The position numbers and the translations under genes were made by a program. The notes under the pieces are model-generated. The model saw only the letters and a list, made by a program, of their open reading frames with translations, was not told the DNA's origin and did no database searches. Below are positions 1-64,000 of a DNA stretch of 64,000 nt, one piece after another; within the stretch, counting starts at the first letter, position 1; each line of letters starts with the position of its first letter. Source of the stretch: Kribbella solani (lineage in GTDB: Bacteria > Actinomycetota > Actinomycetes > Propionibacteriales > Kribbellaceae); the NCBI RefSeq assembly GCF_014205295.1, contig NZ_JACHNF010000001.1, positions 2,728,001-2,792,000 on the forward strand, given 5' to 3'.

Positions 1-2
1 TG

Positions 3-650
3 AGTGTGGGGTGGATCTGGTCGAAGGCGGATGCGGTTTCGCCGGTTTCGTTGCCTTCGGCGGGGAAGCCGTTGGAGACGGTCAGTCCTTCGGTGCAGCC
101 GTCGGAGACGCCTACTCCGCGCGGCCGGGTGATCGGGACCGATCTGGTTGCGGCGAACAAGGACAAGATGCCGATCATGAGTTCGGCGTGGTCGAACGAC
201 TTCGATCGGGTCGAGTTGGCCGGTGGGACCGGGATCTGGTTGACGGTGCACAAGAACTACGACGGCAAGAAGAACGACTGGGGCAACTACGTCGGGTTCG
301 GGCAGTTGCCGGCGGACATCCCGTACAAGAACACGCCGGCCGGTTTGAAGGCCGCCGCGGTGCAGGTCGGTGGGCGCACGATCGTCAACCTGTACGACAA
401 GAACGCGACGCTGCTGCCGCCGAAGCCGACGCACCGGGTGATCACCGTCAACGGTCACCCCGGGCATGAGATCGTCGCGCGGGTGGCAGTGAAGCGGCCG
501 AAGCTCGCCGAGACGTTCTCCACGGTGATGATCGCGGTGATCGACCGCGGTGACGGTACGGCGGCGGTGTCGATCGCCGACATCGCGGGCTCGACCCCGG
601 CCTGGCAGAACGTCTGGCGCTACAAGGTCAGCCAGATCACCATCAACTGA
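3..650 (+). CDS. Hypothetical exported or membrane-anchored protein (5' end outside window)
   Basis: The frame is open to the left edge of the window, so the true start, and probably a signal or membrane segment, lies outside. A GTG at position 6 is only the first start visible. What remains begins with a Ser/Pro/Thr-rich linker of about 40 residues, then a compact domain with Trp, Asn and Gly-rich beta-type sequence and a short C-terminus ending in ITIN. I see no catalytic motif and do not recognise a family. A low-complexity linker before a beta-rich domain is typical of actinobacterial surface proteins anchored by one N-terminal helix, but that is inference. It is convergent with trpD. Confidence 0.7.
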   Translation, partial: SVGWIWSKADAVSPVSLPSAGKPLETVSPSVQPSETPTPRGRVIGTDLVAANKDKMPIMSSAWSNDFDRVELAGGTGIWLTVHKNYDGKKNDWGNYVGFGQLPADIPYKNTPAGLKAAAVQVGGRTIVNLYDKNATLLPPKPTHRVITVNGHPGHEIVARVAVKRPKLAETFSTVMIAVIDRGDGTAAVSIADIAGSTPAWQNVWRYKVSQITIN

Positions 651-651
651 A

Positions 652-788
652 GCGGACCGCCACCACTCACCAACCGCCGCGGGACGTCGGTCGCCCACCA
701 CGGACGACCGACGTCCACACAGGAACAAGCAGGGCGAGGCCACCCTCAGGTCGTGGAGTCCGCCGGTTGGTGAGTGCCGCAGGTCCGC
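652..788. repeat. Nested inverted repeats between convergent genes (likely two-way terminator)
   Basis: Arms GCGGACC (652-658) and CACTCACCAACCG (664-676) are mirrored by CGGTTGGTGAGTG (764-776) and GGTCCGC (782-788), with 5-base internal loops on both sides. A second perfect 12-bp hairpin lies inside (682-693 with 705-716, stem core GACGTCGGTCG). The element fills the gap between two convergent genes. The inner hairpin fits a two-way terminator; the outer arms are unusual. There is no clear T-tract. Confidence 0.6.
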
Positions 789-819
789 CTCAACCGGCAA
801 CCCCAGCGCAACGCGACAC

Positions 820-1863
820 TCAGCCGCGTACCTCAGCGCACGCGGCGATCCACCGGTCCAGGACGTCCTTCGCCGCGCCGGAGTCGATCGCCTCGGCGGC
901 GCGGTCCATCCCGACCCGGATCCGCGCGGTCACGCTGCCCGCTTCAGGCGTGTACGCCGCCAGCGCCGCGCCCGCGTTGAGCAGTACGACATCACGTACC
1001 GCCCCTTGCTCACCATCCACCAACGCGCGAACGACCTTGGCATTGTACGTAGCGTCCGCGCCCTTCAGCGCGTCCGACGAGACCGGCGTGATCCCCAGCT
1101 CGCGCGGATCAAGCGTGACCGGCCCTTCGACCTTTCCGCCGCCAACGACCCAGACCTGCGACGTCGTACGGGTCGTCAGCTCGTCCAACCCGTCGTCACC
1201 GTGGAAGACCAGCGCGTCGATCCCGCGCCGCGCGAGGACGCCGGCCATCAGCCCGGCCACGCGCCCGTCCGCGACTCCGACCGCCTGCGCGGACGGGTCG
1301 CCCGGGTTCGCCAGCGGGCCGAGCAGGTTGAACGTCGTCGGTACGCCGAGTTCGCGCCGCGGGACCGCAGCGTTCCGCAGCGCCGGGTGGAACGCGGAGG
1401 CGAAGCAGAACGTGATGCCGGCCCGCTCCCCCACCTCGGCGACCTGTGGGCCGGTGAGGTCGAGCGGGATGCCGAGTTCCTCGAGTACGTCGGCCGCGCC
1501 GCAAGCGGACGACGCGGCCCGGTTGCCGTGCTTGACGACCTTCGCGCCGGCGCCGGCCGCGACGATCGCGGACATGGTGCTGATGTTCACGGTGTGGGCC
1601 TGGTCACCACCGGTACCGACCACGTCCAGTGTCCGCCCCGGAACGCTGATCGGGGTGGCGAAGTCACGCATCGTCCGGACCAGGCCCTCGACCTCGATGA
1701 CCGTCTCGCCCTTGGACCGCAGCGCGATCACGAAACCGGCCAGCTGGGCCGGGGTCGCGGCGCCGGACAGGATCTGTTCCATCGCCCACGCGGTGGCGGC
1801 GGCCTCCAGGTCCTCGTGCCGCAGCAGCGGTCCGAGAACCTGCGGCCAAGTGTAGGCGCCCAC
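820..1863 (-). CDS. trpD: Anthranilate phosphoribosyltransferase
   Basis: Transfers the phosphoribosyl group of PRPP to anthranilate, the second step of tryptophan synthesis, in the cytosol. The 347-residue protein has the family length. It shows the PRPP-binding glycine loop GTGGD (83-87), NIST (93-96) and KHGNR (111-115), followed by the [11 protein letters not shown] stretch of this fold. It starts at GTG 1863, four bases after the stop of the receiver-domain gene, so the two are probably co-transcribed. No other trp genes are nearby; trpD detached from the trp operon is common in actinobacteria. Confidence 0.95.
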
Positions 1864-1867
1864 CAGG

Positions 1868-2287
1868 TCAGGCAGTCGTGGCGGGGAGCTTGGCGATGCG
1901 CTGGCGGAGCAGATCGGCGGTGACCTCGGCCAGCCGGATCGGGTCGATCGGGTGCGAGACCGCGCCCTCGGCCCGTGACCAGGTGGCCAGCCAGGCGTCC
2001 TGCGGACGGCCGGTGATGACCAGGATCGGCGGGCACTGGAAGATCTCGTCCTTCAGCTGCCGCGCGATCCCGAGGCCGCCGGCCGGCACCGCCTCGCCGT
2101 CCAGGACGGCCAGGTCGATCCCGCCCTTGTCCATGGTCTTGATCACGGCCGGCTCGGTCGCGCATTCGACGTACTCGAGCTCGGGCAGGTCGGCGGCCGG
2201 CCGCTTGCCGAGGGCCAGCCGGACGGACTCCCGCGTCGTACGGTCGTCGCTGTAGACCAGGACCTTCAGCGGACGCTCTGAACTCAT
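1868..2287 (-). CDS. Degenerate response-regulator receiver protein
   Basis: A single receiver-like domain of 139 residues with no output domain. It has the acidic pair D14-D15 after strand 1, a possible phosphoacceptor D63 in AVLDG, and T92 at the usual Thr/Ser position. Where receivers carry the invariant Lys-Pro, this one has His112-Pro113, so normal phosphorylation chemistry is doubtful. I chose ATG 2287 because GGGATGGA lies just upstream and the domain begins there; an in-frame ATG at 2326 would add 13 residues. No kinase is nearby. It sits between the oxidase assembly gene and trpD. Its role is unknown; binding to a partner protein without phosphorylation is possible. Confidence 0.75.
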
Positions 2288-2334
2288 CGATCCATCCCAA
2301 GCTGTGTGTCTGTGACGAGTGGACAAGCCGAATG

Positions 2335-3306
2335 CTACCGGGGCGCCTGTCCGGTCCGGCGAGCCTGTTCCTCCAACCGGTCCAGGCGCCGGTCCTCACG
2401 GCGTGCTTCACGCTGCGACTGACGCACCCACTGGACGAACAGAACGGCGAAGAACGCCACCCCGACGAGGTCGCCCGAGCCCCAGAGCAGACCGCCGGCG
2501 ATGTACTGGTCGCGCAGCGGCGACGGCGGCCAGGCGCGGCCGAAACTCGTGTACCAGTCCTCCGCGATCAGCTTGTTCGCGGACATGATCGTGATCCCGA
2601 GGAACGCGTGGAACGGCAGCGTGAGGAACGTCAGCATCAGCCGGAACGGATAGATCACCCGCCCGGGCACCGGGTCCAGTCCGAGCAGCGGCCAGAAGAA
2701 CAGTGATCCGACCAGGATGAAGTGCAGGTGCAGCAGGTCGTGCAGCGCGGTGGACCGCAGCGTCGCGTCGTACCAGCCACTGAAGTAGAGCGCCCACGGG
2801 CTCAGTACGAACAAGGTGAACCCGATCAGCGGGAAGCACATCACCTTCGCGAGCCGTGAATGCAACACGGAGAGCAACCACTTTCGCTGCCGTTGCGGGA
2901 GCGTACGAAGCGCCAGCGTGATCGGCGCGCCGAGCGCCATCGCGAGCGGGGTCAGCATCGACAGGATCATGTGCTGGACCATGTGCACGCTGATCAGCAC
3001 GGTGTCGTACGTGCCGAGCGCGGACTGGGTGGCGATCACCGCGCTGCCCAGACCGACGCCGACGAACGCGAACGTACGCCCGCGGGACCATTTGTCACCC
3101 CGCGCGCGCAGCCGGTGGACGCCGTACAGATAGAGCCCGGCCAGCACGATGATCACACCGAGTAACACCGGCTCGAAGGTCCAGCCGGTCAGCAGCCGCA
3201 GCGGCGTCAGCGGCTCGATCCGGTCGCCCGGCGTGGCGTGAAGGGGAAGCACGCTTCCACAGTAGAAACAACGGTTGGGCGACATGCACGGGGGTGGTCG
3301 TGGCAT
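2335..3306 (-). CDS. CtaG-like cytochrome c oxidase assembly protein
   Basis: A polytopic membrane protein of about 300 residues with roughly seven hydrophobic helices. It matches the caa3_CtaG family, which helps build the copper centre of haem-copper oxidases. Supporting features are membrane-embedded histidines in a segment reading [12 protein letters not shown] and the conserved [19 protein letters not shown] region. The charged C-terminal tail ([13 protein letters not shown]) is cytosolic-looking. The start is uncertain: ATG 3306, ATG 3285 or GTG 3252 are in frame, and homologous sequence probably begins near 3252. It is divergent from ctaE, consistent with oxidase biogenesis. Confidence 0.8.
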
Positions 3307-3322
3307 TCAAGTAGCGGACCGA

Positions 3323-3335
3323 CATAATGACCGCG
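3323..3335 (+). promoter_or_regulatory. Probable -10 element of a leaderless ctaE promoter
   Basis: CATAAT (3323-3328) is a near-perfect -10 hexamer seven bases before the GTG start at 3335. There is no Shine-Dalgarno sequence, so the transcript may begin at the start codon. The -35 is weak (TGGCAT at 3301-3306, 16-base spacer). Confidence 0.5.
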
Positions 3336-3997
3336 TGGCCACTGCAACCGCGCTCCCAGCGTCTCGTGAACACGGACACCACGACCGTCCCAGCATGGTC
3401 AGTGTCGGCACGATCGTCTGGCTCTCGAGCGAACTGATGTTCTTCGCCGCCCTGTTCGCGGCGTACTTCACGATCCGGTCGGTGACGACCGCGACCGCGC
3501 CCGCGGGCACGGAGACGCTCTGGCAGGTGATGACGGAGCACCTGAACGTCCCGTTCGCCTCGGTGAACACGTTCATCCTGGTGGCGTCGTCGTTCACCTG
3601 CCAGGCGGGCGTGTTCGCCGCCGAGCACGGCAAGGTGGGCCGGTCCGGCTCGCTGGCGAACATCCGCGCCTGGGGCATGCGTGAGTGGTTCATCCTCACG
3701 TACCTGATGGGCGCGGTCTTCGTCGCCGGTCAGGTCACCGAGTACGCCGAGCTGGTGCACGAGGGCATCACCATCTCGGCGAACGCCTACGGCTCGGTCT
3801 TCTACCTGGCCACCGGGTTCCACGGTCTGCACGTCACGGGCGGTCTGATCGCCTTCGTGTTCGTCCTGGCCAGGACGTACATGGCCCGCAAGTTCACCCA
3901 CGAACAGGCCGTCTCGGCGATCGTCGTGTCGTACTACTGGCACTTCGTCGACGTGGTCTGGATCGCCCTGTTCGCGACCATCTACCTGCTCAAATGA
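3335..3997 (+). CDS. ctaE: Cytochrome c oxidase subunit III
   Basis: Subunit III of the aa3 oxidase, a membrane protein of 220 residues with five hydrophobic helices, the usual length in actinobacteria. Typical features include the [16 protein letters not shown] helix with its conserved Glu, the FHGLHVTGG motif and the terminal [11 protein letters not shown] helix. The longer frame back to 3275 is not supported by homology; GTG 3335 fits the CATAAT box just upstream. It is the first gene of ctaE-qcrC-qcrA-qcrB, the standard actinobacterial order that encodes a bc1-aa3 supercomplex. Its stop overlaps the qcrC start (ATGA). Confidence 0.95.
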
Positions 3998-4860
3998 GTG
4001 AGAAGAGAACTTCCTTGTCACCGGCGCGTTTTCTCTCCGCGCGACGACGGCACCGGTCCGCCGGCCTCGTCGTGCTCCTGTTCGGCCTGCTGGCAGTCGG
4101 CTCGGCGTACGCCGCCTTCGCCCCTGACAACGCGGTCGCGGACAACTCGGCCCAGTCCCAGAAGATCGAGGAGGGCAAGAAGCTCTTCGCGGTCGGCTGT
4201 TCCAGCTGCCACGGCCTGAACGCCGAGGGCGGCGGGAACGGCGGCGGCAAGATGGCCGGTCCGTCGCTGATCGGTGTCGGCGCGGCCGCGGTCGACTTCC
4301 AGGTCGGCACCGGCCGGATGCCGGCGATGCAGCCGGGCGCGCAGATCCCGCGCAAGACCCCGGCGTACTCGGAGCAGGAGATCGAGGCACTGGCCGCGTA
4401 CGTCGCCTCGCTCGCTCCGGGCCCGGCGGTCCCCGCGTCGGACGCGTACGACGTGAGCAAGGCCACGGACGAGCAGATCACCCGCGGTGGCGAGCTGTTC
4501 CGGACCAACTGCACGGCCTGCCACAACTTCGCCGGCAGCGGTGGCGCACTGCCGAACGGCAAGTACGCGCCGTCGCTGATGGGCGTCAGTGAGCGGCACA
4601 TCTACGAGGCCATGCTGACCGGCCCGCAGCAGATGCCGGTCTTCTCCGACCAGGTGATGCAGCCGGAGGACAAGCGCGACATCATCGCCTACCTGAAGGC
4701 GCTGGAGACGCAGAAGAACCCGGGTGGCTTCGGCCTCGGCCGGCTCGGCCCGGTCTCCGAGGGTCTGTGGGGCTGGATCGTCGGAATCGGTCTGCTGGTG
4801 GGCGTAGCGGTGTGGATCGGCGCCAAGGGCGTCAAGGCCAAGGGAGTGAAGGCCAAGTGA
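3994..4860 (+). CDS. qcrC: Dihaem cytochrome c subunit of the bc1 complex
   Basis: The 288-residue protein carries electrons directly from the bc1 complex to the oxidase, replacing soluble cytochrome c in actinobacteria. It has an N-terminal membrane anchor (about 22-42), two haem c sites, CSSCH (69-73) and CTACH (174-178), methionines suited as axial ligands (GRMPAM, PQQMPVF), and a C-terminal helix (about 262-282). Start and stop overlap both neighbours by four bases (ATGA, GTGA), so translation is coupled through the operon. Confidence 0.96.
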
Positions 4861-5906
4861 GTAGCGACAACCTTCCGGTGAAGCCGGAGGAAGAGCAGCA
4901 CGGCGTCGTCGAGGTCGCGGAGCCGATCCCGGACCCGGGTCTGGAGCCGCACGAGCCGCGGATCACCGACATCGACCCGACGGCGGCCGACCGGGTCGAG
5001 CGCCAGGTATCGGCGATGTTCGGTCTGGCCACCCTGCTCGTCCTCGGCGCCTGTGTGGCGTACTTCGCCGTACCGCGGGACGCGACCATCGTCTTCGGCC
5101 CGCTGACCGGCAACGCGAACAACATGCTGATCGGTATCGGGCTCGGGCTCGCCCTGTTCCTGATCGGCGCCGGCGCGATCCAGTGGGCCAAGAAGCTGAT
5201 GGTCGACGAGGAGATCGCCGAGGACCGGCACGCCGCGCACTCGTCGCCGGAGCAGATCGCCGAGATCACCGAGGCGTTCAAGGAAGGTGCCGCGGAGTCC
5301 GGCTTCGGCCGCCGCAAGATGATCCGCAACTCGCTGATCGGCGCCCTTGGGGTGCTCGGCCTGCCGGCCATCGTGCTGCTCCGCGACCTCGGTCCGCTGC
5401 CGGGCCGGGCGCTGTACAACACGATCTGGGCGAAGGGCATCCGGGTCGTCAACGACGTCACCGACCGCCCGATCAAGCCCTCCGACCTGGTCGTCGGCCA
5501 GCTGGTGAACGCCGCCCCGGCGAACCTGGCGCCGATCCAGGAACATGACCCGGTCGAGTACCAGAACGCCAAGGCGAAGGCCGCGGTGATCGTGGTCCGG
5601 ATCAAGCCGAGCGAGATCCGCACCAAGCCGGGCCGGGAGAACTGGGGTGTCGACGGCATCCTCTGCTACTCCAAGATCTGCACCCACGTCGGTTGCCCGA
5701 TCTCGCTGTACGAGCAGACCACGCACCACGTGCTCTGCCCGTGCCACCAGTCGACCTTCGACCTGGCCGACAGCGCCAAGGTCGTCTTCGGCCCGGCGGC
5801 CCGGCCACTACCTCAGCTACCGTTGACGGTGGACAGTGAGGGCTACCTGGTTGCGCAGAGCGGCTTCGACGAGCCGGTCGGCCCGAGCTTCTTCGAACGA
5901 GGGTGA
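4857..5906 (+). CDS. qcrA: Rieske iron-sulfur subunit of the bc1 complex
   Basis: A 349-residue Rieske protein with the long actinobacterial N-terminus: an acidic cytosolic segment and three hydrophobic helices before the cluster domain. The [2Fe-2S] site is CTHVGC (275-280) and CPCHQS (294-299), with the two Cys and two His ligands intact. It accepts electrons from menaquinol and passes them to QcrC. I chose GTG 4857 over the longer frame because it overlaps the qcrC stop as GTGA and the upstream residues are a shadow of qcrC. Confidence 0.96.
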   Translation: MSSDNLPVKPEEEQHGVVEVAEPIPDPGLEPHEPRITDIDPTAADRVERQVSAMFGLATLLVLGACVAYFAVPRDATIVFGPLTGNANNMLIGIGLGLALFLIGAGAIQWAKKLMVDEEIAEDRHAAHSSPEQIAEITEAFKEGAAESGFGRRKMIRNSLIGALGVLGLPAIVLLRDLGPLPGRALYNTIWAKGIRVVNDVTDRPIKPSDLVVGQLVNAAPANLAPIQEHDPVEYQNAKAKAAVIVVRIKPSEIRTKPGRENWGVDGILCYSKICTHVGCPISLYEQTTHHVLCPCHQSTFDLADSAKVVFGPAARPLPQLPLTVDSEGYLVAQSGFDEPVGPSFFERG

Positions 5907-7576
5907 CAGCAGTGTCAACAAACACAGAGTTCCCTGGACCGGTCAAGTGGGTCGACGATCGCCTCGGCATCGCCAAGATCGGGAAGAAGAACCTGCGCAA
6001 GATCTTCCCGGACCACTGGTCCTTCATGCTCGGCGAGATCGCGCTCTACAGCTTCATCATCCTGATCCTCACCGGTACCTTCCTGACCTTCTGGTTCAAG
6101 CCGTCGATGGCCGAGGTCGAGTACCAGGGCTCGTACAGCCTGCTCAAGGGCCTGCACATGTCGGAGGCGTACGCCTCCACGCTGGACCTCTCGTTCGACG
6201 TCCGTGGCGGTCTGCTGATGCGGCAGATCCACCACTGGGCCGCGATCCTGTTCATCGCCGCGATGATGGTGCACCTGCTCCGGATGTTCTTCACCGGCGC
6301 GTTCCGCAAGCCGCGCGAGCTGAACTGGGTGATCGGGTTCGCGATGCTGTTCCTCGGCATCATCGAGGGCTTCCTCGGGTACGGCCTGCCGGACGACCTG
6401 CTGTCCGGTACCGGTCTGCGCATCACCAACGGCATGATCCAGGCGTCACCGGTGATCGGCACGTATCTGAACTTCTTCATCTTCGGCGGTGAGTTCCCCG
6501 GCGGCGACTTCGTCTCCCGGTTCTTCATCGTGCACGTGCTGCTGATACCGGGCATCATCCTGGCCCTCGTCACCGTGCACCTGTTCCTGGTCGTGTACCA
6601 CAAGCACACCCAGTACGCGGGTCCGGGCCGGACGCAGAAGAACGTGGTCGGCTACCCGCTGTTCCCGGTGTACACGGCCAAGGCCGGCGGCTTCTTCTTC
6701 GTGGTCTTCGGCATCACCGCCCTGATGGGGGCGCTGATGCAGATCAACCCGGTCTGGCTGTACGGGCCGTACAACCCGGCCGAAGTGACCGCCGGCGCGC
6801 AGCCGGACTGGTACATGGGCTGGCTGGAAGGTTCGGTACGTATCTTCCCGGGCTTCGAATCGCATTTCTGGGGTATCACGCTCAGCTGGAACCTGATCAT
6901 CCCGGCGCTGATCATTCCGCCGGCGTTCGTCACGCTGGTCGCGGCGTACCCGTTCATCGAGGGGTGGATCACCGGCGACAAACGTGAGCACCACCTGCTC
7001 GACCGGCCCCGGGACGTACCGACCCGGACCGGTATCGGCGTCGCGTTCATCACCTTCTACGCGATGCTGTGGATCGGTGGCGGTAACGACCTGATCGCGA
7101 CCCACTTCCACCTGTCGCTGAACAACGTGACGTGGTTCCTGCGGTTCGCGGTGATCCTGGGGCCGATCCTGGCGTTCTGGATCACCCGGCGGTGGGCGAT
7201 CTCGCTGCAGCGGGCCGACCACGAGCGGCTGCTGCACGGTCTGGAGACCGGCGTGATCATGCGCGACGCGGACGGCAAGTACACCGAGAAGCACCAGCCG
7301 ATCTCGACCTTCGAGGCGTACTCGCTGACCGCCCGCGACCGGGTCGTACCGCACGAGCTGGGCCCGGAGACGGACGAGAACGGTGTCCGCGCCCCGCGCC
7401 GGGCGCTGAACAAGCTCCGCGCCCGGCTGTCCCGCTTCTACTTCGCGGACGCGGTGCAGAAGCCGACGGCGGCCGAGATCGAGGAGGCGCACGAGCACGC
7501 TCACGACGCCGACGAGATCCACGAGCTGACCGAAGAGACCGAAACCTACCGAGAGGTCACGAGCGACCGCTCCTGA
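5903..7576 (+). CDS. qcrB: Cytochrome b subunit of the bc1 complex
   Basis: The 557-residue di-haem b membrane subunit that oxidises menaquinol. Visible features are histidine-bearing helices (QIHHWAAILFIAAMMVHLLRM split across two segments), the GFLGYGLPDDLLSGTGL loop, and PDWYMGWL at the Qo-site PEWY position. An extended charged C-terminus ends in a His/Glu-rich tail, typical of the actinobacterial form. GTG 5903 overlaps the qcrA stop; GTG 5912 is an alternative. It is the last gene before a strong hairpin. Confidence 0.96.
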   Translation: MTAVSTNTEFPGPVKWVDDRLGIAKIGKKNLRKIFPDHWSFMLGEIALYSFIILILTGTFLTFWFKPSMAEVEYQGSYSLLKGLHMSEAYASTLDLSFDVRGGLLMRQIHHWAAILFIAAMMVHLLRMFFTGAFRKPRELNWVIGFAMLFLGIIEGFLGYGLPDDLLSGTGLRITNGMIQASPVIGTYLNFFIFGGEFPGGDFVSRFFIVHVLLIPGIILALVTVHLFLVVYHKHTQYAGPGRTQKNVVGYPLFPVYTAKAGGFFFVVFGITALMGALMQINPVWLYGPYNPAEVTAGAQPDWYMGWLEGSVRIFPGFESHFWGITLSWNLIIPALIIPPAFVTLVAAYPFIEGWITGDKREHHLLDRPRDVPTRTGIGVAFITFYAMLWIGGGNDLIATHFHLSLNNVTWFLRFAVILGPILAFWITRRWAISLQRADHERLLHGLETGVIMRDADGKYTEKHQPISTFEAYSLTARDRVVPHELGPETDENGVRAPRRALNKLRARLSRFYFADAVQKPTAAEIEEAHEHAHDADEIHELTEETETYREVTSDRS

Positions 7577-7589
7577 TCACTCAACACCT

Positions 7590-7624
7590 CGAAGGGCCCG
7601 CGGCTACGTGCCGCGGGCCCTTCG
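7590..7624. terminator. Terminator between qcrB and the MarR gene
   Basis: A perfect 15-bp stem (arms GAAGGGCCCGCGGC and its complement plus a closing C-G pair) with a 5-base loop lies 13 bases after the qcrB stop and 4 bases past the stop of the convergent MarR gene. It can serve both directions. Confidence 0.85.
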
Positions 7625-7628
7625 TCGT

Positions 7629-8102
7629 TCAGTCGATCGCTTCGGTGAGGGCGGTCAGGTACTTCGTGATGGTCGCCTGGTCGTCCTTTGTGAAGGTGCT
7701 GGTGGTGGCGACCAGCTGGTCCAGGAGTGGGCCGAAGAACTGCCAGCCGAGCGCGATCGCGCTGTCGGAGACCTGAAGCCGGCTGCTGCGGCCGTCCGTA
7801 CGGCTTCTGCGGCGTTCGACGTGACCGGCGGCCTCTAGACGGTGGATGACCGCCGTTGTCGCCTGGGAGGTCATTCCAAGCTGTTGGGCGAGCCAGGTGG
7901 GCGTGGCTTCCACTCCGGCGCGTTCGGCGTCCAGGAGGCGTACCAGGGCGCGTACGTCGGTGTTGTGCAGTCCGGTCGTCTTCGCGAACTCCCCGATCGC
8001 CAGGTCGAGCCGCAGCGCGACGTCCCGCAGGCGGTGCACCAGCTCCAGGGCAGCGGCTCGTTCCGGGTCCCGGGGCCTCACTCCTTCACGCATACCCGGC
8101 AA
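7629..8102 (-). CDS. MarR-family transcriptional regulator
   Basis: A 157-residue winged helix-turn-helix protein. The DNA-binding part runs from about 70 to 112 (TWLAQQLGMTSQATTAVIHRLE, read as two helices, then the wing RSRTDGRSSRLQ). The flanking helices form the dimer interface. It is divergent from an alpha/beta hydrolase with only 32 bases between the starts, and a perfect palindrome lies in that gap, so it probably controls both genes. ATG 8102 and 8093 are both possible starts. The ligand is unknown. Confidence 0.88.
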   Translation of the reverse strand: MPGMREGVRPRDPERAAALELVHRLRDVALRLDLAIGEFAKTTGLHNTDVRALVRLLDAERAGVEATPTWLAQQLGMTSQATTAVIHRLEAAGHVERRRSRTDGRSSRLQVSDSAIALGWQFFGPLLDQLVATTSTFTKDDQATITKYLTALTEAID

Positions 8103-8107
8103 TTTAC

Positions 8108-8120
8108 CTCACTCAGTGAG
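8108..8120. promoter_or_regulatory. Palindromic operator between MarR and hydrolase genes
   Basis: CTCACT-C-AGTGAG is a perfect 6-1-6 inverted repeat, 6 bases before the MarR start and 15 bases before the hydrolase start. Its position over both promoters suits MarR autoregulation. Confidence 0.55.
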
Positions 8121-8134
8121 CTATTGTCGGGATC

Positions 8135-8911
8135 ATGAGCTTCGAGGACGCGTACGCCGCCCTGCTCCGCAGGTGGGAGGTCCCGGTCGAGCAACTCGAC
8201 ATCGCCGGCACCCATGTGAACGTGTGCGGGCCGGTCGACGGTCCGCCGGTAGTACTTCTGGCCGGGCACGGCGCCACCGCTCCGGTCTGGTTCGCGGTCG
8301 CACCTCGGCTCGCTGAGCGTTACCGGGTATACGCGCCCGACCTCCCCGGCGACGCGGGCCTCAGCACCGCTCCCCCACCCCGTACGGTCACCGATCTGAT
8401 GACCTGGCTCGCAACAGTCCTTCACGGGCTGAAGGACCCGTGGCTGGTGGGCCATTCGTACGGCGCGTGGATCGCCCTTACGTACGCACTCCGGTCCCCC
8501 GTCGGGAGACTGACCCTGCTCGACCCCACGGACTGTTTCACCGGCCTGAAGCCCACGTACGTAGCGAGAGCCCTCCCCATGCTCCTCAAACCGTCAGAGC
8601 CCCGCTACAAGTCCTTCATCCAGTGGGAAACCCAGGGCCTCCCCATAGACCCCGACTGGCTGAACCTGTCCGCCCTGGCCACCCTCCGACCCACCACCCG
8701 CCCCGTAAAACCCCACCGCCCCCACACCTTCAAAAACCTCCCGCCCACCACCGTCGTAGTGGCAGACCGCTCAAAGGCCCACAACCCCCAAACCCTCACC
8801 CAACAAGCCCACACCACCGGCGCAACCGTCGTACACCTCCCCCAAGCCACCCACCACTCCCTACCAGCCCTCCACGCCAACGAGCTGATAGCCGCACTAC
8901 TCAGTCAGTAG
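8135..8911 (+). CDS. Alpha/beta hydrolase
   Basis: A 258-residue cytosolic hydrolase of the alpha/beta fold. The nucleophile elbow is GHSYG with Ser108, the oxyanion region is LLAGHGAT (about 41-48), and the catalytic His is in the late THHSLP segment. The substrate cannot be read from sequence. It is divergent from the MarR gene and probably repressed by it. Composition changes inside the gene: from about 8560 the coding strand becomes strongly C-rich, with runs of Pro, Thr and His codons and a short cap region. The frame stays open to a normal C-terminus. Confidence 0.85.
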   Translation: MSFEDAYAALLRRWEVPVEQLDIAGTHVNVCGPVDGPPVVLLAGHGATAPVWFAVAPRLAERYRVYAPDLPGDAGLSTAPPPRTVTDLMTWLATVLHGLKDPWLVGHSYGAWIALTYALRSPVGRLTLLDPTDCFTGLKPTYVARALPMLLKPSEPRYKSFIQWETQGLPIDPDWLNLSALATLRPTTRPVKPHRPHTFKNLPPTTVVVADRSKAHNPQTLTQQAHTTGATVVHLPQATHHSLPALHANELIAALLSQ

Positions 8912-9245
8912 CCTTCGGATGCCCACAGCCAGCCACCCGAATCCACACCGTCTTCTTCGCGGCGTCGACCAGGTACCAAATGCGACCACCAGCGGTCACT
9001 TCGTACTGCCACTGCTCCATGCCGTCGACAGTCCCCAGAGCCCCCTTCAAACGGTGATGGCGCTTCTTCGGCGGGAACGGGGCTGGGTCCAGCCGGATCG
9101 CCTCGTAGGCCTCCCACAGGTTCGAAGCCGCTTTCCGGGATAGATCCTCCCAGCCCTTCGCGGCGTCGTTCGTACCGAACTTGAGTAGCCATTGCCCGGG
9201 CTGGGCCGGTGGGGCGACCCGGTCGCCCCGCTTCGCCGGCGTCAC
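8901..9245 (-). CDS. RelE/ParE-like toxin candidate
   Basis: A small basic protein of 114 residues. Its C-terminal half (KKRHHRLKGALGTVDG, then WQYEVTAGGRIWYLVD and KKTVWIRVAGCGHP) has the order of a RelE/ParE-type fold: a strand with KG-L-, a YEVTAGGRIWY strand and a final strand with a basic/His tail. The start is GTG 9245, which overlaps the stop of the upstream gene as GTGA; the longer frame to 9350 is a shadow. Linkage, size and overlap fit a type II toxin-antitoxin operon, but I infer function from fold resemblance only. Its 3' end overlaps the hydrolase end by 11 bases. Confidence 0.6.
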   Translation of the reverse strand: MTPAKRGDRVAPPAQPGQWLLKFGTNDAAKGWEDLSRKAASNLWEAYEAIRLDPAPFPPKKRHHRLKGALGTVDGMEQWQYEVTAGGRIWYLVDAAKKTVWIRVAGCGHPKATD

Positions 9246-9724
9246 GTGGGCGGAGCAGGCGGAGAGACCGCCCCGCCGTCTTCGACAATCTGCGAGCTCA
9301 GCACGCGCAGCAGCTCGGGATCGGCGTAAACCTCGGCGGTGTTGCGCCATTCGGTGATCAGCTGCACGACTGGCGCGGGATTGCCGAACTCGGCGCCGGC
9401 GCCCATCACCTCGATGAAATCGCGGACGAATTCGATCTTCTCGTCAGTGGGCAGGAACCTGATCCAGGGGAAAACCTGGGGCAACACATCCAGCAGGTGC
9501 TTCGAGCGCAGCACCGGGTCACCGGCGATGGCACCCAGCAGCCGGATGGCCAGATTCACCACCACCTCGTCCTGCTCCGCCTTGGACGCGGTGGTGAGGA
9601 TCAAATCCTCCTCCACGCCTCGCCGACGGACACGCAGCGCCCGGGCACGACTCTGCTTCAGCTTCTCAACTGTCTCGTTGGAACGCTGAAGCAGGTCGCT
9701 GAACGTCACTTCCTGCAGGCCCAT
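9242..9724 (-). CDS. Phd-like antitoxin candidate
   Basis: A 160-residue protein coupled to the downstream toxin candidate by a GTGA overlap. The N-terminal 55 residues (EVTFSDLLQRSNETVEKL, then ARALRVRRRGVEEDLILT) resemble the Phd/YefM fold: a recognition helix followed by a strand pair with basic residues. The C-terminal helical part is longer than in classic Phd proteins and may wrap the toxin. Two tandem copies of a 10-bp sequence lie directly before the start, as expected for an autoregulated antitoxin. It could be a DUF-type member rather than true Phd. Confidence 0.55.
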   Translation of the reverse strand: MGLQEVTFSDLLQRSNETVEKLKQSRARALRVRRRGVEEDLILTTASKAEQDEVVVNLAIRLLGAIAGDPVLRSKHLLDVLPQVFPWIRFLPTDEKIEFVRDFIEVMGAGAEFGNPAPVVQLITEWRNTAEVYADPELLRVLSSQIVEDGGAVSPPAPPT

Positions 9725-9726
9725 AC

Positions 9727-9747
9727 TTCAAAGGTAGTTCAAAGGTA
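9727..9747 (-). promoter_or_regulatory. Tandem 10-bp repeats upstream of the antitoxin start
   Basis: TTCAAAGGTA occurs at 9727-9736 and again at 9738-9747, an 11-base period or about one helical turn. The repeats begin two bases before the ATG at 9724. They are probably operator half-sites for the antitoxin. Confidence 0.5.
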
Positions 9748-9776
9748 TCGCGATCACAACCTGGCTCTGACGCGCG

Positions 9777-11033
9777 TCAGGACAGGGCTGAGCCGGCCTT
9801 GTAGGTGGCCCAGGTGGTGTTCCAGTCGGTCCAGCCGTTGCCTGGTTCCATGTGGCGGGAGGTGCCGGTGACGATGACCGGGTCGCCGCGGAGGGTCTGG
9901 TTGTAGTACCACTGGGCGTCCTTGAGGCTCATGCCGACGCAGCCGTGGCTGACGTTGGCGCTGCCCTGGCTGCCGGTGGACCACGGGGCGCCGTGGATGA
10001 ACTCGCCGGAGCTGGTGACCCGCTGGGCCCAGCGCACGTCGCTGATGTTGTAGTAGTTCGGGTCGCCGGGCTTGATGCCGACGGTGGCGGCGTCCATCCG
10101 CTTGGTCGGGAACTTCTCCATGATCACCTTGACGCCGCTGCGGGTGGTGAACCCGTCCTTGCCGGCGGTGATCGGGATGGACCGGGCCAGTTTGCCGTTG
10201 ATCGTCACGGTCATCACGTGCTTCTTCACGTTCACGTTGCTGACCACGGACTTGCCGATGTCGAAGGCGATCGTCCGGCTGGACGTACCCCAGGTGTTGT
10301 TGCCCGCGTTCACGCCCTGGGTGTCGATGTTCACGGTCACCTTGGTACCGGCCGGCCAGTAGTTCTTCGGGCGGTAGTTGACCTGCTTGCTGTTCACCCA
10401 GTGCCAGCTGCCGTCGACCGGGACCGAGGTCTTCACGGACAGCTGCTTCTCGACCGCGGCACGGTCCTTGACCGGGTTGTTCCAGTAGATCTGGATCGGC
10501 AGCGCGACGCCGACGGTCTCCCCGTTCAGCGGGACCACCGATGCCTTCAGGCTCTTCGTCGCCTTCAGCGTCTTGAAGGTCGAGCTGATCGGTACGCTCG
10601 CGCCGTCCGTACCCTCCGCGGAACCACTGACCGTGTACGTCGCGTTCGGCTTGAGCAGCGCGGCGGAGGTCCACTGGGTCTTGTCGGTGTTGAAGCTGCC
10701 GGTGACCTTGTCGCCGTCGTCGTCCTTCAGCGTCACGTCGTTGAGCTTGCCCGCCGTCGTGCTCACGGTGACCGGCTTGTCCGGCTGCACCGCGGTCGCG
10801 CCCTTGGCCGGCACCACCGAGATCGCCGCCGCGGCGGACTCCGACGGGGTGGTCGACGCGCCTGGCGTGTTCGAGGCACCCGGGGTGCTGCTCTGCGAGC
10901 TCGACGCACCCGGCGTCGACTGGCCGTTGCCACCGCTGCCGGCCTTCGTGTCACTGCAGGCCGTCCCGGCCACCAGCAGCACGCAAATGCCGGCCACGGC
11001 CAGGCCGTGCTTCCTCACCGAACCGCTTACCAT
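9777..11033 (-). CDS. L,D-transpeptidase lipoprotein
   Basis: Forms 3-3 cross-links in peptidoglycan at the outer face of the membrane. The 418-residue protein has a lipoprotein signal with lipobox VAGTAC, then a Gly/Ser/Pro-rich linker, two Ig-like domains (about 70-260) and a YkuD catalytic domain. The active-site motif is SHGCVGMS with Cys365, and an upstream His lies in the FIHGAPW strand. This layout matches mycobacterial LdtMt2-type enzymes. GGGGAGAG precedes the ATG at a good distance. Confidence 0.92.
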   Translation of the reverse strand: MVSGSVRKHGLAVAGICVLLVAGTACSDTKAGSGGNGQSTPGASSSQSSTPGASNTPGASTTPSESAAAAISVVPAKGATAVQPDKPVTVSTTAGKLNDVTLKDDDGDKVTGSFNTDKTQWTSAALLKPNATYTVSGSAEGTDGASVPISSTFKTLKATKSLKASVVPLNGETVGVALPIQIYWNNPVKDRAAVEKQLSVKTSVPVDGSWHWVNSKQVNYRPKNYWPAGTKVTVNIDTQGVNAGNNTWGTSSRTIAFDIGKSVVSNVNVKKHVMTVTINGKLARSIPITAGKDGFTTRSGVKVIMEKFPTKRMDAATVGIKPGDPNYYNISDVRWAQRVTSSGEFIHGAPWSTGSQGSANVSHGCVGMSLKDAQWYYNQTLRGDPVIVTGTSRHMEPGNGWTDWNTTWATYKAGSALS

Positions 11034-11176
11034 TCCCCAGCTCTCCCCTGTTTAGTCAAACCGCGGTAAGGGTAACGTGCCGCGGCGACATTTCTCAGCA
11101 TCGCATCACCAGGTAACCGGTACGGACCATAACGATCGCACCGGCTACGCCTCTCAGACATCCTCTAAGACGCACG

Positions 11177-11211
11177 AAAGCGCCGCCCGGTTCGTTCCCG
11201 GACGGCGCTTT
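11177..11211. terminator. Hairpin after ctaF
   Basis: Arms AAAGCGCCGCCCGG (11177-11190) and CCGGACGGCGCTTT (11198-11211) pair with one mismatch and a 7-base loop, ending in TTTT. It lies 15 bases past the ctaF stop. Confidence 0.7.
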
Positions 11212-11226
11212 TCGTACGATTCTCAA

Positions 11227-11622
11227 TCAGTGCGCGTGGTCACCGCGGTAGTACTCGAAGATGAAACCACTCAGCGTGATGATGCCGACCCCGCAGCCGA
11301 CGATGAACAGCCACCAGCCGACGGCGATGCCGAGCACCACCACCGACAGCGACAGCGCGCACCACAGCGGCCACCAGGAGTGTGGCGGGAAGAAGCCGAG
11401 CTCACCGGCCCCTTCGACGATCTCCGCTTCCTTGCGGTCCTCCGGACGGGCGTCCATCCGGCGGGCGGTGACGCTGAGGTAGAACGCCACCAGCAGTGCC
11501 AGGAAGAACGTCATCACCAGCGCGGTGGTACCGGTCGGATCTTCCGACATCAGCCAGTAGATCGGCGTGACCACCAGCAGGAACACACTCAGGATCCCGA
11601 AGACCCAGGCTTCGACCTTCAC
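11227..11622 (-). CDS. ctaF: Cytochrome c oxidase subunit IV
   Basis: A 131-residue membrane protein with four hydrophobic helices, the actinobacterial subunit IV of the aa3 oxidase. It has the characteristic GGA-less helix pair at the N-terminus, a charged loop ([15 protein letters not shown]) and an [11 protein letters not shown] segment before the last two helices. Translation starts at GTG 11622, overlapping the ctaD stop as GTGA. It is the last gene of ctaC-ctaD-ctaF. Confidence 0.93.
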
Positions 11623-13409
11623 GCCTTGTCCTTCCCTTCGGTCCCGCTATCGCCGGAGTCGTCAGCCTGCTCGACCTGCTCGGCCAGCTGGTCGACCCGG
11701 CCCGCGTCGTCACCCGCGTCCAGCAGGTTGTCCTTGCCGGCCTTGTTGTCCGGGTACTCCGCCAGGGCGATGTCCGCGTGGTGCAGATCGAACGCCGGCG
11801 ACTCGGAACGGATCCGCGGCAGCGACACGAAGTTGTGCCGCGGCGGCGGGGAACTGGTCGCCCACTCCAGCGAACGGCCCCAGCCCCACGGGTCGTCGAC
11901 ACCGACCTTGGGCGACTTACGGGACTTGTAGACGTTGTAGAAGAACGGCAGCATCGACATGCCGAGAATGAAGGCGCCAATGCTGGAAACCTCGTTCAGC
12001 GTGGTGAAGCCTTCGTTCGCGCCGTAGTCGGCGTACCGCCGCGGCATGCCCTCGACACCCAGCCAGTGCTGGACCAGGAACGTGGTGTGGAAGCCGATGA
12101 ACAGCAGCCAGAAGTGCAGTTTGCCGAGCCGCTCGTCGAGCATCCGCCCGGTGAACTTCGGCCACCAGAAGTAGAACCCTGCGAACATCGCGAACACGAC
12201 CGTACCGAAGACGACGTAGTGGAAGTGCGCCACCACGAAGTACGAGTCGGAGAGCTGGTAGTCGAGCGCCGGCGAGGCCAGGATGACGCCGGTCAGACCG
12301 CCGAAGAGGAAGGTGGTCAGGAAGCCCACCGACCAGAGCATCGGTGTGTCGAACGACACCGATCCGCCCCAGATCGTGCCGATCCAGTTGAAGAACTTCA
12401 CTCCGGTCGGTACGGCGATCAGGAAGGTCATGAACGAGAAGAACGGCAGGTTCACCGCGCCGGTGACGAACATGTGGTGCGCCCACACCGCCACCGAAAG
12501 GACCGCGATACCGAGCGTCGCGCTGACCAGGCCGATGTACCCGAAGACGGGCTTGCGGCTGAACACCGGCAGGATCTCGGTGACGATGCCGAAGAACGGC
12601 AGCGCGATGATGTACACCTCTGGATGCCCGAAGAACCAGAACAGGTGTTGCCAGAGTATGGGTCCGCCGTTTGCCGCGTCGAAGACGTGTGCCCCGAGTG
12701 ATCGATCCGCCTCCAGCACCAGCAGCGCCGCCGCCAGGATCGGGAACGCGATCAGTACCAGGATCGACGTGACCAGGATGTTCCAGGTGAAGATCGGCAT
12801 CCGGAACATGGTCATGCCGGGCGCGCGCATGGTGATGATGGTGGTGATGAAGTTCACCGCGCCGAGGATCGTACCCAGACCGGCCAGGTACAGGCCCATG
12901 ATCCACAGGTCGCCGCCGACACCCGGTGAGCGGACCGCGTTGGACAGCGGCGCGTACGCGAACCAGCCGAAGTCGGCCGCGCCGCCCGGAGTGAAGAAGC
13001 CGCTGATCGTGATCGTGCCGCCGAACAGGAACAGCCAGTAGCTGAACATGTTCAGCCGCGGGAACGCGACGTCCGGGGCACCGATCTGGATCGGCATGAT
13101 CTCGTTCGCGAAGCCGACGAACAGCGGCGTCGCGAACAGCAGCAGCATGATCGTGCCGTGCATGGTGAAGAGCTGGTTGTAGACCTCTTCGTTCACGATC
13201 TGCAGGCCCGGCTTGGCCAGCTCGGCGCGGATCAGCAGCGCCATCACGCCGCCGATCAGGAAGAACACGAACGACGTGACCAGGTACATGTGCCCGATCA
13301 GCTTGTGGTCGGTCGTGGTCAGGTACTTGACCAGCAGCTGGCCCTTGGTACGCCGCCGGGGCAGCGCGGTGGTACCGATAGCGCCGGTGCGCTCGGCGAA
13401 GTCGGTCAC
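11619..13409 (-). CDS. ctaD: Cytochrome c oxidase subunit I
   Basis: The 596-residue catalytic subunit holding haem a, haem a3 and CuB. Landmarks are FTMHGTIM (haem a ligand region), [14 protein letters not shown] (CuB His and the cross-linked Tyr), the AHHMF pair and the HFHYVVFG ligand helix. The C-terminal tail beyond about residue 540 is charged and variable. It starts at GTG 13409 overlapping the ctaC stop. The gene is highly conserved and looks intact. Confidence 0.97.
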
Positions 13410-14290
13410 TTGTGACCCCCGGTCCCGAGAATGGTCGTGGCGTCGGCGCCACCTGTTGCCGCGCCGGTCTGGCCCTTGGCGGCCAGCTCGCGCAGGTGTG
13501 CGTCGTACTCGTCGCGGCTGACCACCTTGACGCTGAAGACCATCCGGCTGTGGTACAGGCCGCAGAGCTCAGCGCACTTGCCGGCGAAGGTGCCGGTCTT
13601 GGTCGGGGTCAGCTCGAACTTGTTGGTCTTGCCCGGGATCACGTCGAGCTTGAAGTAGAACGACGGCACCCAGAAGGAGTGGATCACGTCCTGCGCGGTC
13701 AGGTCGAAGTGCACCGACTCGTTCACCGGCAGCCACAGCGTGGCCGGCTTGTCCAGGGTGCCGGTCTCCCAGACGCCCTGCTTGCCGTCGACGGTGTCCT
13801 TGTAGTTGAAGGTCCACTGCCACTGCTGGCCCACCACGTTCACGGTGTGCTGCGGGTTGGCGTCCATCTTGGTCACCTGGTTGCCGTGCTCCACGGTGTA
13901 GAAGAACAGCACACCGATGATCGCGAACGGTGCCAGCGTGTAGAGCACCTCCAGCGGCAGGTTGTAGCGCACCTGCCGGGGCGCTTCCTCGTTCCGCTTG
14001 CGGTACCGCACCACGACGAACAGGATCAGGCCCCAGACCATCACACCGATGATCAGTGCGGCCGTCCAGGCGCCGATCCAGAGGCTTCTGATCGCCTCGG
14101 TCCGGTCAGATGCACCCTCGGGCAGACCGAGTCGTTTCCACTGCTCAGTGGTCGCCGACGAACAACCGGTCAGCAACAGGGTGCCGAGCACCACTGCCGC
14201 ACCGACCAGTAGGCGTCGCTTCGCCGGACGTGTGGCACCAGCAGAACCTGCCGGTCGCTCATCCACTCCGGGCGTGCCGTTCGAACCCAC
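13406..14290 (-). CDS. ctaC: Cytochrome c oxidase subunit II (lipoprotein)
   Basis: A 294-residue protein carrying the CuA centre that receives electrons from QcrC. It has a lipoprotein signal (lipobox LLTGC), two membrane helices and a cupredoxin domain ending in [12 protein letters not shown] (239-250), where Cys239, Cys243, His247 and Met250 are CuA ligands. The frame extends to 14533, but that extension runs antisense into the divergent gene; GTG 14290, with GGGAAGGGAAAGG upstream, gives the normal family start. It is first in ctaC-ctaD-ctaF. Confidence 0.95.
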
Positions 14291-14384
14291 GGGGCGCCTT
14301 TCCCTTCCCAAGTGAGACTGACGACCAAACACTACTGGACACCCTCCCGGCTTCCGCGCATAGGTAGGGCTTAGCGTTTCCCGT

Positions 14385-15500
14385 GTGAGTGAGCGTGCGT
14401 ATCTGGACGCCGCGTCGGCCGAGCCGATGCACCCCGCGGCGCGGGAAATGTTGCTGTCGGCGGTGGATTCCGGCTGGGCCGATCCGGTCCGTCTGCACCA
14501 TGAAGGACGGACTGCCAGACTGCTGCTGGACAACGCCCGCGCAGTGCTTGCTCAGGCCGTTGGAGTGCGTCCTGACGAGCTGTACCTGACCACGTCCGGC
14601 ACAGCGGCCATCGAGGTCGGTCTGGCCGCTCTGACGGCCGCACGGCGCCGCGTCGGTACGACAGTGGTGCACAGTGCGGTCGAGCACTCCGCTGTACTGC
14701 ACAGCGCCGGTGACGCGGGTGTGGAGATCGGTGTGGACATCCGCGGCCAGGTGGATCAGGAGGCGTTCGCCCATGCCGTACGCGAGCCGGGTGTGGCCGT
14801 GGCTGCTGTCCAGTCGGCCAACCATGAAGTGGGTACGAGGCAACCGATCGCCGCGATCGCCCAGGACTGCAACGACGTACCGCTGTTTGTTGATGCATCA
14901 GCGTCGATAGGACATGACCCAGTCCCCACCGGCTGGTCGATGCTGGCGGCCAGTGCGCACAAGTGGGGCGGTCCGGCCGGTGTAGGACTACTGGCGGTAC
15001 GGAAAGGCACGCGGATCGCTCCGCCCTGGCCGATGGACCAGCGCGAGGACGGCCTGTCCCCCGGCTTCCCGGACGTACCGAACGCACTGGCGGCCGCTGC
15101 AGCTCTGCAAGCGCGTCTGAGTGAAGCCGATGAACTCAACAAACAGCATCGGACCTGGATAGACGAGCTGCGGCACCGGATCGCCACCGACGTACCGGAC
15201 GTGGAGGTAGTAGGTGATCCGGACGATCGCCTGCCGCACATCCTCACGTTCTCGTGTCTGTACGTAGACGGCGAGGCCCTGGTGACTGCATTGGATGCTG
15301 AGGGCTTCGCTGTCTCCAGCGGTTCGGCGTGTACGTCCAGCACGCTCCGCCCGTCGCATGTACTGGCAGCCATGGGCGTACTGACTCATGGCAACGTACG
15401 GGTGTCACTGAGCCGCGAGACCAGCCACGAGGACGTCCAACGGTTCAGTGCGGTGCTCCCGGGCATCGTGCAGCGGATCAGAGCAGAGGTGGGGATGTGA
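14385..15500 (+). CDS. Cysteine desulfurase (class V aminotransferase fold)
   Basis: A PLP enzyme of 371 residues that removes sulfur from cysteine as an enzyme-bound persulfide. The PLP lysine is Lys193 in SAHKWGG. The persulfide cysteine is Cys316 in SSGSACTSSTLRPSHVL, a long NifS/IscS-type loop. The NHEVGT motif (146-151) is also present. It starts at GTG 14385 and is coupled to a TusA-like sulfur carrier by a GTGA overlap, suggesting transfer to TusA for tRNA thiolation, molybdopterin or Fe-S work. It is divergent from ctaC. Confidence 0.93.
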   Translation: MSERAYLDAASAEPMHPAAREMLLSAVDSGWADPVRLHHEGRTARLLLDNARAVLAQAVGVRPDELYLTTSGTAAIEVGLAALTAARRRVGTTVVHSAVEHSAVLHSAGDAGVEIGVDIRGQVDQEAFAHAVREPGVAVAAVQSANHEVGTRQPIAAIAQDCNDVPLFVDASASIGHDPVPTGWSMLAASAHKWGGPAGVGLLAVRKGTRIAPPWPMDQREDGLSPGFPDVPNALAAAAALQARLSEADELNKQHRTWIDELRHRIATDVPDVEVVGDPDDRLPHILTFSCLYVDGEALVTALDAEGFAVSSGSACTSSTLRPSHVLAAMGVLTHGNVRVSLSRETSHEDVQRFSAVLPGIVQRIRAEVGM

Positions 15501-15709
15501 ACGTCGAGCTGGACTGCCGCGGCCTGCTCTGCCCACTCCCGGTGATCAAACTGGCCAAGGCGCTACCGACCGTTGCCGTCGGCGACACCATCACCGTGCT
15601 CGCCGACGACCCAGCCGCGGCGACCGACATCCCGGCGTGGTGCCGGATGCGTTCCCAGGAGCTGGTGTCGGCCGGGGAAAATCAGTACGTCGTACGCCGG
15701 GTCGGCTGA
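15497..15709 (+). CDS. TusA-family sulfur carrier
   Basis: A 70-residue protein with the CPxP signature in GLLCPLP. Cys12 would carry the persulfide received from the desulfurase encoded immediately upstream. GTG 15497 overlaps the desulfurase stop. The length and the DDPAAATDIPAWC segment are typical. A fixed desulfurase-TusA pair suggests a dedicated relay; the final acceptor is not shown by this context. Confidence 0.9.
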   Translation: MNVELDCRGLLCPLPVIKLAKALPTVAVGDTITVLADDPAAATDIPAWCRMRSQELVSAGENQYVVRRVG

Positions 15710-15722
15710 CACACTCCGCGCT

Positions 15723-16277
15723 GTGACTGATTTCGCGTACAAACCGACCCTCACCGGCGAACTGGTCGTCCTGCGGCCGATGGATGCGGGGGACTACGAG
15801 GCCCTGTTCGCCGCGATGAACGACCCGGAGGTGATGCGTTTCACGGGCAGCCACGGGGAGATCGGCGAGGAACGCGCCCGGGAGTGGTGCCGGACGCGGA
15901 AGGACCAGACCGACCGGCTGGATCTGGTTGTCATCGACCGCCAGACCGATCAGGTCGTCGGTGAGGTCGTACTGAACCAGTGGGACCCCGACAACCAGAG
16001 CTGCAGCTTCCGCATCCTGATCGGCCCGGCCGGCCAGGGCCGTGGCCTGGGCAGCGAAGCGACCCGGATGATTGTCGGCTATGGCATCGAGCAGCTCGGC
16101 CTGCACCGGATCAGCCTCGGCGTCTTCGCGTTCAACCCGCGCGCACAGCGGGCGTACGAGAAGGCCGGCTTCAAGCGCGAGGGCGTACTCCGGGACGCGC
16201 TGCGCTGGGACGGCGAGTGGCACGACGAGGTGGTGATGTCCGTGCTGGCCACGGAATGGATACCGTCTGAGGTGTGA
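15723..16277 (+). CDS. GNAT acetyltransferase (RimJ/RimL type)
   Basis: A 184-residue acetyl-CoA-dependent N-acetyltransferase. The pyrophosphate-binding loop is at GPAGQGRGLGSEA (about 104-116), and the late motif ARAQRAYEKAGF-type stretch (NPRAQRAYEKAGF) is typical of the RimJ/RimL branch that acetylates protein N-termini or small molecules. GTG 15723 lies 13 bases after tusA. Its stop overlaps the sirtuin start (GTGA), placing an acetyltransferase and a deacylase in one transcript. Confidence 0.88.
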   Translation: MTDFAYKPTLTGELVVLRPMDAGDYEALFAAMNDPEVMRFTGSHGEIGEERAREWCRTRKDQTDRLDLVVIDRQTDQVVGEVVLNQWDPDNQSCSFRILIGPAGQGRGLGSEATRMIVGYGIEQLGLHRISLGVFAFNPRAQRAYEKAGFKREGVLRDALRWDGEWHDEVVMSVLATEWIPSEV

Positions 16278-16996
16278 TCGACGCCGAACGCATCGCCGTA
16301 CTGACCGGAGCCGGGATCTCGACTGCCTCGGGGATCCCGGACTTCCGTGGACCGGAGGGTGTCTGGACCAAGAACCCGGGCGCGGAGGCGATGTTCGACA
16401 TCGACGAGTACGTCGCGCACCGGGACGTACGGGTGGCGTCATGGAAGCACCGGCTCGCCGTACCTGCCTGGCTGGCTGAACCGAACGCCGGCCACCACGC
16501 ACTGGTCGAACTGGAGCGACAAAGCCGTCTGACCGGCCTGGTGACTCAGAACGTCGATGGACTGCACCAGAAGGCCGGATCGTCGCCGGAGCTCGTCCAT
16601 GAGCTGCACGGCACTGTCTGGTACGTCGACTGCCTGCAGTGCGACCGCCGCATCCCGATGGCCGACGTACTCCCTCGGCTAGAGTCCGGCGAGGAGGACC
16701 CGGCCTGTGCGGTCTGCGGCGGCATCTTGAAGTCCGCGACGATCTCGTTCGGCCAGTCGCTCGACCGGGCCGTACTGGATCGCGCTGTTGCGGCTACTGC
16801 CACTGCCGAGGTCTTTCTGGCCATCGGCACGTCACTGCAGGTCTACCCGGCCGCAGGTCTCTGTGACCTGGCACTGAGCGACGGCAAGCCGCTGATCATC
16901 CTGAACGCCCAGCCGACCCCGTACGACGACCAGGCGACCACTGTGCTGCGTACGCCGATCGAAACGACGCTCCCAGGCCTCCTGGGCCCTGCATGA
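16274..16996 (+). CDS. NAD-dependent protein deacylase (sirtuin)
   Basis: A 240-residue SIR2-family enzyme that removes acyl groups from lysines using NAD. Motifs in order: GAGIST (12-17), TQNVDGLH (91-98), catalytic His112 in HELHGT, and a zinc site of Cys120, Cys123, Cys145 and Cys148. The GTSLQVYPAA segment closes the NAD site. The order and size are class III/U bacterial type. It is coupled to the preceding GNAT gene. Confidence 0.94.
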   Translation: MIDAERIAVLTGAGISTASGIPDFRGPEGVWTKNPGAEAMFDIDEYVAHRDVRVASWKHRLAVPAWLAEPNAGHHALVELERQSRLTGLVTQNVDGLHQKAGSSPELVHELHGTVWYVDCLQCDRRIPMADVLPRLESGEEDPACAVCGGILKSATISFGQSLDRAVLDRAVAATATAEVFLAIGTSLQVYPAAGLCDLALSDGKPLIILNAQPTPYDDQATTVLRTPIETTLPGLLGPA

Positions 16997-16998
16997 AG

Positions 16999-17031
16999 CT
17001 GGGCCCTGCCTGAAGAACAGACAGGGCCCAG
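16999..17031. terminator. Terminator between the sirtuin and PIG-L genes
   Basis: A perfect 10-bp stem CTGGGCCCTG / CAGGGCCCAG, extended inward by CTG/CAG, sits in the 43-base gap between two convergent genes. A further partial copy of the left arm overlaps the sirtuin stop. Confidence 0.75.
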
Positions 17032-17039
17032 TACTCCGA

Positions 17040-20000
17040 TCAGCGGTTGAGCTTCAGATCCAGTGCCTGAACCTCGTCCTTCGGGGTCTGGTACGAGATG
17101 AGCAGCCGGCCGTCCTTCAGCAGGGCGCTGCGCTGAGCCGCCGTGATCGGGATCGACAGGTGCTTCGTCTTCGACGTGATCTGGCTCGCCGTGTGGTTCA
17201 CGACGTGCCCGCTCATGTCCGGCGACCAGGCCGGGTAGCCACCGTCGGACACCGCGCACGGCGTGAAGCCGTAGTCCGGAGCCGGGTCGGCAGCAGGTGA
17301 GCAGCTGGTCGTGTACACCGGAATCGCACCGATCAGACCGGTCCACAGGAACAGCTGTGCACTACCCGAACCGGTCGACGACACATCCACCTCGACAGTG
17401 GACTTCTCGACCGACACCTTCTTCACCTTCAGCGAGTTCGACGCCGGTGCCGGCACCCGACCGGAGATCGGTACGCCGTTGCGCGCCGACTGGGCGATCG
17501 TCTGCGGCGACAGCACGCCGTTCAGGTTCGGGTTCGACACGTTCGGCGCACTCGGCTTGGTCGGACGATCCGCCGGCGGGGTGTAGCCCGCGACGGTCGC
17601 CTGACCCCAGCGGTACGGGTCGGACTGGACACTGCCCAGCGCCGACCAGCCGAGCCGGGTGCTCATGTCGATGTGCCGCAGCGTCGTGGTGCCCGCTGCC
17701 GAGGTGTCGTCGTTGTCGTACGGCGTGATGTTCAGACCCAGCTTCGCCGGGTCCACCGCGGCCGGCAGGTTCGACAGCGGGATCTTCACCTCGAGGTCGT
17801 ACCCACCACCGGTGTACGCATGCGGCACCGTGGTCTCGTTCGACCCGACCCACTTCGCGGTCGAGGCGACCTGGACGCCCGGAGCGTTCGGCGCGTCGCT
17901 GACGTTCTTCGCCAGCGGCCCGGTCGAGTAGCCCTGGTGGTTGTCGGCGTCACGCGACCAGCAGGCGCCGTTGACGCCGTTGCCGTTCTTGTTCGTGGGG
18001 TCGTTCGTGAACGGGAAGATCCCGAGCTTGAACGTGTTCGCGGTGTCCATCAGGTCCTGCGAAGCGGTACCCCGCGGGTCGAGCAGGATCTCGACCGAGT
18101 CCGCCTGCCAGTGGCCGACGCACTCTTCGGGAGTGACGGCGTACGACTGGTAGTCGTCCTTGATGTGGATGAAGAAGTACAGCGCGTCGTCGGACCAGCT
18201 GACCTTCGCCGTGGAACCCTCACCGGTCGGCGAGACACCACAGTCGTCCACACCCGTACATCCCGACGCGCCCTGCCAGATGCGGCCCAGGTCGAGCGAC
18301 GGACCGGTGTACTCACCAGGAGAGGCCACACCGTCCACCTTCGGCGTGGTGGTCGCCTTGGCGATGGTCGTGTTCGGTACGAGCGACAGCGTCAGCACCT
18401 CGTTGCCAGTACCAGCGGGGGCGCTGTACGTGGTGGTGATCGGAATCGACACGTTCTGGTTCTGCGGCAGCGTGGTGTCGCTGTTCGTCACCTTGAACGT
18501 CACTGTGGTCTCAGCACCGGCAGCCAGGTTGCTGTACGGCTTGGAGACCGCGTCAGCAGTGAAGTTGGCCGGCAGCGTAAGGCTGACCGCGCCACTCTGC
18601 GGCTGGTTCGACCAGTTGTGCACCACTACCGGTACGTCGATGGTCTTGCCGATGCCCATGGACTGGATGGCAGGCGAACGACCGAGCCGGGTGGCCTGCG
18701 GAGCAGTCTTGTCCAACCAGTCGTCGTACTCCTTCCAGTTGCCCCAGCGCTCGAACCGGCCCTCGGTCGCGGACACGATCCGAACCAGGTTGTCGGTGTA
18801 CCCGGTCTTGTTGCCGGTGCTGTACAGCGCCGACACCTTGGCGTTCTGGTTCACAGCCGCGGTCGGGCTGGGCGTAACAGTGAAGGTGACCGTGGTCTCC
18901 TTGTTTCCCTTCACCACACCGACCCGCTGCGGCGGGCTGACCTTCCAGCCATCCGGAACGGTCAGCGCGGCCGTACCCGGCTTCAGCGGACCAGCACCGG
19001 AGCGCAGGTGCAGCGTGGCCTGGAACGGCGTACCGGCAACGTTGAGGAACCGGTCGAAGGTCAGGTACTCCAGCGTGCCGAGCGGAAGGCCGCCCGGGTC
19101 CGGCTTGGTCGCACCGAACAGGATCGCGTCGTCCTGACCAGCAGCCGTGTTGCTGTTCGGCTGGAACGGTACGAACGACTCCGTCATACCGAACCGGGAA
19201 CAGGCAGGCGCCGACGTGCCCTTGTACATCACGCGGCTCTGCGTCGGGTACGCGGCGCGTCCCTCGTCAGCCACCTGCTGCCAGATCTTCGGCGTACCGG
19301 CAGGCTGACCCTGCAGATTGCCGGCCGGCCACTTGTACGGCGAGTTGTACCCGGTCCACACACCGGCAACGGTGTCGAGACCAGTCGGCGTGAAACCGGT
19401 CGTACAGTTCGCGGCAGTGGTCGTACCGCCCGTACCCGCGGTGGCACCGCCGGAGAAGACCTTCTTCACCTGCCAGGTGCTGAGCGCGTCCTTACCCTTC
19501 AGCTGCTCCGGGAACATGCTCGGGTCGGCCGCAGCGAGTACGCCCTCCCAGATCAGCCGCCCGGCCTGCTGGTGGTTGCCGTGACCCGCGGCGAGCGTCG
19601 GCGTGAAGCCGATGTACACCTCGGGCTGCGTCTCCCGGATCACCCGGGTGACCCGGCGCAGCGTCTCCTCGTGGTTCCAGAAGTACTGCGTCAGCGGCGC
19701 GCTCTGGTTGTAGAAGAAGTCGACACGGTCCAGGTTGAAGATGTCGATCGTGCCGGACCGGTAGTGCGCGACCCGGTCCTCGTTCTCGCGGCGCAGACCC
19801 AGGTCGGGACCCAGTTCGGTACCGGCCGAGTTCCCGCCGCCCTCACCTCGGGTCACCATGATCACGCCGCATTTGGTGCCGTACCGGTCGTGCCAGACGC
19901 CACAGGGGCCGATGATGCTGGTGTCGTCGTCGGGGTGGGCCCACTCCCCCATGACGTCGATCTTGGTCGCCCGGTCGGCGACGTACTTGGCCGGACCGGG

Positions 20001-20093
20001 ATCGGCCTGGGCCATCCCGGTCGCCGCTACGCCTCCGAGCGGAATCAGGACAGCGGCTGCCAGCAGGGCAACCATGGTGCGGTAACGCTTCAT
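17040..20093 (-). CDS. Secreted PIG-L deacetylase with NEW3 and CBM9-like domains
   Basis: A 1017-residue exported protein. A signal peptide (1-30, ending AQA) is followed by a PIG-L/LmbE domain with the zinc motif AHPDDD (52-57) and a second His region in AAGHGNHQ. Members remove acetyl groups from GlcNAc-type sugars. The middle has Ig-like repeats resembling NEW3 domains, then a CBM9/DOMON-like domain beginning near VDGVASPGEYTG, and a C-terminal beta domain. It is the last gene of a sugar ABC operon, 52 bases after a permease gene. An outside-acting deacetylase linked to an importer suggests processing of an acetylated sugar before uptake; the exact substrate is inference. Confidence 0.82.
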   Translation of the reverse strand: MKRYRTMVALLAAAVLIPLGGVAATGMAQADPGPAKYVADRATKIDVMGEWAHPDDDTSIIGPCGVWHDRYGTKCGVIMVTRGEGGGNSAGTELGPDLGLRRENEDRVAHYRSGTIDIFNLDRVDFFYNQSAPLTQYFWNHEETLRRVTRVIRETQPEVYIGFTPTLAAGHGNHQQAGRLIWEGVLAAADPSMFPEQLKGKDALSTWQVKKVFSGGATAGTGGTTTAANCTTGFTPTGLDTVAGVWTGYNSPYKWPAGNLQGQPAGTPKIWQQVADEGRAAYPTQSRVMYKGTSAPACSRFGMTESFVPFQPNSNTAAGQDDAILFGATKPDPGGLPLGTLEYLTFDRFLNVAGTPFQATLHLRSGAGPLKPGTAALTVPDGWKVSPPQRVGVVKGNKETTVTFTVTPSPTAAVNQNAKVSALYSTGNKTGYTDNLVRIVSATEGRFERWGNWKEYDDWLDKTAPQATRLGRSPAIQSMGIGKTIDVPVVVHNWSNQPQSGAVSLTLPANFTADAVSKPYSNLAAGAETTVTFKVTNSDTTLPQNQNVSIPITTTYSAPAGTGNEVLTLSLVPNTTIAKATTTPKVDGVASPGEYTGPSLDLGRIWQGASGCTGVDDCGVSPTGEGSTAKVSWSDDALYFFIHIKDDYQSYAVTPEECVGHWQADSVEILLDPRGTASQDLMDTANTFKLGIFPFTNDPTNKNGNGVNGACWSRDADNHQGYSTGPLAKNVSDAPNAPGVQVASTAKWVGSNETTVPHAYTGGGYDLEVKIPLSNLPAAVDPAKLGLNITPYDNDDTSAAGTTTLRHIDMSTRLGWSALGSVQSDPYRWGQATVAGYTPPADRPTKPSAPNVSNPNLNGVLSPQTIAQSARNGVPISGRVPAPASNSLKVKKVSVEKSTVEVDVSSTGSGSAQLFLWTGLIGAIPVYTTSCSPAADPAPDYGFTPCAVSDGGYPAWSPDMSGHVVNHTASQITSKTKHLSIPITAAQRSALLKDGRLLISYQTPKDEVQALDLKLNR

Positions 20094-20144
20094 TCTGCGC
20101 TCTCCCTATGGCGGATGTGACGGATATCCCCCGAACGGGTGGTG

Positions 20145-20945
20145 CTACTCCCTGACCGCGCCCTCGAGCATGCCCGCGATGAAATGGCGCTGCAGGAAGA
20201 GATAAAGGATCACGACCGGCGTCGCGACGATCACCGCGCCGGCCGCGAGCAGGGTGAACCCCTGGCTGTACTGGCCCTGGAAGAAGGCCAGACCGAGCGG
20301 CGCGGTCCGCAGGCTCTCGTTGGTGACCATCACCAGCGGGATCAGGAACTCGTTCCAGGTCCACATGAACACCAGCACGATCATCGTGACGATGGCCGGC
20401 CGGGCCAGCGGGACCTGGATCTGCCAGAGCATCCGCCGGGTGGACGCGCCGTCCAGCCGGGCCGCCTCGACCAGGTCGCGGCCGCCGGCCCGGAAGAAGG
20501 TCCGCATCCAGAAGGTGCCGAAGGCAACGGACTGCGCGACCTGCGGAAGCGCGACCGCCCAGTACGTGTCGGTCAGCCCGAGCGTCCGCAGATCGAAGTA
20601 CAGCGGCACCACGATCGCCTCGCTGGGCATCATGATGCCGAGCAGGAACAGGTAGAACAGGATGCCGGAGCCGCGGAACCGCATGGTGCCGAAGGCGAAC
20701 CCGGCCAGTACCGACAGCAGCACGCTGATCACCACGACCGACACCGACACCGCGAGACTCATCCGCAGGTAGGTGCCGAAGTGGCCGATCTTCCAGGCCT
20801 CGGCGAAGTTGCCGAAGCCGGACGTGTCACCGGCGTCGTTCGGTCCGAGCGCCGCCAGCACGACGGTCACGATCGGTCCGAGCGCGAAGGCGGCGAAGGC
20901 CAGCAGGATGACGTAGTTCGCCGCCTTCTCCGTACGCGAGATCAT
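20145..20945 (-). CDS. Sugar ABC transporter permease (MalG type)
   Basis: Inner-membrane permease of 266 residues with six helices. The EAA loop that contacts the ATPase reads EAARLDGAST, about two thirds along. It pairs with the MalF-type permease just upstream (ATGA overlap). No ATPase gene is in the operon; actinobacteria commonly share one MsiK-type ATPase among such importers. Confidence 0.9.
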   Translation of the reverse strand: MISRTEKAANYVILLAFAAFALGPIVTVVLAALGPNDAGDTSGFGNFAEAWKIGHFGTYLRMSLAVSVSVVVISVLLSVLAGFAFGTMRFRGSGILFYLFLLGIMMPSEAIVVPLYFDLRTLGLTDTYWAVALPQVAQSVAFGTFWMRTFFRAGGRDLVEAARLDGASTRRMLWQIQVPLARPAIVTMIVLVFMWTWNEFLIPLVMVTNESLRTAPLGLAFFQGQYSQGFTLLAAGAVIVATPVVILYLFLQRHFIAGMLEGAVRE

Positions 20946-21844
20946 CGACTCCCCTCCCGGTCGCCGATCTTGTTGATGACCAGCGAGATGAGCAGGATCA
21001 GGACGGTCAGGGTGACGCCGATGGCCGCGGCCGAGCCGACCCGGCCGAGCTCGAAGGCCCGGTGGTACACCTCGTACGAGGGCACCGACGTCGAATTGCC
21101 CGGTCCGCCGCTGGTGGTCACGTACACCAGGTCGAAGGTCCGCAGCGCGGCGATCACGGTCAGCGTCAGCGCGACCGCGATCTCACCGCGGACCGACGGC
21201 AGCGTCACCGCGAAGAACTCCTGCACCGGGCCGGCGCCGTCCAGCCGGGCCGCCTCGTAGAGGCTCCCGCTGATCCGGCTCATCCCGGCCAGCAACAGCA
21301 CGGTGACCAGACCGGTCTCGAACCAGGACCCGATGAACCCGACCGCCGGCAGCGCCAGCGCGTAGTCACCGAGCCAGCCGCGCGCGACCGAACCCAGGCC
21401 GATCGCGTGCAGCAGGTCGTTGATGGTGCCGTCCGGCGCGTACATCCGCCGCCAGGCGACCGCGACGACAACCATCGCGATCACCTGCGGCAGGAAGACC
21501 ACCGTCCGGAAGAACGGCAGCCCGCGGACCTTCGCCCGGTTCAGGATCGACGCCAGCAGCAGGCCGACGCAGACCGGGATCACCGCGAAGAACAGCATCA
21601 GTACGAGCGCGTGCCCGAACGCGGACCGCAGTCCGGCGTCGCTGATGATCTCCTGGTAGTTGGCGAACCCGGCCCACTTGCCGAGCGTCAGTCCGTCCCA
21701 GTCGTAGAAGGACAGCTGGACCGAGCGCAGCAGCGGGTAGAGCAGGAACGCCGCGTAGACGGCGAACCCCGGCAAGATGTACAGGTAAGCGATCTTCCGG
21801 GGCTCGCCGGGGGGACTACCCGTTGGCTTGTGAGAACGCGCCAT
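20942..21844 (-). CDS. Sugar ABC transporter permease (MalF type)
   Basis: A 300-residue permease with a short cytosolic N-terminus, six helices and an EAA loop EAARLDGAGP. Its start lies inside the end of the binding-protein gene (29-base overlap) and its stop overlaps the next permease start by four bases, so the three transporter genes are tightly coupled. It forms the importer channel with the 20145-20945 product. Confidence 0.9.
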   Translation of the reverse strand: MARSHKPTGSPPGEPRKIAYLYILPGFAVYAAFLLYPLLRSVQLSFYDWDGLTLGKWAGFANYQEIISDAGLRSAFGHALVLMLFFAVIPVCVGLLLASILNRAKVRGLPFFRTVVFLPQVIAMVVVAVAWRRMYAPDGTINDLLHAIGLGSVARGWLGDYALALPAVGFIGSWFETGLVTVLLLAGMSRISGSLYEAARLDGAGPVQEFFAVTLPSVRGEIAVALTLTVIAALRTFDLVYVTTSGGPGNSTSVPSYEVYHRAFELGRVGSAAAIGVTLTVLILLISLVINKIGDREGSR

Positions 21845-23183
21845 AGTCCTTCTCTAGCCGCTCGGCGAACTGGTCCGGGGTGGCCTTGCCACCCAGCAGG
21901 TCCTGCAGGGCCGCACCGATCGTGTCCGGCATCGTCGGCGTCGCGTAGTCGAGGTACGGAACCAGTCCGTCCGCCTCGACCACCTTGCCGAACGCCGCGA
22001 ACACGTCCTTCTGCAGCGACCCGCTGACTTCCTGCTTGGCCGTGTCGGCCACCGGCAGGTTGCCGGTCTTGGTCAGGATGTTCATCGCGTCCGCGCTGGT
22101 GATGAAGTTCAGGTACGCGGCGGCCGCGTCCGGGTTCTTGCTCTTCGTGGTGATCGAGAACGGCAGCCCGGTACCGCCGGTGGCGATCGGCGCGGCGTCG
22201 GCGGCGGTACCCGGCGGCAGCATGAAGCCGACGTCGTCGCCCATCGCCTTGCCGAGGTCCTCGGCCAGCCAGGTGCCACCGATCAGGTACGTGCCCTTGC
22301 CCTTGCTGAAGGCCTGCCACGCCGGGTCGTAGTCCTGCCCGTTGAAACCGGCGTTGAAGTAGCCCTTGCCGACCCAGTCGGTCAGCGTCTGCGCGGCCTT
22401 CTTGTTCTCGTCGGTCGTCCAGGACGCGCCCTTGCGGCCGAAGCCGAGCTGCTTGATCGTGTCCGCGGGCGTGGTGCGGCCCTGGACCGTACCGAAGACG
22501 TGGATGGCCGGCCACTTCTCCAGGTTGCCGAGCACCAGCGGCGCGTCACCCTTCGCCTTCAGCGTGGCCAGCGACGACTGGAACTCGTCCCAGGTCTTCG
22601 GCTGCTGCACCCCGGCCTCGGCGAGCTTCTTCTTGCTGTAGAAGATGCCCACGACCTCGCCGACCTGCGGCATGCCGTAAAGGTTGCCCTGGCCAAACGT
22701 CTTCCCGTCCGGCGTGTACTGCGAGTACTGCCGAACCGACTGCGGGTAACGCTGATCCCAGTTGTACGCCTTCGCGTACGGGTCCAGCGGCACGAGCTGG
22801 TTCGCCTTGACGAACGCGCCCATGTCCGAGCGGCCGTTGTTCGCCTGGACTACGTCCGGCGGCTCGTTGCCGCTCAGCGCCAGCCGCAGCGTGGTCTTCA
22901 GGTCGTCGAACGACCGCGACACCCGCTTCAGCTTGATGTTCGGGTACTTCGCCTGGAACGCGTCGTTCAGCTGCTTCATCTGCGCTGCCTGGCCGCCACG
23001 GACCTCTTGGTCCCAGACCACCAGGTTGACGTCGCCGAGCTTGGCCGCGTCGGTCTGTACGGATGACGGGGTCGCCTGTGACGACGGGGCCGAGTTCTCG
23101 GCCCCGGGTGTACAGGCAACCGTGCTGACCAGGCCGAGCAGGCCGACAGCCGCGACGATCCCGAGCCGGGGATTGCGTGACAT
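21816..23183 (-). CDS. Sugar ABC transporter substrate-binding lipoprotein
   Basis: A 455-residue family 1 solute-binding protein. It has a lipoprotein signal with cleavage before Cys in STVACTPG (the -3 residue is Thr, which is less common), then DVNLVVWDQEVRGGQ and the usual two-lobe fold, with an aromatic-rich binding region. ATG 23183 is preceded by GGAGGGAG at good spacing; the longer frame to 23744 is antisense to the kinase. It delivers sugar to the two permeases downstream. Confidence 0.92.
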   Translation of the reverse strand: MSRNPRLGIVAAVGLLGLVSTVACTPGAENSAPSSQATPSSVQTDAAKLGDVNLVVWDQEVRGGQAAQMKQLNDAFQAKYPNIKLKRVSRSFDDLKTTLRLALSGNEPPDVVQANNGRSDMGAFVKANQLVPLDPYAKAYNWDQRYPQSVRQYSQYTPDGKTFGQGNLYGMPQVGEVVGIFYSKKKLAEAGVQQPKTWDEFQSSLATLKAKGDAPLVLGNLEKWPAIHVFGTVQGRTTPADTIKQLGFGRKGASWTTDENKKAAQTLTDWVGKGYFNAGFNGQDYDPAWQAFSKGKGTYLIGGTWLAEDLGKAMGDDVGFMLPPGTAADAAPIATGGTGLPFSITTKSKNPDAAAAYLNFITSADAMNILTKTGNLPVADTAKQEVSGSLQKDVFAAFGKVVEADGLVPYLDYATPTMPDTIGAALQDLLGGKATPDQFAERLEKDYGAFSQANG

Positions 23184-23208
23184 GGGGGTACTCCCTCCGA
23201 CCTGACGG

Positions 23209-24336
23209 TCAGTTGTTGGTGACGTCGGCGTTCCGGGCGATGGTCGCCACGGCCCGGCGTACGGCGCCGACCGGCACACTTGGGACGATTTCGTCCAGAA
23301 ACTCATACCTGCGGCGCAGCGATCGGGTGTAGCTGCTCTGATCACCGCTGGTCCGCAGATCCTGCCACCAGTCGGCGATGTCGCCCCAGCCGGGGGCGGC
23401 GAGTGAGCCACCGAACTGCTGGACCGCGAGGGCCGAGCAGAGGGTGGCGAAGGCCAGCCGATCGGCCAGCGCCCAGCCCGCGAGCGTACCGAGAACCAGG
23501 CCGGCGCCGAACACGTCACCGGCTCCGGTCGGGTCCAGCGCCGGTACCCGCAGGGCCGGCACCCGGGCTTCCTCACCGGTCTTCGCGTCGATGCCCATGG
23601 CACCGGCCGCGCCGTCGGTGACGATCGCCAGCGGGACCCGGTCGGCCAGCGCGTACAGCGCGTCCTGTGGCGACCCGGTCCGGGTGTACGCCATCGCCTC
23701 GCCCGCGTTCGGCAGGAAGGCGTCACAGTGGTCGAGCTGGGCAAGTACTTGCGGTGACCAGGTCCCGGTCGGGTCCCAGCCGACGTCGGCGAACACCAGG
23801 CCGCCGTCCTTGCGGGCCAGGTCGACCCAGGTCGACCGGGACGGGTCGCCGAGCGGCTCGATGTCGCCGAGGTCGACGATCACCGCCCCGGTCCGCGGCG
23901 GCTGCCCGATCAGTTCGGTGGCCGGCAGTGGTGACGGGTGCCCGTGCGTGACCATGCTGCGGTCACCGTCGTAGGCGACCGACATGGTCACCGGCGAGTG
24001 CCAGTTGTCGAACCGGCGGGACCGGCTGAGGTCGACGTGCTCCTGCTCGGACAGGGTGCGCCAGCAGAAGTCCGCGTAGTTGTCGTCACCGAACGCGGCC
24101 GCGAGCGAGGTCCGCAGGCCGAGGCGGGAGGCCGCGATCGCCAGGTTCGCGGTGCCGCCCGGTGACGAGCCCATCCCGTCCGCCCACACCTCGGTGCCGC
24201 CGGTGGGACGGTCGGCGAGCCCGGTGAAGATGATGTCGAGAAAGACCGTGCCCCACAGGAAGACGTCGAAGTCGGGTGTCCCGGGGCCGCGCAGACCAGC
24301 GAGCGGGTCGTAGGTCGTATCAGGCATGCCGGTCAT
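23209..24336 (-). CDS. PfkB-family carbohydrate kinase
   Basis: A 375-residue ribokinase-fold kinase. The substrate-side GG motif (SPGGTANLAIAA) and the catalytic, anion-hole motif DPTGAGDVFGAG are intact. I chose ATG 24336 because AGGAG lies just upstream; ATG 24327 is an alternative. It is first in an operon with a sugar importer and divergent from a DeoR repressor, so it probably phosphorylates the imported sugar. A C-terminal extension of about 60 residues, rich in Arg and Trp, follows the kinase core and is not typical. Confidence 0.9.
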   Translation of the reverse strand: MTGMPDTTYDPLAGLRGPGTPDFDVFLWGTVFLDIIFTGLADRPTGGTEVWADGMGSSPGGTANLAIAASRLGLRTSLAAAFGDDNYADFCWRTLSEQEHVDLSRSRRFDNWHSPVTMSVAYDGDRSMVTHGHPSPLPATELIGQPPRTGAVIVDLGDIEPLGDPSRSTWVDLARKDGGLVFADVGWDPTGTWSPQVLAQLDHCDAFLPNAGEAMAYTRTGSPQDALYALADRVPLAIVTDGAAGAMGIDAKTGEEARVPALRVPALDPTGAGDVFGAGLVLGTLAGWALADRLAFATLCSALAVQQFGGSLAAPGWGDIADWWQDLRTSGDQSSYTRSLRRRYEFLDEIVPSVPVGAVRRAVATIARNADVTNN

Positions 24337-24392
24337 CTTGCTCCTGACAAAGTCCCGTGGCAAGCATTTATGATCAAAAATATTCAGGACTT

Positions 24393-24424
24393 GCTCACTT
24401 CTGAGCGGATTTGCCTGCTATTGT
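24393..24424. promoter_or_regulatory. Divergent promoter region with inverted repeat (DeoR/PfkB)
   Basis: GCTCA-CTTC-TGAGC (24393-24406) is a perfect 5-4-5 inverted repeat in an AT-rich gap. TATTGT (24419-24424) is a likely -10 for the DeoR gene, seven bases before GTG 24432, so a leaderless transcript is possible. The repeat is a candidate DeoR operator. Confidence 0.4.
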
Positions 24425-24431
24425 TCGGGCC

Positions 24432-25199
24432 GTGCGACACCAGCGGCAACTCGAGATCGTGCAGCGGCTGCGGACCGATGGCGCCACTTCGGTGGAGGAG
24501 CTGGCCCAGCTGCTCGGGGTCAGTTCGGCGACCATCCGCCGCGACCTGCAACAGCTGGACGAGTCCGGTCAGATCACTCGCGTGCACGGGGGCGCGATCG
24601 TTCCGGCCGGCGACTCCGAGGACGCCGACCGGGACTACCCGTTCGCCTCGGTGGCCGCGGACGCGACCCCCGAGAAGCGGCAGGTGGCCCGGCTGGCGGC
24701 GACGCTGGTCCAGGACGGTGACGTGGTGCTGCTGGACGTCGGCACCACCACCCAGTTGCTGGCCGAGGAGTTGCGTACGCGGCCGGTGACCGTGATGACG
24801 ACGAGTCTCGCGGTCCTGGACGTACTGCGTGACGATCCGGTGGTGGAGCTGATCCTGCTCGGCGGCTGGGTCCGCCGGGCGTACCACTCGCTGGTCGGCG
24901 TACTGACCGAGGATGCACTCCGCCAGGTCCACGCGGACGTGGCGTTCCTCGGTGCCAGCGGCGTCCGGCGGGACGGTTACGTGCTCGACACCACCACCAT
25001 CGAGGTACCGGTGAAACGAGCCGTGATCGAGGCGTCCGACAAGACCGTCCTGCTCGCCGACCGGAACAAGTTCCCCGGCAACGGCAAGCTCAAGGTCTGC
25101 GGCGCCGACGATCTCGACGTACTGGTGACAAACCCCGGGGCCGACCCGGCAACACTCCAGAACTGCATCGACCACGGCGTGGAGGTACTAACCATATGA
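24432..25199 (+). CDS. DeoR-family transcriptional repressor
   Basis: A 255-residue regulator with an N-terminal helix-turn-helix (TSVEELAQLLGVSSATIRRDLQQL, read as two helices) and a C-terminal sugar-phosphate sensor. The sensor shows the DVGTTT phosphate-binding loop and the LADRNKF segment. Such proteins release DNA when a phosphorylated sugar binds, matching the kinase and phospho-glycosidase around it. GTG 24432 was chosen over 24411 because the family starts at VRHQRQ and a TATTGT box precedes it. Its stop overlaps the GH4 start (ATGA). Confidence 0.92.
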   Translation: MRHQRQLEIVQRLRTDGATSVEELAQLLGVSSATIRRDLQQLDESGQITRVHGGAIVPAGDSEDADRDYPFASVAADATPEKRQVARLAATLVQDGDVVLLDVGTTTQLLAEELRTRPVTVMTTSLAVLDVLRDDPVVELILLGGWVRRAYHSLVGVLTEDALRQVHADVAFLGASGVRRDGYVLDTTTIEVPVKRAVIEASDKTVLLADRNKFPGNGKLKVCGADDLDVLVTNPGADPATLQNCIDHGVEVLTI

Positions 25200-26533
25200 A
25201 GCTGGCGATCCTCGGTGGCGGAGGCTTTCGGGTTCCGCTCGTGTACGGGGCGGTGATGCGTGACCGGGGTGGCCAACGAGTCGATCAGGTCTGCCTGTAC
25301 GACGTCGTGCCGGAACGGCTCGAGGCGATCGGTGAGGTACTGCGGCAACTGGCCGCGGAGCAGCCGGACGCGCCGAAGGTCGAGGTGACCACCGACCTGG
25401 ATGTCGCGCTGGACGGCGCCGACTTCATCTTCTCCGCGATCCGGGTCGGCGGGTTGCCGGGCCGGACGGCGGACGAGCGGGTCGCGCTCGATCTCGGGCT
25501 GCTCGGTCAGGAAACCACCGGCCCGGGCGGACTCGCGTACGGGCTGCGTACCGTACCGGCCGCGATGCACGTCGCGGAGCGGGTCGCGGCGATCTGCCCG
25601 CAGGCGTGGGTGATCAACTTCACCAACCCGGCCGGCATGATCACCGAGGCCATGCAGCGCGTCCTCGGCAACCGGGTGATCGGGATCTGCGACTCCCCGA
25701 TCGGCCTCGGCCGGCGCGCCGCGCACGCCCTCGGCCACGACCCCGACCGGGCCTCCCTGGGGTACGTCGGCCTGAACCACCTCGGCTGGCTGAACGAGCT
25801 CGGGTACGACGGCCGCGACGTACTTCCGGACCTGATCGCGAACGATGCGCTGCTCGGCACGATCGAGGAAGGCCGGCTGTTCGGCGCCGAGTGGATTCAG
25901 ACGCTTGGCAGCATCCCGAACGAGTACCTGTACTACTACTACTTCACCCGGGACGCGGTCGCGTCGATCCGGGGCAGCGCCGAGACCCGTGGTGAGTTCC
26001 TGCTGAATCAGCAGCGCGCGTTCTACGACGCGGTCGCGGCCGATCCGGCGTCGGCGCTGGGCCGCTGGCGCGCGGTCCGCGAAGAGCGCGATTCGACGTA
26101 CATGAAGGAGACCCGCGAGGCCTCCGAGGCTCGCGACGCGGCGGACGTGGCCGGCGGCGGGTACGAAGGGGTGGCGGTCGCGATCATGGCGGCGATCGCG
26201 CGGAACGAGCGCAGCACGATGATCCTGAACGTACGCAACGGCAGCACTGTCCCTGGCTTGCCGGCGGACGCGGTGGTCGAGGTGCCGTGCACAGTGGACG
26301 CGGACGGCCCGCATCCGCTCGCGACTTCGCCGCTGGCTGGTCATCAGCTCGGGCTGGTGCAGCAGGTGAAGGCCGTTGAGCAGCTGACCATCACGGCTGC
26401 GCTGGAGCACTCCCCCCGGTTGGCACTGGAGGCGTTGGCGCTGCATCCGCTCGTTGACTCGGTTACTACCGCGCGCACACTGCTCAGCAACTACCGGAGT
26501 CGCCACGCTGATCTGGACGAGCTGTTGCGGTAA
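25196..26533 (+). CDS. GH4 family 6-phospho-beta-glucosidase-like enzyme
   Basis: A 445-residue glycoside hydrolase of family 4, which uses NAD and a divalent metal and works by a redox-elimination mechanism. The N-terminal Rossmann motif is LGGGGFRVP. TNPAGM, ICDSP (metal-ligand Cys) and GLNHLGW (metal-ligand His) follow in the usual order. Most relatives cleave 6-phosphorylated disaccharides. Here it is coupled to a DeoR repressor and divergent from a kinase and an ABC importer rather than a PTS, so the phosphate may be added by the PfkB kinase. Confidence 0.88.
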   Translation: MKLAILGGGGFRVPLVYGAVMRDRGGQRVDQVCLYDVVPERLEAIGEVLRQLAAEQPDAPKVEVTTDLDVALDGADFIFSAIRVGGLPGRTADERVALDLGLLGQETTGPGGLAYGLRTVPAAMHVAERVAAICPQAWVINFTNPAGMITEAMQRVLGNRVIGICDSPIGLGRRAAHALGHDPDRASLGYVGLNHLGWLNELGYDGRDVLPDLIANDALLGTIEEGRLFGAEWIQTLGSIPNEYLYYYYFTRDAVASIRGSAETRGEFLLNQQRAFYDAVAADPASALGRWRAVREERDSTYMKETREASEARDAADVAGGGYEGVAVAIMAAIARNERSTMILNVRNGSTVPGLPADAVVEVPCTVDADGPHPLATSPLAGHQLGLVQQVKAVEQLTITAALEHSPRLALEALALHPLVDSVTTARTLLSNYRSRHADLDELLR

Positions 26534-26610
26534 CTGCTCCTGTAGCCGCTCCCGTGCTCGTGACCCTTCCGTGACGTCCAAGCCCTCCTCAGCGTAAGGA
26601 GCGGACGCTA

Positions 26611-26640
26611 CCCTCCCGGCAACGTACGGCGGCGGGAGGG
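26611..26640 (+). promoter_or_regulatory. Hairpin that covers the amylase ribosome-binding site
   Basis: CCCTCCCG (26611-26618) pairs perfectly with CGGGAGGG (26633-26640), which is the Shine-Dalgarno region of the next gene. The loop is 14 bases. It could limit translation; this is inference from base pairing only. Confidence 0.35.
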
Positions 26641-26647
26641 GACCGTG

Positions 26648-29600
26648 ATGCGCGGGTTCAGGCGTTGGACTGCGGGGATCACTGCTGGTGCTGTGGTGGT
26701 GCTGGGATTGGCGACAGCACCACCTGCTCCTCCCGCGGTGGCTCAGCAGGTGCCGCCAGTGGAGGTGGCTGGTCCGGCGGTTACCGCGGCGGACAAGGCG
26801 CTCGCGACGCCGAGCCTGCGCGCCGATCTGACCAAGGAGCGGTTCTACTTCCTGATGGCGGATCGGTTCGCCAACGGTGACAAGTCCAACGACGCGGGCG
26901 GACTGACCGGTGACCGGCTGCAGACCGGGCTGGACCCGACCGACAAAGGCTTCTACCACGGCGGTGACCTGGCCGGGGTGATCCAGAAACTCGACTACAT
27001 CAAGTCGCTGGGTACTACCTCCATCTGGCTCACGCCGTCGTTCAAGAACCGGCCGGTCCAGGGCACTGGCACGGACGTCAGCGCCGGGTACCACGGGTAC
27101 TGGATCACCGACTTCACCCAGATCGATCCGCATCTCGGTACGAACGCGGACATGAAGCGGCTGATCGACCTGGCGCATCGCAAAGGGATGAAGGTCTTCT
27201 TCGACATCATCACCAACCACACCGCGGACGTGATCTCGTACCAGTCCGGCAACTACGGGTACGTCCCGAAGTCCACCAGCCCGTACAAAGATGCGGCCGG
27301 CAACGTGTTCGACGACAAGCAGTACGCCGCCGGTGACACGTTTCCGCCGCTGGACAAGAACAGCTCGTTCCCGAACGTACCCGTCTTCCGGATGCCCGCC
27401 GACGCTTCGGTGAAGGTGCCGGCGTGGCTGAACGATGCGACCCAGTACCACAACCGCGGCGACTCGACGTTCGCCGGTGAGAGCGCCGAGTACGGCGACT
27501 TCGTCGGGCTGGACGACCTGTTCACCGAGCAGCCGAAGGTCCGCGACGGGCTGATCGACGTGTACAGGACCTGGGCCGAGTTCGGTATCGACGGGTTCCG
27601 GATCGACACCGTCAAGCATGTGAACCTCGAGTTCTGGCAGAAGTTCTCACCGGCGGTGCTGGCGGCCGCGCGGGCCTCGGGTACGAAGAAGTTCTTCATG
27701 TTCGGCGAGGTGTACGACGCGAATCCACAGTTCATGTCGACGTACACGACCAAGGGAAACCTGCAGGCGACGCTCGACTTCGGGTTCCAGCAGAACGCGG
27801 TCGCGTACGCGAAGGGCGATCCGGGTACGAAGCTGCGCGACCTGTACGCGAACGACGACTACTACACGGACACCGACTCGAACGCGTACCAGCTGCCCAC
27901 TTTCCTTGGTAACCACGACATGGGCCGAGTCGGTACGTTCCTGAAGCAGAGCGGGGCGTCCGGCAAGGAGCTGCTCGCGCGGGACGAGCTGGCGCACTCA
28001 CTGATGTACCTGACTCGCGGCCAGCCGGTCATCTACTACGGGGATGAGCAGGGCTTCACAGGCGCGGGCGGTGACAAGGACGCGCGGCAGGACATGTTCG
28101 CGACCAAGACAGCCGACTACGCGGACGACGAGGTTGTAGACGGTACTGGCACTACCACGATCGGCAGCAAGGACCGGTACGACGTCAATGCGCCGCTGTA
28201 CAAGCACATCGCCGCGTTGGCTCGGTTGCGGTCGAAGTACCCGGCACTGTCCGATGGGCGGCAGGTGCACCGGTACTCGTCGAACAGCAACGGGCTCTAT
28301 GCGTTCAGTCGGCTTGGCAGCGACAACGTCGAGTACCTAGTAGTGGCAAACAATTCGAAGACGGCTGCTAATGCGACTGTGGCGACGTACGGACCGCGCA
28401 CCTGGCTGCGGCCGGTCTATGGCGGCTCCACCGCTGTTAAGACGGACCGCGAGGGACGGGTCCTCGTCAGCCAGCCGCCGCTGTCCGTCACCGTGTACCA
28501 GGCGCAGAAGAAGGTGCCAGCGCGCTCCAAGGCACCAGCTGTTTACATGAGCTCGCCGGAGCTGGGTGCGACCGTCAGTGGGCGCGCTGAGATCGCCGCG
28601 GCTGTTCCGGAGAACACTCCGGCCACTGTGACCTTCGGCTACCGCCCAGTGGGTACCAAGGAGTGGAAGCGGCTCGGTTCGGATGACAGTGCGCCGTACC
28701 GGGTGTTCCAGGACGTATCCGGGCTGCCCAAGGGCACGCAGCTTGAGTACCGCGCCGTACTACGTGATGCCTCGGGCAACTACTCCGCATCCAGCTCGTA
28801 CGGGGTCGTGGGTGACGCGCCGCCACCTGGCGGGGGTGGGAACACCGGACTGGTCGTGCAGCCGGCCAACGTGTCAGTACCGGGCGACCACAACAGTGAG
28901 ATGGGCTGTGCGGCTGACTGGTCGCCGGACTGCTCTCAGGCGCAGCTGACACTCGACCCTAAGGACAAGGTGTGGAAGGGGACGTACACACTCCCGGCGG
29001 GTGAGCATGCCTACAAGGCGGCGATCAACAAGAGCTGGGACGAGAACTATGGTGCCGGCGGTACGTTGAACGGCGCCAACATCTCGTACACCGCACCGAA
29101 TGGGCCCGTCACCTTCTACTACGAGCACGGGCGGCACTTCGCCACGTCCAACGCGCAAGGGCCGATCATCACGGTGCCCGGGTCGTTCCAGTCCGAGCTG
29201 GGCTGCCCTACTGACTGGGACCCGTCCTGTATGCGCCCCTGGTTGACCGACGAGGACGGCGACGGGACGTACACCTGGTCGACGAGTGAGTTGGGCGCGG
29301 GCAGCTACGAAGCGAAGGTCGCACACAACCTGTCGTGGGACGAGAGCTACCCGGCCGCCAACGTACCGGTGACAGTGCCGCGCGACGGGTTGATCGTCAC
29401 GTTCTCGTACGTGCTGGCGACGCACCAGTTCACGGTAACCACCGCCAAGCCCGGCGCGCAGCCGGACCTTGGCCAGGCGAAGGCACAGTGGGTCAGCCGG
29501 GACACTCTGCTCGTACCGGCCGTCGACCACCCGGAGCGGTTCCGGTGGCGGCTGCACTGGTCGGCGACTGGCGCGCTGAAGATCGATGCGGATGACATCG

Positions 29601-29782
29601 GCGGGGCGTCGATCGGGCTGCGGTACGACCCGCGCGAGGTACGTCCTGGGTACACGACGCTCCGCCTGTCGCACTTGGGGGCGTTGCATGGCGTGCGGTT
29701 GGGGACGGCGCAGTTGGGTCTGGCCCAGTACGACGACACCGGCCGGCTGCTGGACGCGACCGGAGTTCAGCGCGGGGGTTGA
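26648..29782 (+). CDS. Secreted GH13 alpha-amylase, probably a truncated amylopullulanase
   Basis: About 1044 residues: signal peptide (about 1-34), then a GH13 barrel with the triad Asp320 (GFRID), Glu354 (FGE) and Asp424 (GNHD). A small beta domain follows, then two X25-like modules (each with a GDHNSEMGC or GSFQSELGC start and an SWDE-Y motif) and a terminal segment beginning AQWVSRDTLL. That segment and the closing LLDATGVQ are, from memory, the junction before the pullulanase domain in actinobacterial amylopullulanases. Here the frame stops five residues later. The +1 frame continues as AGVDDALRL, resembling the expected GVLDDLYA. ATG 26648 or GTG 26645 are possible starts. Confidence 0.85.
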   Translation: MRGFRRWTAGITAGAVVVLGLATAPPAPPAVAQQVPPVEVAGPAVTAADKALATPSLRADLTKERFYFLMADRFANGDKSNDAGGLTGDRLQTGLDPTDKGFYHGGDLAGVIQKLDYIKSLGTTSIWLTPSFKNRPVQGTGTDVSAGYHGYWITDFTQIDPHLGTNADMKRLIDLAHRKGMKVFFDIITNHTADVISYQSGNYGYVPKSTSPYKDAAGNVFDDKQYAAGDTFPPLDKNSSFPNVPVFRMPADASVKVPAWLNDATQYHNRGDSTFAGESAEYGDFVGLDDLFTEQPKVRDGLIDVYRTWAEFGIDGFRIDTVKHVNLEFWQKFSPAVLAAARASGTKKFFMFGEVYDANPQFMSTYTTKGNLQATLDFGFQQNAVAYAKGDPGTKLRDLYANDDYYTDTDSNAYQLPTFLGNHDMGRVGTFLKQSGASGKELLARDELAHSLMYLTRGQPVIYYGDEQGFTGAGGDKDARQDMFATKTADYADDEVVDGTGTTTIGSKDRYDVNAPLYKHIAALARLRSKYPALSDGRQVHRYSSNSNGLYAFSRLGSDNVEYLVVANNSKTAANATVATYGPRTWLRPVYGGSTAVKTDREGRVLVSQPPLSVTVYQAQKKVPARSKAPAVYMSSPELGATVSGRAEIAAAVPENTPATVTFGYRPVGTKEWKRLGSDDSAPYRVFQDVSGLPKGTQLEYRAVLRDASGNYSASSSYGVVGDAPPPGGGGNTGLVVQPANVSVPGDHNSEMGCAADWSPDCSQAQLTLDPKDKVWKGTYTLPAGEHAYKAAINKSWDENYGAGGTLNGANISYTAPNGPVTFYYEHGRHFATSNAQGPIITVPGSFQSELGCPTDWDPSCMRPWLTDEDGDGTYTWSTSELGAGSYEAKVAHNLSWDESYPAANVPVTVPRDGLIVTFSYVLATHQFTVTTAKPGAQPDLGQAKAQWVSRDTLLVPAVDHPERFRWRLHWSATGALKIDADDIGGASIGLRYDPREVRPGYTTLRLSHLGALHGVRLGTAQLGLAQYDDTGRLLDATGVQRGG

Positions 29783-29854
29783 TGACGCTCTGCGGTTGAT
29801 CGGGTGCTTTTCGTTGCCAGGCTGAACGGTTCGAGATTAACGTGTGCAATGACA

Positions 29855-29878
29855 GGTTGGGAAACTTTCTTTCCAACC
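29855..29878 (+). promoter_or_regulatory. Inverted repeat upstream of the GH2 gene
   Basis: GGTTGGGAAA and TTTCCAACC pair around a short loop, and GAAACTTTC at the centre is itself a 4-1-4 palindrome. It is a candidate operator for a LacI-type sugar regulator, but no such regulator is in the window. Confidence 0.35.
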
Positions 29879-29891
29879 AGCCTCGAGCACA

Positions 29892-29980
29892 ACCCGAGCA
29901 GTCCAGACCCGAGCAGCCCCAGACCCGATCAGCCCAGACCCGATCAGATCCGGCTTGTTCAGCCCAGGCCGGATCAGCCC
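29892..29980 (+). repeat. Degenerate 15-16-bp tandem repeat
   Basis: About five copies of a unit close to CCCGATCAGCCCAGA fill the leader of the GH2 gene. Copies differ by single bases and small indels. Read as protein they give a Gln/Ser/Pro/Ala string in frame with the gene, but the ribosome-binding site downstream argues that this part is not translated. Confidence 0.6.
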
Positions 29981-30003
29981 CAGCCTCCAGGAGGCCGCCC
30001 CCG

Positions 30004-32850
30004 ATGAGCGCCCGCATCGCCCGATTGTTGACCATCACTGCCCTCGCCACCACCCTCTGCACCGCAACCGCAACCACCCGAACCGCAACCCCACCCGCCG
30101 TCGCGGCGGAATCCCCCACCTCAGCCGCTGACCGTTCCTCAGCCGCTGACCGTTCCTCACCCGCTGACGCTGGCTCCCCCGCCGGCTCTTCCGCTGCCGC
30201 AGGTTCCGCCGCCTCACCCACCACACCTAGTGCGGTGGCAGCGCGTGCCGCCGAGCGCAGCGTGCACGCGAAGACAACTCTCCGCGCCACCGGCTCCGCG
30301 ACCCCGATCCCCGGCTTCCTGATCCAGTCGTCCAAGCAGGTCCCCGACGACGCCGCGGTCACCAAACCCGGCTTCCCAACCGCCGGCTGGCTGCCGGTGG
30401 CCGCGCGGACAACCGTCCTGGCCGGCCTGCTGGCGCACGGGAAGTACCCAGATCCGTACTTCTCCACAAACATGAAGAGCATCGACAAAGAGCAGTTCAC
30501 CGTCCCCTGGTGGTACCGCTCAAACCTCGACCTCACCGACACCTCGAAACGCACCTACCTCGACTTCAGCGGCATCCTCTCCCGCGCCGATGTCTGGGTG
30601 AACGGCGTACTGGTCGCGGACAAGAACCAGATCGCCGGCACGTACACGCGCCACGACCTCGACATCACCGACCTGGTACACAAGGGCAGCAACGCGATCG
30701 CCTTCAAGATCTACCCGAACAACCCGAACCGCGACCTGACCATCGGCTGGCTCGACTGGGTGCAAACTCCACCGGACCGGAACATGGGCATGGTCCGCGA
30801 CATCCTCGTACGCCGCAGTGGGCCGGTCGCCCTGCGCGGCGCTCACGTGGTCACCAAGCTGACCGTCCCGTCTCTCGACCGCGCCACGCTCACCGCGAAG
30901 GTTGACGTACGCAACGACTCCACCACCCCGGTGCGCACCACGGTGTACGGTCACGTGGCCGGCGTGGCGATCAGCAAAACGGTCGAGCTGGCAGCCAAGG
31001 AGAAGAAGACCGTCAGCTTCGACACCGTCGAGCTGCGGCATCCGAAGGTCTGGTGGCCGGCGCAGCTGGGCGGGCAGCCGATGTACTCGCTCGCGCTGAC
31101 CGCGTCTGTCTCCGGCCGATCGTCCGACGTCGCGCGTTCGAGTTTCGGCGTACGGGAGGTGACGTCCACGCTGACCAGCGCCGGCGGTCGCCTCTACAGC
31201 ATCAACGGGAAACCGCTGCTGATCCGCGGCGCCGGGTACAACGCGGAGATCTTCCTGCGGTGGGATCAGCAGTACGTGCAGGACAAACTCAACTATGTAA
31301 AGGACCTCGGCCTGAACGCGATCCGGCTCGAGGGTCACCTGGAACCGGACGAGTTCTTCGAGATGACCGACCGGATGGGCCTGCTGGTCATGCCTGGCTG
31401 GGAATGCTGCGACAAGTGGGAAGGCCAGGTCCACAGCGGCGGCGAGAGTGGCGAGCGCTGGGTCGAAGCCGATTACCCGATCGCCAAGGCGTCGATGACC
31501 GGCGAGGCCGAGCGGCTGCGTGACCATCCCAGCGTCTTCACGTTCCTGATCGGCAGCGACTGGGCACCGAACGAACGGATCGAGAAGAACTACCTGGACG
31601 CGCTCGCCGCGGCCGACTGGCAGACGCCGGTGATCGCGTCCGCGTCCGGGCGGAAGTCGCCGCAACTCGGCTCCGGCGGGATGAAGATGAACGGGCCGTA
31701 CGACTGGATTCCGCCGAACTACTGGTACGACAAGGCACATTCCGACAGTGGCGGCGCGTGGGGTTTCAACTCCGAAACCAGCGGCGGGCCGGGCATCCCG
31801 ACGATGGACACCCTGAACCGGTTCCTCACTCCGGCCGAGCTGGAGATCCTCTGGAAGGACCCGACCGCGGCGCAGTACCACCGCTCGTCGTCGAGCACTT
31901 TCAACAACTTCAAGCTCTTCGGCAACGCGCTGGCCGGCCGGTACGGCGCTCCGAAGGATCTGGACGACTATGTCCGCAAGTCGCATCTGGCGCAGTACGA
32001 GAACGTGCGCGCCGAGTTCGAGTCGCATGCCCGCAACTTCACGGACGCGACGAATCCGTCGACCGGGCTCATCTACTGGCAGCTCAACAGCGGCTGGACG
32101 TCCTTGAACTGGCAGCTGTTCGATGTCTACCTGGATCAGAACGGCGCGTACTACGGCGCGAAGAAGGCGAACGAGCCGTTGCACATCCAGTACTCGTACG
32201 ACGACCAATCCGTTGCCGTGATCAACCAAACCCCGACGGCGAAGAACGGGCTGAAGGCAACGGTCAAGGTCTACAACATCGATGGGACCGAGAAGTTCAG
32301 CGAGACCGCGAAGGTTGCCGTACCCGGTGGTGGCGGCAAGGCCACGGCACTGACGATCCCGGCAATCGAAGGATTGTCGACAACCTACTTGGCCAAGCTG
32401 GTCCTCACCGACGCGGCCGGCCGGGAGCTCAGCCGCAACGTGTACTGGTTGTCGACAAAACCCGACACGCTCGACTGGTCGAAGACCGACTGGTGGTACA
32501 CCCCGACCACCAGCTACGCCGACCTCTCCGGCCTGTCCAACCTGGCACCGGCCACCGTACGAGCCGACAATCCCCGAACCGTCCGCTCCGGCGACTCGGT
32601 AACCACCACCGTCACGCTGAAGAACACCTCCACCGGGAAGTCCCCCGCGTTCTTCGTCGACACCGACATTGTCAACAATGCCGGCCACCCGATCCTGCCC
32701 GTGCAATGGACCAACAACGCCATCACCCTCTGGCCCGGCGAATCCACCACCCTCAAAGCCACCTACCGAGCCTCCGACGCAGGCCCCACCAACCCATCCA
32801 TCCGCATCACCGCCTGGAACACCCCCACCCAAACAATCCCAACCCCCTAA
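30004..32850 (+). CDS. Secreted GH2 exo-beta-D-glucosaminidase-like enzyme
   Basis: About 948 residues with a signal peptide, a Ser/Ala-rich linker of about 50 residues, a jelly-roll domain, an Ig domain and a (beta/alpha)8 barrel. The motifs GSDWAPNE and NSETSGGPG match the acid/base Asp and nucleophile Glu regions I recall for Amycolatopsis CsxA, which removes glucosamine from chitosan ends. Two C-terminal Ig-like domains follow. ATG 30004 has AGGAGG nine bases upstream; the open frame extends back to 29842 through a repeat. A mannosidase-type GH2 specificity cannot be excluded. With the PIG-L and GH4 genes it suggests amino-sugar polymer use. Confidence 0.85.
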   Translation: MSARIARLLTITALATTLCTATATTRTATPPAVAAESPTSAADRSSAADRSSPADAGSPAGSSAAAGSAASPTTPSAVAARAAERSVHAKTTLRATGSATPIPGFLIQSSKQVPDDAAVTKPGFPTAGWLPVAARTTVLAGLLAHGKYPDPYFSTNMKSIDKEQFTVPWWYRSNLDLTDTSKRTYLDFSGILSRADVWVNGVLVADKNQIAGTYTRHDLDITDLVHKGSNAIAFKIYPNNPNRDLTIGWLDWVQTPPDRNMGMVRDILVRRSGPVALRGAHVVTKLTVPSLDRATLTAKVDVRNDSTTPVRTTVYGHVAGVAISKTVELAAKEKKTVSFDTVELRHPKVWWPAQLGGQPMYSLALTASVSGRSSDVARSSFGVREVTSTLTSAGGRLYSINGKPLLIRGAGYNAEIFLRWDQQYVQDKLNYVKDLGLNAIRLEGHLEPDEFFEMTDRMGLLVMPGWECCDKWEGQVHSGGESGERWVEADYPIAKASMTGEAERLRDHPSVFTFLIGSDWAPNERIEKNYLDALAAADWQTPVIASASGRKSPQLGSGGMKMNGPYDWIPPNYWYDKAHSDSGGAWGFNSETSGGPGIPTMDTLNRFLTPAELEILWKDPTAAQYHRSSSSTFNNFKLFGNALAGRYGAPKDLDDYVRKSHLAQYENVRAEFESHARNFTDATNPSTGLIYWQLNSGWTSLNWQLFDVYLDQNGAYYGAKKANEPLHIQYSYDDQSVAVINQTPTAKNGLKATVKVYNIDGTEKFSETAKVAVPGGGGKATALTIPAIEGLSTTYLAKLVLTDAAGRELSRNVYWLSTKPDTLDWSKTDWWYTPTTSYADLSGLSNLAPATVRADNPRTVRSGDSVTTTVTLKNTSTGKSPAFFVDTDIVNNAGHPILPVQWTNNAITLWPGESTTLKATYRASDAGPTNPSIRITAWNTPTQTIPTP

Positions 32851-32893
32851 CCAACCCCCGCCCTACCCTTCCAGAGCCCCCAACCCACTCCCG

Positions 32894-33030
32894 CCAGCCT
32901 GCTCCTCAATCGCCTGCAACGCCACGTCCGAGCGACCGGTGGTGGCGGTGCACCTGCTCCTCGCGAAGACGGCGAACCTGCTCCCTCCAGGCGCGGCGAG
33001 CCTGCTCCTCCGGGGGCGAGCCTGCTCCTC
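32894..33030. repeat. Intergenic repeats of GCGAGCCTGCTCCTC
   Basis: Five variable copies, at irregular 20-50-base spacing, lie in the 201-base gap between the GH2 and DoxX genes. Nothing else is evident in the gap and no clear terminator is seen. Confidence 0.5.
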
Positions 33031-33051
33031 GAAGGGTGGCGTGCCTGGTTC

Positions 33052-33420
33052 TCAGAGGGTGGCGAAGCGGGAGGCGGCGACGAAGGCGGCCAGCGCCAGC
33101 AGCACGGTGTTGGCCGCCACCGCCCGCGGCTCCCGAAGCGACGCATGCGAGGTCGCCGCGCCAATCATCACCACCGAAAGACCAACCGCGGCCAGCGGCG
33201 TGAGTACTCGCGCCGTCCCAACCAGCCACGGCACGAACAATCCAAGCACCGCCAGCAGTTCACACCCCGCGACACAGCGGACCAACGGCATCGGAAACGG
33301 CGCGATCCCCGTCTGCCCACTCGCCAACAACCGCGCGCGTGACATAACCGACTTCGCCACCCCCGAGATCGCGAAAACAATCGCCAGCACACCGGTAAAG
33401 ATCCACGTGATGATGTCCAT
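33052..33420 (-). CDS. DoxX-like membrane protein
   Basis: A 122-residue protein with four hydrophobic helices and the early GVAKSVMS segment typical of the DoxX/DoxX-like family, whose members act around quinones or redox stress in the membrane. It is divergent from an ECF41 sigma factor gene, and a promoter matching the ECF41 consensus lies directly upstream (33431-33457), so it is probably the main target of that sigma factor. The molecular function is not known. Confidence 0.8.
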   Translation of the reverse strand: MDIITWIFTGVLAIVFAISGVAKSVMSRARLLASGQTGIAPFPMPLVRCVAGCELLAVLGLFVPWLVGTARVLTPLAAVGLSVVMIGAATSHASLREPRAVAANTVLLALAAFVAASRFATL

Positions 33421-33430
33421 ACCAATCGCA

Positions 33431-33457
33431 GACGATCAACACCCCCACCCCGTGACA
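33431..33457 (-). promoter_or_regulatory. ECF41-type promoter driving the DoxX gene
   Basis: On the minus strand TGTCACG (33457-33451), a 16-base spacer and CGTC (33434-33431) match the ECF41 consensus TGTCACA-N16-CGTC that I recall from the literature, with one mismatch. The DoxX ATG is 11 bases further on, giving a very short leader or none. Confidence 0.75.
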
Positions 33458-33509
33458 CCCGCCCCCACTCCACCTTCTCGACCCGCCTGCGCCTGTGATG
33501 CAGTGGATG

Positions 33510-33536
33510 CGTCACTGGGTGATGGTGTGAATCGTC
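33510..33536 (+). promoter_or_regulatory. ECF41-type promoter driving the sigma factor gene
   Basis: CGTCACT (33510-33516), a 16-base spacer and CGTC (33533-33536) lie 12 bases before ATG 33549. Spacing and -10 are identical to the divergent DoxX promoter and the spacers are alike (both start GGGTG and end in AT), suggesting autoregulation. Confidence 0.65.
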
Positions 33537-33548
33537 TGAGAGGGAGTG

Positions 33549-34400
33549 ATGGAGGAACTCAGGCCGCTGCTGCTGTCGATCGCGTACCGGATGCTGGGCA
33601 CGTTCGGTGACGCGGAGGACGTCGTGCAGGAGGCCTACCTGCGGTTGCACCGTGAGCGTGACGTCACCTCCCCGAAAGCCTTCCTGACCACCGTGACGAC
33701 GCGGTTGGCAATCGACCAGCTGCGGTCGGCGCGGCGTCAGCGCGAGCAGTACTTCGGGCCTTGGCTACCGGAGCCCGCGGTCGACGAGTACGTCGATCTT
33801 GCCGACCGCGCCGCGCTCTCGGACTCCCTGTCCACCGCCTTTCTCGTGGTGCTCGAACGGCTCACGCCGGACCAGCGCGCCGTCTTCCTGCTCGGTGACG
33901 TCTTCGGCTACTCGTACGAGGAGCTGGCCGGCTTCCTCGGCAAGTCGCCGGCCAACTGTCGCCAGCTCGCGGTCCGGGCTCGTCGTAGGATTGCTGACAA
34001 TCGACCACGCTACGATCCGTCGCCGCAAGAACGCGACGAACTCGTCCGCCGATTCGTCGCCGCCGCCCAGAACGGCGAACTCGCCGGGCTGGTCGCACTG
34101 CTGACTCCGGACGTGACCTTCACCGGCGATGGCGGCGGCAAGGGCGGCTTCCCCCGTCCGGTACATGGCGCGGACAACGTCGCCCGGTTGATCATCGGCG
34201 CCTTCGCCAAGTTCCAGCACCTCGCCACCGAGCCCGTACACGTCGGCGGCCAGCCCGCGCTGCGCGTACACACCCCCACCGGCCACACCGTGGCGATCTG
34301 GTCCTTCACGATCGCCGAAGCCCAGGTCACCGCCATCCACGGCGTCGTCAACCCCGACAAGCTGACCCACCTCCAACCGCCGCCCAACCACCGCCCCTGA
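33549..34400 (+). CDS. ECF41-family RNA polymerase sigma factor
   Basis: A 283-residue extracytoplasmic-function sigma factor. Region 2 (LLLSIAYRMLGTFGDAEDVVQEAYLR, split across helices) and region 4 (RAVFLLGDVFGYSYEELAGFLG, likewise) are followed by a C-terminal SnoaL-like domain. That domain carries DGGGK, the hallmark of ECF41, where it regulates sigma activity in place of an anti-sigma factor. No anti-sigma gene is present. Neighbours fit the group: a divergent DoxX gene and, further on, an epimerase, one of the partner classes known for ECF41. ATG 33549 is preceded by GAGAGGGA. Confidence 0.93.
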   Translation: MEELRPLLLSIAYRMLGTFGDAEDVVQEAYLRLHRERDVTSPKAFLTTVTTRLAIDQLRSARRQREQYFGPWLPEPAVDEYVDLADRAALSDSLSTAFLVVLERLTPDQRAVFLLGDVFGYSYEELAGFLGKSPANCRQLAVRARRRIADNRPRYDPSPQERDELVRRFVAAAQNGELAGLVALLTPDVTFTGDGGGKGGFPRPVHGADNVARLIIGAFAKFQHLATEPVHVGGQPALRVHTPTGHTVAIWSFTIAEAQVTAIHGVVNPDKLTHLQPPPNHRP

Positions 34401-34583
34401 CTCAGCCACACCACACCCACCGGCCGGCGTTCCGGCCGCCATCCAGCGATCTCCGGAAAGAATCTGCCGATAGTTGCCAGTCATGTTCCGCAAAGCCGCT
34501 GGCGCGGAAGCTCACATCCGTACGCGTCCACGCGGCGCCGAACGCCCGTGACCCCGACCCCGACCAGGGTGAGCACGTCGGCA

Positions 34584-34710
34584 CCCCGCCCGCTCAACCA
34601 ACGCGACCACAGCGAGCCCGCCGACACCCCGCCCGCTCAACCAACGCGACCACAGCGAGCCCGCCGACACCCCGCCCGCTCAACCAGCGCGACCACGGTG
34701 AGCCCGTCGG
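34584..34710. repeat. 43-bp tandem repeat, about three copies
   Basis: Two identical 43-base units and a third diverged one, starting at 34584, 34627 and 34670. Each contains CCGCCCGCTCAACCA. They lie between the sigma factor gene and the serine hydrolase gene. I see no coding potential. Confidence 0.85.
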
Positions 34711-34727
34711 CCGGGGGCGCTCGGCCA

Positions 34728-34848
34728 GCAGGATGCGCCTTGTCCCGATCGGCAGTTGCACCTTGTCTTCGCCCGCAGGATGCGTCTCGTCTTTTGCCGG
34801 CAGGATGCGCCTCGTCTTTGTCGGCAGGATGCGTCTTATTTTTGTCGG
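34728..34848. repeat. 24-bp degenerate tandem repeat, five copies
   Basis: Units begin at 34728, 34752, 34775, 34800 and 34824 and share GCAGGATGCG followed by a T/C-rich half (CTCGTCTTTG). The array ends just before the ribosome-binding site of the serine hydrolase gene, so part of it must be promoter or leader. Confidence 0.8.
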
Positions 34849-34862
34849 TGTGGGGAGATAGC

Positions 34863-36302
34863 GTGCTGGGGGTGAGCCGACTTCCACGGAGTACGCCAGC
34901 TGCCCAAGGTTTGTCCGTCGCGGCGCTCGACAGTTTTGTCGGGGCGCTCGATGCCGCCGAGCCCGAGATCCAGACCTTGATGCTGCTGCGCCACGGGCAC
35001 GTCGTACTTGAAGAGGCCTGGGCGCCGTACCGGATCGAGGACCCGCACCTGCTGTTCTCCGTGTCGAAGAGCTTCACCTCGACCGCGATCGGGCTGGCGA
35101 TCGACGCCGGCCTGCTGACGCTGGACGACCCGGTGGTCTCGTTCTTCGACGCGGAAGAGCTGCCGGAGACGATCAGCCCCAACCTGGCCGCGATGCAGAT
35201 CCGGCATCTGCTCACGATGACGACCGGCCATTCGCAGGACACGGTCGAGGCGCTCAGCCGGGATCGCCGGATGGTCAAGATCTTCCTCGGGCTCGAAGTG
35301 CAGCACGAGCCAGGCACGGTGTTTGTCTACAACAGCGGCGCCACGTACATGCTGTCCGCGATCCTGCAGCGGCTGACCGGCGAGCGGCTGGTCGACTACC
35401 TCCGCCCACGGCTGTTCGAGCCACTCGGTGCGACCGAGGCGAGCTGGCAGGCATCGACGGAAGGCATCACCACCGGCGGCTGGGGGCTGAGCATCAACAC
35501 CGAGTCACTGGCGTGTTTCGGGCAACTGCTGCTGCAGAACGGTGAGTGGAACGGCACCCAGCTCGTACCAGCCGAGTGGTACGCCGCGGCCACCTCAAAG
35601 CAGGTGCCGAACGACAACCAGGACAACCCGGATTGGAAGCAAGGGTACGGCTTCCAGTTCTGGCGCGGGCGCCACAACACCTACCGTGGCGACGGGGCCT
35701 TCGGGCAGTACGTGCTGGTCCTCCCGGAGTACGACGCCGCGCTGATCGTCACGAGCGCGACCGGCGACATGCAGGCCATCCTCAACACGGCCTGGGAGTA
35801 CTTGCTCCCGGCGCTGGAGGGTAAAGAGGTGCCGACGGTCGCGCGCCCGGAGCGCCTCCAGGTGCCACCGCCGACCGGAGCAGGGCCGACGGGTGGCGAC
35901 GGGACGACGTACCGTTTCGCCGACAACCTGGCTGGACTGACCGCGGTCCGGCTGGACGCCGACGGTTCCGGGACGTTCACCTTCGCCGGGCTGGAGCCCG
36001 GTGCGACCGACCCGGTCGACATCGTCGTTCGCGCCGGCGATTGGGCCGAGCTCGACTCGGTCGGGGTGCTCAAGGAGGCCGATCCGCAGACCACGCAGCG
36101 GGTGGTGTCGAGCGCGTCGGCCGGCCAGCAGTCCGGCCAGACCGGGCTCGACGGTGTCGCGTTCGTGGCGACGATCCGGTTCGTCGAAACGCCGTTCGTA
36201 CTCACCCTCAGCTGCCGCACCGAGGGCGGCGTGATGACGGTCGACGCTGAGCAGAACGTCTCCTTCGGGCCAACACAACTCACGATCACTTCGGAGGTGT
36301 GA
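34863..36302 (+). CDS. Serine hydrolase of the class C beta-lactamase fold
   Basis: About 479 residues. The nucleophile motif is SVSK (66-69), followed by the YNSG motif at the YxN position, as in esterases and D-aminopeptidases of this fold. No signal peptide is visible, so it is probably cytosolic. A C-terminal beta-barrel-like domain follows about residue 330. GTG 34863 has GGGGAG five bases upstream and is preferred; GTG 34872 is the alternative. The frame extends to 34548, but only through tandem repeats. The substrate is unknown. Confidence 0.85.
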   Translation: MLGVSRLPRSTPAAQGLSVAALDSFVGALDAAEPEIQTLMLLRHGHVVLEEAWAPYRIEDPHLLFSVSKSFTSTAIGLAIDAGLLTLDDPVVSFFDAEELPETISPNLAAMQIRHLLTMTTGHSQDTVEALSRDRRMVKIFLGLEVQHEPGTVFVYNSGATYMLSAILQRLTGERLVDYLRPRLFEPLGATEASWQASTEGITTGGWGLSINTESLACFGQLLLQNGEWNGTQLVPAEWYAAATSKQVPNDNQDNPDWKQGYGFQFWRGRHNTYRGDGAFGQYVLVLPEYDAALIVTSATGDMQAILNTAWEYLLPALEGKEVPTVARPERLQVPPPTGAGPTGGDGTTYRFADNLAGLTAVRLDADGSGTFTFAGLEPGATDPVDIVVRAGDWAELDSVGVLKEADPQTTQRVVSSASAGQQSGQTGLDGVAFVATIRFVETPFVLTLSCRTEGGVMTVDAEQNVSFGPTQLTITSEV

Positions 36303-36311
36303 TCTACCTCA

Positions 36312-36337
36312 TGTCACACGGAAGCAGGTGGTGCGTG
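36312..36337 (+). promoter_or_regulatory. Possible third ECF41-type promoter (epimerase)
   Basis: TGTCACA (36312-36318) matches the consensus -35 exactly. CGTG follows after 15 bases, one base short and one mismatch from the expected CGTC. It lies about 36 bases before the epimerase ATG. Confidence 0.35.
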
Positions 36338-36373
36338 TCCTCCGGGTCGTAATCGCAGACGACGGAGGACGAA

Positions 36374-37312
36374 ATGAAGGTCTTGGTGGCAGGCGCGACC
36401 GGCGGGCTCGGGCGGTCGCTGGTACCGCAGCTGGTGGCGGCCGGGCATGACGTGACCGGGATGATCCGGTCCGAGTCGGGCGCGGCCGGCGTACGCGCGT
36501 TCGGTGCGGACGTCGTACTCGCGGACGGTCTCGACGCGGCCTCCGTACGCGACGCGGTGGAGTCCGTACGACCGGAGGTGGTCGTGCATCAGATGACGGC
36601 GCTGAAGGGCGGGATCGACTTCAAGCACTTCGACGAGAGCTTCGCGATGACGAACCGGCTGCGTACCGAAGGCACCGACAACCTGCTCGCGGCATCACGC
36701 GCGGCCGGTGTCCGGCGGATCGTCGTCCAGTCGTACGCGGGCTGGAATCTGCAGCACGGTGGTTCGGCCACGAAGACCGAGGCGGACCCGTTCGAAGCAC
36801 AGCCCGCGCCGTCGCAGCGCGAGACGATGGCCGGGCTCAAGCACCTGGAGTCGGTGGTCACGGGCGCCGAAGGTATCGAAGGCATCGTGCTGCGGTACGC
36901 GAGCTTCTACGGCCCGACCGGCGACATCGGCAAGGGCGGTTCGATGGTTGAGCTGGTACGCAAGCGGCGGCTGCCCATCATCGGCGACGGCACCGGCGTC
37001 TGGTCGTTCATCCACTACGACGACGCGGCCGCGGTGACGGTGAAGGCGATCGAGAGCAGCGCCACCGGCGTGTACCAGGTAGCGGACGACGACCCGGCGC
37101 AGGTCGCGGTCTGGCTTCCCGAGCTGGCCCGCATCCTCGGCGCGAAAGCACCGCGGCGTGTACCCACCTGGATCGGGCGCCTGGCCGCCGGGGACGCCGG
37201 GGTCGCGGCGTTCACCGAGATCCGCGGCGTCGACAACACGCTGGCGAAGACCACCTTCGACTGGCAGCCCGGGTACGCATCCTGGCGGGAAGGATTCCGG
37301 AACGGGCTGTGA
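36374..37312 (+). CDS. NAD-dependent epimerase/dehydratase family protein
   Basis: A 312-residue Rossmann-fold protein of the extended short-chain dehydrogenase family. The cofactor loop is GATGGLG (7-13). An Asp follows strand 3 (VVLADGLD), and a QSYAGW segment stands at the active-site region, where a clear YxxxK is not evident, so catalysis may differ from true epimerases. GGAGGAC precedes ATG 36374. It may belong to the ECF41 regulon. Confidence 0.82.
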   Translation: MKVLVAGATGGLGRSLVPQLVAAGHDVTGMIRSESGAAGVRAFGADVVLADGLDAASVRDAVESVRPEVVVHQMTALKGGIDFKHFDESFAMTNRLRTEGTDNLLAASRAAGVRRIVVQSYAGWNLQHGGSATKTEADPFEAQPAPSQRETMAGLKHLESVVTGAEGIEGIVLRYASFYGPTGDIGKGGSMVELVRKRRLPIIGDGTGVWSFIHYDDAAAVTVKAIESSATGVYQVADDDPAQVAVWLPELARILGAKAPRRVPTWIGRLAAGDAGVAAFTEIRGVDNTLAKTTFDWQPGYASWREGFRNGL

Positions 37313-37330
37313 CGCCTAAGGTTGGTGGGC

Positions 37331-38605
37331 ATGAGCCTGACGCCCGCCGAACAGAAAGTACTGGACCGGATCGACGCGGATCTGCTGGTCCGGATCACCC
37401 AGGACCTGGTCCGCGCTCCCGGTCAGAACCCGCCCGGTGAGGAGGCCGCGACGGTCGCCGCGCTGACCGCCGCGGCGCGCGACCTCGGCCTGGAGGTTCG
37501 TACGTCACCGGTCGAACCTGGTCGTGACAACGCCTCGATCACGCTTGCCGGTGGCAACAATCCGGGCCTGTTGCTGCTCGGGCACACGGATGTCGTACCG
37601 GTCGGCGACGGGTGGACAGTCGACCCGTACGGCGGCCTGCTCCGCGACGGGCGCGTGTACGGCCGGGGCGCGACCGACATGAAAGGCGGCCTGGCAGCAG
37701 CTCTTGTCGCGATGGCCGCCCTCCGCGAAACCACCCTCACCGGCCCGGTCGAACTAGCCGCCGTCGTCGACGAGGAGGAGACGGGAAAGGGCATCCGCGC
37801 GTACATCGAACAGCACCGCTCCGCCGGCCAGATCGAGACGCCGAGGTCGGCCGCCGGCGGGATCGAGCAGCAAGGTTCTGGTGCACGGCCGCTCGACGGG
37901 AACAGTTCCGGCGCGCGGCAGTACGTCGGGTGCATCACCGCTGAGCCGACCGACCTGCAGACGATCGTCGCGGCCCGCGGTGACTCCTACCTGCAGGTGT
38001 CCGTACACGGCCGCGCGTCCCACGCCGGCAACCCGGACGGCGGCGCGAACGCAATCTACGGCGCCGCCGCGATCGTCGCGGAAATCGAGAAGCTGCACGC
38101 CGAACTGGCCGCCGCGCCGCACCCGCTGCTCGGCCCAGCCACCTGGAGCGTCGGCCAGATCAACGGCGGCACCGGCGGCTCCATCGTCCCCGCCGACTGC
38201 GTGGTCGTCGCCGACCGCCGCCTTCTCCCGGGCGAGGTCCCCGCCGAGGTACTCGCTGACCTGAGCCGCCGCGTCGCTGCGCTGCACTTGGAGGACCGCG
38301 GTCTGACCGTTGAGCTGGCAATGCCGATGGAAATGCCCGCCTTCGAAACCCCCGAGGCAGCCGACCTGGTCCGCATCACCGAGGCAGCCCGTACTGACGC
38401 CGGCGGCCAGCCGATGCCCTTGGCCGGCTGGACGGCCGCCTGCGACGGCGGCTACATCGCCCGCGATCTGGGCGTCCCGGTCGTTGTCCTCGGGCCCGGT
38501 TCAGTCACCACCCAAGCTCACCGCGCCGACGAGTCGGTTCCGCTGACCGACTTACTGACCGCGGCGCGCGCGTACACCCTCGCTGCCCTCCGGCTCCTCA
38601 CCTGA
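37331..38605 (+). CDS. M20 family metallopeptidase (ArgE/DapE type)
   Basis: A 424-residue zinc amidohydrolase. Metal-binding motifs are LLGHTDVVP, RGATDMKGG and the Glu pair in VDEEETGKG; GRASHAGNPDGG is in the dimerisation lid. Relatives remove acyl groups from amino acids or succinyl-diaminopimelate. Between the catalytic half and the lid is an odd Gly/Ser/Gln/Arg stretch of about 30 residues (around 165-195) that looks like a repeat-derived insert. It could supply a deacylase to the catabolic block downstream, but it lies outside the operators found there. Confidence 0.88.
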   Translation: MSLTPAEQKVLDRIDADLLVRITQDLVRAPGQNPPGEEAATVAALTAAARDLGLEVRTSPVEPGRDNASITLAGGNNPGLLLLGHTDVVPVGDGWTVDPYGGLLRDGRVYGRGATDMKGGLAAALVAMAALRETTLTGPVELAAVVDEEETGKGIRAYIEQHRSAGQIETPRSAAGGIEQQGSGARPLDGNSSGARQYVGCITAEPTDLQTIVAARGDSYLQVSVHGRASHAGNPDGGANAIYGAAAIVAEIEKLHAELAAAPHPLLGPATWSVGQINGGTGGSIVPADCVVVADRRLLPGEVPAEVLADLSRRVAALHLEDRGLTVELAMPMEMPAFETPEAADLVRITEAARTDAGGQPMPLAGWTAACDGGYIARDLGVPVVVLGPGSVTTQAHRADESVPLTDLLTAARAYTLAALRLLT

Positions 38606-38609
38606 CCCA

Positions 38610-38655
38610 AACCCCGTTGACCTGAGGGTGGTTCGGGTCTCAGGTCAACGGGGTT
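38610..38655. terminator. Strong hairpin between the M20 and DUF3830 genes
   Basis: A perfect 15-bp stem (CCCCGTTGACCTGAG at 38612-38626 and its complement at 38639-38653), extended by AA/TT, with a 12-base loop. It separates convergent genes; AACGGGGTT is repeated once more downstream. Confidence 0.85.
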
Positions 38656-38696
38656 CGCGCTAACGGGGTTCGGGGCTGAGGGCTCCGAGGTGCCGG

Positions 38697-39194
38697 CTAG
38701 AGCCGGCTGAACGTGAGGGTTTCGCCGCGGGCGCCGCCCATCCAGAGGTCCTGGCAGGCGGCGGCGAATTCTTCGAGGTTCTCGGTGACCGCGCCGAAAA
38801 CGTTGCCCGGTACCCAGCCCTGGTCGCCGTTGATCAGCAGGTTGTTGCGCCCGTAGAACATCGCAAGGTCGACAATCGCACCCGTGGTGCCGGTGCCGGT
38901 CGTGTTCTCGTACCCGTAGGCGGGGTTGCCCAGGTCGTCGGAGTCGAACGAGAACCAGCACAGGTCACCGGGGATCGGCGTGACTGTCGTGTTCTCCTTG
39001 CCAGGATCGGTGGGTGCGAACGCGGGCAGCAGCGTGTAGATCTCGTTCCGCGCGTACTTGCCGTGGAACACCGGCGCCGACAAGGGCAACGCGTCCCAGA
39101 CCGCCGTACATGTCCGCGGCGCCACGTCTTCCAACAGCTTCGCCACGCAGCTCACGCCACGCTTGTCCAGGCTGACGGTGATGTACTTGCTCAC
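38697..39194 (-). CDS. DUF3830 family protein
   Basis: A 165-residue cytosolic protein of a family with no proven activity, thought to have a cyclophilin-like fold. The typical pattern is clear: KRGVSCVAKLLEDVAPRTC near the N-terminus, KYARNEIYT, PIPGDLCWF, DLAMFYGRNNLL and the closing GETLTFSRL. GTG 39194 overlaps the stop of the amidase (GTGA); the longer frame is antisense noise. It is last in a three-gene operon with an amidase and a D-2-hydroxyacid dehydrogenase. Confidence 0.87.
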   Translation of the reverse strand: MSKYITVSLDKRGVSCVAKLLEDVAPRTCTAVWDALPLSAPVFHGKYARNEIYTLLPAFAPTDPGKENTTVTPIPGDLCWFSFDSDDLGNPAYGYENTTGTGTTGAIVDLAMFYGRNNLLINGDQGWVPGNVFGAVTENLEEFAAACQDLWMGGARGETLTFSRL

Positions 39195-40594
39195 TGTGCC
39201 TCCAGGGTGGGGGTGCGGAGATGCCAGTCGGTCGCGGCCTGGTACGCCTGCCCGACCCGCAGTGTCAGTGCGTCGGCGTGACGCGCCGCGACCACCTGCA
39301 AACCGGCGGGCAGCCCGGCCTTGGTGAAGCCGCACGGCACGCTGAGCGCCGGCTGCTGCGTGAGGTTGAACGGATAGGTGTACGGCGTCCAGTCGGTCCA
39401 ATCCGGCGACGCGGACCCGTCCGGTACGTCCTGGCCGACCGGGAATGCGGTGATCGGGAGCGTCGGCGTGACGAGTACGTCGTACTGCTCGTGGAACTTC
39501 CCCATCAACGTGCCGAGATCCATCCGGATCGTGGTGGCGTCGAGGAAGTCGGAGGCCGAATACGCCGAGCCGAGCTCCGCGACCCGGCGCAGTCCTGGAT
39601 CGACCCGATCGTCGACCTCGTATGACGACAGCACCTTTGCCGCGCCCGACCACCACAGCACGTTGAACGCGTCGATCGGGTCGGTGAAACCTGGATCGAC
39701 CTCGGTCACTATCGCGCCGGCGTCCGCGAGTACGCCGACCGCGGCCCGGACGAGTGCCTCCACCTCCGGGTCATTGTTGACAAAGCCGAGATCGGCCGAG
39801 AACGCGATCCGCAGTCCGGCGACGCCGTCGTCGATACCGTTCAGGAACGAGGTCGGTGGCGTCGGCATCGCGGACCAGTCACGCGAGTCGAAGCCGCTGA
39901 CCACATCGAGCAGCGCCGCCGTGTCGCGTACGGTCCGTGTCATCGGTCCGGCGTGCGACAACGTACCGAACGCGCTCGCCGGGAAGAGCGGGATCAGTCC
40001 GTACGTCGGCTTCAGCGCGACCGTGCCGGTGAACGCGGCCGGGATCCGGACCGATCCACCGCCGTCGGTACCTAATGACCACGCACCCATGCCGAGACCG
40101 ACCGCGGTCGCCGAGCCGCCGCTCGATCCGCCGGAAGTCTTGGTTGCATCCCACGGGTTGCCGGTCGCGCCGTACGTGTACGAGTCGGTGACGCCCTTCC
40201 AGGAGTACTCCGGGGTAGTCGTCTTGCCGAGGATGACCGCGCCGGTCTCGCGGAGCCGTGCGACCGAGGGCGCGTCCTGGTCCCACGGTCCGGCCGGATC
40301 GATCATCGTGCTGCCGCGCATTGTCGGCCATCCGATTGTCCACAATGCGTCCTTGATCGATGTCGGTACGCCGTCACCCGGACCGAGCGGCGTACCCGCA
40401 CGCCAGCGGGCCTCCGATTCCTTGGCCGCGGCCAACGCGCCTTCGGCGTCCACGAGGACGAACGCGTTGACCTGTTCGTCGTACTTCTCGATCGCGTCCA
40501 GCGCATACTGGGTCGCTTCGACCGGGGACAGTGCCCCGGTCCGGTAACCCTCGACCAACTCGGTTGCCTGTGTCATCGATGTTGCTTGTGTCAT
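39191..40594 (-). CDS. Amidase (amidase signature family)
   Basis: A 467-residue Ser-cisSer-Lys amidase. The catalytic Lys is in GVPTSIKDALW and the Gly/Ser stretch is TSGGSSGGSATAV; SLGTDGGGSVRIPA follows. It hydrolyses a carboxamide of unknown identity. The first residues are a duplicated MTQAT, so both ATG 40594 (overlapping the upstream stop as ATGA) and ATG 40576 are usable. It belongs to the operon that starts behind the palindrome at 42296. Confidence 0.92.
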   Translation of the reverse strand: MTQATSMTQATELVEGYRTGALSPVEATQYALDAIEKYDEQVNAFVLVDAEGALAAAKESEARWRAGTPLGPGDGVPTSIKDALWTIGWPTMRGSTMIDPAGPWDQDAPSVARLRETGAVILGKTTTPEYSWKGVTDSYTYGATGNPWDATKTSGGSSGGSATAVGLGMGAWSLGTDGGGSVRIPAAFTGTVALKPTYGLIPLFPASAFGTLSHAGPMTRTVRDTAALLDVVSGFDSRDWSAMPTPPTSFLNGIDDGVAGLRIAFSADLGFVNNDPEVEALVRAAVGVLADAGAIVTEVDPGFTDPIDAFNVLWWSGAAKVLSSYEVDDRVDPGLRRVAELGSAYSASDFLDATTIRMDLGTLMGKFHEQYDVLVTPTLPITAFPVGQDVPDGSASPDWTDWTPYTYPFNLTQQPALSVPCGFTKAGLPAGLQVVAARHADALTLRVGQAYQAATDWHLRTPTLEAQ

Positions 40595-41568
40595 CGATCT
40601 CCTGTCGGGATGTAGCCGAGCTTTTTGTCAACAATGTTCAGGAGGGGCTCGCCGGCCAGCCAGCGTTGTGCATTGTCTGCAAACTGCGCCGCCAAGGTGT
40701 CCCGCCAGCCGATGACGTCGCCGGACATGTGGGCCGTGACCGTTACGTTCGGCGCCGTCCAGAGTGGATGGTCGGGCGGCAGCGGTTCGCGATCGAACAC
40801 GTCCATGGTGGCCGCGATGTGTCCGGCGCAGACGGACGCGAGGAGCGCGGTTTCGTCGACAATCGGACCACGAGCGACATTGATCAGGTGGGTGCCCGGC
40901 CGCATCGCGGCCAGAACAGGATTGTTGACAAGGTGGCGGGTCGCGTCGGTCAGCGGCGCCGCGAGGATCACGTGGTCCGCCCAGCCGATCTCGTCCCGCA
41001 GGTTGCTGCTGGCAACGACCTCGCCGAAGTCCGGATCGCCCGAGCGAACCGTCCGGCCCGCGCCACGAACCTCCAGACCGGCCGCCCGGAGCAGGCGAGC
41101 GATCGTCCGGCCGATGCCGCCGGTACCAACGACGAGCGCCTTCGCGCCGAGGATGCTCTGGGTCTCACGATGCTGCCATTGCCGCGCGCGCTGCAGATCG
41201 AAACTGCGCATACTGTCTTTGGCGTGTGCGATCACCGCGCCGAGCACATACTCCGCGATCGGCCGGTCGAACACGCCACGCGCGTTGGTCACCACGACCG
41301 CTGAATCGCGCAACTCGTCGAAGAGCAACGTGTCCACCCCAGCCGCGGTGACGTGAATCCACTCGAGCGCGCCGGCGTCCGCCCAGACGTCCCGGACCGC
41401 AGTGGAGAAGAAGTCCCACAGCAACAGCGCCCGCGCCCCACGCACCGAGTCACGCAAACCATCCGCGTCGCAGTACCGAAAGTCGACCGCCAGCCCGCCC
41501 AGCCCCGGCGGCCGATCAGTCACCCGCTCACAAAGCACCGCCACAACAGGCCGCTCACCACCCACCAA
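40591..41568 (-). CDS. D-2-hydroxyacid dehydrogenase
   Basis: An NAD(P)-dependent oxidoreductase of the D-isomer family. The nucleotide loop is GTGGIG, and the catalytic Arg (NVARGPIVDE), Glu (FDREPLP) and His (TAHMSG) are in order. The frame is open back to 42267, giving 558 residues, but the first 233 are an Ala/Val/Pro/Gly repeat translated from a tandem array. Starting at TTG 41568 (GGAGG seven bases upstream) or GTG 41565 gives about 325 residues, the normal family length. It heads the operon with the amidase and DUF3830 genes. Confidence 0.85.
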   Translation of the reverse strand: MVGGERPVVAVLCERVTDRPPGLGGLAVDFRYCDADGLRDSVRGARALLLWDFFSTAVRDVWADAGALEWIHVTAAGVDTLLFDELRDSAVVVTNARGVFDRPIAEYVLGAVIAHAKDSMRSFDLQRARQWQHRETQSILGAKALVVGTGGIGRTIARLLRAAGLEVRGAGRTVRSGDPDFGEVVASSNLRDEIGWADHVILAAPLTDATRHLVNNPVLAAMRPGTHLINVARGPIVDETALLASVCAGHIAATMDVFDREPLPPDHPLWTAPNVTVTAHMSGDVIGWRDTLAAQFADNAQRWLAGEPLLNIVDKKLGYIPTGDR

Positions 41569-42262
41569 CGCCCCACCTCCCCGAGCCAACGGCACAGATC
41601 CCGCACCCACCAACGCCCCACCTCCCCCAGCCGCCGGCACAGATCCCACACCCACCGACACAGGTCCCGCGGCCGCCGGCCCCTCTCCCCCAGCCGCCAG
41701 CGCAGATCCCGCATCCGCCGGCACAGGTCCCACACCCGACAGCACCGGCCCCACAGCCGACGGCACAACTCCCACACCCGACAGCACAGGTCCCACACCC
41801 GCCGGCGTAGGACTCGCGGCCGACGGCGCAGCTCCCCGAACCGCCGCCGAGCTGACCGCCGAGGCGCCGGCACGCACACCAGCCGAGACGACCGCGGAGG
41901 CGCCTGCGGCGTTGGCAGAGTCACCGCTCACCGACTGCGCGACCGGAGCGGTCGCCGGAGTGACAGCGAGGGTGCCTGCCGGGGTGACAGCGGGGGTGAC
42001 AGAGTCGCCACTCCACGCCCGCTCACCAGTCACCGACTGCGCGACCGGGGCAGTCGCCGGGGCGACTGCGGGCGTGACCACTGGCGTGACCGCGGGCGTG
42101 ACGGCGGGCGTGACGGCCGAGGTGACGGCGGGGATGACAGCGTCGCCACTCCGCTCCCGCTCACCAGTCACCGACTGCGCGGCCGGCGTGGCTGCTGGGG
42201 TTGTTGCCCAGGTGGCGGGCGTGGCTGCCGGGGTGGCGGGTGAGGGGTTGGGCGGGGTGGCT
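41569..42262. repeat. Large degenerate repeat array upstream of the dehydrogenase
   Basis: About 690 bases of GC-rich repeats separate the dehydrogenase from its probable promoter. Part 1 (about 41569-41815) has units around CACAGATCCCACACCCACC; part 2 (about 41920-42235) has three copies of a block containing TCACCGACTGCGCGACCGG plus short GGGCGTGAC units. It is open on several frames simply because of composition; base use at codon third positions differs from neighbouring genes. Confidence 0.75.
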
Positions 42263-42295
42263 GGCACGCATCGAGGCTAGGAACTCGCTGGTAGG

Positions 42296-42307
42296 ATTGT
42301 CAACAAT
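42296..42307. promoter_or_regulatory. GntR-type operator A
   Basis: ATTGTCAACAAT, a palindrome (ATTGT-CA-ACAAT), 26 bases before the isomerase start at 42334 and beyond the far end of the dehydrogenase repeat array. It is one of four near-identical intergenic sites in this block. Confidence 0.65.
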
Positions 42308-42333
42308 ATCCCTGGGACCGCACACTGACTCGC

Positions 42334-43083
42334 ATGAGTACGCGTCCTCCCACTCACCCGTTGCCGGCCGCGGTGCCGACGCTCCTGCAGACGGGTATCG
42401 GCGTCGTCGCGCCGTACGACTTCGCGCTCGACCGCGAACTGTGGCGCTGGGTACCCGACGATGTCACCCTGCACCTGACCCGGATGCCGTACGCCCCGAT
42501 GGCCGCGACCGTCGAAATGGCCGTACACATTTCGGACCCGGAACTGGTCGCACGAACGACCTACAACGTGCTCCCGGTCGCCCCGCTGGCGGTCGCGTAC
42601 GCCTGTACGTTCGGGAGTTTCGTCAGCGGGCTGACCGGTGAGGCCGCGCTCGTCGACGCGATGGTCGCGGCCGGCGCCCCGGCCGCGGTGACCACCAGCG
42701 GGGCGTTGCTGCTCGCGCTCCGCCGGCTCGGCATCAACCGGATCGCGACAGTCACGCCGTACACGAACGACCTGACCGCCGGGCTGAGCAGGTTCCTCGG
42801 CGAGGCCGGGGTCGAGGTGGTCGCGACCGCCGGCCTCGGGCTGATCGCACAGATCTGGGCGGTCCCGTACGAGACCACGGTCGAGCTGGTCCGCGGCATC
42901 GACAGTGACTCCGCGGAGGCGATCTTCATCAGCTGCACGAACCTGCCGACGTACGACGTGATCGCCGGTCTGGAAGCCACCCTCGGCAAACCCGTACTGA
43001 CCGCCAACCAGGTCACGATGTGGTCCGCGCTCGAACTCGCCGGCCACACCGCGATCGGGCCGGGGCAGCGCTTGCTCGCATGA
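42334..43083 (+). CDS. Asp/Glu racemase-fold protein (maleate isomerase/EutA-like), copy 1
   Basis: A 249-residue protein of the superfamily with aspartate racemase, maleate cis-trans isomerase and arylmalonate decarboxylase. Both cysteine positions are filled: Cys91 in AYACTFGSF and Cys201 in ISCTNLPTYD, as in two-base racemases and maleate isomerase. It resembles EutA, a protein of uncertain function in ectoine gene clusters. It is followed after 99 bases by the ectoine-hydrolase-like gene. ATG 42334 lies just after operator A. Substrate unknown. Confidence 0.85.
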   Translation: MSTRPPTHPLPAAVPTLLQTGIGVVAPYDFALDRELWRWVPDDVTLHLTRMPYAPMAATVEMAVHISDPELVARTTYNVLPVAPLAVAYACTFGSFVSGLTGEAALVDAMVAAGAPAAVTTSGALLLALRRLGINRIATVTPYTNDLTAGLSRFLGEAGVEVVATAGLGLIAQIWAVPYETTVELVRGIDSDSAEAIFISCTNLPTYDVIAGLEATLGKPVLTANQVTMWSALELAGHTAIGPGQRLLA

Positions 43084-43182
43084 CCGGCGCCACCCGGCGC
43101 GCACCTACCTCAGTCGACAACACCACACGGCAGCACCACGCGACAACAGCATCCCCAAGCGAACCGGAAAGAGGTGACGTAG

Positions 43183-44367
43183 GTGTCCGACCTGCTGGAG
43201 CAGGCGGTCGAGCCGGACGAGTACTCCGGCCGGCTGACCCGGGTCCGCGCCGTCCTGGCCGAACGTGGCCTCGGCGCGCTGGTCGTGAGCGATCCCGCGA
43301 ACCTCTTCTACCTGACCGGGTACGACGCGTGGTCGTTCTACACGCCACAGTGCCTGCTGGTCCCGGCCGACGGCGAAGTGCAGTTGTTCGCGCGGGCGAT
43401 GGACGCGGCCGGGGCGTCGTACACGTGCAACCTGCGCGCCGACCAGATCCACGGGTACCCGGAACATCTCGTGCATCGACCGGACATTCATCCGTACGAC
43501 TGGATCGCCGGCGTATGCCGGGACTTCGTACCGGTTGGCGCGGATGTCGCGGTGGAAGCGGACGCGCACTACTTCACGCCCCGCGGTTATCTTGCTCTTG
43601 GCAACGGACTGCCCGGCCGCCGGCTGCTCGACTCGGCCGAGTTGGTGAACTGGGTCCGGCTGGTGAAGTCGGAGCACGAACTGCGCCAACTGCGGATCGC
43701 GGGCGGGATCGCCGAGCAGGCGATGCGGATCGCGCTCGATCAGCTCCATCCCGGCGTACGGCAGTGCGACCTGGTCGCCGAGATCCTCGCCGCGCAGGCG
43801 ACCGGTACGCCGGAGCACGGCGGCGATTACCCCGCGATCGTGCCGATGCTGCCGACCGGCAACGCCGCCGGTACGCCGCACCTGACCTGGACCGACCGTC
43901 CGTTCGTCGCAGGTGAAGCGACCACGATCGAACTGGCCGGCGTATTCGGCCGGTACCACGCGCCGCTGGCCCGGACGATGATGCTCGGCGATCCGCCGCG
44001 TCGGCTCCGCGAGACCGCCAAGATCGTTGCCGACGGCATGAGCGCCGCATTGTCGACAATCTGGCCAGGTGTCACCGGCAGCGCCGTTCACGCCGCGTTC
44101 AACGACGTGATCGCGGCGCACGGACTGGTGAAGGAATCCCGGATCGGGTACTCGATCGGCATCGGGTACCCGCCGGACTGGGGCGAACGCACCGTCAGCC
44201 TGCGCCCCGAGGAGACCACCGTGCTGACCGCGGGGATGGCGTTCCACGTCATCCTCGGGATGTGGATGGACGGCTGGGGATACGAGCTGTCCGAGCCCGT
44301 TGTGGTCACCGCCGACGGAGTGGAACGTCTGACCGGACTGTCCCACGAACTGACAATCAGGAGGTAG
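43183..44367 (+). CDS. M24-fold hydrolase similar to ectoine hydrolase (DoeA/EutD)
   Basis: A 394-residue creatinase/prolidase-fold protein: an N-terminal domain (1-155) and a pita-bread domain. DPANLFYLTGYDAWSFY (37-53), HGGDYPAIVPMLPTG and PHLTWTDRP match my memory of ectoine hydrolase, which opens the ectoine ring. The usual M24 metal-ligand strand (DxG and later SD-TR) reads IELAG at 249-253 and APLART at 260-265, so at least two metal-ligand Asp residues are missing, as expected for a non-canonical member. AAAGAGGTG precedes GTG 43183. Ectoine as substrate is inference. Confidence 0.83.
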   Translation: MSDLLEQAVEPDEYSGRLTRVRAVLAERGLGALVVSDPANLFYLTGYDAWSFYTPQCLLVPADGEVQLFARAMDAAGASYTCNLRADQIHGYPEHLVHRPDIHPYDWIAGVCRDFVPVGADVAVEADAHYFTPRGYLALGNGLPGRRLLDSAELVNWVRLVKSEHELRQLRIAGGIAEQAMRIALDQLHPGVRQCDLVAEILAAQATGTPEHGGDYPAIVPMLPTGNAAGTPHLTWTDRPFVAGEATTIELAGVFGRYHAPLARTMMLGDPPRRLRETAKIVADGMSAALSTIWPGVTGSAVHAAFNDVIAAHGLVKESRIGYSIGIGYPPDWGERTVSLRPEETTVLTAGMAFHVILGMWMDGWGYELSEPVVVTADGVERLTGLSHELTIRR

Positions 44368-44372
44368 CCACT

Positions 44373-45563
44373 GTGCCAGCACTCCCCTACGCCGCTCGCG
44401 CCACCGGACTGGTGGGCTCGGTGATCGACTCGAGCACCTCGCTGCTGCACAAGCAGACGCACGACATCGTCCGCTTCGCGATGGGTTCGCCCGCCGCCGA
44501 GGCGGTGCCGGCGCGGATCTTGTCGACAATCGCCGCCGACGAGCTGAGTCGCCCGGCCGCGTACGACTATGCGGCGACCGAGGGTGATCCGCCTTTGCAT
44601 GCGGCGTTGCTGGACATGTTGCGTGGCACCAGCGACGAAACGACCGCCGATCGCCTCACCGTCACCGCGGGCGGTATGCAAGGACTCGATCTGTTCTGCA
44701 AGATCTTCGTCGACCCGGGCGATCTCGTCGTCGTCGAGTCGCCGACGTACACCAACGGCAGCGCGACCGCGCTCTCATACGGCGCCGAACTGCTCGAGGT
44801 CCCGGTCGATGGCGACGGTATGATTGTCGACGATCTACCACGCCTGCTCGACGGGCGGACCCCGAAGGCGATCTACACGATCCCGACCTTCCAGAACCCG
44901 TCCGGCGCGACGCTCTCGCTCGAACGCCGGCATCGCCTGCTCGAACTGGCCCGATCCTGGGGATCGATGGTGATCGACGACGATCCGTACGGGCTGCTGC
45001 GCTTCGAGGGCGATCCGCTTCCGACGCTGCGGGAGCTCGGCGCGGGTGATCCGCTGGTGTTCGCGGTCCGCACGTTCTCGAAGATCATCGCGCCCGGTCT
45101 GAGGGTCGGCTGGGTCGACGCCGACCCGGAGTTGCAGCGGCTGCTGATCAACGCGAAGCAGGCGATGGACACCTGTACGAACCTGCCGGCGCAGCGATTG
45201 CTCACTGGTTTCCTGGCCGGTGGACATCTGGAGGCGCACCTGGTCACGCAGCGGGCGGAGTACAAGCGCCGCAAGGAGGCGATGCACGCGGCACTGACCG
45301 AACACTTCGACGACATCGCGCACTGGACCGATCCCGAAGGCGGCTTCTTCCTCTGGGTAACGCTTGAGAACGGCGTCGACACCGAGAAACTCTTCGAGGT
45401 CGCGCTGGCCGAGGGCGTCGCCTTCATCCCCGGCCCCGCCTTCTCCCCCACCGGCCGCTTCACCGACGCCTTCCGTCTCTGCTTCGCGTCCACGCCCCCC
45501 GACCGAATCCACGAAGGCATAACCCGCCTCCGCCGCGCCACCGCCAAACTATCTCCCGCCTGA
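44373..45563 (+). CDS. PLP-dependent class I/II aminotransferase (LysN/MocR-like core)
   Basis: A 396-residue aminotransferase of fold type I. YDYAATEGDPPLHAAL, then VTAGGMQGLDL, ESPTYTNG, TIPTFQNPSGATLS and the PLP lysine in RTFSKIIAPGLRVGW are all present. It resembles 2-aminoadipate transaminase and the aminotransferase half of MocR regulators but has no DNA-binding domain. AGGAGG lies seven bases before GTG 44373, five bases after the M24 stop, so the two are co-transcribed with the isomerase. Confidence 0.92.
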   Translation: MPALPYAARATGLVGSVIDSSTSLLHKQTHDIVRFAMGSPAAEAVPARILSTIAADELSRPAAYDYAATEGDPPLHAALLDMLRGTSDETTADRLTVTAGGMQGLDLFCKIFVDPGDLVVVESPTYTNGSATALSYGAELLEVPVDGDGMIVDDLPRLLDGRTPKAIYTIPTFQNPSGATLSLERRHRLLELARSWGSMVIDDDPYGLLRFEGDPLPTLRELGAGDPLVFAVRTFSKIIAPGLRVGWVDADPELQRLLINAKQAMDTCTNLPAQRLLTGFLAGGHLEAHLVTQRAEYKRRKEAMHAALTEHFDDIAHWTDPEGGFFLWVTLENGVDTEKLFEVALAEGVAFIPGPAFSPTGRFTDAFRLCFASTPPDRIHEGITRLRRATAKLSPA

Positions 45564-45747
45564 CAACACCGATTCCCCCAACCACCCGGCAACCATCCCC
45601 CAGCGACAGCTCCACCACCGATCAGCCGTCCACGGTGCCGTGCGGCGGGGGTCCTCGGTGCCGGGTGCCGATGCTGGGGCGCTCGGTGGGGATGCTTGGT
45701 GGAGGTAATCCTGGGTGACAGCAGCGGAGGGCAGAGCGTGCGGCTGC

Positions 45748-48700
45748 TCAGCTTGAGGCCTCACCTCGGCCGGTGCCGGTGCCGGTGTCAGCTCCGGTGC
45801 TGGTGTCGGCTCCGGTGCTGGTGGGGTTGGGGTTGGGTAGTGCGGTGGCGAGGAGCTCTGCCAGGTGGTGGGGGCGGCGTGAAGTGCCTTGAGTGATTTG
45901 GGTACGGCAGCTGAACCCGTCAGCAAGGACGGTTGTTGCATCGGGCAACGAGCGCACGGCCGGCAGCAGCGTACGCTCGCCAACCGCCTTCGAGAGCTCG
46001 TAGTGATCGCGTTCGAAGCCGAAGTTCCCCGCCAGGCCGCAGCAACCGGGGTCGGCGACGCGGGCGTCGATTCCGGCGGCTGACATCAGTTCACGATCAG
46101 CATCGAAGCCGAGGACGGCGTGCTGATGACAGTGCGGCTGCACGTACGCCTCGCCTCCGACCCGCGGCGGTTTCCAGCCGGCCTCGACGAGCAGCTCCGC
46201 AAAGGTCCGCGTGTTCGCCGCCAGGCTGTCAACAAGAGGATTGTCGACCATGAGCCGCCGCGCATCATCGCGCAGCGCGGCCGTACAACTAGGTTCAAGA
46301 CCAACAATCGGCGTACCCGCGGCCAGGTGCGGCGCAAGTGCCTGCACCGAACGGTTGAGTACGCGCCGGGCGGTTGTCAGCTGCCCAGTCGAGATCCAGG
46401 TCAGCCCACAGCAGACCGGCTTGTCCGGCAACACGACCTCAAACCCGGCCGCCTCCAACACCTCCACCGCCGCCCGCCCAACCTCAGGCGCCAGGTAATT
46501 GGTGAAAGTATCCGGCCAAAGCACAACCTTCCGCCCACCACGTTCCCCCTCAGATCGACTACGTGAGGACGATCCCTCTCGGCGGTTGAACCATTGCGCG
46601 AAGGTTTCGGTGGCGAAAGGTGGGACGGCTCGCTCGGCCGCGATTCCGCCGAGGCGTTTGGTCAACTGCAGACCAGCGAAGCGGTTGGCGAGCTTCGGCG
46701 CCCGGGACGCGAAGCGCGACCACAACGGCAACCACCCCATCGACCAATGCGACAACGGCCGGGCCCACGGACGTCGGGCGTAGTGATGGTGCGTGAATTC
46801 CGCCTTGTACGTCGCAACGTCAACGTTCACAGGACAATCCGACAAACATCCCTTGCAGGACAAACACAGATCCAGCCCGTCCCGTACTTCCGTCGACCGC
46901 CACCCATCCGTGATCAGGTCGCCCTGCAACATCTCCCACAGCAGATGCGCCCGGCCGCGGGTTGAATGCAATTCCTCGCGGGTGACCTGATAGCTCGGGC
47001 ACATCACGCTGCCCGAGGTCTGCCGGCATTTGCCGATCCCGACGCACCGGCGCTGCGCCCGGGCGAAATCGTGCTCGTCATCGGGATAGTCGAACAGCGT
47101 CGCCACATGCCGGTTCTTCGCCACGCCGTCGTGCCGGATCGCCAGGTCGAGCCGCGGCGGGTCGACAATCATCCCAGGGTTCAGTACGCCTGCCGGGTCC
47201 CAAATGCGCTTCAGTTCACCGAAAAGCGCAACACCATCGGCGCCGTACATCTTGCTCAGCAGTTCACCGCGCGCCCGCCCGTCACCATGTTCGCCGGACA
47301 CCGATCCGCCGAGCTCGACCACAAGATCCGCGGCTTGGTCGACAAAATTCCGGTACGTCGCGACGCCGCCCGTACTGAGCAGGTCGAAGTCGATCCGCAT
47401 GTGCATACAGCCTTCGCCGAAATGCCCGTACGACGCGCCGGACAGACCGTGCCGCCCGAGTAGTTCGTCCAGTCCGCGCAGGTACGCGCCGAGTCGCTCC
47501 GGTGGTACTGCCGCGTCCTCCCAACCGCCCCACGCCTCGGCGCCATCCGCGCGGCGGGTCGCCAGGCCGGCGGCATCTGTGCGGCACCGCCATAGAACGG
47601 CCTGCGCCTTGGGATCGGTGACGAGCGAGGCGGTGGCGGGCGAGCCAGAGTCGCGCAGTTCTTCCAGCATCGTGCGAGCCGCGCCGCCGGCGGCCGGCTC
47701 GTCGTCGGCGCCGACCTCGACCAGCAGCCAGGCGTTTCCGGGCGGGAGCCCCGCGCTGACGGCCGCGTCCCGGACCTCGGCGGGCAGCCGGTCGACCAGC
47801 TTGTTGTTGATGGATTCCATCGTGAGCGGGTGGTGCCGGAGGACGACGGGTACGCAGTCGGCGGAGGTGATCGAGTCGGTGAAGCCGAGTACGCAGAGAA
47901 CCTTTGCCTTGGGCAACTCGGTCAGGCGCACGGTGGCGCGAAGCGTCGCGGCGAGTCCGCCTTCGCTACCGGCCAGCAATCCGGCCACGTTGTAGCCGTA
48001 CTCGGGCAGCAGCCGGTGTAGTGCATAGCCCGAGATCTGGCGAGTGAACTGGCCGAACCGGCGCCGGATCAGCAGTTCGTTCCGATCCACAAACGATTGG
48101 AGCGCCCGATGCAGCTCGCCCTCCCGCCCGGGCCGAGCGGCCAACACCTCCCGTCCTGCCAACCCGTCGCGGCCGCCCGACGCCCCCTGGTCGGCCAACG
48201 CGTCACGCGCGGTCAGCCCGTCGCGGCCGGTCAGCGTGTCGCGGGTGGCGGCGAAGGTCAGGCGGGTGCCGTCGGCGAGGACGGTGTCCAGAGATTGCAG
48301 ATTGTCGGCAGTCGTACCCCAGGCAACCGAGTGCGCGCCGCACGCATTGTTGGCAATCATCCCGCCGAGCGTGGCGCGGCTCGCGGACGACGGATCGGCG
48401 CCGAACGCCAGCCCGTGCGGACGCCCGGCAGCCAACAGATCAGTCAGTACTACCCCCGGCTCGACGATCGCGGTTCGCGCAACCGGGTCGAGCTCGAGAA
48501 TGCGGTTCACATGCCGCGAGGTGTCGATGACGACTCCCCCGATCGCATTGCCGGCCATCGATGTACCACCACCGCGGACCACGACCGGCGCCCCGGCCGC
48601 GGCGGTCAGCGTGACGGCAGCGGCCAGTTCGTCCGCATCCGCCGGTACGACAACCAGGTCCGGCACTGCCCGGTAGTTCGATCCGTCCGCCGCGTACAGC

Positions 48701-48834
48701 GCCCGCGTACGCCGGTCGTTGGCCACTTCGCCGCGCAGTTCCCGGCGAAGCGCGGCGACCAGCCGCGAGATGTCGTACCCGGTGGAGCCGATTGTTGGAT
48801 CGTCTGGGGTTAACATTGTCGACAATCTACTCAT
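45748..48834 (-). CDS. FAD-binding and Fe-S oxidoreductase (GlcD-GlcF type fusion)
   Basis: About 1028 residues. The N-terminal half is a PCMH FAD domain (VVRGGGTSMAGNAIGG) with its GlcD-type C-terminal part. The rest has two Fe-S clusters (CVGIGKCRQ, and CLSCKGCLSDCPVN) and CCG-type cysteine domains (PVCCGLTWI, DPGCCGLAGNFG). Such fusions oxidise 2-hydroxy acids such as D-lactate or glycolate and pass electrons to quinone. ATG 48834 or 48816 are possible starts and operator B overlaps them. Two low-complexity inserts stand out: a GRDGLTARDAL-like stretch near residues 200-240 and a TGADT repeat at the C-terminus. Confidence 0.9.
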   Translation of the reverse strand: MSRLSTMLTPDDPTIGSTGYDISRLVAALRRELRGEVANDRRTRALYAADGSNYRAVPDLVVVPADADELAAAVTLTAAAGAPVVVRGGGTSMAGNAIGGVVIDTSRHVNRILELDPVARTAIVEPGVVLTDLLAAGRPHGLAFGADPSSASRATLGGMIANNACGAHSVAWGTTADNLQSLDTVLADGTRLTFAATRDTLTGRDGLTARDALADQGASGGRDGLAGREVLAARPGREGELHRALQSFVDRNELLIRRRFGQFTRQISGYALHRLLPEYGYNVAGLLAGSEGGLAATLRATVRLTELPKAKVLCVLGFTDSITSADCVPVVLRHHPLTMESINNKLVDRLPAEVRDAAVSAGLPPGNAWLLVEVGADDEPAAGGAARTMLEELRDSGSPATASLVTDPKAQAVLWRCRTDAAGLATRRADGAEAWGGWEDAAVPPERLGAYLRGLDELLGRHGLSGASYGHFGEGCMHMRIDFDLLSTGGVATYRNFVDQAADLVVELGGSVSGEHGDGRARGELLSKMYGADGVALFGELKRIWDPAGVLNPGMIVDPPRLDLAIRHDGVAKNRHVATLFDYPDDEHDFARAQRRCVGIGKCRQTSGSVMCPSYQVTREELHSTRGRAHLLWEMLQGDLITDGWRSTEVRDGLDLCLSCKGCLSDCPVNVDVATYKAEFTHHHYARRPWARPLSHWSMGWLPLWSRFASRAPKLANRFAGLQLTKRLGGIAAERAVPPFATETFAQWFNRREGSSSRSRSEGERGGRKVVLWPDTFTNYLAPEVGRAAVEVLEAAGFEVVLPDKPVCCGLTWISTGQLTTARRVLNRSVQALAPHLAAGTPIVGLEPSCTAALRDDARRLMVDNPLVDSLAANTRTFAELLVEAGWKPPRVGGEAYVQPHCHQHAVLGFDADRELMSAAGIDARVADPGCCGLAGNFGFERDHYELSKAVGERTLLPAVRSLPDATTVLADGFSCRTQITQGTSRRPHHLAELLATALPNPNPTSTGADTSTGADTGTGTGRGEASS
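48815..48826. promoter_or_regulatory. GntR-type operator B
   Basis: ATTGTCGACAAT, a perfect 12-base palindrome, between the divergent FAD oxidase and isomerase genes. It overlaps the ATG at 48816 of the oxidase gene, and another half-site (ATTGTTGGA) lies near 48791. ACAATCTAC is shared with operator C. Confidence 0.7.
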
Positions 48835-48861
48835 TTCGGTTGACGTCAGCCAGGAGGTCGG

Positions 48862-49590
48862 ATGGTCACGGTAGGGCTGCTCTATCCCGGACACAGCGCG
48901 GAGGACGACTACCCGACGCTCGAGGCGCGGCTGGACGGGACCGTGAAGCTGCCGGTGGTGATCACCTCCGTCGGTGAGGACGCGCACCGGGTGGACGCGC
49001 TGCTCGACCTCGGTCGCGCCGAGCGGCTTGCCGAAGGCGCTGCCGAGCTCGCGCCGGCCCAGCCGGACGCGGTGATGTGGGCCTGCACGTCGGGCAGCTT
49101 CGTGTTCGGCCGGGAGGGCGCGAACATCCAGGCGGCCGGCGTGGCGCAGGCGCTCGGCGTACCGGCGTCGTCCACCTCGATCGCCTTCGTCGACGCCTGC
49201 CGGGAGCTCGGCCTGCGGCGGGTCGCCGTGGCCGCCTCGTACCCGGAGGAGGTGGCGCAGCACTTCGTCCGCTTCCTCACCGGCGGCGGCGTCGAGGTGG
49301 TGTCGATGGGCAGCAACGGGATCATCACCGCCGCCGAGGTCGGCACCCTGGCGCCCGAGCAGGTGGTGGCGATGGTGAAGGCCGCCGACCACCCGGACGC
49401 CGAGGCGATCCTGGTCCCCGACACCGCGATGCACACGCTGGCGATTGTCGACGATCTCGAGGCGGCGGTCGGCAAGCCCGTACTGACCGCGAACCAGGTG
49501 ACGGTCTGGAAGGGCCTCCAGTTGACCGGCGTTGTACCGTCATTGCCACATCTGGGGACGCTGTTCGCCACAAGGGGGAAGCAAGAGTGA
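48862..49590 (+). CDS. Asp/Glu racemase-fold protein (maleate isomerase/EutA-like), copy 2
   Basis: A 242-residue paralogue of the 42334 product. The first cysteine is kept (Cys75 in WACTSGSF), but the second position reads VPDTAMHT with Asp187, so it has one catalytic Cys, as in arylmalonate decarboxylase. The two copies therefore probably do different reactions. AGGAGG precedes ATG 48862. Its stop overlaps the GntR start (GTGA), so it is co-expressed with the regulator. Confidence 0.85.
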   Translation: MVTVGLLYPGHSAEDDYPTLEARLDGTVKLPVVITSVGEDAHRVDALLDLGRAERLAEGAAELAPAQPDAVMWACTSGSFVFGREGANIQAAGVAQALGVPASSTSIAFVDACRELGLRRVAVAASYPEEVAQHFVRFLTGGGVEVVSMGSNGIITAAEVGTLAPEQVVAMVKAADHPDAEAILVPDTAMHTLAIVDDLEAAVGKPVLTANQVTVWKGLQLTGVVPSLPHLGTLFATRGKQE

Positions 49591-50234
49591 CCGATTACAT
49601 CGAGCCGCTGGTTCAGGAGTCGACGCCGAGCATCATCGCCGACAAGCTGCGCAAAGCCATCGGCTATGGCGAGATCAAGCCTGGCTCGCAGCTCGCCGAG
49701 GCCGACCTGGCCCGCAAGCTGGGCGTCAGCCGGGGACCGCTGCGCGAGGGCATGCAGCGGCTCACCCAGGAAGGGCTGCTGATCTCCATCCGCAACCGCG
49801 GGCTGTTCGTCGTCGACCTGACGCCGGACGACATCCGCGACATGTACGTGGCCCGGCAGGCGATCGAGCTGGCCGCGGCCAGGCAGATCCTGGCCGGCGA
49901 ATTCGAAGCGGCCGGCAAGGCGCTGTCCGCGTTCGGCCACGCGATGCTGGATGCGGACGGCGATCCGGGTGCCATCGGCGAGCTGGATATCGAGTTCCAC
50001 GAGACCCTGGTCCGGCTGTCCGGCAGCCCGCGGCTGATCCGGATGCATCAGACGTCCATCATCGAGACCCGGATGTGCATCCACGCGCTGGAGGAGACGT
50101 ACCTCGCGACCGACGTCCGCGCGATGGAACACTCCGATCTCGCCGAAGCGATCGGGGCCGGCAACGTGGCCCGTACCGAGATGCTTCTGCTGGCGCACAT
50201 GGACGACGCGATCGAGCGGCTGGTCAACCGCTGA
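49587..50234 (+). CDS. GntR-family regulator with FCD domain
   Basis: A 215-residue FadR-type regulator. The winged helix spans about 15-75, with the recognition region ADLARKLGVSRGPLREGM, and the all-helical FCD ligand domain follows, with an FHETLV metal-site His. FCD-GntR proteins typically bind palindromes of the form TTGTNNACAA, matching operators A-D around it. It is probably the local repressor and autoregulated through operator B. GTG 49587 overlaps the upstream stop. The 3' end overlaps the convergent aldehyde dehydrogenase by 11 bases. Confidence 0.92.
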   Translation: MTDYIEPLVQESTPSIIADKLRKAIGYGEIKPGSQLAEADLARKLGVSRGPLREGMQRLTQEGLLISIRNRGLFVVDLTPDDIRDMYVARQAIELAAARQILAGEFEAAGKALSAFGHAMLDADGDPGAIGELDIEFHETLVRLSGSPRLIRMHQTSIIETRMCIHALEETYLATDVRAMEHSDLAEAIGAGNVARTEMLLLAHMDDAIERLVNR

Positions 50235-51711
50235 CGGCAATCCCGATGTACTTCGTCTCCAGGAACTCGTCGATCCCGACGGCACCGCCCTCCCGGCCGA
50301 GCCCGGACTGCTTCACCCCGCCGAACGGTGCCGCCGGGTTCGACACCACCCCCTGATTGAGGCCGACCATGCCGGTCTCGATCGACTCCGCCACCCGCAG
50401 CGCCCGGCGCAGGTCGTTCGTGAAGACGTACGCGACCAGCCCGTACTCGGTGTCGTTCGCGGCCGCGATCACCTCGTCCTCGGTGCTGAACGGCGTCAGC
50501 GGCGCGACCGGCCCGAAGATCTCCTGATCCGCCATCGCGGCGTCCCGCGGTACGCCGGTGAGCACCGTCGGCGGGTAGAAGTACCCGTCGCCCGGCGCGA
50601 TCTCGCCGCCGGTGAGTACGGTGGCGCCCCGCCCGACCGCGTCCGCTACGAGCGAACGCACTTTGTCCCGGCCGGCCTCGTCGATCAACGGCCCGACCTT
50701 GATGTCCGGTTCGGTGCCCCGCCCGACGGTCAGCGCGCCCATCCGGTCCGCTAGCCGGCGACCGAACTCGTCGATCACCGCATTGTGAACAAAAATACGA
50801 TTGGCAGCCGTACACGCCTCGCCCATGTTCCGCATCTTGGCCGCGATCGCGCCGTCGACCGCCTCGTCAAGGTCGGCGTCCTCGAAGACGATGAACGGTG
50901 CGTTGCCGCCCAGCTCGAGGGAGGTACGGAGCACCTTCTCAGCGCATTGTTCGAGCAGGACGCGACCGACTCGAGTGGACCCGGTGAAGGACAGCTTGCG
51001 GGCCAGCCCGGACCGAATCAGTGGCTCCATCACACCGCCCGCGTCCATCGCGGTGACACAGTTGACCACGCCCGCCGGTACGCCGGCCTCGGCCAGGATG
51101 CCCATCAACGCGAGCATCGACAGCGGCGTCTGGTGCGCGGGCTTGATCACGCTCGTGCAGCCGGCCGCGATCGCCGGGCCAAGCTTGCGGGTTCCCATCG
51201 CCATCGGGAAGTTCCACGGGGTGATCAGCAGACAGGGGCCGACCGGTTGCTTCGTGATCAGGAAGCGCGCGTTCCCAGCCGGCGCGGTCTGGTACCCGCC
51301 GTCGATCCGCAGCGCTTCACCGGCAAAGTGCCGGAAGAACTCGGCCGCGTACGCGATCTCACCACGGGCCTCGGGCAACGGTTTGCCCATCTCCAGGGTC
51401 ATCAGCAGCGCCAGCTCGTCGGTGCGCTCGATCAGCAGTTCGTACGCCGCGGTGAGCATGTCGGCGCGTTCGCGTGGCGAGGTACGGGCGAAATCCGGCT
51501 GCGCCGCGACCGCCGCGTCGAGTGCGGCGCGACCGTCCGCCGGAGTCGCGTCGGCGACCGCGCACAGGACCTGACCGGTGGACGGATCGACGACATCGAA
51601 GGTCGCGCCGCCACTGGACTCGATCCATTTGCCGTCGACGAACAACCGCTTCTCGACGGCATCCACGACGCGTACTTCGTCCTTGGCGTGTGCTTCGTCC
51701 GGCCGGTTCAT
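50224..51711 (-). CDS. Succinate-semialdehyde dehydrogenase-like aldehyde dehydrogenase
   Basis: A 495-residue NAD(P)-dependent aldehyde dehydrogenase. It has the TPWNFP segment, LELGGNAPFIVF and the catalytic Cys in MGEACTAANRIFV, with PFGGVKQSGLGREGG near the end. Similarity is to GabD-type enzymes. ATG 51711 was chosen; it overlaps the stop of a small upstream frame as ATGA. With the divergent class III aminotransferase it forms an amine-to-acid module. It is governed by operator C. Confidence 0.93.
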   Translation of the reverse strand: MNRPDEAHAKDEVRVVDAVEKRLFVDGKWIESSGGATFDVVDPSTGQVLCAVADATPADGRAALDAAVAAQPDFARTSPRERADMLTAAYELLIERTDELALLMTLEMGKPLPEARGEIAYAAEFFRHFAGEALRIDGGYQTAPAGNARFLITKQPVGPCLLITPWNFPMAMGTRKLGPAIAAGCTSVIKPAHQTPLSMLALMGILAEAGVPAGVVNCVTAMDAGGVMEPLIRSGLARKLSFTGSTRVGRVLLEQCAEKVLRTSLELGGNAPFIVFEDADLDEAVDGAIAAKMRNMGEACTAANRIFVHNAVIDEFGRRLADRMGALTVGRGTEPDIKVGPLIDEAGRDKVRSLVADAVGRGATVLTGGEIAPGDGYFYPPTVLTGVPRDAAMADQEIFGPVAPLTPFSTEDEVIAAANDTEYGLVAYVFTNDLRRALRVAESIETGMVGLNQGVVSNPAAPFGGVKQSGLGREGGAVGIDEFLETKYIGIAVSG

Positions 51712-51842
51712 GCACGACCCCGCTTCGCCGCAGCCGCTGAGGTCTCCCGGCCACCGACCGGAAGCTGCCCACTCCACCGCAACGGGATCCCACCACCCGC
51801 TCCCGGGCTGGGATTGATGATGCACTCGTTCCGGTCGTCCAT
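51708..51842 (-). CDS. Possible 44-residue leader peptide or small protein
   Basis: A frame of 44 codons starts at ATG 51842, with GAAGGGG five bases upstream, and ends exactly on the dehydrogenase start (ATGA). Its product begins MDDRNECIINPSPG and ends AAAAKRGRA; no family is recognised. It could be a real small protein, a coupling leader, or chance in GC-rich DNA. Confidence 0.4.
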   Translation of the reverse strand: MDDRNECIINPSPGAGGGIPLRWSGQLPVGGRETSAAAAKRGRA

Positions 51843-51881
51843 GAGCACCCCTTCACCGGCTTCGGCAGCTGAGATACGCTG

Positions 51882-51893
51882 ATTGTCAACAAT
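51882..51893. promoter_or_regulatory. GntR-type operator C
   Basis: ATTGTCAACAAT, flanked as GATTGTCAACAATC, between the aldehyde dehydrogenase leader and the class III aminotransferase gene. ACAATCTAC follows, as in operator B, and TTGACGT lies close downstream in both. Confidence 0.7.
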
Positions 51894-51922
51894 CTACCAT
51901 TTGACGTTCAGAGGGGAAGTCC

Positions 51923-53176
51923 GTGGCCGAGCTCTCGCAAATCCTGAAACAGGCGACCGGTGTGGTCGCCGCCCGCGGTACGGGCGTGCAACTGTTCGAC
52001 GAGGACGACCGCCGATATCTGGACTTCACCGCGGGCATCGGCGTCACGTCGACGGGGCACTGCCACCCGCGTGTGGTCGCGGCCGCCCAGGAGCAGGTCG
52101 GCCGGATCATCCACGCGCAGTACACGACCGTCATGCACCGGCCGCTGCTCAACCTGGTGGAGCGGCTCGGCGACGTACTCCCCCAGGGTCTGGACCGGAT
52201 GTTCTTCGCGAACTCCGGCAGCGAAGCGATCGAGGCCGCCCTGCGGCTGACCCGCCAGGCGACCGGCCGGCCGAACGTGATCGTGTTCCACGGCGGATTC
52301 CACGGCCGGACCGTGGCCGCGGGCTCGATGACGACCTCCGGTACCAAGTTCCGGTCCGGTTTCAGCCCGTTGATGGCCGGCGTCCACGTGTCGCCGTTCC
52401 CCGACCCCGGCCACTTCGGCTGGCCGGTCGAGCAGGCCACCGACTTCGCGCTCAGCCAGCTGGACTACGTACTGCAAACCCTGAGCGCGCCGGCCGACAC
52501 CGCCGCGTTCTTCGTCGAACCGGTGCTCGGTGAGGGTGGGTACGTGCCTGCGAACGAGCGGTTCTTCGCCGGCCTGCGGGAGCGCGCGGACGCGCACGGG
52601 ATTCTGCTGGTTGTCGACGAAGTACAGACCGGGTTCGGGCGTACCGGGAAGTTCTGGGGCGGCGACCACTTCGGATCGCGACCGGACGTTGTCGTCACGG
52701 CGAAGGGGCTGGCGTCCGGGTTCCCATTGTCTGCAATCGCCGCGTCGTCGGAGTTGATGGAGAAGGCCTGGCCTGGTTCACAAGGTGGGACCTACGGCGC
52801 GAACGCGGTGGCGTGCGCGGCCGCGCTGGCGACACTCGACGTGATCCAGGACGAAGGCTTGGTACAGAACTCGGCCGAGCGGGGCGCGCAGCTCAAGCAG
52901 GCATTGCAGCTGGTCGCGGACAAGCACGAGCGGATCACCGACGTACGCGGACTCGGCCTGATGATCGGCAACGAGTTCCGTGACGCGAACGGGAAGCCGG
53001 ACCCGGTGACGGCGGCAGCGGTTCAGCAGGAGGCGGCGCGGCGCGGGCTGCTCCTGCTCACGTGCGGCGCCTGGGGCCAGGTCGTCCGCTTCATCCCGGC
53101 GCTGGTCGTCTCCCCCGACGAGATCGACGAAGCCGCCGCCCTCTGGTCCGACGCGGTAACCGCCGTAGCCGGCTGA
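51923..53176 (+). CDS. Class III aminotransferase (4-aminobutyrate/diaminobutyrate type)
   Basis: A 417-residue PLP enzyme that moves an omega-amino group to 2-oxoglutarate or pyruvate. Motifs: NSGSEAIEAALRLTR, HGGFHGRT, VDEVQTGFGRTG and the PLP lysine in VTAKGLASGFP. Relatives include GabT and the diaminobutyrate aminotransferase DoeD of ectoine breakdown. GAGGGGAAG precedes GTG 51923. With the divergent aldehyde dehydrogenase it forms the typical two-step removal of a terminal amine. Confidence 0.93.
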   Translation: MAELSQILKQATGVVAARGTGVQLFDEDDRRYLDFTAGIGVTSTGHCHPRVVAAAQEQVGRIIHAQYTTVMHRPLLNLVERLGDVLPQGLDRMFFANSGSEAIEAALRLTRQATGRPNVIVFHGGFHGRTVAAGSMTTSGTKFRSGFSPLMAGVHVSPFPDPGHFGWPVEQATDFALSQLDYVLQTLSAPADTAAFFVEPVLGEGGYVPANERFFAGLRERADAHGILLVVDEVQTGFGRTGKFWGGDHFGSRPDVVVTAKGLASGFPLSAIAASSELMEKAWPGSQGGTYGANAVACAAALATLDVIQDEGLVQNSAERGAQLKQALQLVADKHERITDVRGLGLMIGNEFRDANGKPDPVTAAAVQQEAARRGLLLLTCGAWGQVVRFIPALVVSPDEIDEAAALWSDAVTAVAG

Positions 53177-53193
53177 TCCACGGTCCTCGGCCT

Positions 53194-53221
53194 GACGCCG
53201 CGTCCCATCGGACGCGGCGTC
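53194..53221 (+). terminator. Terminator after the class III aminotransferase
   Basis: A perfect 12-bp stem, GACGCCGCGTCC / GGACGCGGCGTC, with loop CATC, 17 bases past the stop and followed by TTCGG. Confidence 0.85.
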
Positions 53222-53245
53222 TTCGGTTGCTCAGCTGTGTCCGTA

Positions 53246-53337
53246 CACAGCAGGAGGCCGGCCAGCGGTTTCCGGAACAAATAGTGCGCCAGCTGGCGAA
53301 TTGTTTCCGGAGATCGGCGGGCCGGCCTCCTGCTGTG
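53246..53337. repeat. Long structured palindrome between convergent genes
   Basis: Perfect 18-base arms CACAGCAGGAGGCCGGCC (53246-53263) and their complement (53320-53337) enclose 56 bases. These hold a second imperfect inverted repeat (CCGGAACAAAT and ATTGTTTCCGG) and a central GCCAGCTGGC palindrome. It sits 14 bases past the MFS stop, so it may end that transcript, but it is more complex than an ordinary terminator. Confidence 0.75.
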
Positions 53338-53351
53338 GTTCAGATTCTGGT

Positions 53352-54761
53352 TCAGGCCTTGGTGGCGGCCGGTTCCAGGTCCACCGGCGGCAGCGCGTCA
53401 TCAGTACCGGGGATTTCTGTGCCGTTCAACGGGCACCGGGAAGTCTCCGGGACCTTGATCAGCGCGATCGCACCGACCACGCAGGCCGCCATCATGTAGT
53501 ACGCAGGCACCAGCGAATCCCCGAGTTTCGCCGTCAGCCAGTCGTTCACCGCGGGCGCCGTACCACCGAAGAGCGAGGTGGACACGTTGTACGCGATCGC
53601 GAACCCGGCGTACCGCACATGGGTCGGGAACATCGCCGGGAACGTCGCCGAAATGGTCGCGAGCTGCGGTACGTAGAGCAGCCCGAGCACCGCGAACCCG
53701 ATGATCGCGCCGAGCATGTTCGTACTCATCAGCATGAACATCGGTACACCGAACACGAACAGCCCGCCGAGCGAGACCCACCACAACGGTTTTCGGCCGA
53801 CCCGGTCGGACATCCGGCCGGCGAACGGAACGAACACCATCATTGTCAACATTCCTATGATCGGCACCACCAGCGACTTGTCGGAGCTGAGCCCGATCTC
53901 CTTCTCCAGGTACGTCGGCATGTACGTCAGCAGCGTGTAGTTGACGACGTTCAGCGCGATCACCATGCCACCGAGACGCAGGATCGGCGCCCAGTACCCG
54001 GCCAGCAGGTCCCGGAACTGATGCGAGGTCTGCTCTTCCTTCTGGCCTTTCGCCTCGAGCTCGCGGAAGACCGGCGTGTCCTCGAGCTTGGACCGGAGGT
54101 ACACCCCGACCAGACCGAGCGGCGCGGCAACCAGGAACGGCAGCCGCCAGCCCCAGGAATGCATCGCCTCGTCGCCGAGCAGCAGCGAGAAGCCGAGCAT
54201 CAGCAGCGCGCCGAGCGAGAACCCGGCGAGCGTCCCGAACTCCAGGAAGCTGCCGAGGAACCCGCGCTTGCGGCTCGGCGCGTACTCGGCCATGAAGGTC
54301 GCGGCGCCGCCGTACTCACCACCGGTCGAGAAGCCCTGCACCATCCGGAGCAGCACCAGCAGCACCGGCGCCCAGTACCCGATCGTGTGGAACGAAGGCA
54401 CGAGTCCGGCGCACAGGGTCGCGCCGGACATCAGGATGATGGTGATCGCGAGTACGTGCTTACGGCCGAGCCGGTCGCCGAGCGGTCCCCAGACCAGGCC
54501 GCCGAGTGGCCGGACCAGGAACGAGACGGCGAACGTCATCAGCGCGAGCAGGGTCTGGCTCTCGGTGTCACCCGGGAAGATCGCGGCCGAGATGTACGTC
54601 ACGCCGTACGCGTAGATGCCGTAGTCGAACCACTCGGTGGCATTCCCGATCGCCGACGCGGCGATCGCCTTCTTGAGCACTCCGGGCGGCGGTTCCGCCT
54701 CAACCGTGGGGGTCGCCCCGGGCGGCGGGGTGTCCACGGGTCGTCGGTTCTCGGGCTCCAC
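53352..54761 (-). CDS. MFS transporter of the MHS family (ProP-like)
   Basis: A 469-residue proton symporter with 12 helices. It has the GNATEWFDYGIYAYG first helix, RPLGGLVWGPLGDRLGRK and RMVQGFSTGGEYGGA, which mark the metabolite:H+ symporter group that includes the proline/betaine carrier ProP. It probably brings in the compound used by this block. GTG 54761 has AGGAGG six bases upstream and is preferred over ATG 54809. Operator D lies about 80 bases upstream. Confidence 0.93.
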   Translation of the reverse strand: MEPENRRPVDTPPPGATPTVEAEPPPGVLKKAIAASAIGNATEWFDYGIYAYGVTYISAAIFPGDTESQTLLALMTFAVSFLVRPLGGLVWGPLGDRLGRKHVLAITIILMSGATLCAGLVPSFHTIGYWAPVLLVLLRMVQGFSTGGEYGGAATFMAEYAPSRKRGFLGSFLEFGTLAGFSLGALLMLGFSLLLGDEAMHSWGWRLPFLVAAPLGLVGVYLRSKLEDTPVFRELEAKGQKEEQTSHQFRDLLAGYWAPILRLGGMVIALNVVNYTLLTYMPTYLEKEIGLSSDKSLVVPIIGMLTMMVFVPFAGRMSDRVGRKPLWWVSLGGLFVFGVPMFMLMSTNMLGAIIGFAVLGLLYVPQLATISATFPAMFPTHVRYAGFAIAYNVSTSLFGGTAPAVNDWLTAKLGDSLVPAYYMMAACVVGAIALIKVPETSRCPLNGTEIPGTDDALPPVDLEPAATKA

Positions 54762-54840
54762 AGTGTTCCTCCTGTCGTTTACGGCCTCACCCGAGTGCCC
54801 ACCTCGCACAAATCAACACGCCCCACGGGAAGGTCGTAGT

Positions 54841-54852
54841 TTTGTTGACAAT
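54841..54852. promoter_or_regulatory. GntR-type operator D
   Basis: TTTGTTGACAAT, the reverse complement of ATTGTCAACAAA, one base from the palindrome of operators A and C. It lies upstream of the MFS gene. Confidence 0.6.
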
Positions 54853-54970
54853 CCGAAGGTTAACCATGTGCATTCGTGAACCACAAGAAGTAACTCGCAG
54901 TTGATCCGCTGTCAGCAGGCAGTACCCCGGTTCCCCGCCGGCACCATCGCAATCGCCCGATAGCACGTAC

Positions 54971-55043
54971 CGGCACGGCGCGGCACGGCACGGCACGGCA
55001 CGGCACGGCACGGCACGGCACGGCGCGGCGCGGCGCGGCGCGG
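54971..55043. repeat. CGGCA / CGGCG pentanucleotide repeat
   Basis: About eight units of CGGCA, with one variant unit, run into five of CGGCG. The surrounding gap (54853-55469) is otherwise GC-rich degenerate repeat with no convincing gene. Confidence 0.85.
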
Positions 55044-55391
55044 CCGATCGGCCGGGTGGCGCTCAGGTACGCGCCAGGTTCGCGACCAGGAGCCGAGTGA
55101 ACCCCAGGTGCGGTGAACCCAAGGCTGCGGCGATGTGGGGGCGCGGTCGGCCCGAGGCTGCGGTGCGGCCGGGCGCGGTGGGCCCGGGTGCGGCGGGGCA
55201 CGCGAACCCGGGTGCGGGGAACCGGTGTGCGGCTAAGCGGGGTGGGTGGTCCGGGTGCGGTGGACCGCAGCGTGGTGGACCCGGCGCGTGCACCAGGGCG
55301 CGGTGGACGGAAGCGTGATTGGCCGGGGCGCCCGGGGCCAGGGGTGCAGGCCCGAAGGAGACGGTGGACCGGCGAGGCGGTGGGCCGAGGG

Positions 55392-55460
55392 GTGTGCGGA
55401 GCGAGAGGTGTGCGGAGCGAGAGGTGTGCGGAGCGAGAGGTGTGCGGAGCGAGGGGTGTG
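55392..55460. repeat. 16-bp tandem repeat, four copies
   Basis: GTGTGCGGAGCGAGAG is repeated at 55392, 55408, 55424 and 55440, the last with one change. It ends just downstream of the TetR gene stop. Confidence 0.9.
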
Positions 55461-55469
55461 AAGGGAGGG

Positions 55470-56180
55470 TTATGGGGTTGGGGCGAGGGTGGCTAGGCCG
55501 GCGGTGATTACGGTGATGCCGAATTCGAAGCGGGCGTCGCCGTCGGCGCCGGAGGTGAGGGGGGCGGCCAGGGCGACTGTGAGGGGGAAGCGGTCGGCTG
55601 GGAGGGCCTCGAAGTAGGTTCGCAGGTTGCTGACGAAGCGCTCCACGTCTTCGGGGGTCCAGTCCGAGGCGCTTTGGACCGTCTCCTCGAACGCGACCGC
55701 CGTCACGTACAGCGGGATCAGGTCGACCGCCCACGCCGCCGCCTGGTCCGGCACGTTGCCGGCTTTGAGCAGAGTCAGGATGCGTTCAGTGGTACGCAGG
55801 GCGCGCTCCCCCACCGGCACCGCGCCGATCGCGGCCCGTGCCACGCCGGGATTCGCCCGCATCGCGCGGAGCATCTCGCGCATCGTCGCCTTCAGCTGCG
55901 CCTGCCAGCGCGCAGGGTCGATCGGGTCGTCGAACACCATCTGCTCCGCGGTGCGCTCCACCAGTAGCTGGTCGAGTTCGCGTTTGTTGGCGACATGCGC
56001 GTACAAGGACGCCGGCCCCGTACCGAGTTCGGACGCGACTTTGCGCATCGAGACCGCCTCGTACCCGCTCTGGGTCAGCACCCGCATGGCGGCGTCGACA
56101 ATCCGGTCCCGGGTCAGCGGCTCCTTCGCCTGCCGAACGGGTTTCGCGGGAGTGATCGGCTGCCACGGAGGTTGGCTCAT
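55470..56180 (-). CDS. TetR-family repressor
   Basis: A 236-residue regulator. The N-terminal helix-turn-helix (RDRIVDAAMRVL, then MRKVASELGTGPASLYAHV) is followed by a tetracyclin-repressor-like ligand domain. ATG 56180 gives the normal length; the longer frame runs antisense into the transporter. It is divergent from a DHA2 drug exporter, with repeated half-sites between them, the classic TetR efflux arrangement. The inducer is unknown. Confidence 0.92.
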   Translation of the reverse strand: MSQPPWQPITPAKPVRQAKEPLTRDRIVDAAMRVLTQSGYEAVSMRKVASELGTGPASLYAHVANKRELDQLLVERTAEQMVFDDPIDPARWQAQLKATMREMLRAMRANPGVARAAIGAVPVGERALRTTERILTLLKAGNVPDQAAAWAVDLIPLYVTAVAFEETVQSASDWTPEDVERFVSNLRTYFEALPADRFPLTVALAAPLTSGADGDARFEFGITVITAGLATLAPTP

Positions 56181-56181
56181 A

Positions 56182-56247
56182 CGAACACTGTACTTGACGC
56201 GAACACCGTTCGCGAGTAGAACGGTGTTCGTCAACGAACGGTGTTCG
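56182..56247. promoter_or_regulatory. TetR operators and exporter promoter
   Basis: TTGACG (56194-56199), a 17-base spacer and TAGAAC (56217-56222) form a promoter for the exporter. CGAACACCGTT (56200-56210) and AACGGTGTTCG (56220-56230) are perfect inverted arms over the spacer and -10. AACGGTGTTCG repeats at 56237-56247, and a partial site CGAACACTGT is at 56182-56191. Confidence 0.8.
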
Positions 56248-56267
56248 AATCTCGCGAGGGGGCCATC

Positions 56268-57806
56268 ATGAGCAACACAACCGCGGCACAAGACCCACCA
56301 ACCACCCCAAACGCCACCACCGCAACGCCGGCGCTGCCGATGCCCCCGGGTCGTGCCGCAACCGCAACACCAGACCCCGCCAGCACCCAAACCACCGCTC
56401 ACACCACGGGCGTTCACCGGTGGCGGTGGGTGGTGTTGGTGACGATCTTGGTTGCTGAGGTGATGGACCTTGTCGACGCGACGATTGTCAACATTGCGGC
56501 GCCGTCGATTCGGGCTGACCTTGGTGGGTCGGAGTCGGCCATGCAGTGGATGCTGGCCGGGTACACGTTGGCGTTCGCGATCGGGCTGATCACGTTTGGG
56601 CGGCTGGGCGATCTGGTCGGGCGGAAGCGGCTGTTCGTGATCGGAGCGATCGGGTTCACGGTCGCGTCCGCGGTGTGTGGATTGTCGACAACCCCGGAGC
56701 TGCTGATCGGCAGCCGGGTCGCTCAAGGGCTGCTCGGGGCGGTGATGATCCCGCAGGGGTTCGCGATTCTGAAGGCGATCTTCCCGGCGGAGGAGCTCGG
56801 CAAGGCGTTCGCGATGTTCGGCCCGGTGATGGGATTGTCTGCAGTGGCAGGGCCGATTCTGGCCGGCGTACTGATCGATGCGAACTGGCTCGGCGCCGGC
56901 TGGCGGACGATCTTCTTCATCAACCTGCCGATCGGCCTCGCCGCTCTGGTCGGCGCGCTCCGGTTCATGCCCGAGGTCAAGACCCCAGGGGCGTCCCGCC
57001 TGGACGCGCTCGGCGTACTGCTGGTCAGCGCCGCGTCCGGCCTGCTGATCTACCCGCTGGTCCAGGGTCGTGAGCTCGGCTGGCCATTGTGGACAATCCT
57101 GATGTTGACCAGCTCGATCGTCGTCTTCGCGCTCTTCGGCTGGCGGGAGCGCCGGTCCGCGAACCCGGTGATCGACCCATCGCTGTTCCGCAACCGCGGA
57201 TACGTGGCCGGGCTCGGCGTGATCACCACGTTCTTCCTCGCGATGAACGGCTTCATGCTGGTGTTCAATCTGTTCACCCAGCTCGGCCTGCACTACAGCC
57301 CGCTCAAAGCCGGCCTCGCGATGGTGCCGTTCTCGCTCGGGATCGCGATCGGCGCACCGGTGTCCGGCGCCGTACTGGCACCCCGCCTCGGCCGCGGCGC
57401 GCTTCAGCTTGGCATCGCGTTGATGACCGTGGCGATGGGCGGTGTCTGGTTCACCCTGCACACGTACGGCGACGCGACCACGATCTGGAACCTGGTCCCG
57501 GCGACGCTGGCCACCGGGATCGGCGCCGGTCTCGTGTTCGCGCCGCTGTTCGACATCATCCTGGCCTCGATCGACGATCAGGCCGCCGGTTCGGCATCGG
57601 GCGTCCTGACCGCCATGCAGCAGTACGGCGGCGCGGTCGGAGTCGCGGTGATCGGCACGGTGTTCTTCCAATTGCTACCGGCCCACGCGTTCCTCGGCGC
57701 CACCAAAACGTCCGTCCTGCTGGCGATCGGGCTGTTCGTGATCAGCCTCGCCGTCAGCTACCTCCTCCCGAAAAGAGCCCGGGAATCAGCAATCGGCCAC
57801 GGCTGA
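56268..57806 (+). CDS. DHA2 family MFS drug exporter (EmrB type)
   Basis: A 512-residue exporter with about 14 helices. Motif A is GRLGDLVGRKR, the helix-1 DATIVNIAAPSI motif is typical of DHA2 pumps, and a Pro-rich motif C region follows. The first 55 residues are Thr/Ala/Pro-rich and probably disordered. GAGGGG lies six bases before ATG 56268. Controlled by the divergent TetR. It expels hydrophobic drugs by proton antiport; the actual substrate is not readable. Confidence 0.92.
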   Translation: MSNTTAAQDPPTTPNATTATPALPMPPGRAATATPDPASTQTTAHTTGVHRWRWVVLVTILVAEVMDLVDATIVNIAAPSIRADLGGSESAMQWMLAGYTLAFAIGLITFGRLGDLVGRKRLFVIGAIGFTVASAVCGLSTTPELLIGSRVAQGLLGAVMIPQGFAILKAIFPAEELGKAFAMFGPVMGLSAVAGPILAGVLIDANWLGAGWRTIFFINLPIGLAALVGALRFMPEVKTPGASRLDALGVLLVSAASGLLIYPLVQGRELGWPLWTILMLTSSIVVFALFGWRERRSANPVIDPSLFRNRGYVAGLGVITTFFLAMNGFMLVFNLFTQLGLHYSPLKAGLAMVPFSLGIAIGAPVSGAVLAPRLGRGALQLGIALMTVAMGGVWFTLHTYGDATTIWNLVPATLATGIGAGLVFAPLFDIILASIDDQAAGSASGVLTAMQQYGGAVGVAVIGTVFFQLLPAHAFLGATKTSVLLAIGLFVISLAVSYLLPKRARESAIGHG

Positions 57807-57848
57807 CCCACCGGCCACAGCCAGCGCAGTCAGCCACAGCCAGCGCGG

Positions 57849-58820
57849 TCAGTCGCGGCTGACGAAGCCTTCCTTGACCAGCCAGTCCATGGCGACGTCG
57901 GCGGGTTCGCGCCCCTCGACGTCGACCTGGGCGTTCAGGTCGATCAGTACCGGATCGGTCAGCTTGTCCGACACCGGCTGGAACAGATCGCGCAGCTGCG
58001 GGTACTTGTCCAGCACCTTCTTACTAACCACCGGAGCCACGTTGTACGCCGGGAAGTACTTCCGGTCGTCCTGCAGCACAACCAGATCGAGCGACTTGAT
58101 CCGCCCGTCAGTCGTGAAGATCTCGCCGAACCGGCAGTCCCCATGACTGGTTGCCGCGTACACCGCACCCGTGTCCAAGGTCCTGATGTTGTTGCGCGGC
58201 ACGCCCGTACCGATCGGGATCCCGTAATGCTTCAGCATCGGCTCGAACCCGTCGTTCCGGTTCGCGAACTCGGATTCGACGCAGAACGTGTGCTCCTTCA
58301 CCGGCAGCGACGCGACCTGGGACAGCTTGGTGATGTGCAGCCGGTCCGACTCCTTCCGGGTCATCGCGAAACCGTAGCTGTTGTTCATCGGCGCCGGTTT
58401 CAGCCAGATCAGCCCGTACTTCGCCTCGTCCTCCTTGCGTACGGCCTCGTACTGCTCCTGCTTGTCGGGGATCCCGGTGTCATGGCCCAGGTACGAGATC
58501 CACGCGGTCCCGGTGTACTCCCACGACATCTGAATCTGGTCTTGCAGCATTGCCTGCCGGGACGTGTCGCTGCCCGGCATGTTGGTCAGATCCTTGACGT
58601 GCGCGCCGGCGGACTGCATCAGGATCGCCGCGATCTTGCCCAGGATCAGCTGCTCCTGAAAGCTCTTCGAGCCGATCCCGATGGTCAGGCCGTCCAAGTT
58701 CTTCACCGAGCGCAGCGGTCCCTCGAGCGCGCCAGTCGGTACGAAACCGCCGCTAGTACCGAGCCCGCAACCGGACAGGACGAGGAGTAGCGCGGCGCCT
58801 GCCGCTACAAGCCGCTTCAT
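57849..58820 (-). CDS. Osmoprotectant ABC transporter substrate-binding lipoprotein
   Basis: A 323-residue OpuAC/ProX-type binding protein. It has a lipoprotein signal (lipobox VLSGC), then LTIGIGSKSFQEQLILG, the opening typical of QAT-family betaine/choline binders, and MSWEYTGTAW. Aromatic residues suited to cation-pi binding of quaternary amines are present. ATG 58820 overlaps the stop of the permease gene. It is the last gene of a four-gene operon. Confidence 0.92.
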   Translation of the reverse strand: MKRLVAAGAALLLVLSGCGLGTSGGFVPTGALEGPLRSVKNLDGLTIGIGSKSFQEQLILGKIAAILMQSAGAHVKDLTNMPGSDTSRQAMLQDQIQMSWEYTGTAWISYLGHDTGIPDKQEQYEAVRKEDEAKYGLIWLKPAPMNNSYGFAMTRKESDRLHITKLSQVASLPVKEHTFCVESEFANRNDGFEPMLKHYGIPIGTGVPRNNIRTLDTGAVYAATSHGDCRFGEIFTTDGRIKSLDLVVLQDDRKYFPAYNVAPVVSKKVLDKYPQLRDLFQPVSDKLTDPVLIDLNAQVDVEGREPADVAMDWLVKEGFVSRD

Positions 58821-59638
58821 CCGAGTCCCCTCGGTCGGGTTACTTCTTCGAGTACGCGGCCGGCCCAATCGATCAGCAGAGCCAGCGCCGCGACGAGTAC
58901 GGCGCCGCTGATCAGCACCGGGTACCGAAGCAGGCGGATGCCCGTGGTGATCAGACTGCCCAGTCCCCCGGCGTCGATGAACGTCGCGAGGGTCGCGGTG
59001 CCGACGACGAGAACGAGCGCGGTACGGATGCCGGCCATGATCACCGGCACCGCCAGCGGCAGCTCGATCCGCCCGAGGACCGCCACGTTCGACATCCCCA
59101 TGCCACGGCCGGCCTCCACGAGCGTACGGTCGACACCTTGCAGGCCGACGATCGTGTTTCGCAGCACGGGCAGGATCGCGTACAGGCAGAGTGCGAGGAT
59201 CGCGGTCCAGAAGCCGAAGCCCAGCCAGATCGCCAGCAGCACGATCAGCCCGATCACCGGCGCGGCCTGACCGGCGTTGGCGACCGCGACGACGATCGGT
59301 GCGGCGCGGCGGGCCCGGGGGCGGGTCAGCAGGATGCCGAGTGGGACCGCGACCACGAGCACGATGATCGTGGCGACCGCGGTGAGTTCGAGGTGCTGGA
59401 CGGTCAGCTGTCCGACTAGTTTCCAGTCGAGCTGGCGCTGTTCGATCGAGTCGAGTTCGGCTCGGGATCGCCAGATTGCCCACAATCCGACAACGATCGC
59501 GACGAACAACGGCTGGCCGATCAGCAGGCCCCACGACGGCCGCCGGGCCCGATTCGACGCCAGCCCCGCCGCGGTCGCCTTCGCGTCGGCGAGGTTCTCC
59601 TTGGCGCTGGTGTCGGGTCCAGGATCGATCACGGTCAT
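58817..59638 (-). CDS. Osmoprotectant ABC transporter permease, second subunit
   Basis: A 273-residue permease with about six helices. The ATPase-contact loop reads VEAGRGMGMSNVAVL and matches the partner permease (IESARGMGMGAVRTL). GGGGAGG precedes ATG 59638; the longer frame to 59719 overlaps the ATPase gene end. Its N-terminal 40 residues are cytosolic and charged. Confidence 0.9.
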   Translation of the reverse strand: MTVIDPGPDTSAKENLADAKATAAGLASNRARRPSWGLLIGQPLFVAIVVGLWAIWRSRAELDSIEQRQLDWKLVGQLTVQHLELTAVATIIVLVVAVPLGILLTRPRARRAAPIVVAVANAGQAAPVIGLIVLLAIWLGFGFWTAILALCLYAILPVLRNTIVGLQGVDRTLVEAGRGMGMSNVAVLGRIELPLAVPVIMAGIRTALVLVVGTATLATFIDAGGLGSLITTGIRLLRYPVLISGAVLVAALALLIDWAGRVLEEVTRPRGLG

Positions 59639-59684
59639 TGGACCTCCCCTGCCGAAGCGAGGAGCGGACGGAGCATCGGCATCG

Positions 59685-61013
59685 TCACGGGGCGACCTCC
59701 GGCTCGGGATCGGAGCCACTCGGCGCGGGACCCAAGCCGTTCGGGGCGGGGTCGGAGCCGTTCGGGGCGGGGTCGGAGCCGTTCGGGGCGGGGTCGGAGC
59801 CGTTCGGGGCGGGGTCGGAGCCGTTCGGGGCGGCGTCCTGGATTCGGGCCAGGACTGACTGGAAGTCGACGACGCCCAGGTATTCGTCGCGGCGCCCGGT
59901 GACGACCGCGCTGCCGTGACTGGAGGTCAGCATCGTGTCGAGCGCGTCGTTCAGCGTCGCGCGCCGGTCGATCGTGACCAGGTCGGTGTCCTCGTGCGGC
60001 GCCGGCACATTGTCAACATTCGACAAATCTCTTGTCCACATCCAGTCGACCGGGCGGCGGCGGCGATCCAGTACCACCACGCAGTCGTCGCCGGCCGCCT
60101 CCGCGGCCCGCAGCACCGCGGGCGCCGGATCGCCGATCTCCGCGACCGTCCGCTGGCACAGCTCGATCTCGCTGACCCGGCTCAGCGTCAGCTGCTTCAG
60201 CGCCGCGCCGGCCCCGACGAAGTCGGCGACGAACCGGTCCGCCGGACTCGCCAGGATCGCCTCCGGGGTGTCGTACTGCGCGATCTTCGCGCCCTCGGTC
60301 AGGATCAGGATCCGGTCGCCCAGCTTCACCGCCTCGTCGAAATCGTGGGTCACACAAACGATCGTCTTGCGCAGCTCCTCCTGAATACTGAGCAATTCGT
60401 CCTGCAGCCGCTGCCGGGTGATCGGGTCGACCGCACCGAACGGCTCGTCCATCAGGATCACCGGCGGATCGGCCGCCAGTCCGCGAGCGACGCCGACGCG
60501 CTGCTGCTGCCCGCCGGACAGTTCCCTCGGGTAGCGGTTGCGGTACCGGGCCGGGTCGAGGCCGACGAGTTCGAGCAGTTCGTCGACACGTTCAGCCGTA
60601 CGCCGCTTGTCCCACCCGAGCAGGCCCGGTACGAGCGCGATGTTCTGCGTCACGGTCATGTGCGGGAACAGGCTGCCGCCCTGGATCACGTACCCGATCC
60701 GGCGCCGCAGGTCGTCGTCGTCCTGGCGGCTGATGTCCTCGCCGCCGATCCGGATCCGGCCGGATGTCGGCTCGATCAGCCGGTTGATCATCTTCAGCGA
60801 GGTGGTCTTGCCGCAGCCGGACGGTCCGACGAACATCACGATCTCGCCGGCCGGGATGTGCAGCGACAACCCCTCGACGGCTGCCTTCTTCTGCCCCGGG
60901 TACCGCTTGACGACATCGGTCAGCTCGATGTCGACGCCGCTGATCTCGCCGGCGGCGGCCGGGCTGCTCGTACTTGCGCCGGTGCTGCCCTCGGTCACGG
61001 TGGATTCAGACAC
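59685..61013 (-). CDS. Osmoprotectant ABC transporter ATPase with CBS-type tail
   Basis: A 442-residue QAT-family ATPase (ProV/OpuCA type). Walker A is GPSGCGKTT, the signature LSGGQQQR, Walker B VILMDEP, and the switch THDFDEA. A C-terminal region resembling CBS domains, which sense ionic strength in this family, spans about 270-395. The tail is a tandem DPAPNGS repeat (five copies) from a 21-bp DNA repeat (59740-59835). GTG 61013 overlaps the upstream permease by eight bases. Confidence 0.92.
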   Translation of the reverse strand: MSESTVTEGSTGASTSSPAAAGEISGVDIELTDVVKRYPGQKKAAVEGLSLHIPAGEIVMFVGPSGCGKTTSLKMINRLIEPTSGRIRIGGEDISRQDDDDLRRRIGYVIQGGSLFPHMTVTQNIALVPGLLGWDKRRTAERVDELLELVGLDPARYRNRYPRELSGGQQQRVGVARGLAADPPVILMDEPFGAVDPITRQRLQDELLSIQEELRKTIVCVTHDFDEAVKLGDRILILTEGAKIAQYDTPEAILASPADRFVADFVGAGAALKQLTLSRVSEIELCQRTVAEIGDPAPAVLRAAEAAGDDCVVVLDRRRRPVDWMWTRDLSNVDNVPAPHEDTDLVTIDRRATLNDALDTMLTSSHGSAVVTGRRDEYLGVVDFQSVLARIQDAAPNGSDPAPNGSDPAPNGSDPAPNGSDPAPNGLGPAPSGSDPEPEVAP

Positions 61014-61668
61014 GGATACCTCTCGAGGTGGTCAGGCGGCCGACGAGCAGCAGCAAAGCGTCAAGGATCAGAGCGAGCAGGACAACGCCGATCGTGCCGA
61101 CCAGCGCGGAGTTCAGGGCGTTCTTGCCGCCGATCTGGGTCAGGCCGGTGAAGATGAAACTGCCCAGACCAGGCCCGAGCACGTACGCCGCGATGGCCGC
61201 GATGCCCATCGACATCTGCGCCGAGACCCGGACGCCGGCCAGGATCACCGGCCAGGCCAGCGGCAGCTCGATCCGGAGCAACGTCCGGACCGCGCCCATG
61301 CCCATCCCGCGGGCCGACTCGATCAGCGTCGCGTCAACGCCGGCCAGGCCGACTACGGCGTTCCGCAGGATCGGCAGGCTCGCGTAGAAGGTCACCGCGA
61401 CGACGGATGTGGCGGTGCCGATACCGGCCACCGGGATCATCAGGCCGAGCAGCGCGAACGACGGGATGGTCAGACCGACGGCGCTGATCGCACCTGCCAG
61501 TGACGCGATCCGCGGGTTGCGGTGCACGAAAACCGCCAGACCAACCGCGATCACGGTCGCCAGCAGTACGCATTGGATGACCAGGCTGAGGTGCTGATAG
61601 CTCTGGTAGAGCAACTGCGAGTGACGCTCAGTTATGTAGTCCCACACAGCGAAAGCCGTACCCAACAA
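61006..61668 (-). CDS. Osmoprotectant ABC transporter permease, first subunit
   Basis: A 220-residue permease, or 213 if it begins at GTG 61647. TTG 61668 is the longest start and neither has a good ribosome-binding site. It has about five helices and the ATPase-contact loop IESARGMGMGAVRTL. It heads the operon permease-ATPase-permease-binding protein for uptake of betaine, choline or a similar solute. A strong terminator separates it from erpA. Confidence 0.88.
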   Translation of the reverse strand: MLGTAFAVWDYITERHSQLLYQSYQHLSLVIQCVLLATVIAVGLAVFVHRNPRIASLAGAISAVGLTIPSFALLGLMIPVAGIGTATSVVAVTFYASLPILRNAVVGLAGVDATLIESARGMGMGAVRTLLRIELPLAWPVILAGVRVSAQMSMGIAAIAAYVLGPGLGSFIFTGLTQIGGKNALNSALVGTIGVVLLALILDALLLLVGRLTTSRGIRV

Positions 61669-61716
61669 GCGTTGGATTCACACATTGGGACGATCGCTTC
61701 CAAACTGCGGACATGC

Positions 61717-61752
61717 CAAAACCCCTGGTCACCGCGGTGACCAGGGGTTTTG
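61717..61752. terminator. Terminator downstream of erpA
   Basis: A perfect 18-base palindromic stem, CAAAACCCCTGGTCACCG and its complement, 13 bases past the erpA stop. On RNA the loop must open a few central pairs. Confidence 0.85.
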
Positions 61753-61765
61753 AAAAAGTTTCAGC

Positions 61766-62122
61766 TCAGTTGAACGAGTCGCCGCAGGCGCAGGAGCCGG
61801 TGGCGTTCGGGTTGTCGATGGTGAAGCCCTGCTTCTCGATCGTGTCGACGAAGTCGATGCTCGCACCCTTCAGGTACGGCGCGCTCATCCGGTCGGTCAC
61901 GACGCTGACGCCGTCGAAGTCCGCGACCACGTCACCGTCGAGCTGACGCTCGTCGAAGAACAGCTGGTACCGCAGCCCGGAGCACCCGCCCGGCTGCACG
62001 GCCACCCGCAGCGCGAGGTCGTCGCGGCCTTCCTGGTCCAGCAGCGCCTTCACCTTGGCGGCGGCCCCGTCGGTGAGGAGTACACCAGTGGCGACGGCCT
62101 GCTCGGTCTGCGCTTCAGTCAT
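61766..62122 (-). CDS. erpA: Iron-sulfur cluster insertion protein
   Basis: A 118-residue A-type carrier that delivers Fe-S clusters to target enzymes. The three conserved cysteines are Cys47 (GGCSG), Cys111 and Cys113 (SCACGDSF). Actinobacteria usually have one such protein, located near oxidase or quinol genes as here. ATG 62122 gives the standard length. Confidence 0.95.
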   Translation of the reverse strand: MTEAQTEQAVATGVLLTDGAAAKVKALLDQEGRDDLALRVAVQPGGCSGLRYQLFFDERQLDGDVVADFDGVSVVTDRMSAPYLKGASIDFVDTIEKQGFTIDNPNATGSCACGDSFN

Positions 62123-62314
62123 CCCTGACTCCAGTCATCTCTCAAGTGCCGCCGCACACGCTCCGCCGGCACGGAAGTCTCATGTCAACACGGGTCAACA
62201 ACGGCCGTCCCGCGCTCATTCCCATGGTCGCACACCAATTTCACAGATCAACCATCCCGCCGGGCCGTCCCACCCGCTGACTCACGCGGCCCGGCCCGGC
62301 GCTGGTCGAGGCGG

Positions 62315-63523
62315 TCAGCGCGCCCAGGTCTTCGCGACCCGCTCGGCGACTACAGCGAGTGAACCGTGCGGGTCCGCGAACGCCTGCTCCTCGCCGACCG
62401 CGTCCACCAGCGCGTACGCCGACTCGACGCCCATCGAGCGCATCTCGCGCGAACCGATCAGTACCTTTCCGGCCAGTACGACGCAGGGCCGCATCGCGTC
62501 GTTCGCCACCTTCGCGACGCCGGCGATCACCTTGCCGTCGCGGGACTGGAAGTCGAACGCGCCCTCACCGCTCAGAACCAGATCCACCTGCGCGGCCTTC
62601 TGCTTCAGTCCGGTCAGCTCGGCGACCAGGTCGATACCGGAAACCCGCTCGGCGCCGAGGAGCAGTAGCGCGTACCCGAGCCCGCCGGCGGCGCCCGCGC
62701 CTTTCTGATCGGCGGTCTTGCGGTCCGCGAGCTCGGCGAACCGCGTCAGCCAGCCATCGACCTCGGGTTTGCGCTCGTCCGGGATGCCCTTCTGGCTGCC
62801 GAACACGTTGGTCGCGCCGCGCAGCCCGAGCATCGGGTTCTCCACATCACTCGCCGCGACGAACTCGATCCCCGCGACCCGGTCCCGAGCCGGCTGCAGA
62901 TCAACCGCCGCCAACCCGGCAAGCCCCGCCGCCCCACCATCCAGCCGCGCCACCTGCCCTTCCGCCGCGGCGCCGGCGGACGCCTGGCCATCGGCTGCCG
63001 TCCCACCGGCGCCGGCGGGCGCAGGGTCGGTCCCAGGGTCGGTCGCGAGGTCGGTCGCAGAGTCGGTCGCGGCGGTTGCGCCGAGGGCGGCGAGGAGGCC
63101 GGCGCCGGCGTCGTTGGTGCCGGAGCCGCCGAGGCCGAGGATGATCCGCTTCGCGCCCGCATCCACCGCGGCCGCGATCAGCTGCCCGACCCCGTACGTC
63201 GACGCCTCTTCCGGCCGCCGCTCGTTCGGCTCGACCAAGTGCAGCCCGCACGCCTGCGCGGTCTCCAGGTACGCCGTCTCCCCCGCGAGCAGGATCGTCG
63301 CCGGAGTATCCACGCCGAGCGGTCCGCGTACCGTCACCGAGAGCAACTTCCCGTCGACCACCGCCGACAGCACATCGATGAACCCCGGCCCACCGTCCGC
63401 CATCGGCGCGACCAGCACCTCGGCCTCCGGGTCGCGCCGCCGCCACCCCTCCTCGATCGCCGCCGCCGCCTCAACCGCCGTCAGCGTCCCGGCGAACTTG
63501 TCCGGCGCAATCAGAATCCGCAT
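62315..63523 (-). CDS. Glycerate kinase
   Basis: A 402-residue GlxK/GarK-type kinase that phosphorylates glycerate. IAPDKFAGTLTA opens the protein, MADGGPGFIDVL follows, and GLGGSGTNDAGAG is the family motif. An insert of about 50 residues after ALGAT (ATDSATDLATDPGTDPAP and an Ala/Gly stretch) is repeat-derived. GGAGG lies eight bases before ATG 63523; the frame to 63610 is not needed. Confidence 0.92.
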   Translation of the reverse strand: MRILIAPDKFAGTLTAVEAAAAIEEGWRRRDPEAEVLVAPMADGGPGFIDVLSAVVDGKLLSVTVRGPLGVDTPATILLAGETAYLETAQACGLHLVEPNERRPEEASTYGVGQLIAAAVDAGAKRIILGLGGSGTNDAGAGLLAALGATAATDSATDLATDPGTDPAPAGAGGTAADGQASAGAAAEGQVARLDGGAAGLAGLAAVDLQPARDRVAGIEFVAASDVENPMLGLRGATNVFGSQKGIPDERKPEVDGWLTRFAELADRKTADQKGAGAAGGLGYALLLLGAERVSGIDLVAELTGLKQKAAQVDLVLSGEGAFDFQSRDGKVIAGVAKVANDAMRPCVVLAGKVLIGSREMRSMGVESAYALVDAVGEEQAFADPHGSLAVVAERVAKTWAR

Positions 63524-63608
63524 GCCCACATCCTCCCCTACCGCGCCCCGGCCGCCCATCGCCCGCCCACTTCGCGAACCTAACGACAGGACGTAGTCGT
63601 CTACGTAC

Positions 63609-64000
63609 ATGTCTTGGCCCCGCCTGAACGCCGCACGAACCAGCCCCGATCACCGACCACTACCTGTCCTTCGGTACACAGTTGGCAAGAAGTCAGTTCT
63701 GTTCGAGGTACCGCAGCTACGACTCGGGGCGGTCGCGGCGGTTCTGGACGGCGGTCGGCTGTTGCTGACCAAGCGGACCGACAACGGCGAGTGGTGCCTG
63801 GCGGGCGGCGCAGTCGAACCGGGCGTGCGGCCGGCTGAGGCGGCCGAGCGGGAGGCGTACGAGGAGACCGGGTTGTCGGTACGGGTGACTGGGCTGATCG
63901 GGGTGTACTCGAACCCGGATGTGGTCGTGGTCTATCCGGATGGGAAACGAGTGCAGGTCGTCGGGATGGTGTTCAAGGCCGAGGTGGTTGCCGGTGAGGC
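63609..64000 (+). CDS. NUDIX hydrolase (3' end outside window)
   Basis: The frame runs from ATG 63609 off the right edge. Translation shows LRLGAVAAVLDGGRLLLTKR, then the NUDIX box: GGAVEPGVRPAEAAE followed by REAYEETGL, with all catalytic glutamates present. NUDIX enzymes hydrolyse nucleoside diphosphates linked to another group. The start lacks a clear ribosome-binding site, so the first 30 residues are uncertain. Divergent from glycerate kinase. Confidence 0.85.
   Translation, partial: MSWPRLNAARTSPDHRPLPVLRYTVGKKSVLFEVPQLRLGAVAAVLDGGRLLLTKRTDNGEWCLAGGAVEPGVRPAEAAEREAYEETGLSVRVTGLIGVYSNPDVVVVYPDGKRVQVVGMVFKAEVVAGE

Follow-up and report, generated by a model that had tools for sequence, protein, structure and literature searches.

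The window, a 64-kb stretch of the Kribbella solani genome, carries a block of about 13 co-regulated genes that is probably an actinobacterial regulon for the catabolism of ectoine and hydroxyectoine under a GntR/FCD regulator, a parallel but non-orthologous counterpart of the proteobacterial Eut/Doe system. Ectoines are compatible solutes of wide occurrence, and for one actinobacterial version of their breakdown the regulon would supply the operator, a list of partner genes, a candidate deacylase and a downstream chemistry.

Gene Content of the Block

Pfam confirmed families for 10 proteins and NCBIfam for 14. Every gene named in a sequence-only reading of this DNA, from DUF3830 to a ProP-like MFS carrier, was found: the confirmed families comprise DUF3830, Amidase, 2-Hacid_dh, two AMDase/EutA-type proteins, M24 with Creatinase_N, a class I aminotransferase, an FAD/Fe-S protein, GntR/FCD, an SSADH-like aldehyde dehydrogenase, a GabT-like aminotransferase and a ProP-like MFS protein. 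An M20 deacylase gene (37322–38605), lying outside the coordinates of that reading, had been overlooked; as it is part of the conserved set, the left boundary of the block was moved to 37322. The genes and operators are as follows.

37322–38605, + strand: M20 deacylase of ArgE/DapE type, proposed N-acetyl-diaminobutyrate deacetylase (DoeB/EutE analogue), from NCBIfam, structures and conservation
38697–39194, − strand: DUF3830, cyclophilin-like fold (PF12903, 220 bits)
39191–40594, − strand: amidase-signature hydrolase (NF004815, 719.7 bits, above the cut-off of 506)
40591–41544, − strand: D-2-hydroxyacid dehydrogenase, D2HDH (PF02826, 154 bits; NF041369, 196 bits, cut-off 400)
42296–42307: operator, exact ATTGTCAACAAT, separating the D2HDH and Rac1-M24-aminotransferase operons
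42334–43083, + strand: Rac1, EutA/arylmalonate decarboxylase superfamily (TIGR02990, 110.1 bits, cut-off 318; Cys91 and Cys201)
43183–44367, + strand: M24 ectoine-hydrolase-like enzyme (TIGR02993, 409.1 bits, cut-off 613)
44373–45563, + strand: class I aminotransferase, AAT-I (LysN/multi-substrate type), proposed diaminobutyrate alpha-transaminase, from nearest solved structures
45748–48834, − strand: FAD and Fe-S D-2-hydroxyacid dehydrogenase (GlcD/YdiJ type), proposed D-malate oxidase (PF02913, PF01565; NF049975, 415 bits, cut-off 1350)
48815–48826: operator, exact ATTGTCGACAAT, between FAD/Fe-S and Rac2-GntR
48862–49590, + strand: Rac2, EutA/AMDase superfamily (TIGR02990, 108.1 bits, cut-off 318; Cys75, Asp187)
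49587–50234, + strand: GntR/FCD regulator, presumably the palindrome-binding protein (PF00392, PF07729)
50224–51711, − strand: SSADH-like aldehyde dehydrogenase, ALDH (TIGR01780, 558 bits, cut-off 646)
51882–51893: operator, exact ATTGTCAACAAT, between ALDH and GabT
51923–53176, + strand: class III aminotransferase, GabT-like (TIGR00700, 353 bits, cut-off 507)
53352–54761, − strand: ProP-like MFS symporter, presumed uptake (NF007927 ProP, 436 bits, cut-off 544)
54841–54852: operator, TTTGTTGACAAT, one mismatch, upstream of the MFS gene

The M24 Enzyme Retains an Ectoine Hydrolase Signature

The EutD and DoeA enzymes are reported to open the ectoine ring through a glutamate nucleophile. The M24 protein scores 409.1 bits with the EutD/DoeA equivalog model TIGR02993, below its curated cut-off of 613, and matches the DoeA structures 6twk/6twj at E = 4e-102; its Glu250 aligns with Glu255 of 6twk, which we take to be the nucleophile position of EutD. 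This residue is kept in all 133 alignment rows of at least 40% identity, a count that includes near-identical Kribbella genomes, some of them twice. The signature columns (233, 250, 261, 329–335, 355 and 357) hold the nucleophile Glu, the conserved His and the YPPDWGE motif, and both prolidase metal-ligand positions compared are replaced. Judged from these residues, the enzyme retains the EutD/DoeA catalytic signature despite its sub-cut-off score. In a tree built by a quick method with SH-aLRT support only and read as an unrooted split, it stands beside, and outside, the group with annotated DoeA; a prolidase-type paralogue was dropped as root, its branch being far too long. The sequence-only reading had taken a position outside the ectoine hydrolase clade as refuting its proposal, and by score and tree position the protein does, in this narrow sense, lie outside that clade, with the signature kept. 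An even phylum draw gave M24 matches at E ≤ 1e-80 in 13 of 396 genomes, three of them at ≥50% identity (own genome included), which is too sparse for co-occurrence statistics.

Conservation and the Candidate Deacylase

A neighborhood comparison across actinobacteria, as the sequence-only reading had proposed, covered 41 loci from 19 genera and showed the genes to be kept together as a unit through rearrangement: 19 of these 41 non-Kribbella loci retain at least eight of the 12 partners. Left out of the tally are the Kribbella loci L022–L026, loci from outside the actinobacteria and L060, an actinobacterial MAG locus; absences can reflect reach, since no locus extends further than 10 kb on either side of M24 and five (L028, L029, L047, L052 and L054) are shorter. 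Gene presence was called by tblastn bit thresholds set by the analyst and genus names were taken from record titles; the '?' labels left by the rough ORF caller are not evidence of absence. Five loci from Agrococcus, Citricoccus and Pseudoclavibacter have M24, M20 and MFS only.

The commonest neighbor of M24 is the M20 deacylase, found within 10 kb in 34/41 loci and in all 19 genera, vs 16/41 loci for the amidase, which disfavors the earlier proposal that an amidase stands in for DoeB. At the threshold used M20 is missing from seven of the 41, including two Ornithinimicrobium loci. Its best score among the 55 NCBIfam families matched is 215.5 bits with TIGR01910 (cut-off 217.6), the score with TIGR01892 being 197.7 (cut-off 297.7), and the DoeB2 model NF038260 (cut-off 550) is thus not reached; among solved structures, acetylornithine deacetylase and succinyl-DAP desuccinylase come closest to it. 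EutE/DoeB (TIGR02994) was over cut-off in none of the 38 Kribbella genomes, the best value in the own genome being 96.5 vs 402.7, in agreement with the earlier remark that DoeB is lacking. Within Kribbella, where counts include near-identical genomes and some genomes twice, M20 occurs in 37/38 genomes (19/19 with M24, 18/19 without) and was rejected as a strict co-occurrence partner of M24. The M20 proteins of haloarchaea, Shinella and Roseateles were likewise rejected as orthologues, at 25–30% identity over 80–162 residues; the haloarchaeal amidohydrolase matches DoeB2 at 97 bits, under the cut-off of 550. A deacylase swap has precedents, namely the second DoeB model, DoeB2, in NCBIfam and the Bacillota lacking eutE and carrying abgB in the accessible part of PMC13188858.

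A Shared Operator Palindrome

The 12-bp palindrome ATTGTYRACAAT, allowing up to two mismatches, occurs 33 times in the 64-kb window vs 1.26 expected. The copies at the D2HDH/Rac1 junction (42296) and between ALDH and GabT (51882) are kept in related loci, and counterparts of the 48815 copy were found upstream of Rac2 in relatives. Across 830 kb (41 loci of 19 further actinobacterial genera), all 60 exact palindromes stand just upstream of cluster genes, where every gene whose best match among the cluster proteins reached E ≤ 1e-12 counted as a cluster gene, and each of five first-order Markov resamplings of the DNA gave 0 sites. The palindrome thus follows the cluster genes through rearrangement. 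It is not confined to the block, there being 42 exact 12-mers genome-wide and another exact copy at window position 32668. Within the block, an additional exact copy lies inside the M24 gene (44049), and no palindrome was found directly upstream of the M20 gene here. The palindrome shared between transcripts, noted earlier, was recovered; the number of transcripts was not, since three palindromes stand between divergent genes and we infer from gene orientation seven transcription units, not five. The GntR/FCD regulator would bind ATTGTYRACAAT, and its gene is itself preceded by the palindrome in Williamsia (several loci) and Kocuria (one locus). No EnuR (MocR-type) or AsnC regulator was found in the block, where Pfam identifies the cluster regulator as GntR/FCD; AAT-I is MocR-like in its aminotransferase part only, Pfam and NCBIfam finding no DNA-binding domain in it.

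Transport and Other Eut Genes

In four related genera the cluster carries an Ehu-type ectoine ABC transporter. It lies inside the cluster in Homoserinimonas (EhuB 262 > 190.9, EhuC 222 > 197, EhuA 358 > 345) and in Nakamurella (EhuB 264 > 190.9), and the contigs of Segeticoccus (L118) and Dactylosporangium (L117) carry EhuB (253 and 259, > 190.9) together with Rac2, GntR and ALDH. Among 36 related genomes, EhuB exceeds its cut-off in the cluster in four, elsewhere in five (among them Kocuria polaris, about 26 kb away on M24's contig) and nowhere in 27; it does so in 0/14 control genomes. The window cluster was found to contain no Ehu genes, with the ProP-like carrier there instead. The absence of EutB noted earlier was borne out in the own genome (TIGR02991, best 249.9 vs 413.35), the actinobacterial members of L001–L114 gave no match to Haematobacter EutC at E ≤ 1e-10, and neither Rac1 (110.1 bits) nor Rac2 (108.1) reaches the EutA equivalog TIGR02990 (cut-off 318). 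The description of the block as resembling, without equaling, ectoine breakdown therefore holds: it is a co-regulated catabolic block in whose genome EutE and EutB are not over cut-off.

Proposed Pathway and Competing Readings

We consider ectoine or hydroxyectoine a quite likely substrate. The ProP-like carrier would import it, and M24 would open the tetrahydropyrimidine ring through its glutamate nucleophile, giving N-acetyl-2,4-diaminobutyrate, from which M20 would remove the acetyl group in place of the unrelated DoeB/EutE; we hold this role of M20 with a little less assurance than the substrate. AAT-I (30/41 loci; nearest solved structures 1x0m, 3aov and 2egy) could then transaminate diaminobutyrate at its alpha-amine to 4-amino-2-oxobutanoate, which D2HDH (25/41 loci; frame open through repeats as far upstream as a GTG at 42267) would reduce to (R)-4-amino-2-hydroxybutanoate. 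GabT (nearest solved PuuE/GabT) would convert its gamma-amine, yielding D-malate semialdehyde, ALDH would form D-malate, and the FAD/Fe-S enzyme (closest among solved structures to glycolate oxidase and D-lactate dehydrogenase) would oxidize this to oxaloacetate. This continuation from diaminobutyrate through D-malate, inferred from gene content, is the one we judge likeliest, and it is still a tentative one; the gene content also fits the earlier suggestion that a 2-hydroxy acid arises further down the pathway. If true, it would link compatible-solute use to D-malate metabolism. Put more generally, and with similar hesitancy, a second ectoine route may bypass aspartate semialdehyde by alpha-deamination, (R)-4-amino-2-hydroxybutanoate, GABA-shunt-like steps, D-malate (tartrate from hydroxyectoine) and oxaloacetate, with DUF3830 as an accessory enzyme of cyclophilin-like fold and a haloarchaeal variant that would enter at 4-amino-2-oxobutanoate by threonine ammonia-lyase acting on hydroxy-diaminobutyrate (a 4-aminothreonine).

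Favoring the D-malate leg, the FAD/Fe-S gene of Nakamurella is not in the cluster (a 43% homologue lies on another contig) and a tartrate/D-malate-type dehydrogenase (TIGR02089, 504 > 470) adjoins DUF3830 there; two Ornithinimicrobium loci and the haloarchaeal regions, both described below, count for this leg as well. TIGR02089 is present in 4/5 genomes without in-cluster FAD/Fe-S vs 5/16 with it (one-sided Fisher ~0.08); with this non-significant association and one in-cluster case only, it was dropped as a general substitute.

DUF3830, the amidase, Rac1 and Rac2 have the operator in common, and they may serve to deal with N-gamma-acyl isomers or with the stereochemistry of hydroxyectoine. 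DUF3830 exceeds 200 bits in 18/19 Kribbella genomes with M24 and in 0/19 without; its model matches 3kop at 66–68% identity, the next solved structural neighbors being Pictet-Spengler cyclases. Rac1 has both superfamily cysteine positions filled (Cys91, Cys201), and Rac2 keeps the first (Cys75) with Asp187 at the second. The three plasmid records for DUF3830 neighborhoods, all from Rhizobium, had no named gene under the match, and no ectoine genes were found among the annotations of a Tistrella amidase neighborhood. Our literature search found no publication on DUF3830, nor ectoine together with DUF3830, nor hydroxyectoine with hydroxyaspartate; ectoine, diaminobutyr- and 4-amino-2-hydroxybut- were not found jointly among the matches listed. 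The present block would place this family in an ectoine-linked regulon.

Several observations speak against an ectoine regulon: the M24 score (409, well below 613) and its tree position, the lack of Ehu in the window cluster and an in-cluster EhuB over cut-off in just four of 36 related genomes, M20 in M24-free Kribbella, its missing operator here and its absence from seven loci, the non-significant TIGR02089 association, the five loci with M24, M20 and MFS only, and the frequency of the palindrome elsewhere in the genome. It is conceivable, to a degree well short of even, that the same regulon has a classical end, with GabT acting on the gamma-amine of diaminobutyrate to give aspartate semialdehyde and ALDH giving aspartate, and with D2HDH, FAD/Fe-S, AAT-I, the racemases, DUF3830 and the amidase forming a separate hydroxyectoine branch, e.g., via 3-hydroxyaspartate, tartrate-like acids or oxaloglycolate. 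Favoring this end, and an ectoine regulon as such, the SSADH of an annotated Haematobacter ectoine cluster shares 47% identity with ALDH. In addition, for this end, a threo-3-hydroxy-L-aspartate ammonia-lyase (NF005454, 539 > 452) adjoins DUF3830 in Segeticoccus, TIGR02089 enzymes carry tartrate in their name, and Ruegeria requires EutABC for hydroxyectoine use according to the accessible part of PMC8739950. However, GabT is just 30% identical to the ectoine-cluster aminotransferase, the SSADH/GabT pair looks suited to a GABA-like substrate, and two Ornithinimicrobium loci keep D2HDH, M24, AAT-I, GntR, ALDH and GabT, with FAD/Fe-S not kept and Rac1, Rac2, DUF3830 and the amidase not seen, which places AAT-I and D2HDH outside the accessory module.

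The sequence-only reading had instead proposed a different cyclic or acylated amine; on such a view the substrate would be another cyclic amidine or acylated diamine, and M24 a paralogue of shifted specificity. M24 and both EutA-like proteins do score below the curated ectoine cut-offs, neither EutB nor EutE passes its cut-off in the genome and the block encodes several hydrolases, but the in-cluster Ehu transporter of four genera, with EhuB over its curated cut-off, and the EutD catalytic signature kept by M24 make this idea unlikely. The family names M24, M20 and Amidase would also suit salvage of peptides or N-acyl amino acids by peptidases and acylases, which the Glu at the EutD position of M24 and its loss of two prolidase metal ligands render highly improbable.

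Comparison With Known Systems

In 2018, ectoine consumers were described as restricted to Proteobacteria in the accessible part of PMC5924519; in April 2026, putative ectoine clusters of Gram-positives, including actinomycetes, and of haloarchaea were proposed from sequence and gene context (PMC13188858, accessible part). Like the block favored here as an ectoine regulon, the latter clusters combine a EutD homologue without EutE with an abgB hydrolase, an aminotransferase and an aldehyde dehydrogenase; actinomycetes are treated in general terms, and the names Kribbella, Williamsia and Kocuria were not found in the main text as far as accessible, nor was a mention of a D-2-hydroxyacid dehydrogenase or a shared operator, both features of the window block. 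As described in that part, the Bacillota clusters lack eutE and have abgB and, in contrast to the gene set identified in the window block, PucR, eutB, eutC and thrA.

Plasmid-borne M24 clusters of haloarchaea (Haloprofundus, Halorussus, Natrialba and others) resemble the block in uniting M24, D2HDH and a class III aminotransferase, and 7/8 M24 regions hold these together with an amidohydrolase and a threonine ammonia-lyase or dehydratase (in Natrialba, the aminotransferase lies ~9 kb 5′ of M24); FAD/Fe-S occurs in 4/8. By identity comparison alone, the Haloprofundus D2HDH and FAD/Fe-S proteins are 35.5% and 34% identical to those of the window. These clusters differ in another M20 amidohydrolase type, a threonine ammonia-lyase and, in most cases, a BCCT carrier, and none of the eight regions has a gene annotated as DUF3830 or racemase.

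The proteobacterial cluster comprises eutABCDE-ssd-atf with ehuABCD or uehABC, EnuR and AsnC (doeABCDX in Halomonas). The actinobacterial block shares with it the EutD-type M24 signature, EutA-superfamily proteins, an SSADH-like dehydrogenase, a class III aminotransferase and, in some relatives, Ehu transporters. Unlike it, the window block has no EutB or EutE over cut-off, M20 replaces the AstE/AspA-type EutE, GntR/FCD and ATTGTYRACAAT replace EnuR/AsnC, the carrier is ProP-like, and AAT-I, D2HDH, FAD/Fe-S, DUF3830, the amidase and a second EutA-like protein are added.

Gene content and conservation of the cluster

The block in the window is a real, conserved regulon, and its most likely function is the catabolism of ectoine and hydroxyectoine by a distinct enzyme set. 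Domain searches confirmed all the genes named in the sequence-only reading. With predicted gene starts of our own choice, gene orientation gives the following units:

D-2-hydroxyacid dehydrogenase (D2HDH), amidase and DUF3830 protein; minus strand
Rac1 (EutA/AMDase superfamily), M24 (ectoine-hydrolase-like protein) and class I aminotransferase (AAT-I); plus strand
FAD/Fe-S D-2-hydroxyacid dehydrogenase (FAD/Fe-S); minus strand
Rac2 (EutA/AMDase superfamily) and GntR/FCD regulator; plus strand
SSADH-like aldehyde dehydrogenase (ALDH); minus strand
Class III aminotransferase (GabT); plus strand
ProP-like MFS symporter; minus strand

Across 41 actinobacterial M24 loci from 19 genera other than Kribbella (up to 10 kb either side of M24), AAT-I was present in 30, D2HDH in 25, ALDH and FAD/Fe-S in 24 each, GntR in 23, GabT and MFS in 20 each, amidase and Rac1 in 16 each, DUF3830 in 15 and Rac2 in 13. 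Fifteen of these loci have all three of DUF3830, amidase and Rac1, which therefore form an accessory module. Within Kribbella, M24 orthologues were found in 19 of 38 genomes; DUF3830 matches above 200 bits occur in 18 of these 19 and in none of the 19 genomes lacking M24, and the remaining M24 genome, where a contig end interrupts the locus, has two weak DUF3830 matches only. The loci of K. pratensis (L024) and K. sindirgiensis (L023) contain the complete set of 12 partners. One further Kribbella locus (L136, genome G015) holds an M24 fragment with GabT, Rac2, FAD/Fe-S, D2HDH, amidase and the M20 deacylase still nearby, and looks like a decaying copy of the cluster. Ectoine synthase (EctC) scores over its cut-off in 4 of the 38 Kribbella genomes (L115, L116 and two others), of which only G007 also carries M24; it was not found in the window's own genome.

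The solved member of the DUF3830 family (3kop, Arthrobacter FB24; 66-68% identity) is cyclophilin-like, and the next structural neighbours of the predicted model (mean pLDDT 76.5) are Pictet-Spenglerases, KslB among them (TM near 0.6, some 20% identity), along with atypical cyclophilins. The word DUF3830 was not found in any paper of the literature library searched. Rac1 has both superfamily cysteines, and Rac2 of the window has Asp at the second cysteine position.

A palindrome shared across the regulon

The presumed operator, the 12-bp palindrome ATTGTYRACAAT, occurs 33 times in the window with at most two mismatches, against 1.26 in shuffled sequence. A slightly extended pattern (at most one mismatch) is found 121 times on the forward and 126 times on the reverse strand of the genome (reversed control, 6 and 5), so that the palindrome would be weak evidence if judged inside Kribbella alone. 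Exact copies in the genome number at least 43 (window 32668 and 44049 among them), with at least one lying within a gene, and those listed all lie at 0.96-4.66 Mb; in other Kribbella species, copies are also seen within cluster genes.

Outside Kribbella, the 830,459 bases of the 41 loci contain 60 exact copies, every one of them at most 350 bp upstream of a cluster-gene match; none lies inside such a match or elsewhere in these loci, and none appeared in five Markov resamplings of the same sequence. Where genes are reordered in Williamsia, Gordonia and Kocuria loci, the copies move with them, occupying the junctions of D2HDH with GabT and of amidase with Rac2; several of these loci also have a copy ahead of GntR. 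It is this placement at cluster genes outside Kribbella which argues that the regulon is real and that the DUF3830-amidase-racemase module belongs to it. The embedded GntR/FCD protein presumably binds ATTGTYRACAAT.

The operator lies 752 bp from the D2HDH start in the window, compared with 46-185 bp in 60 of the 62 loci measured. GC-rich in-frame tandem repeats (periods 12, 21, 45 and 63) occupy much of this gap (41544-42267), and the D2HDH frame stays open through them up to a GTG at 42267.

Ectoine as the probable substrate

The nearest solved structure to M24 is the ectoine hydrolase DoeA (E=4e-102), followed by a prolidase (3e-20). With the DoeA equivalog model M24 reaches 409 bits, short of the cut-off of 613, and in the tree it sits among other actinobacterial M24 proteins, apart from the branch of the annotated Haematobacter DoeA. 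In the alignment, Glu250 of M24 falls on Glu255 of 6twk, which we take to be the catalytic nucleophile. Every one of the 133 rows with 40% identity or more has this Glu, although many of them are near-identical Kribbella rows. At two sites M24 has Pro and Ile where a prolidase-type Kribbella paralogue has Asp and Glu.

The strongest clue for ectoine is the ABC transporter found within the cluster of relatives. EhuA, EhuB and EhuC score over their curated cut-offs in Homoserinimonas, as does EhuB in Nakamurella. On the Segeticoccus contig L118 the gene order is FAD/Fe-S, EhuA, permeases, EhuB, Rac2, GntR, ALDH, GabT, MFS, and on the Dactylosporangium contig L117 it is ALDH, GntR, Rac2, EhuB, permeases, EhuA, with EhuB over cut-off in both. 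Over-cut-off EhuB was detected in 9 of 36 related genomes, in 4 of these within the cluster, and in none of 14 control genomes; weaker matches occur in all 36 and in 11 of the 14 controls. The carrier of the window cluster itself is ProP-like only.

The deacylase step

The sequence-only reading saw no DoeB deacetylase and proposed the amidase in its place. A candidate for this step is an ArgE/DapE-type M20 enzyme encoded at 37322-38605, 91 bp beyond the block then delimited; the amidase might hydrolyze the N-gamma-acetyl isomer. ArgE acts on N-acetylornithine, and N-alpha-acetyl-diaminobutyrate is one carbon shorter. M20 is present in 34 of the 41 non-Kribbella loci (19 genera), and the best M20 match lies at most 10 kb from M24 in all 19 Kribbella genomes with M24, adjoining AAT-I in some and upstream of DUF3830 in others, the window included. 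M20 also occurs in 18 of the 19 Kribbella genomes without M24, where FAD/Fe-S still flanks it in 5 of the 18 loci (L126, L133, L136, L139, L141). At our threshold M20 was not seen in the Ornithinimicrobium loci L034 and L036, so that a gene outside these loci may supply the step. Another M20 type accompanies M24 in the loci of haloarchaea, Shinella, Thermodesulfobacteriota and Bacillota; the haloarchaeal protein matches DoeB2, a second NCBIfam deacetylase model, under its cut-off.

The window M20 has an insertion of ~33 residues (about 165-197); in several Kribbella genomes the match breaks there, leaving one part over about 1-164 and another over 198-426. Near the Halobaculum M24 cluster (L114:22756-25089) lie genes for an acetate-CoA ligase and a phosphotransacetylase-family protein, as might be expected if acetate is released.

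A possible route through D-malate

In the classical ending, aspartate semialdehyde is converted to aspartate, for which one aminotransferase and one dehydrogenase suffice; this leaves AAT-I, D2HDH and FAD/Fe-S with no work. We tentatively propose a D-malate leg instead, while holding it to be somewhat doubtful on balance. AAT-I would act on the alpha-amine of diaminobutyrate to give 4-amino-2-oxobutanoate, the putative natural substrate of D2HDH; (R)-4-amino-2-hydroxybutanoate, a GABA analogue, would be that of GabT, D-malate semialdehyde, an analogue of succinate semialdehyde, that of the SSADH-like enzyme, and D-malate that of the D-2-hydroxyacid oxidase. Support comes from the nearest solved structures, which include 2-aminoadipate and multiple-substrate aminotransferases for AAT-I and are GABA aminotransferases for GabT and D-lactate dehydrogenase and glycolate oxidase for FAD/Fe-S. 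A hydroxyaspartate branch could take the place of this leg, and a threo-3-hydroxyaspartate ammonia-lyase in Segeticoccus speaks for it.

In a single case, Nakamurella, a tartrate/D-malate-type dehydrogenase (TIGR02089, over cut-off) stands beside DUF3830 and FAD/Fe-S is missing from the cluster; genome-wide, the association of TIGR02089 with FAD/Fe-S loss was not significant. Two Ornithinimicrobium loci keep, of the cluster set, D2HDH, M24, AAT-I, GntR, ALDH and GabT alone. D2HDH accompanies a threonine ammonia-lyase or dehydratase in 7 of 8 haloarchaeal M24 regions, and this lyase or dehydratase could produce 4-amino-2-oxobutanoate from hydroxy-diaminobutyrate. In Halomarina (L112:22272-23933) and Halobaculum (L114:9980-11692), genes resembling aldehyde ferredoxin oxidoreductase lie close to the M24 cluster and might substitute for the aldehyde dehydrogenase.

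Comparison with known ectoine systems

The background on EutD, EutE, EutABC and their regulator is drawn from three articles (PMC8739950, PMC3187862, PMC5320631), which also state that deletion of eutBC leaves growth of Halomonas on ectoine unimpaired. Ectoine consumers are described in PMC5924519 as restricted to Proteobacteria, and PMC13188858 lists putative clusters, termed tentative, for Bacillota, Actinomycetota and Archaea. Actinomycete ectoine clusters as such have already been proposed; what is new here is the operator, the partner set, the assignment of M20 and the D-malate proposal.
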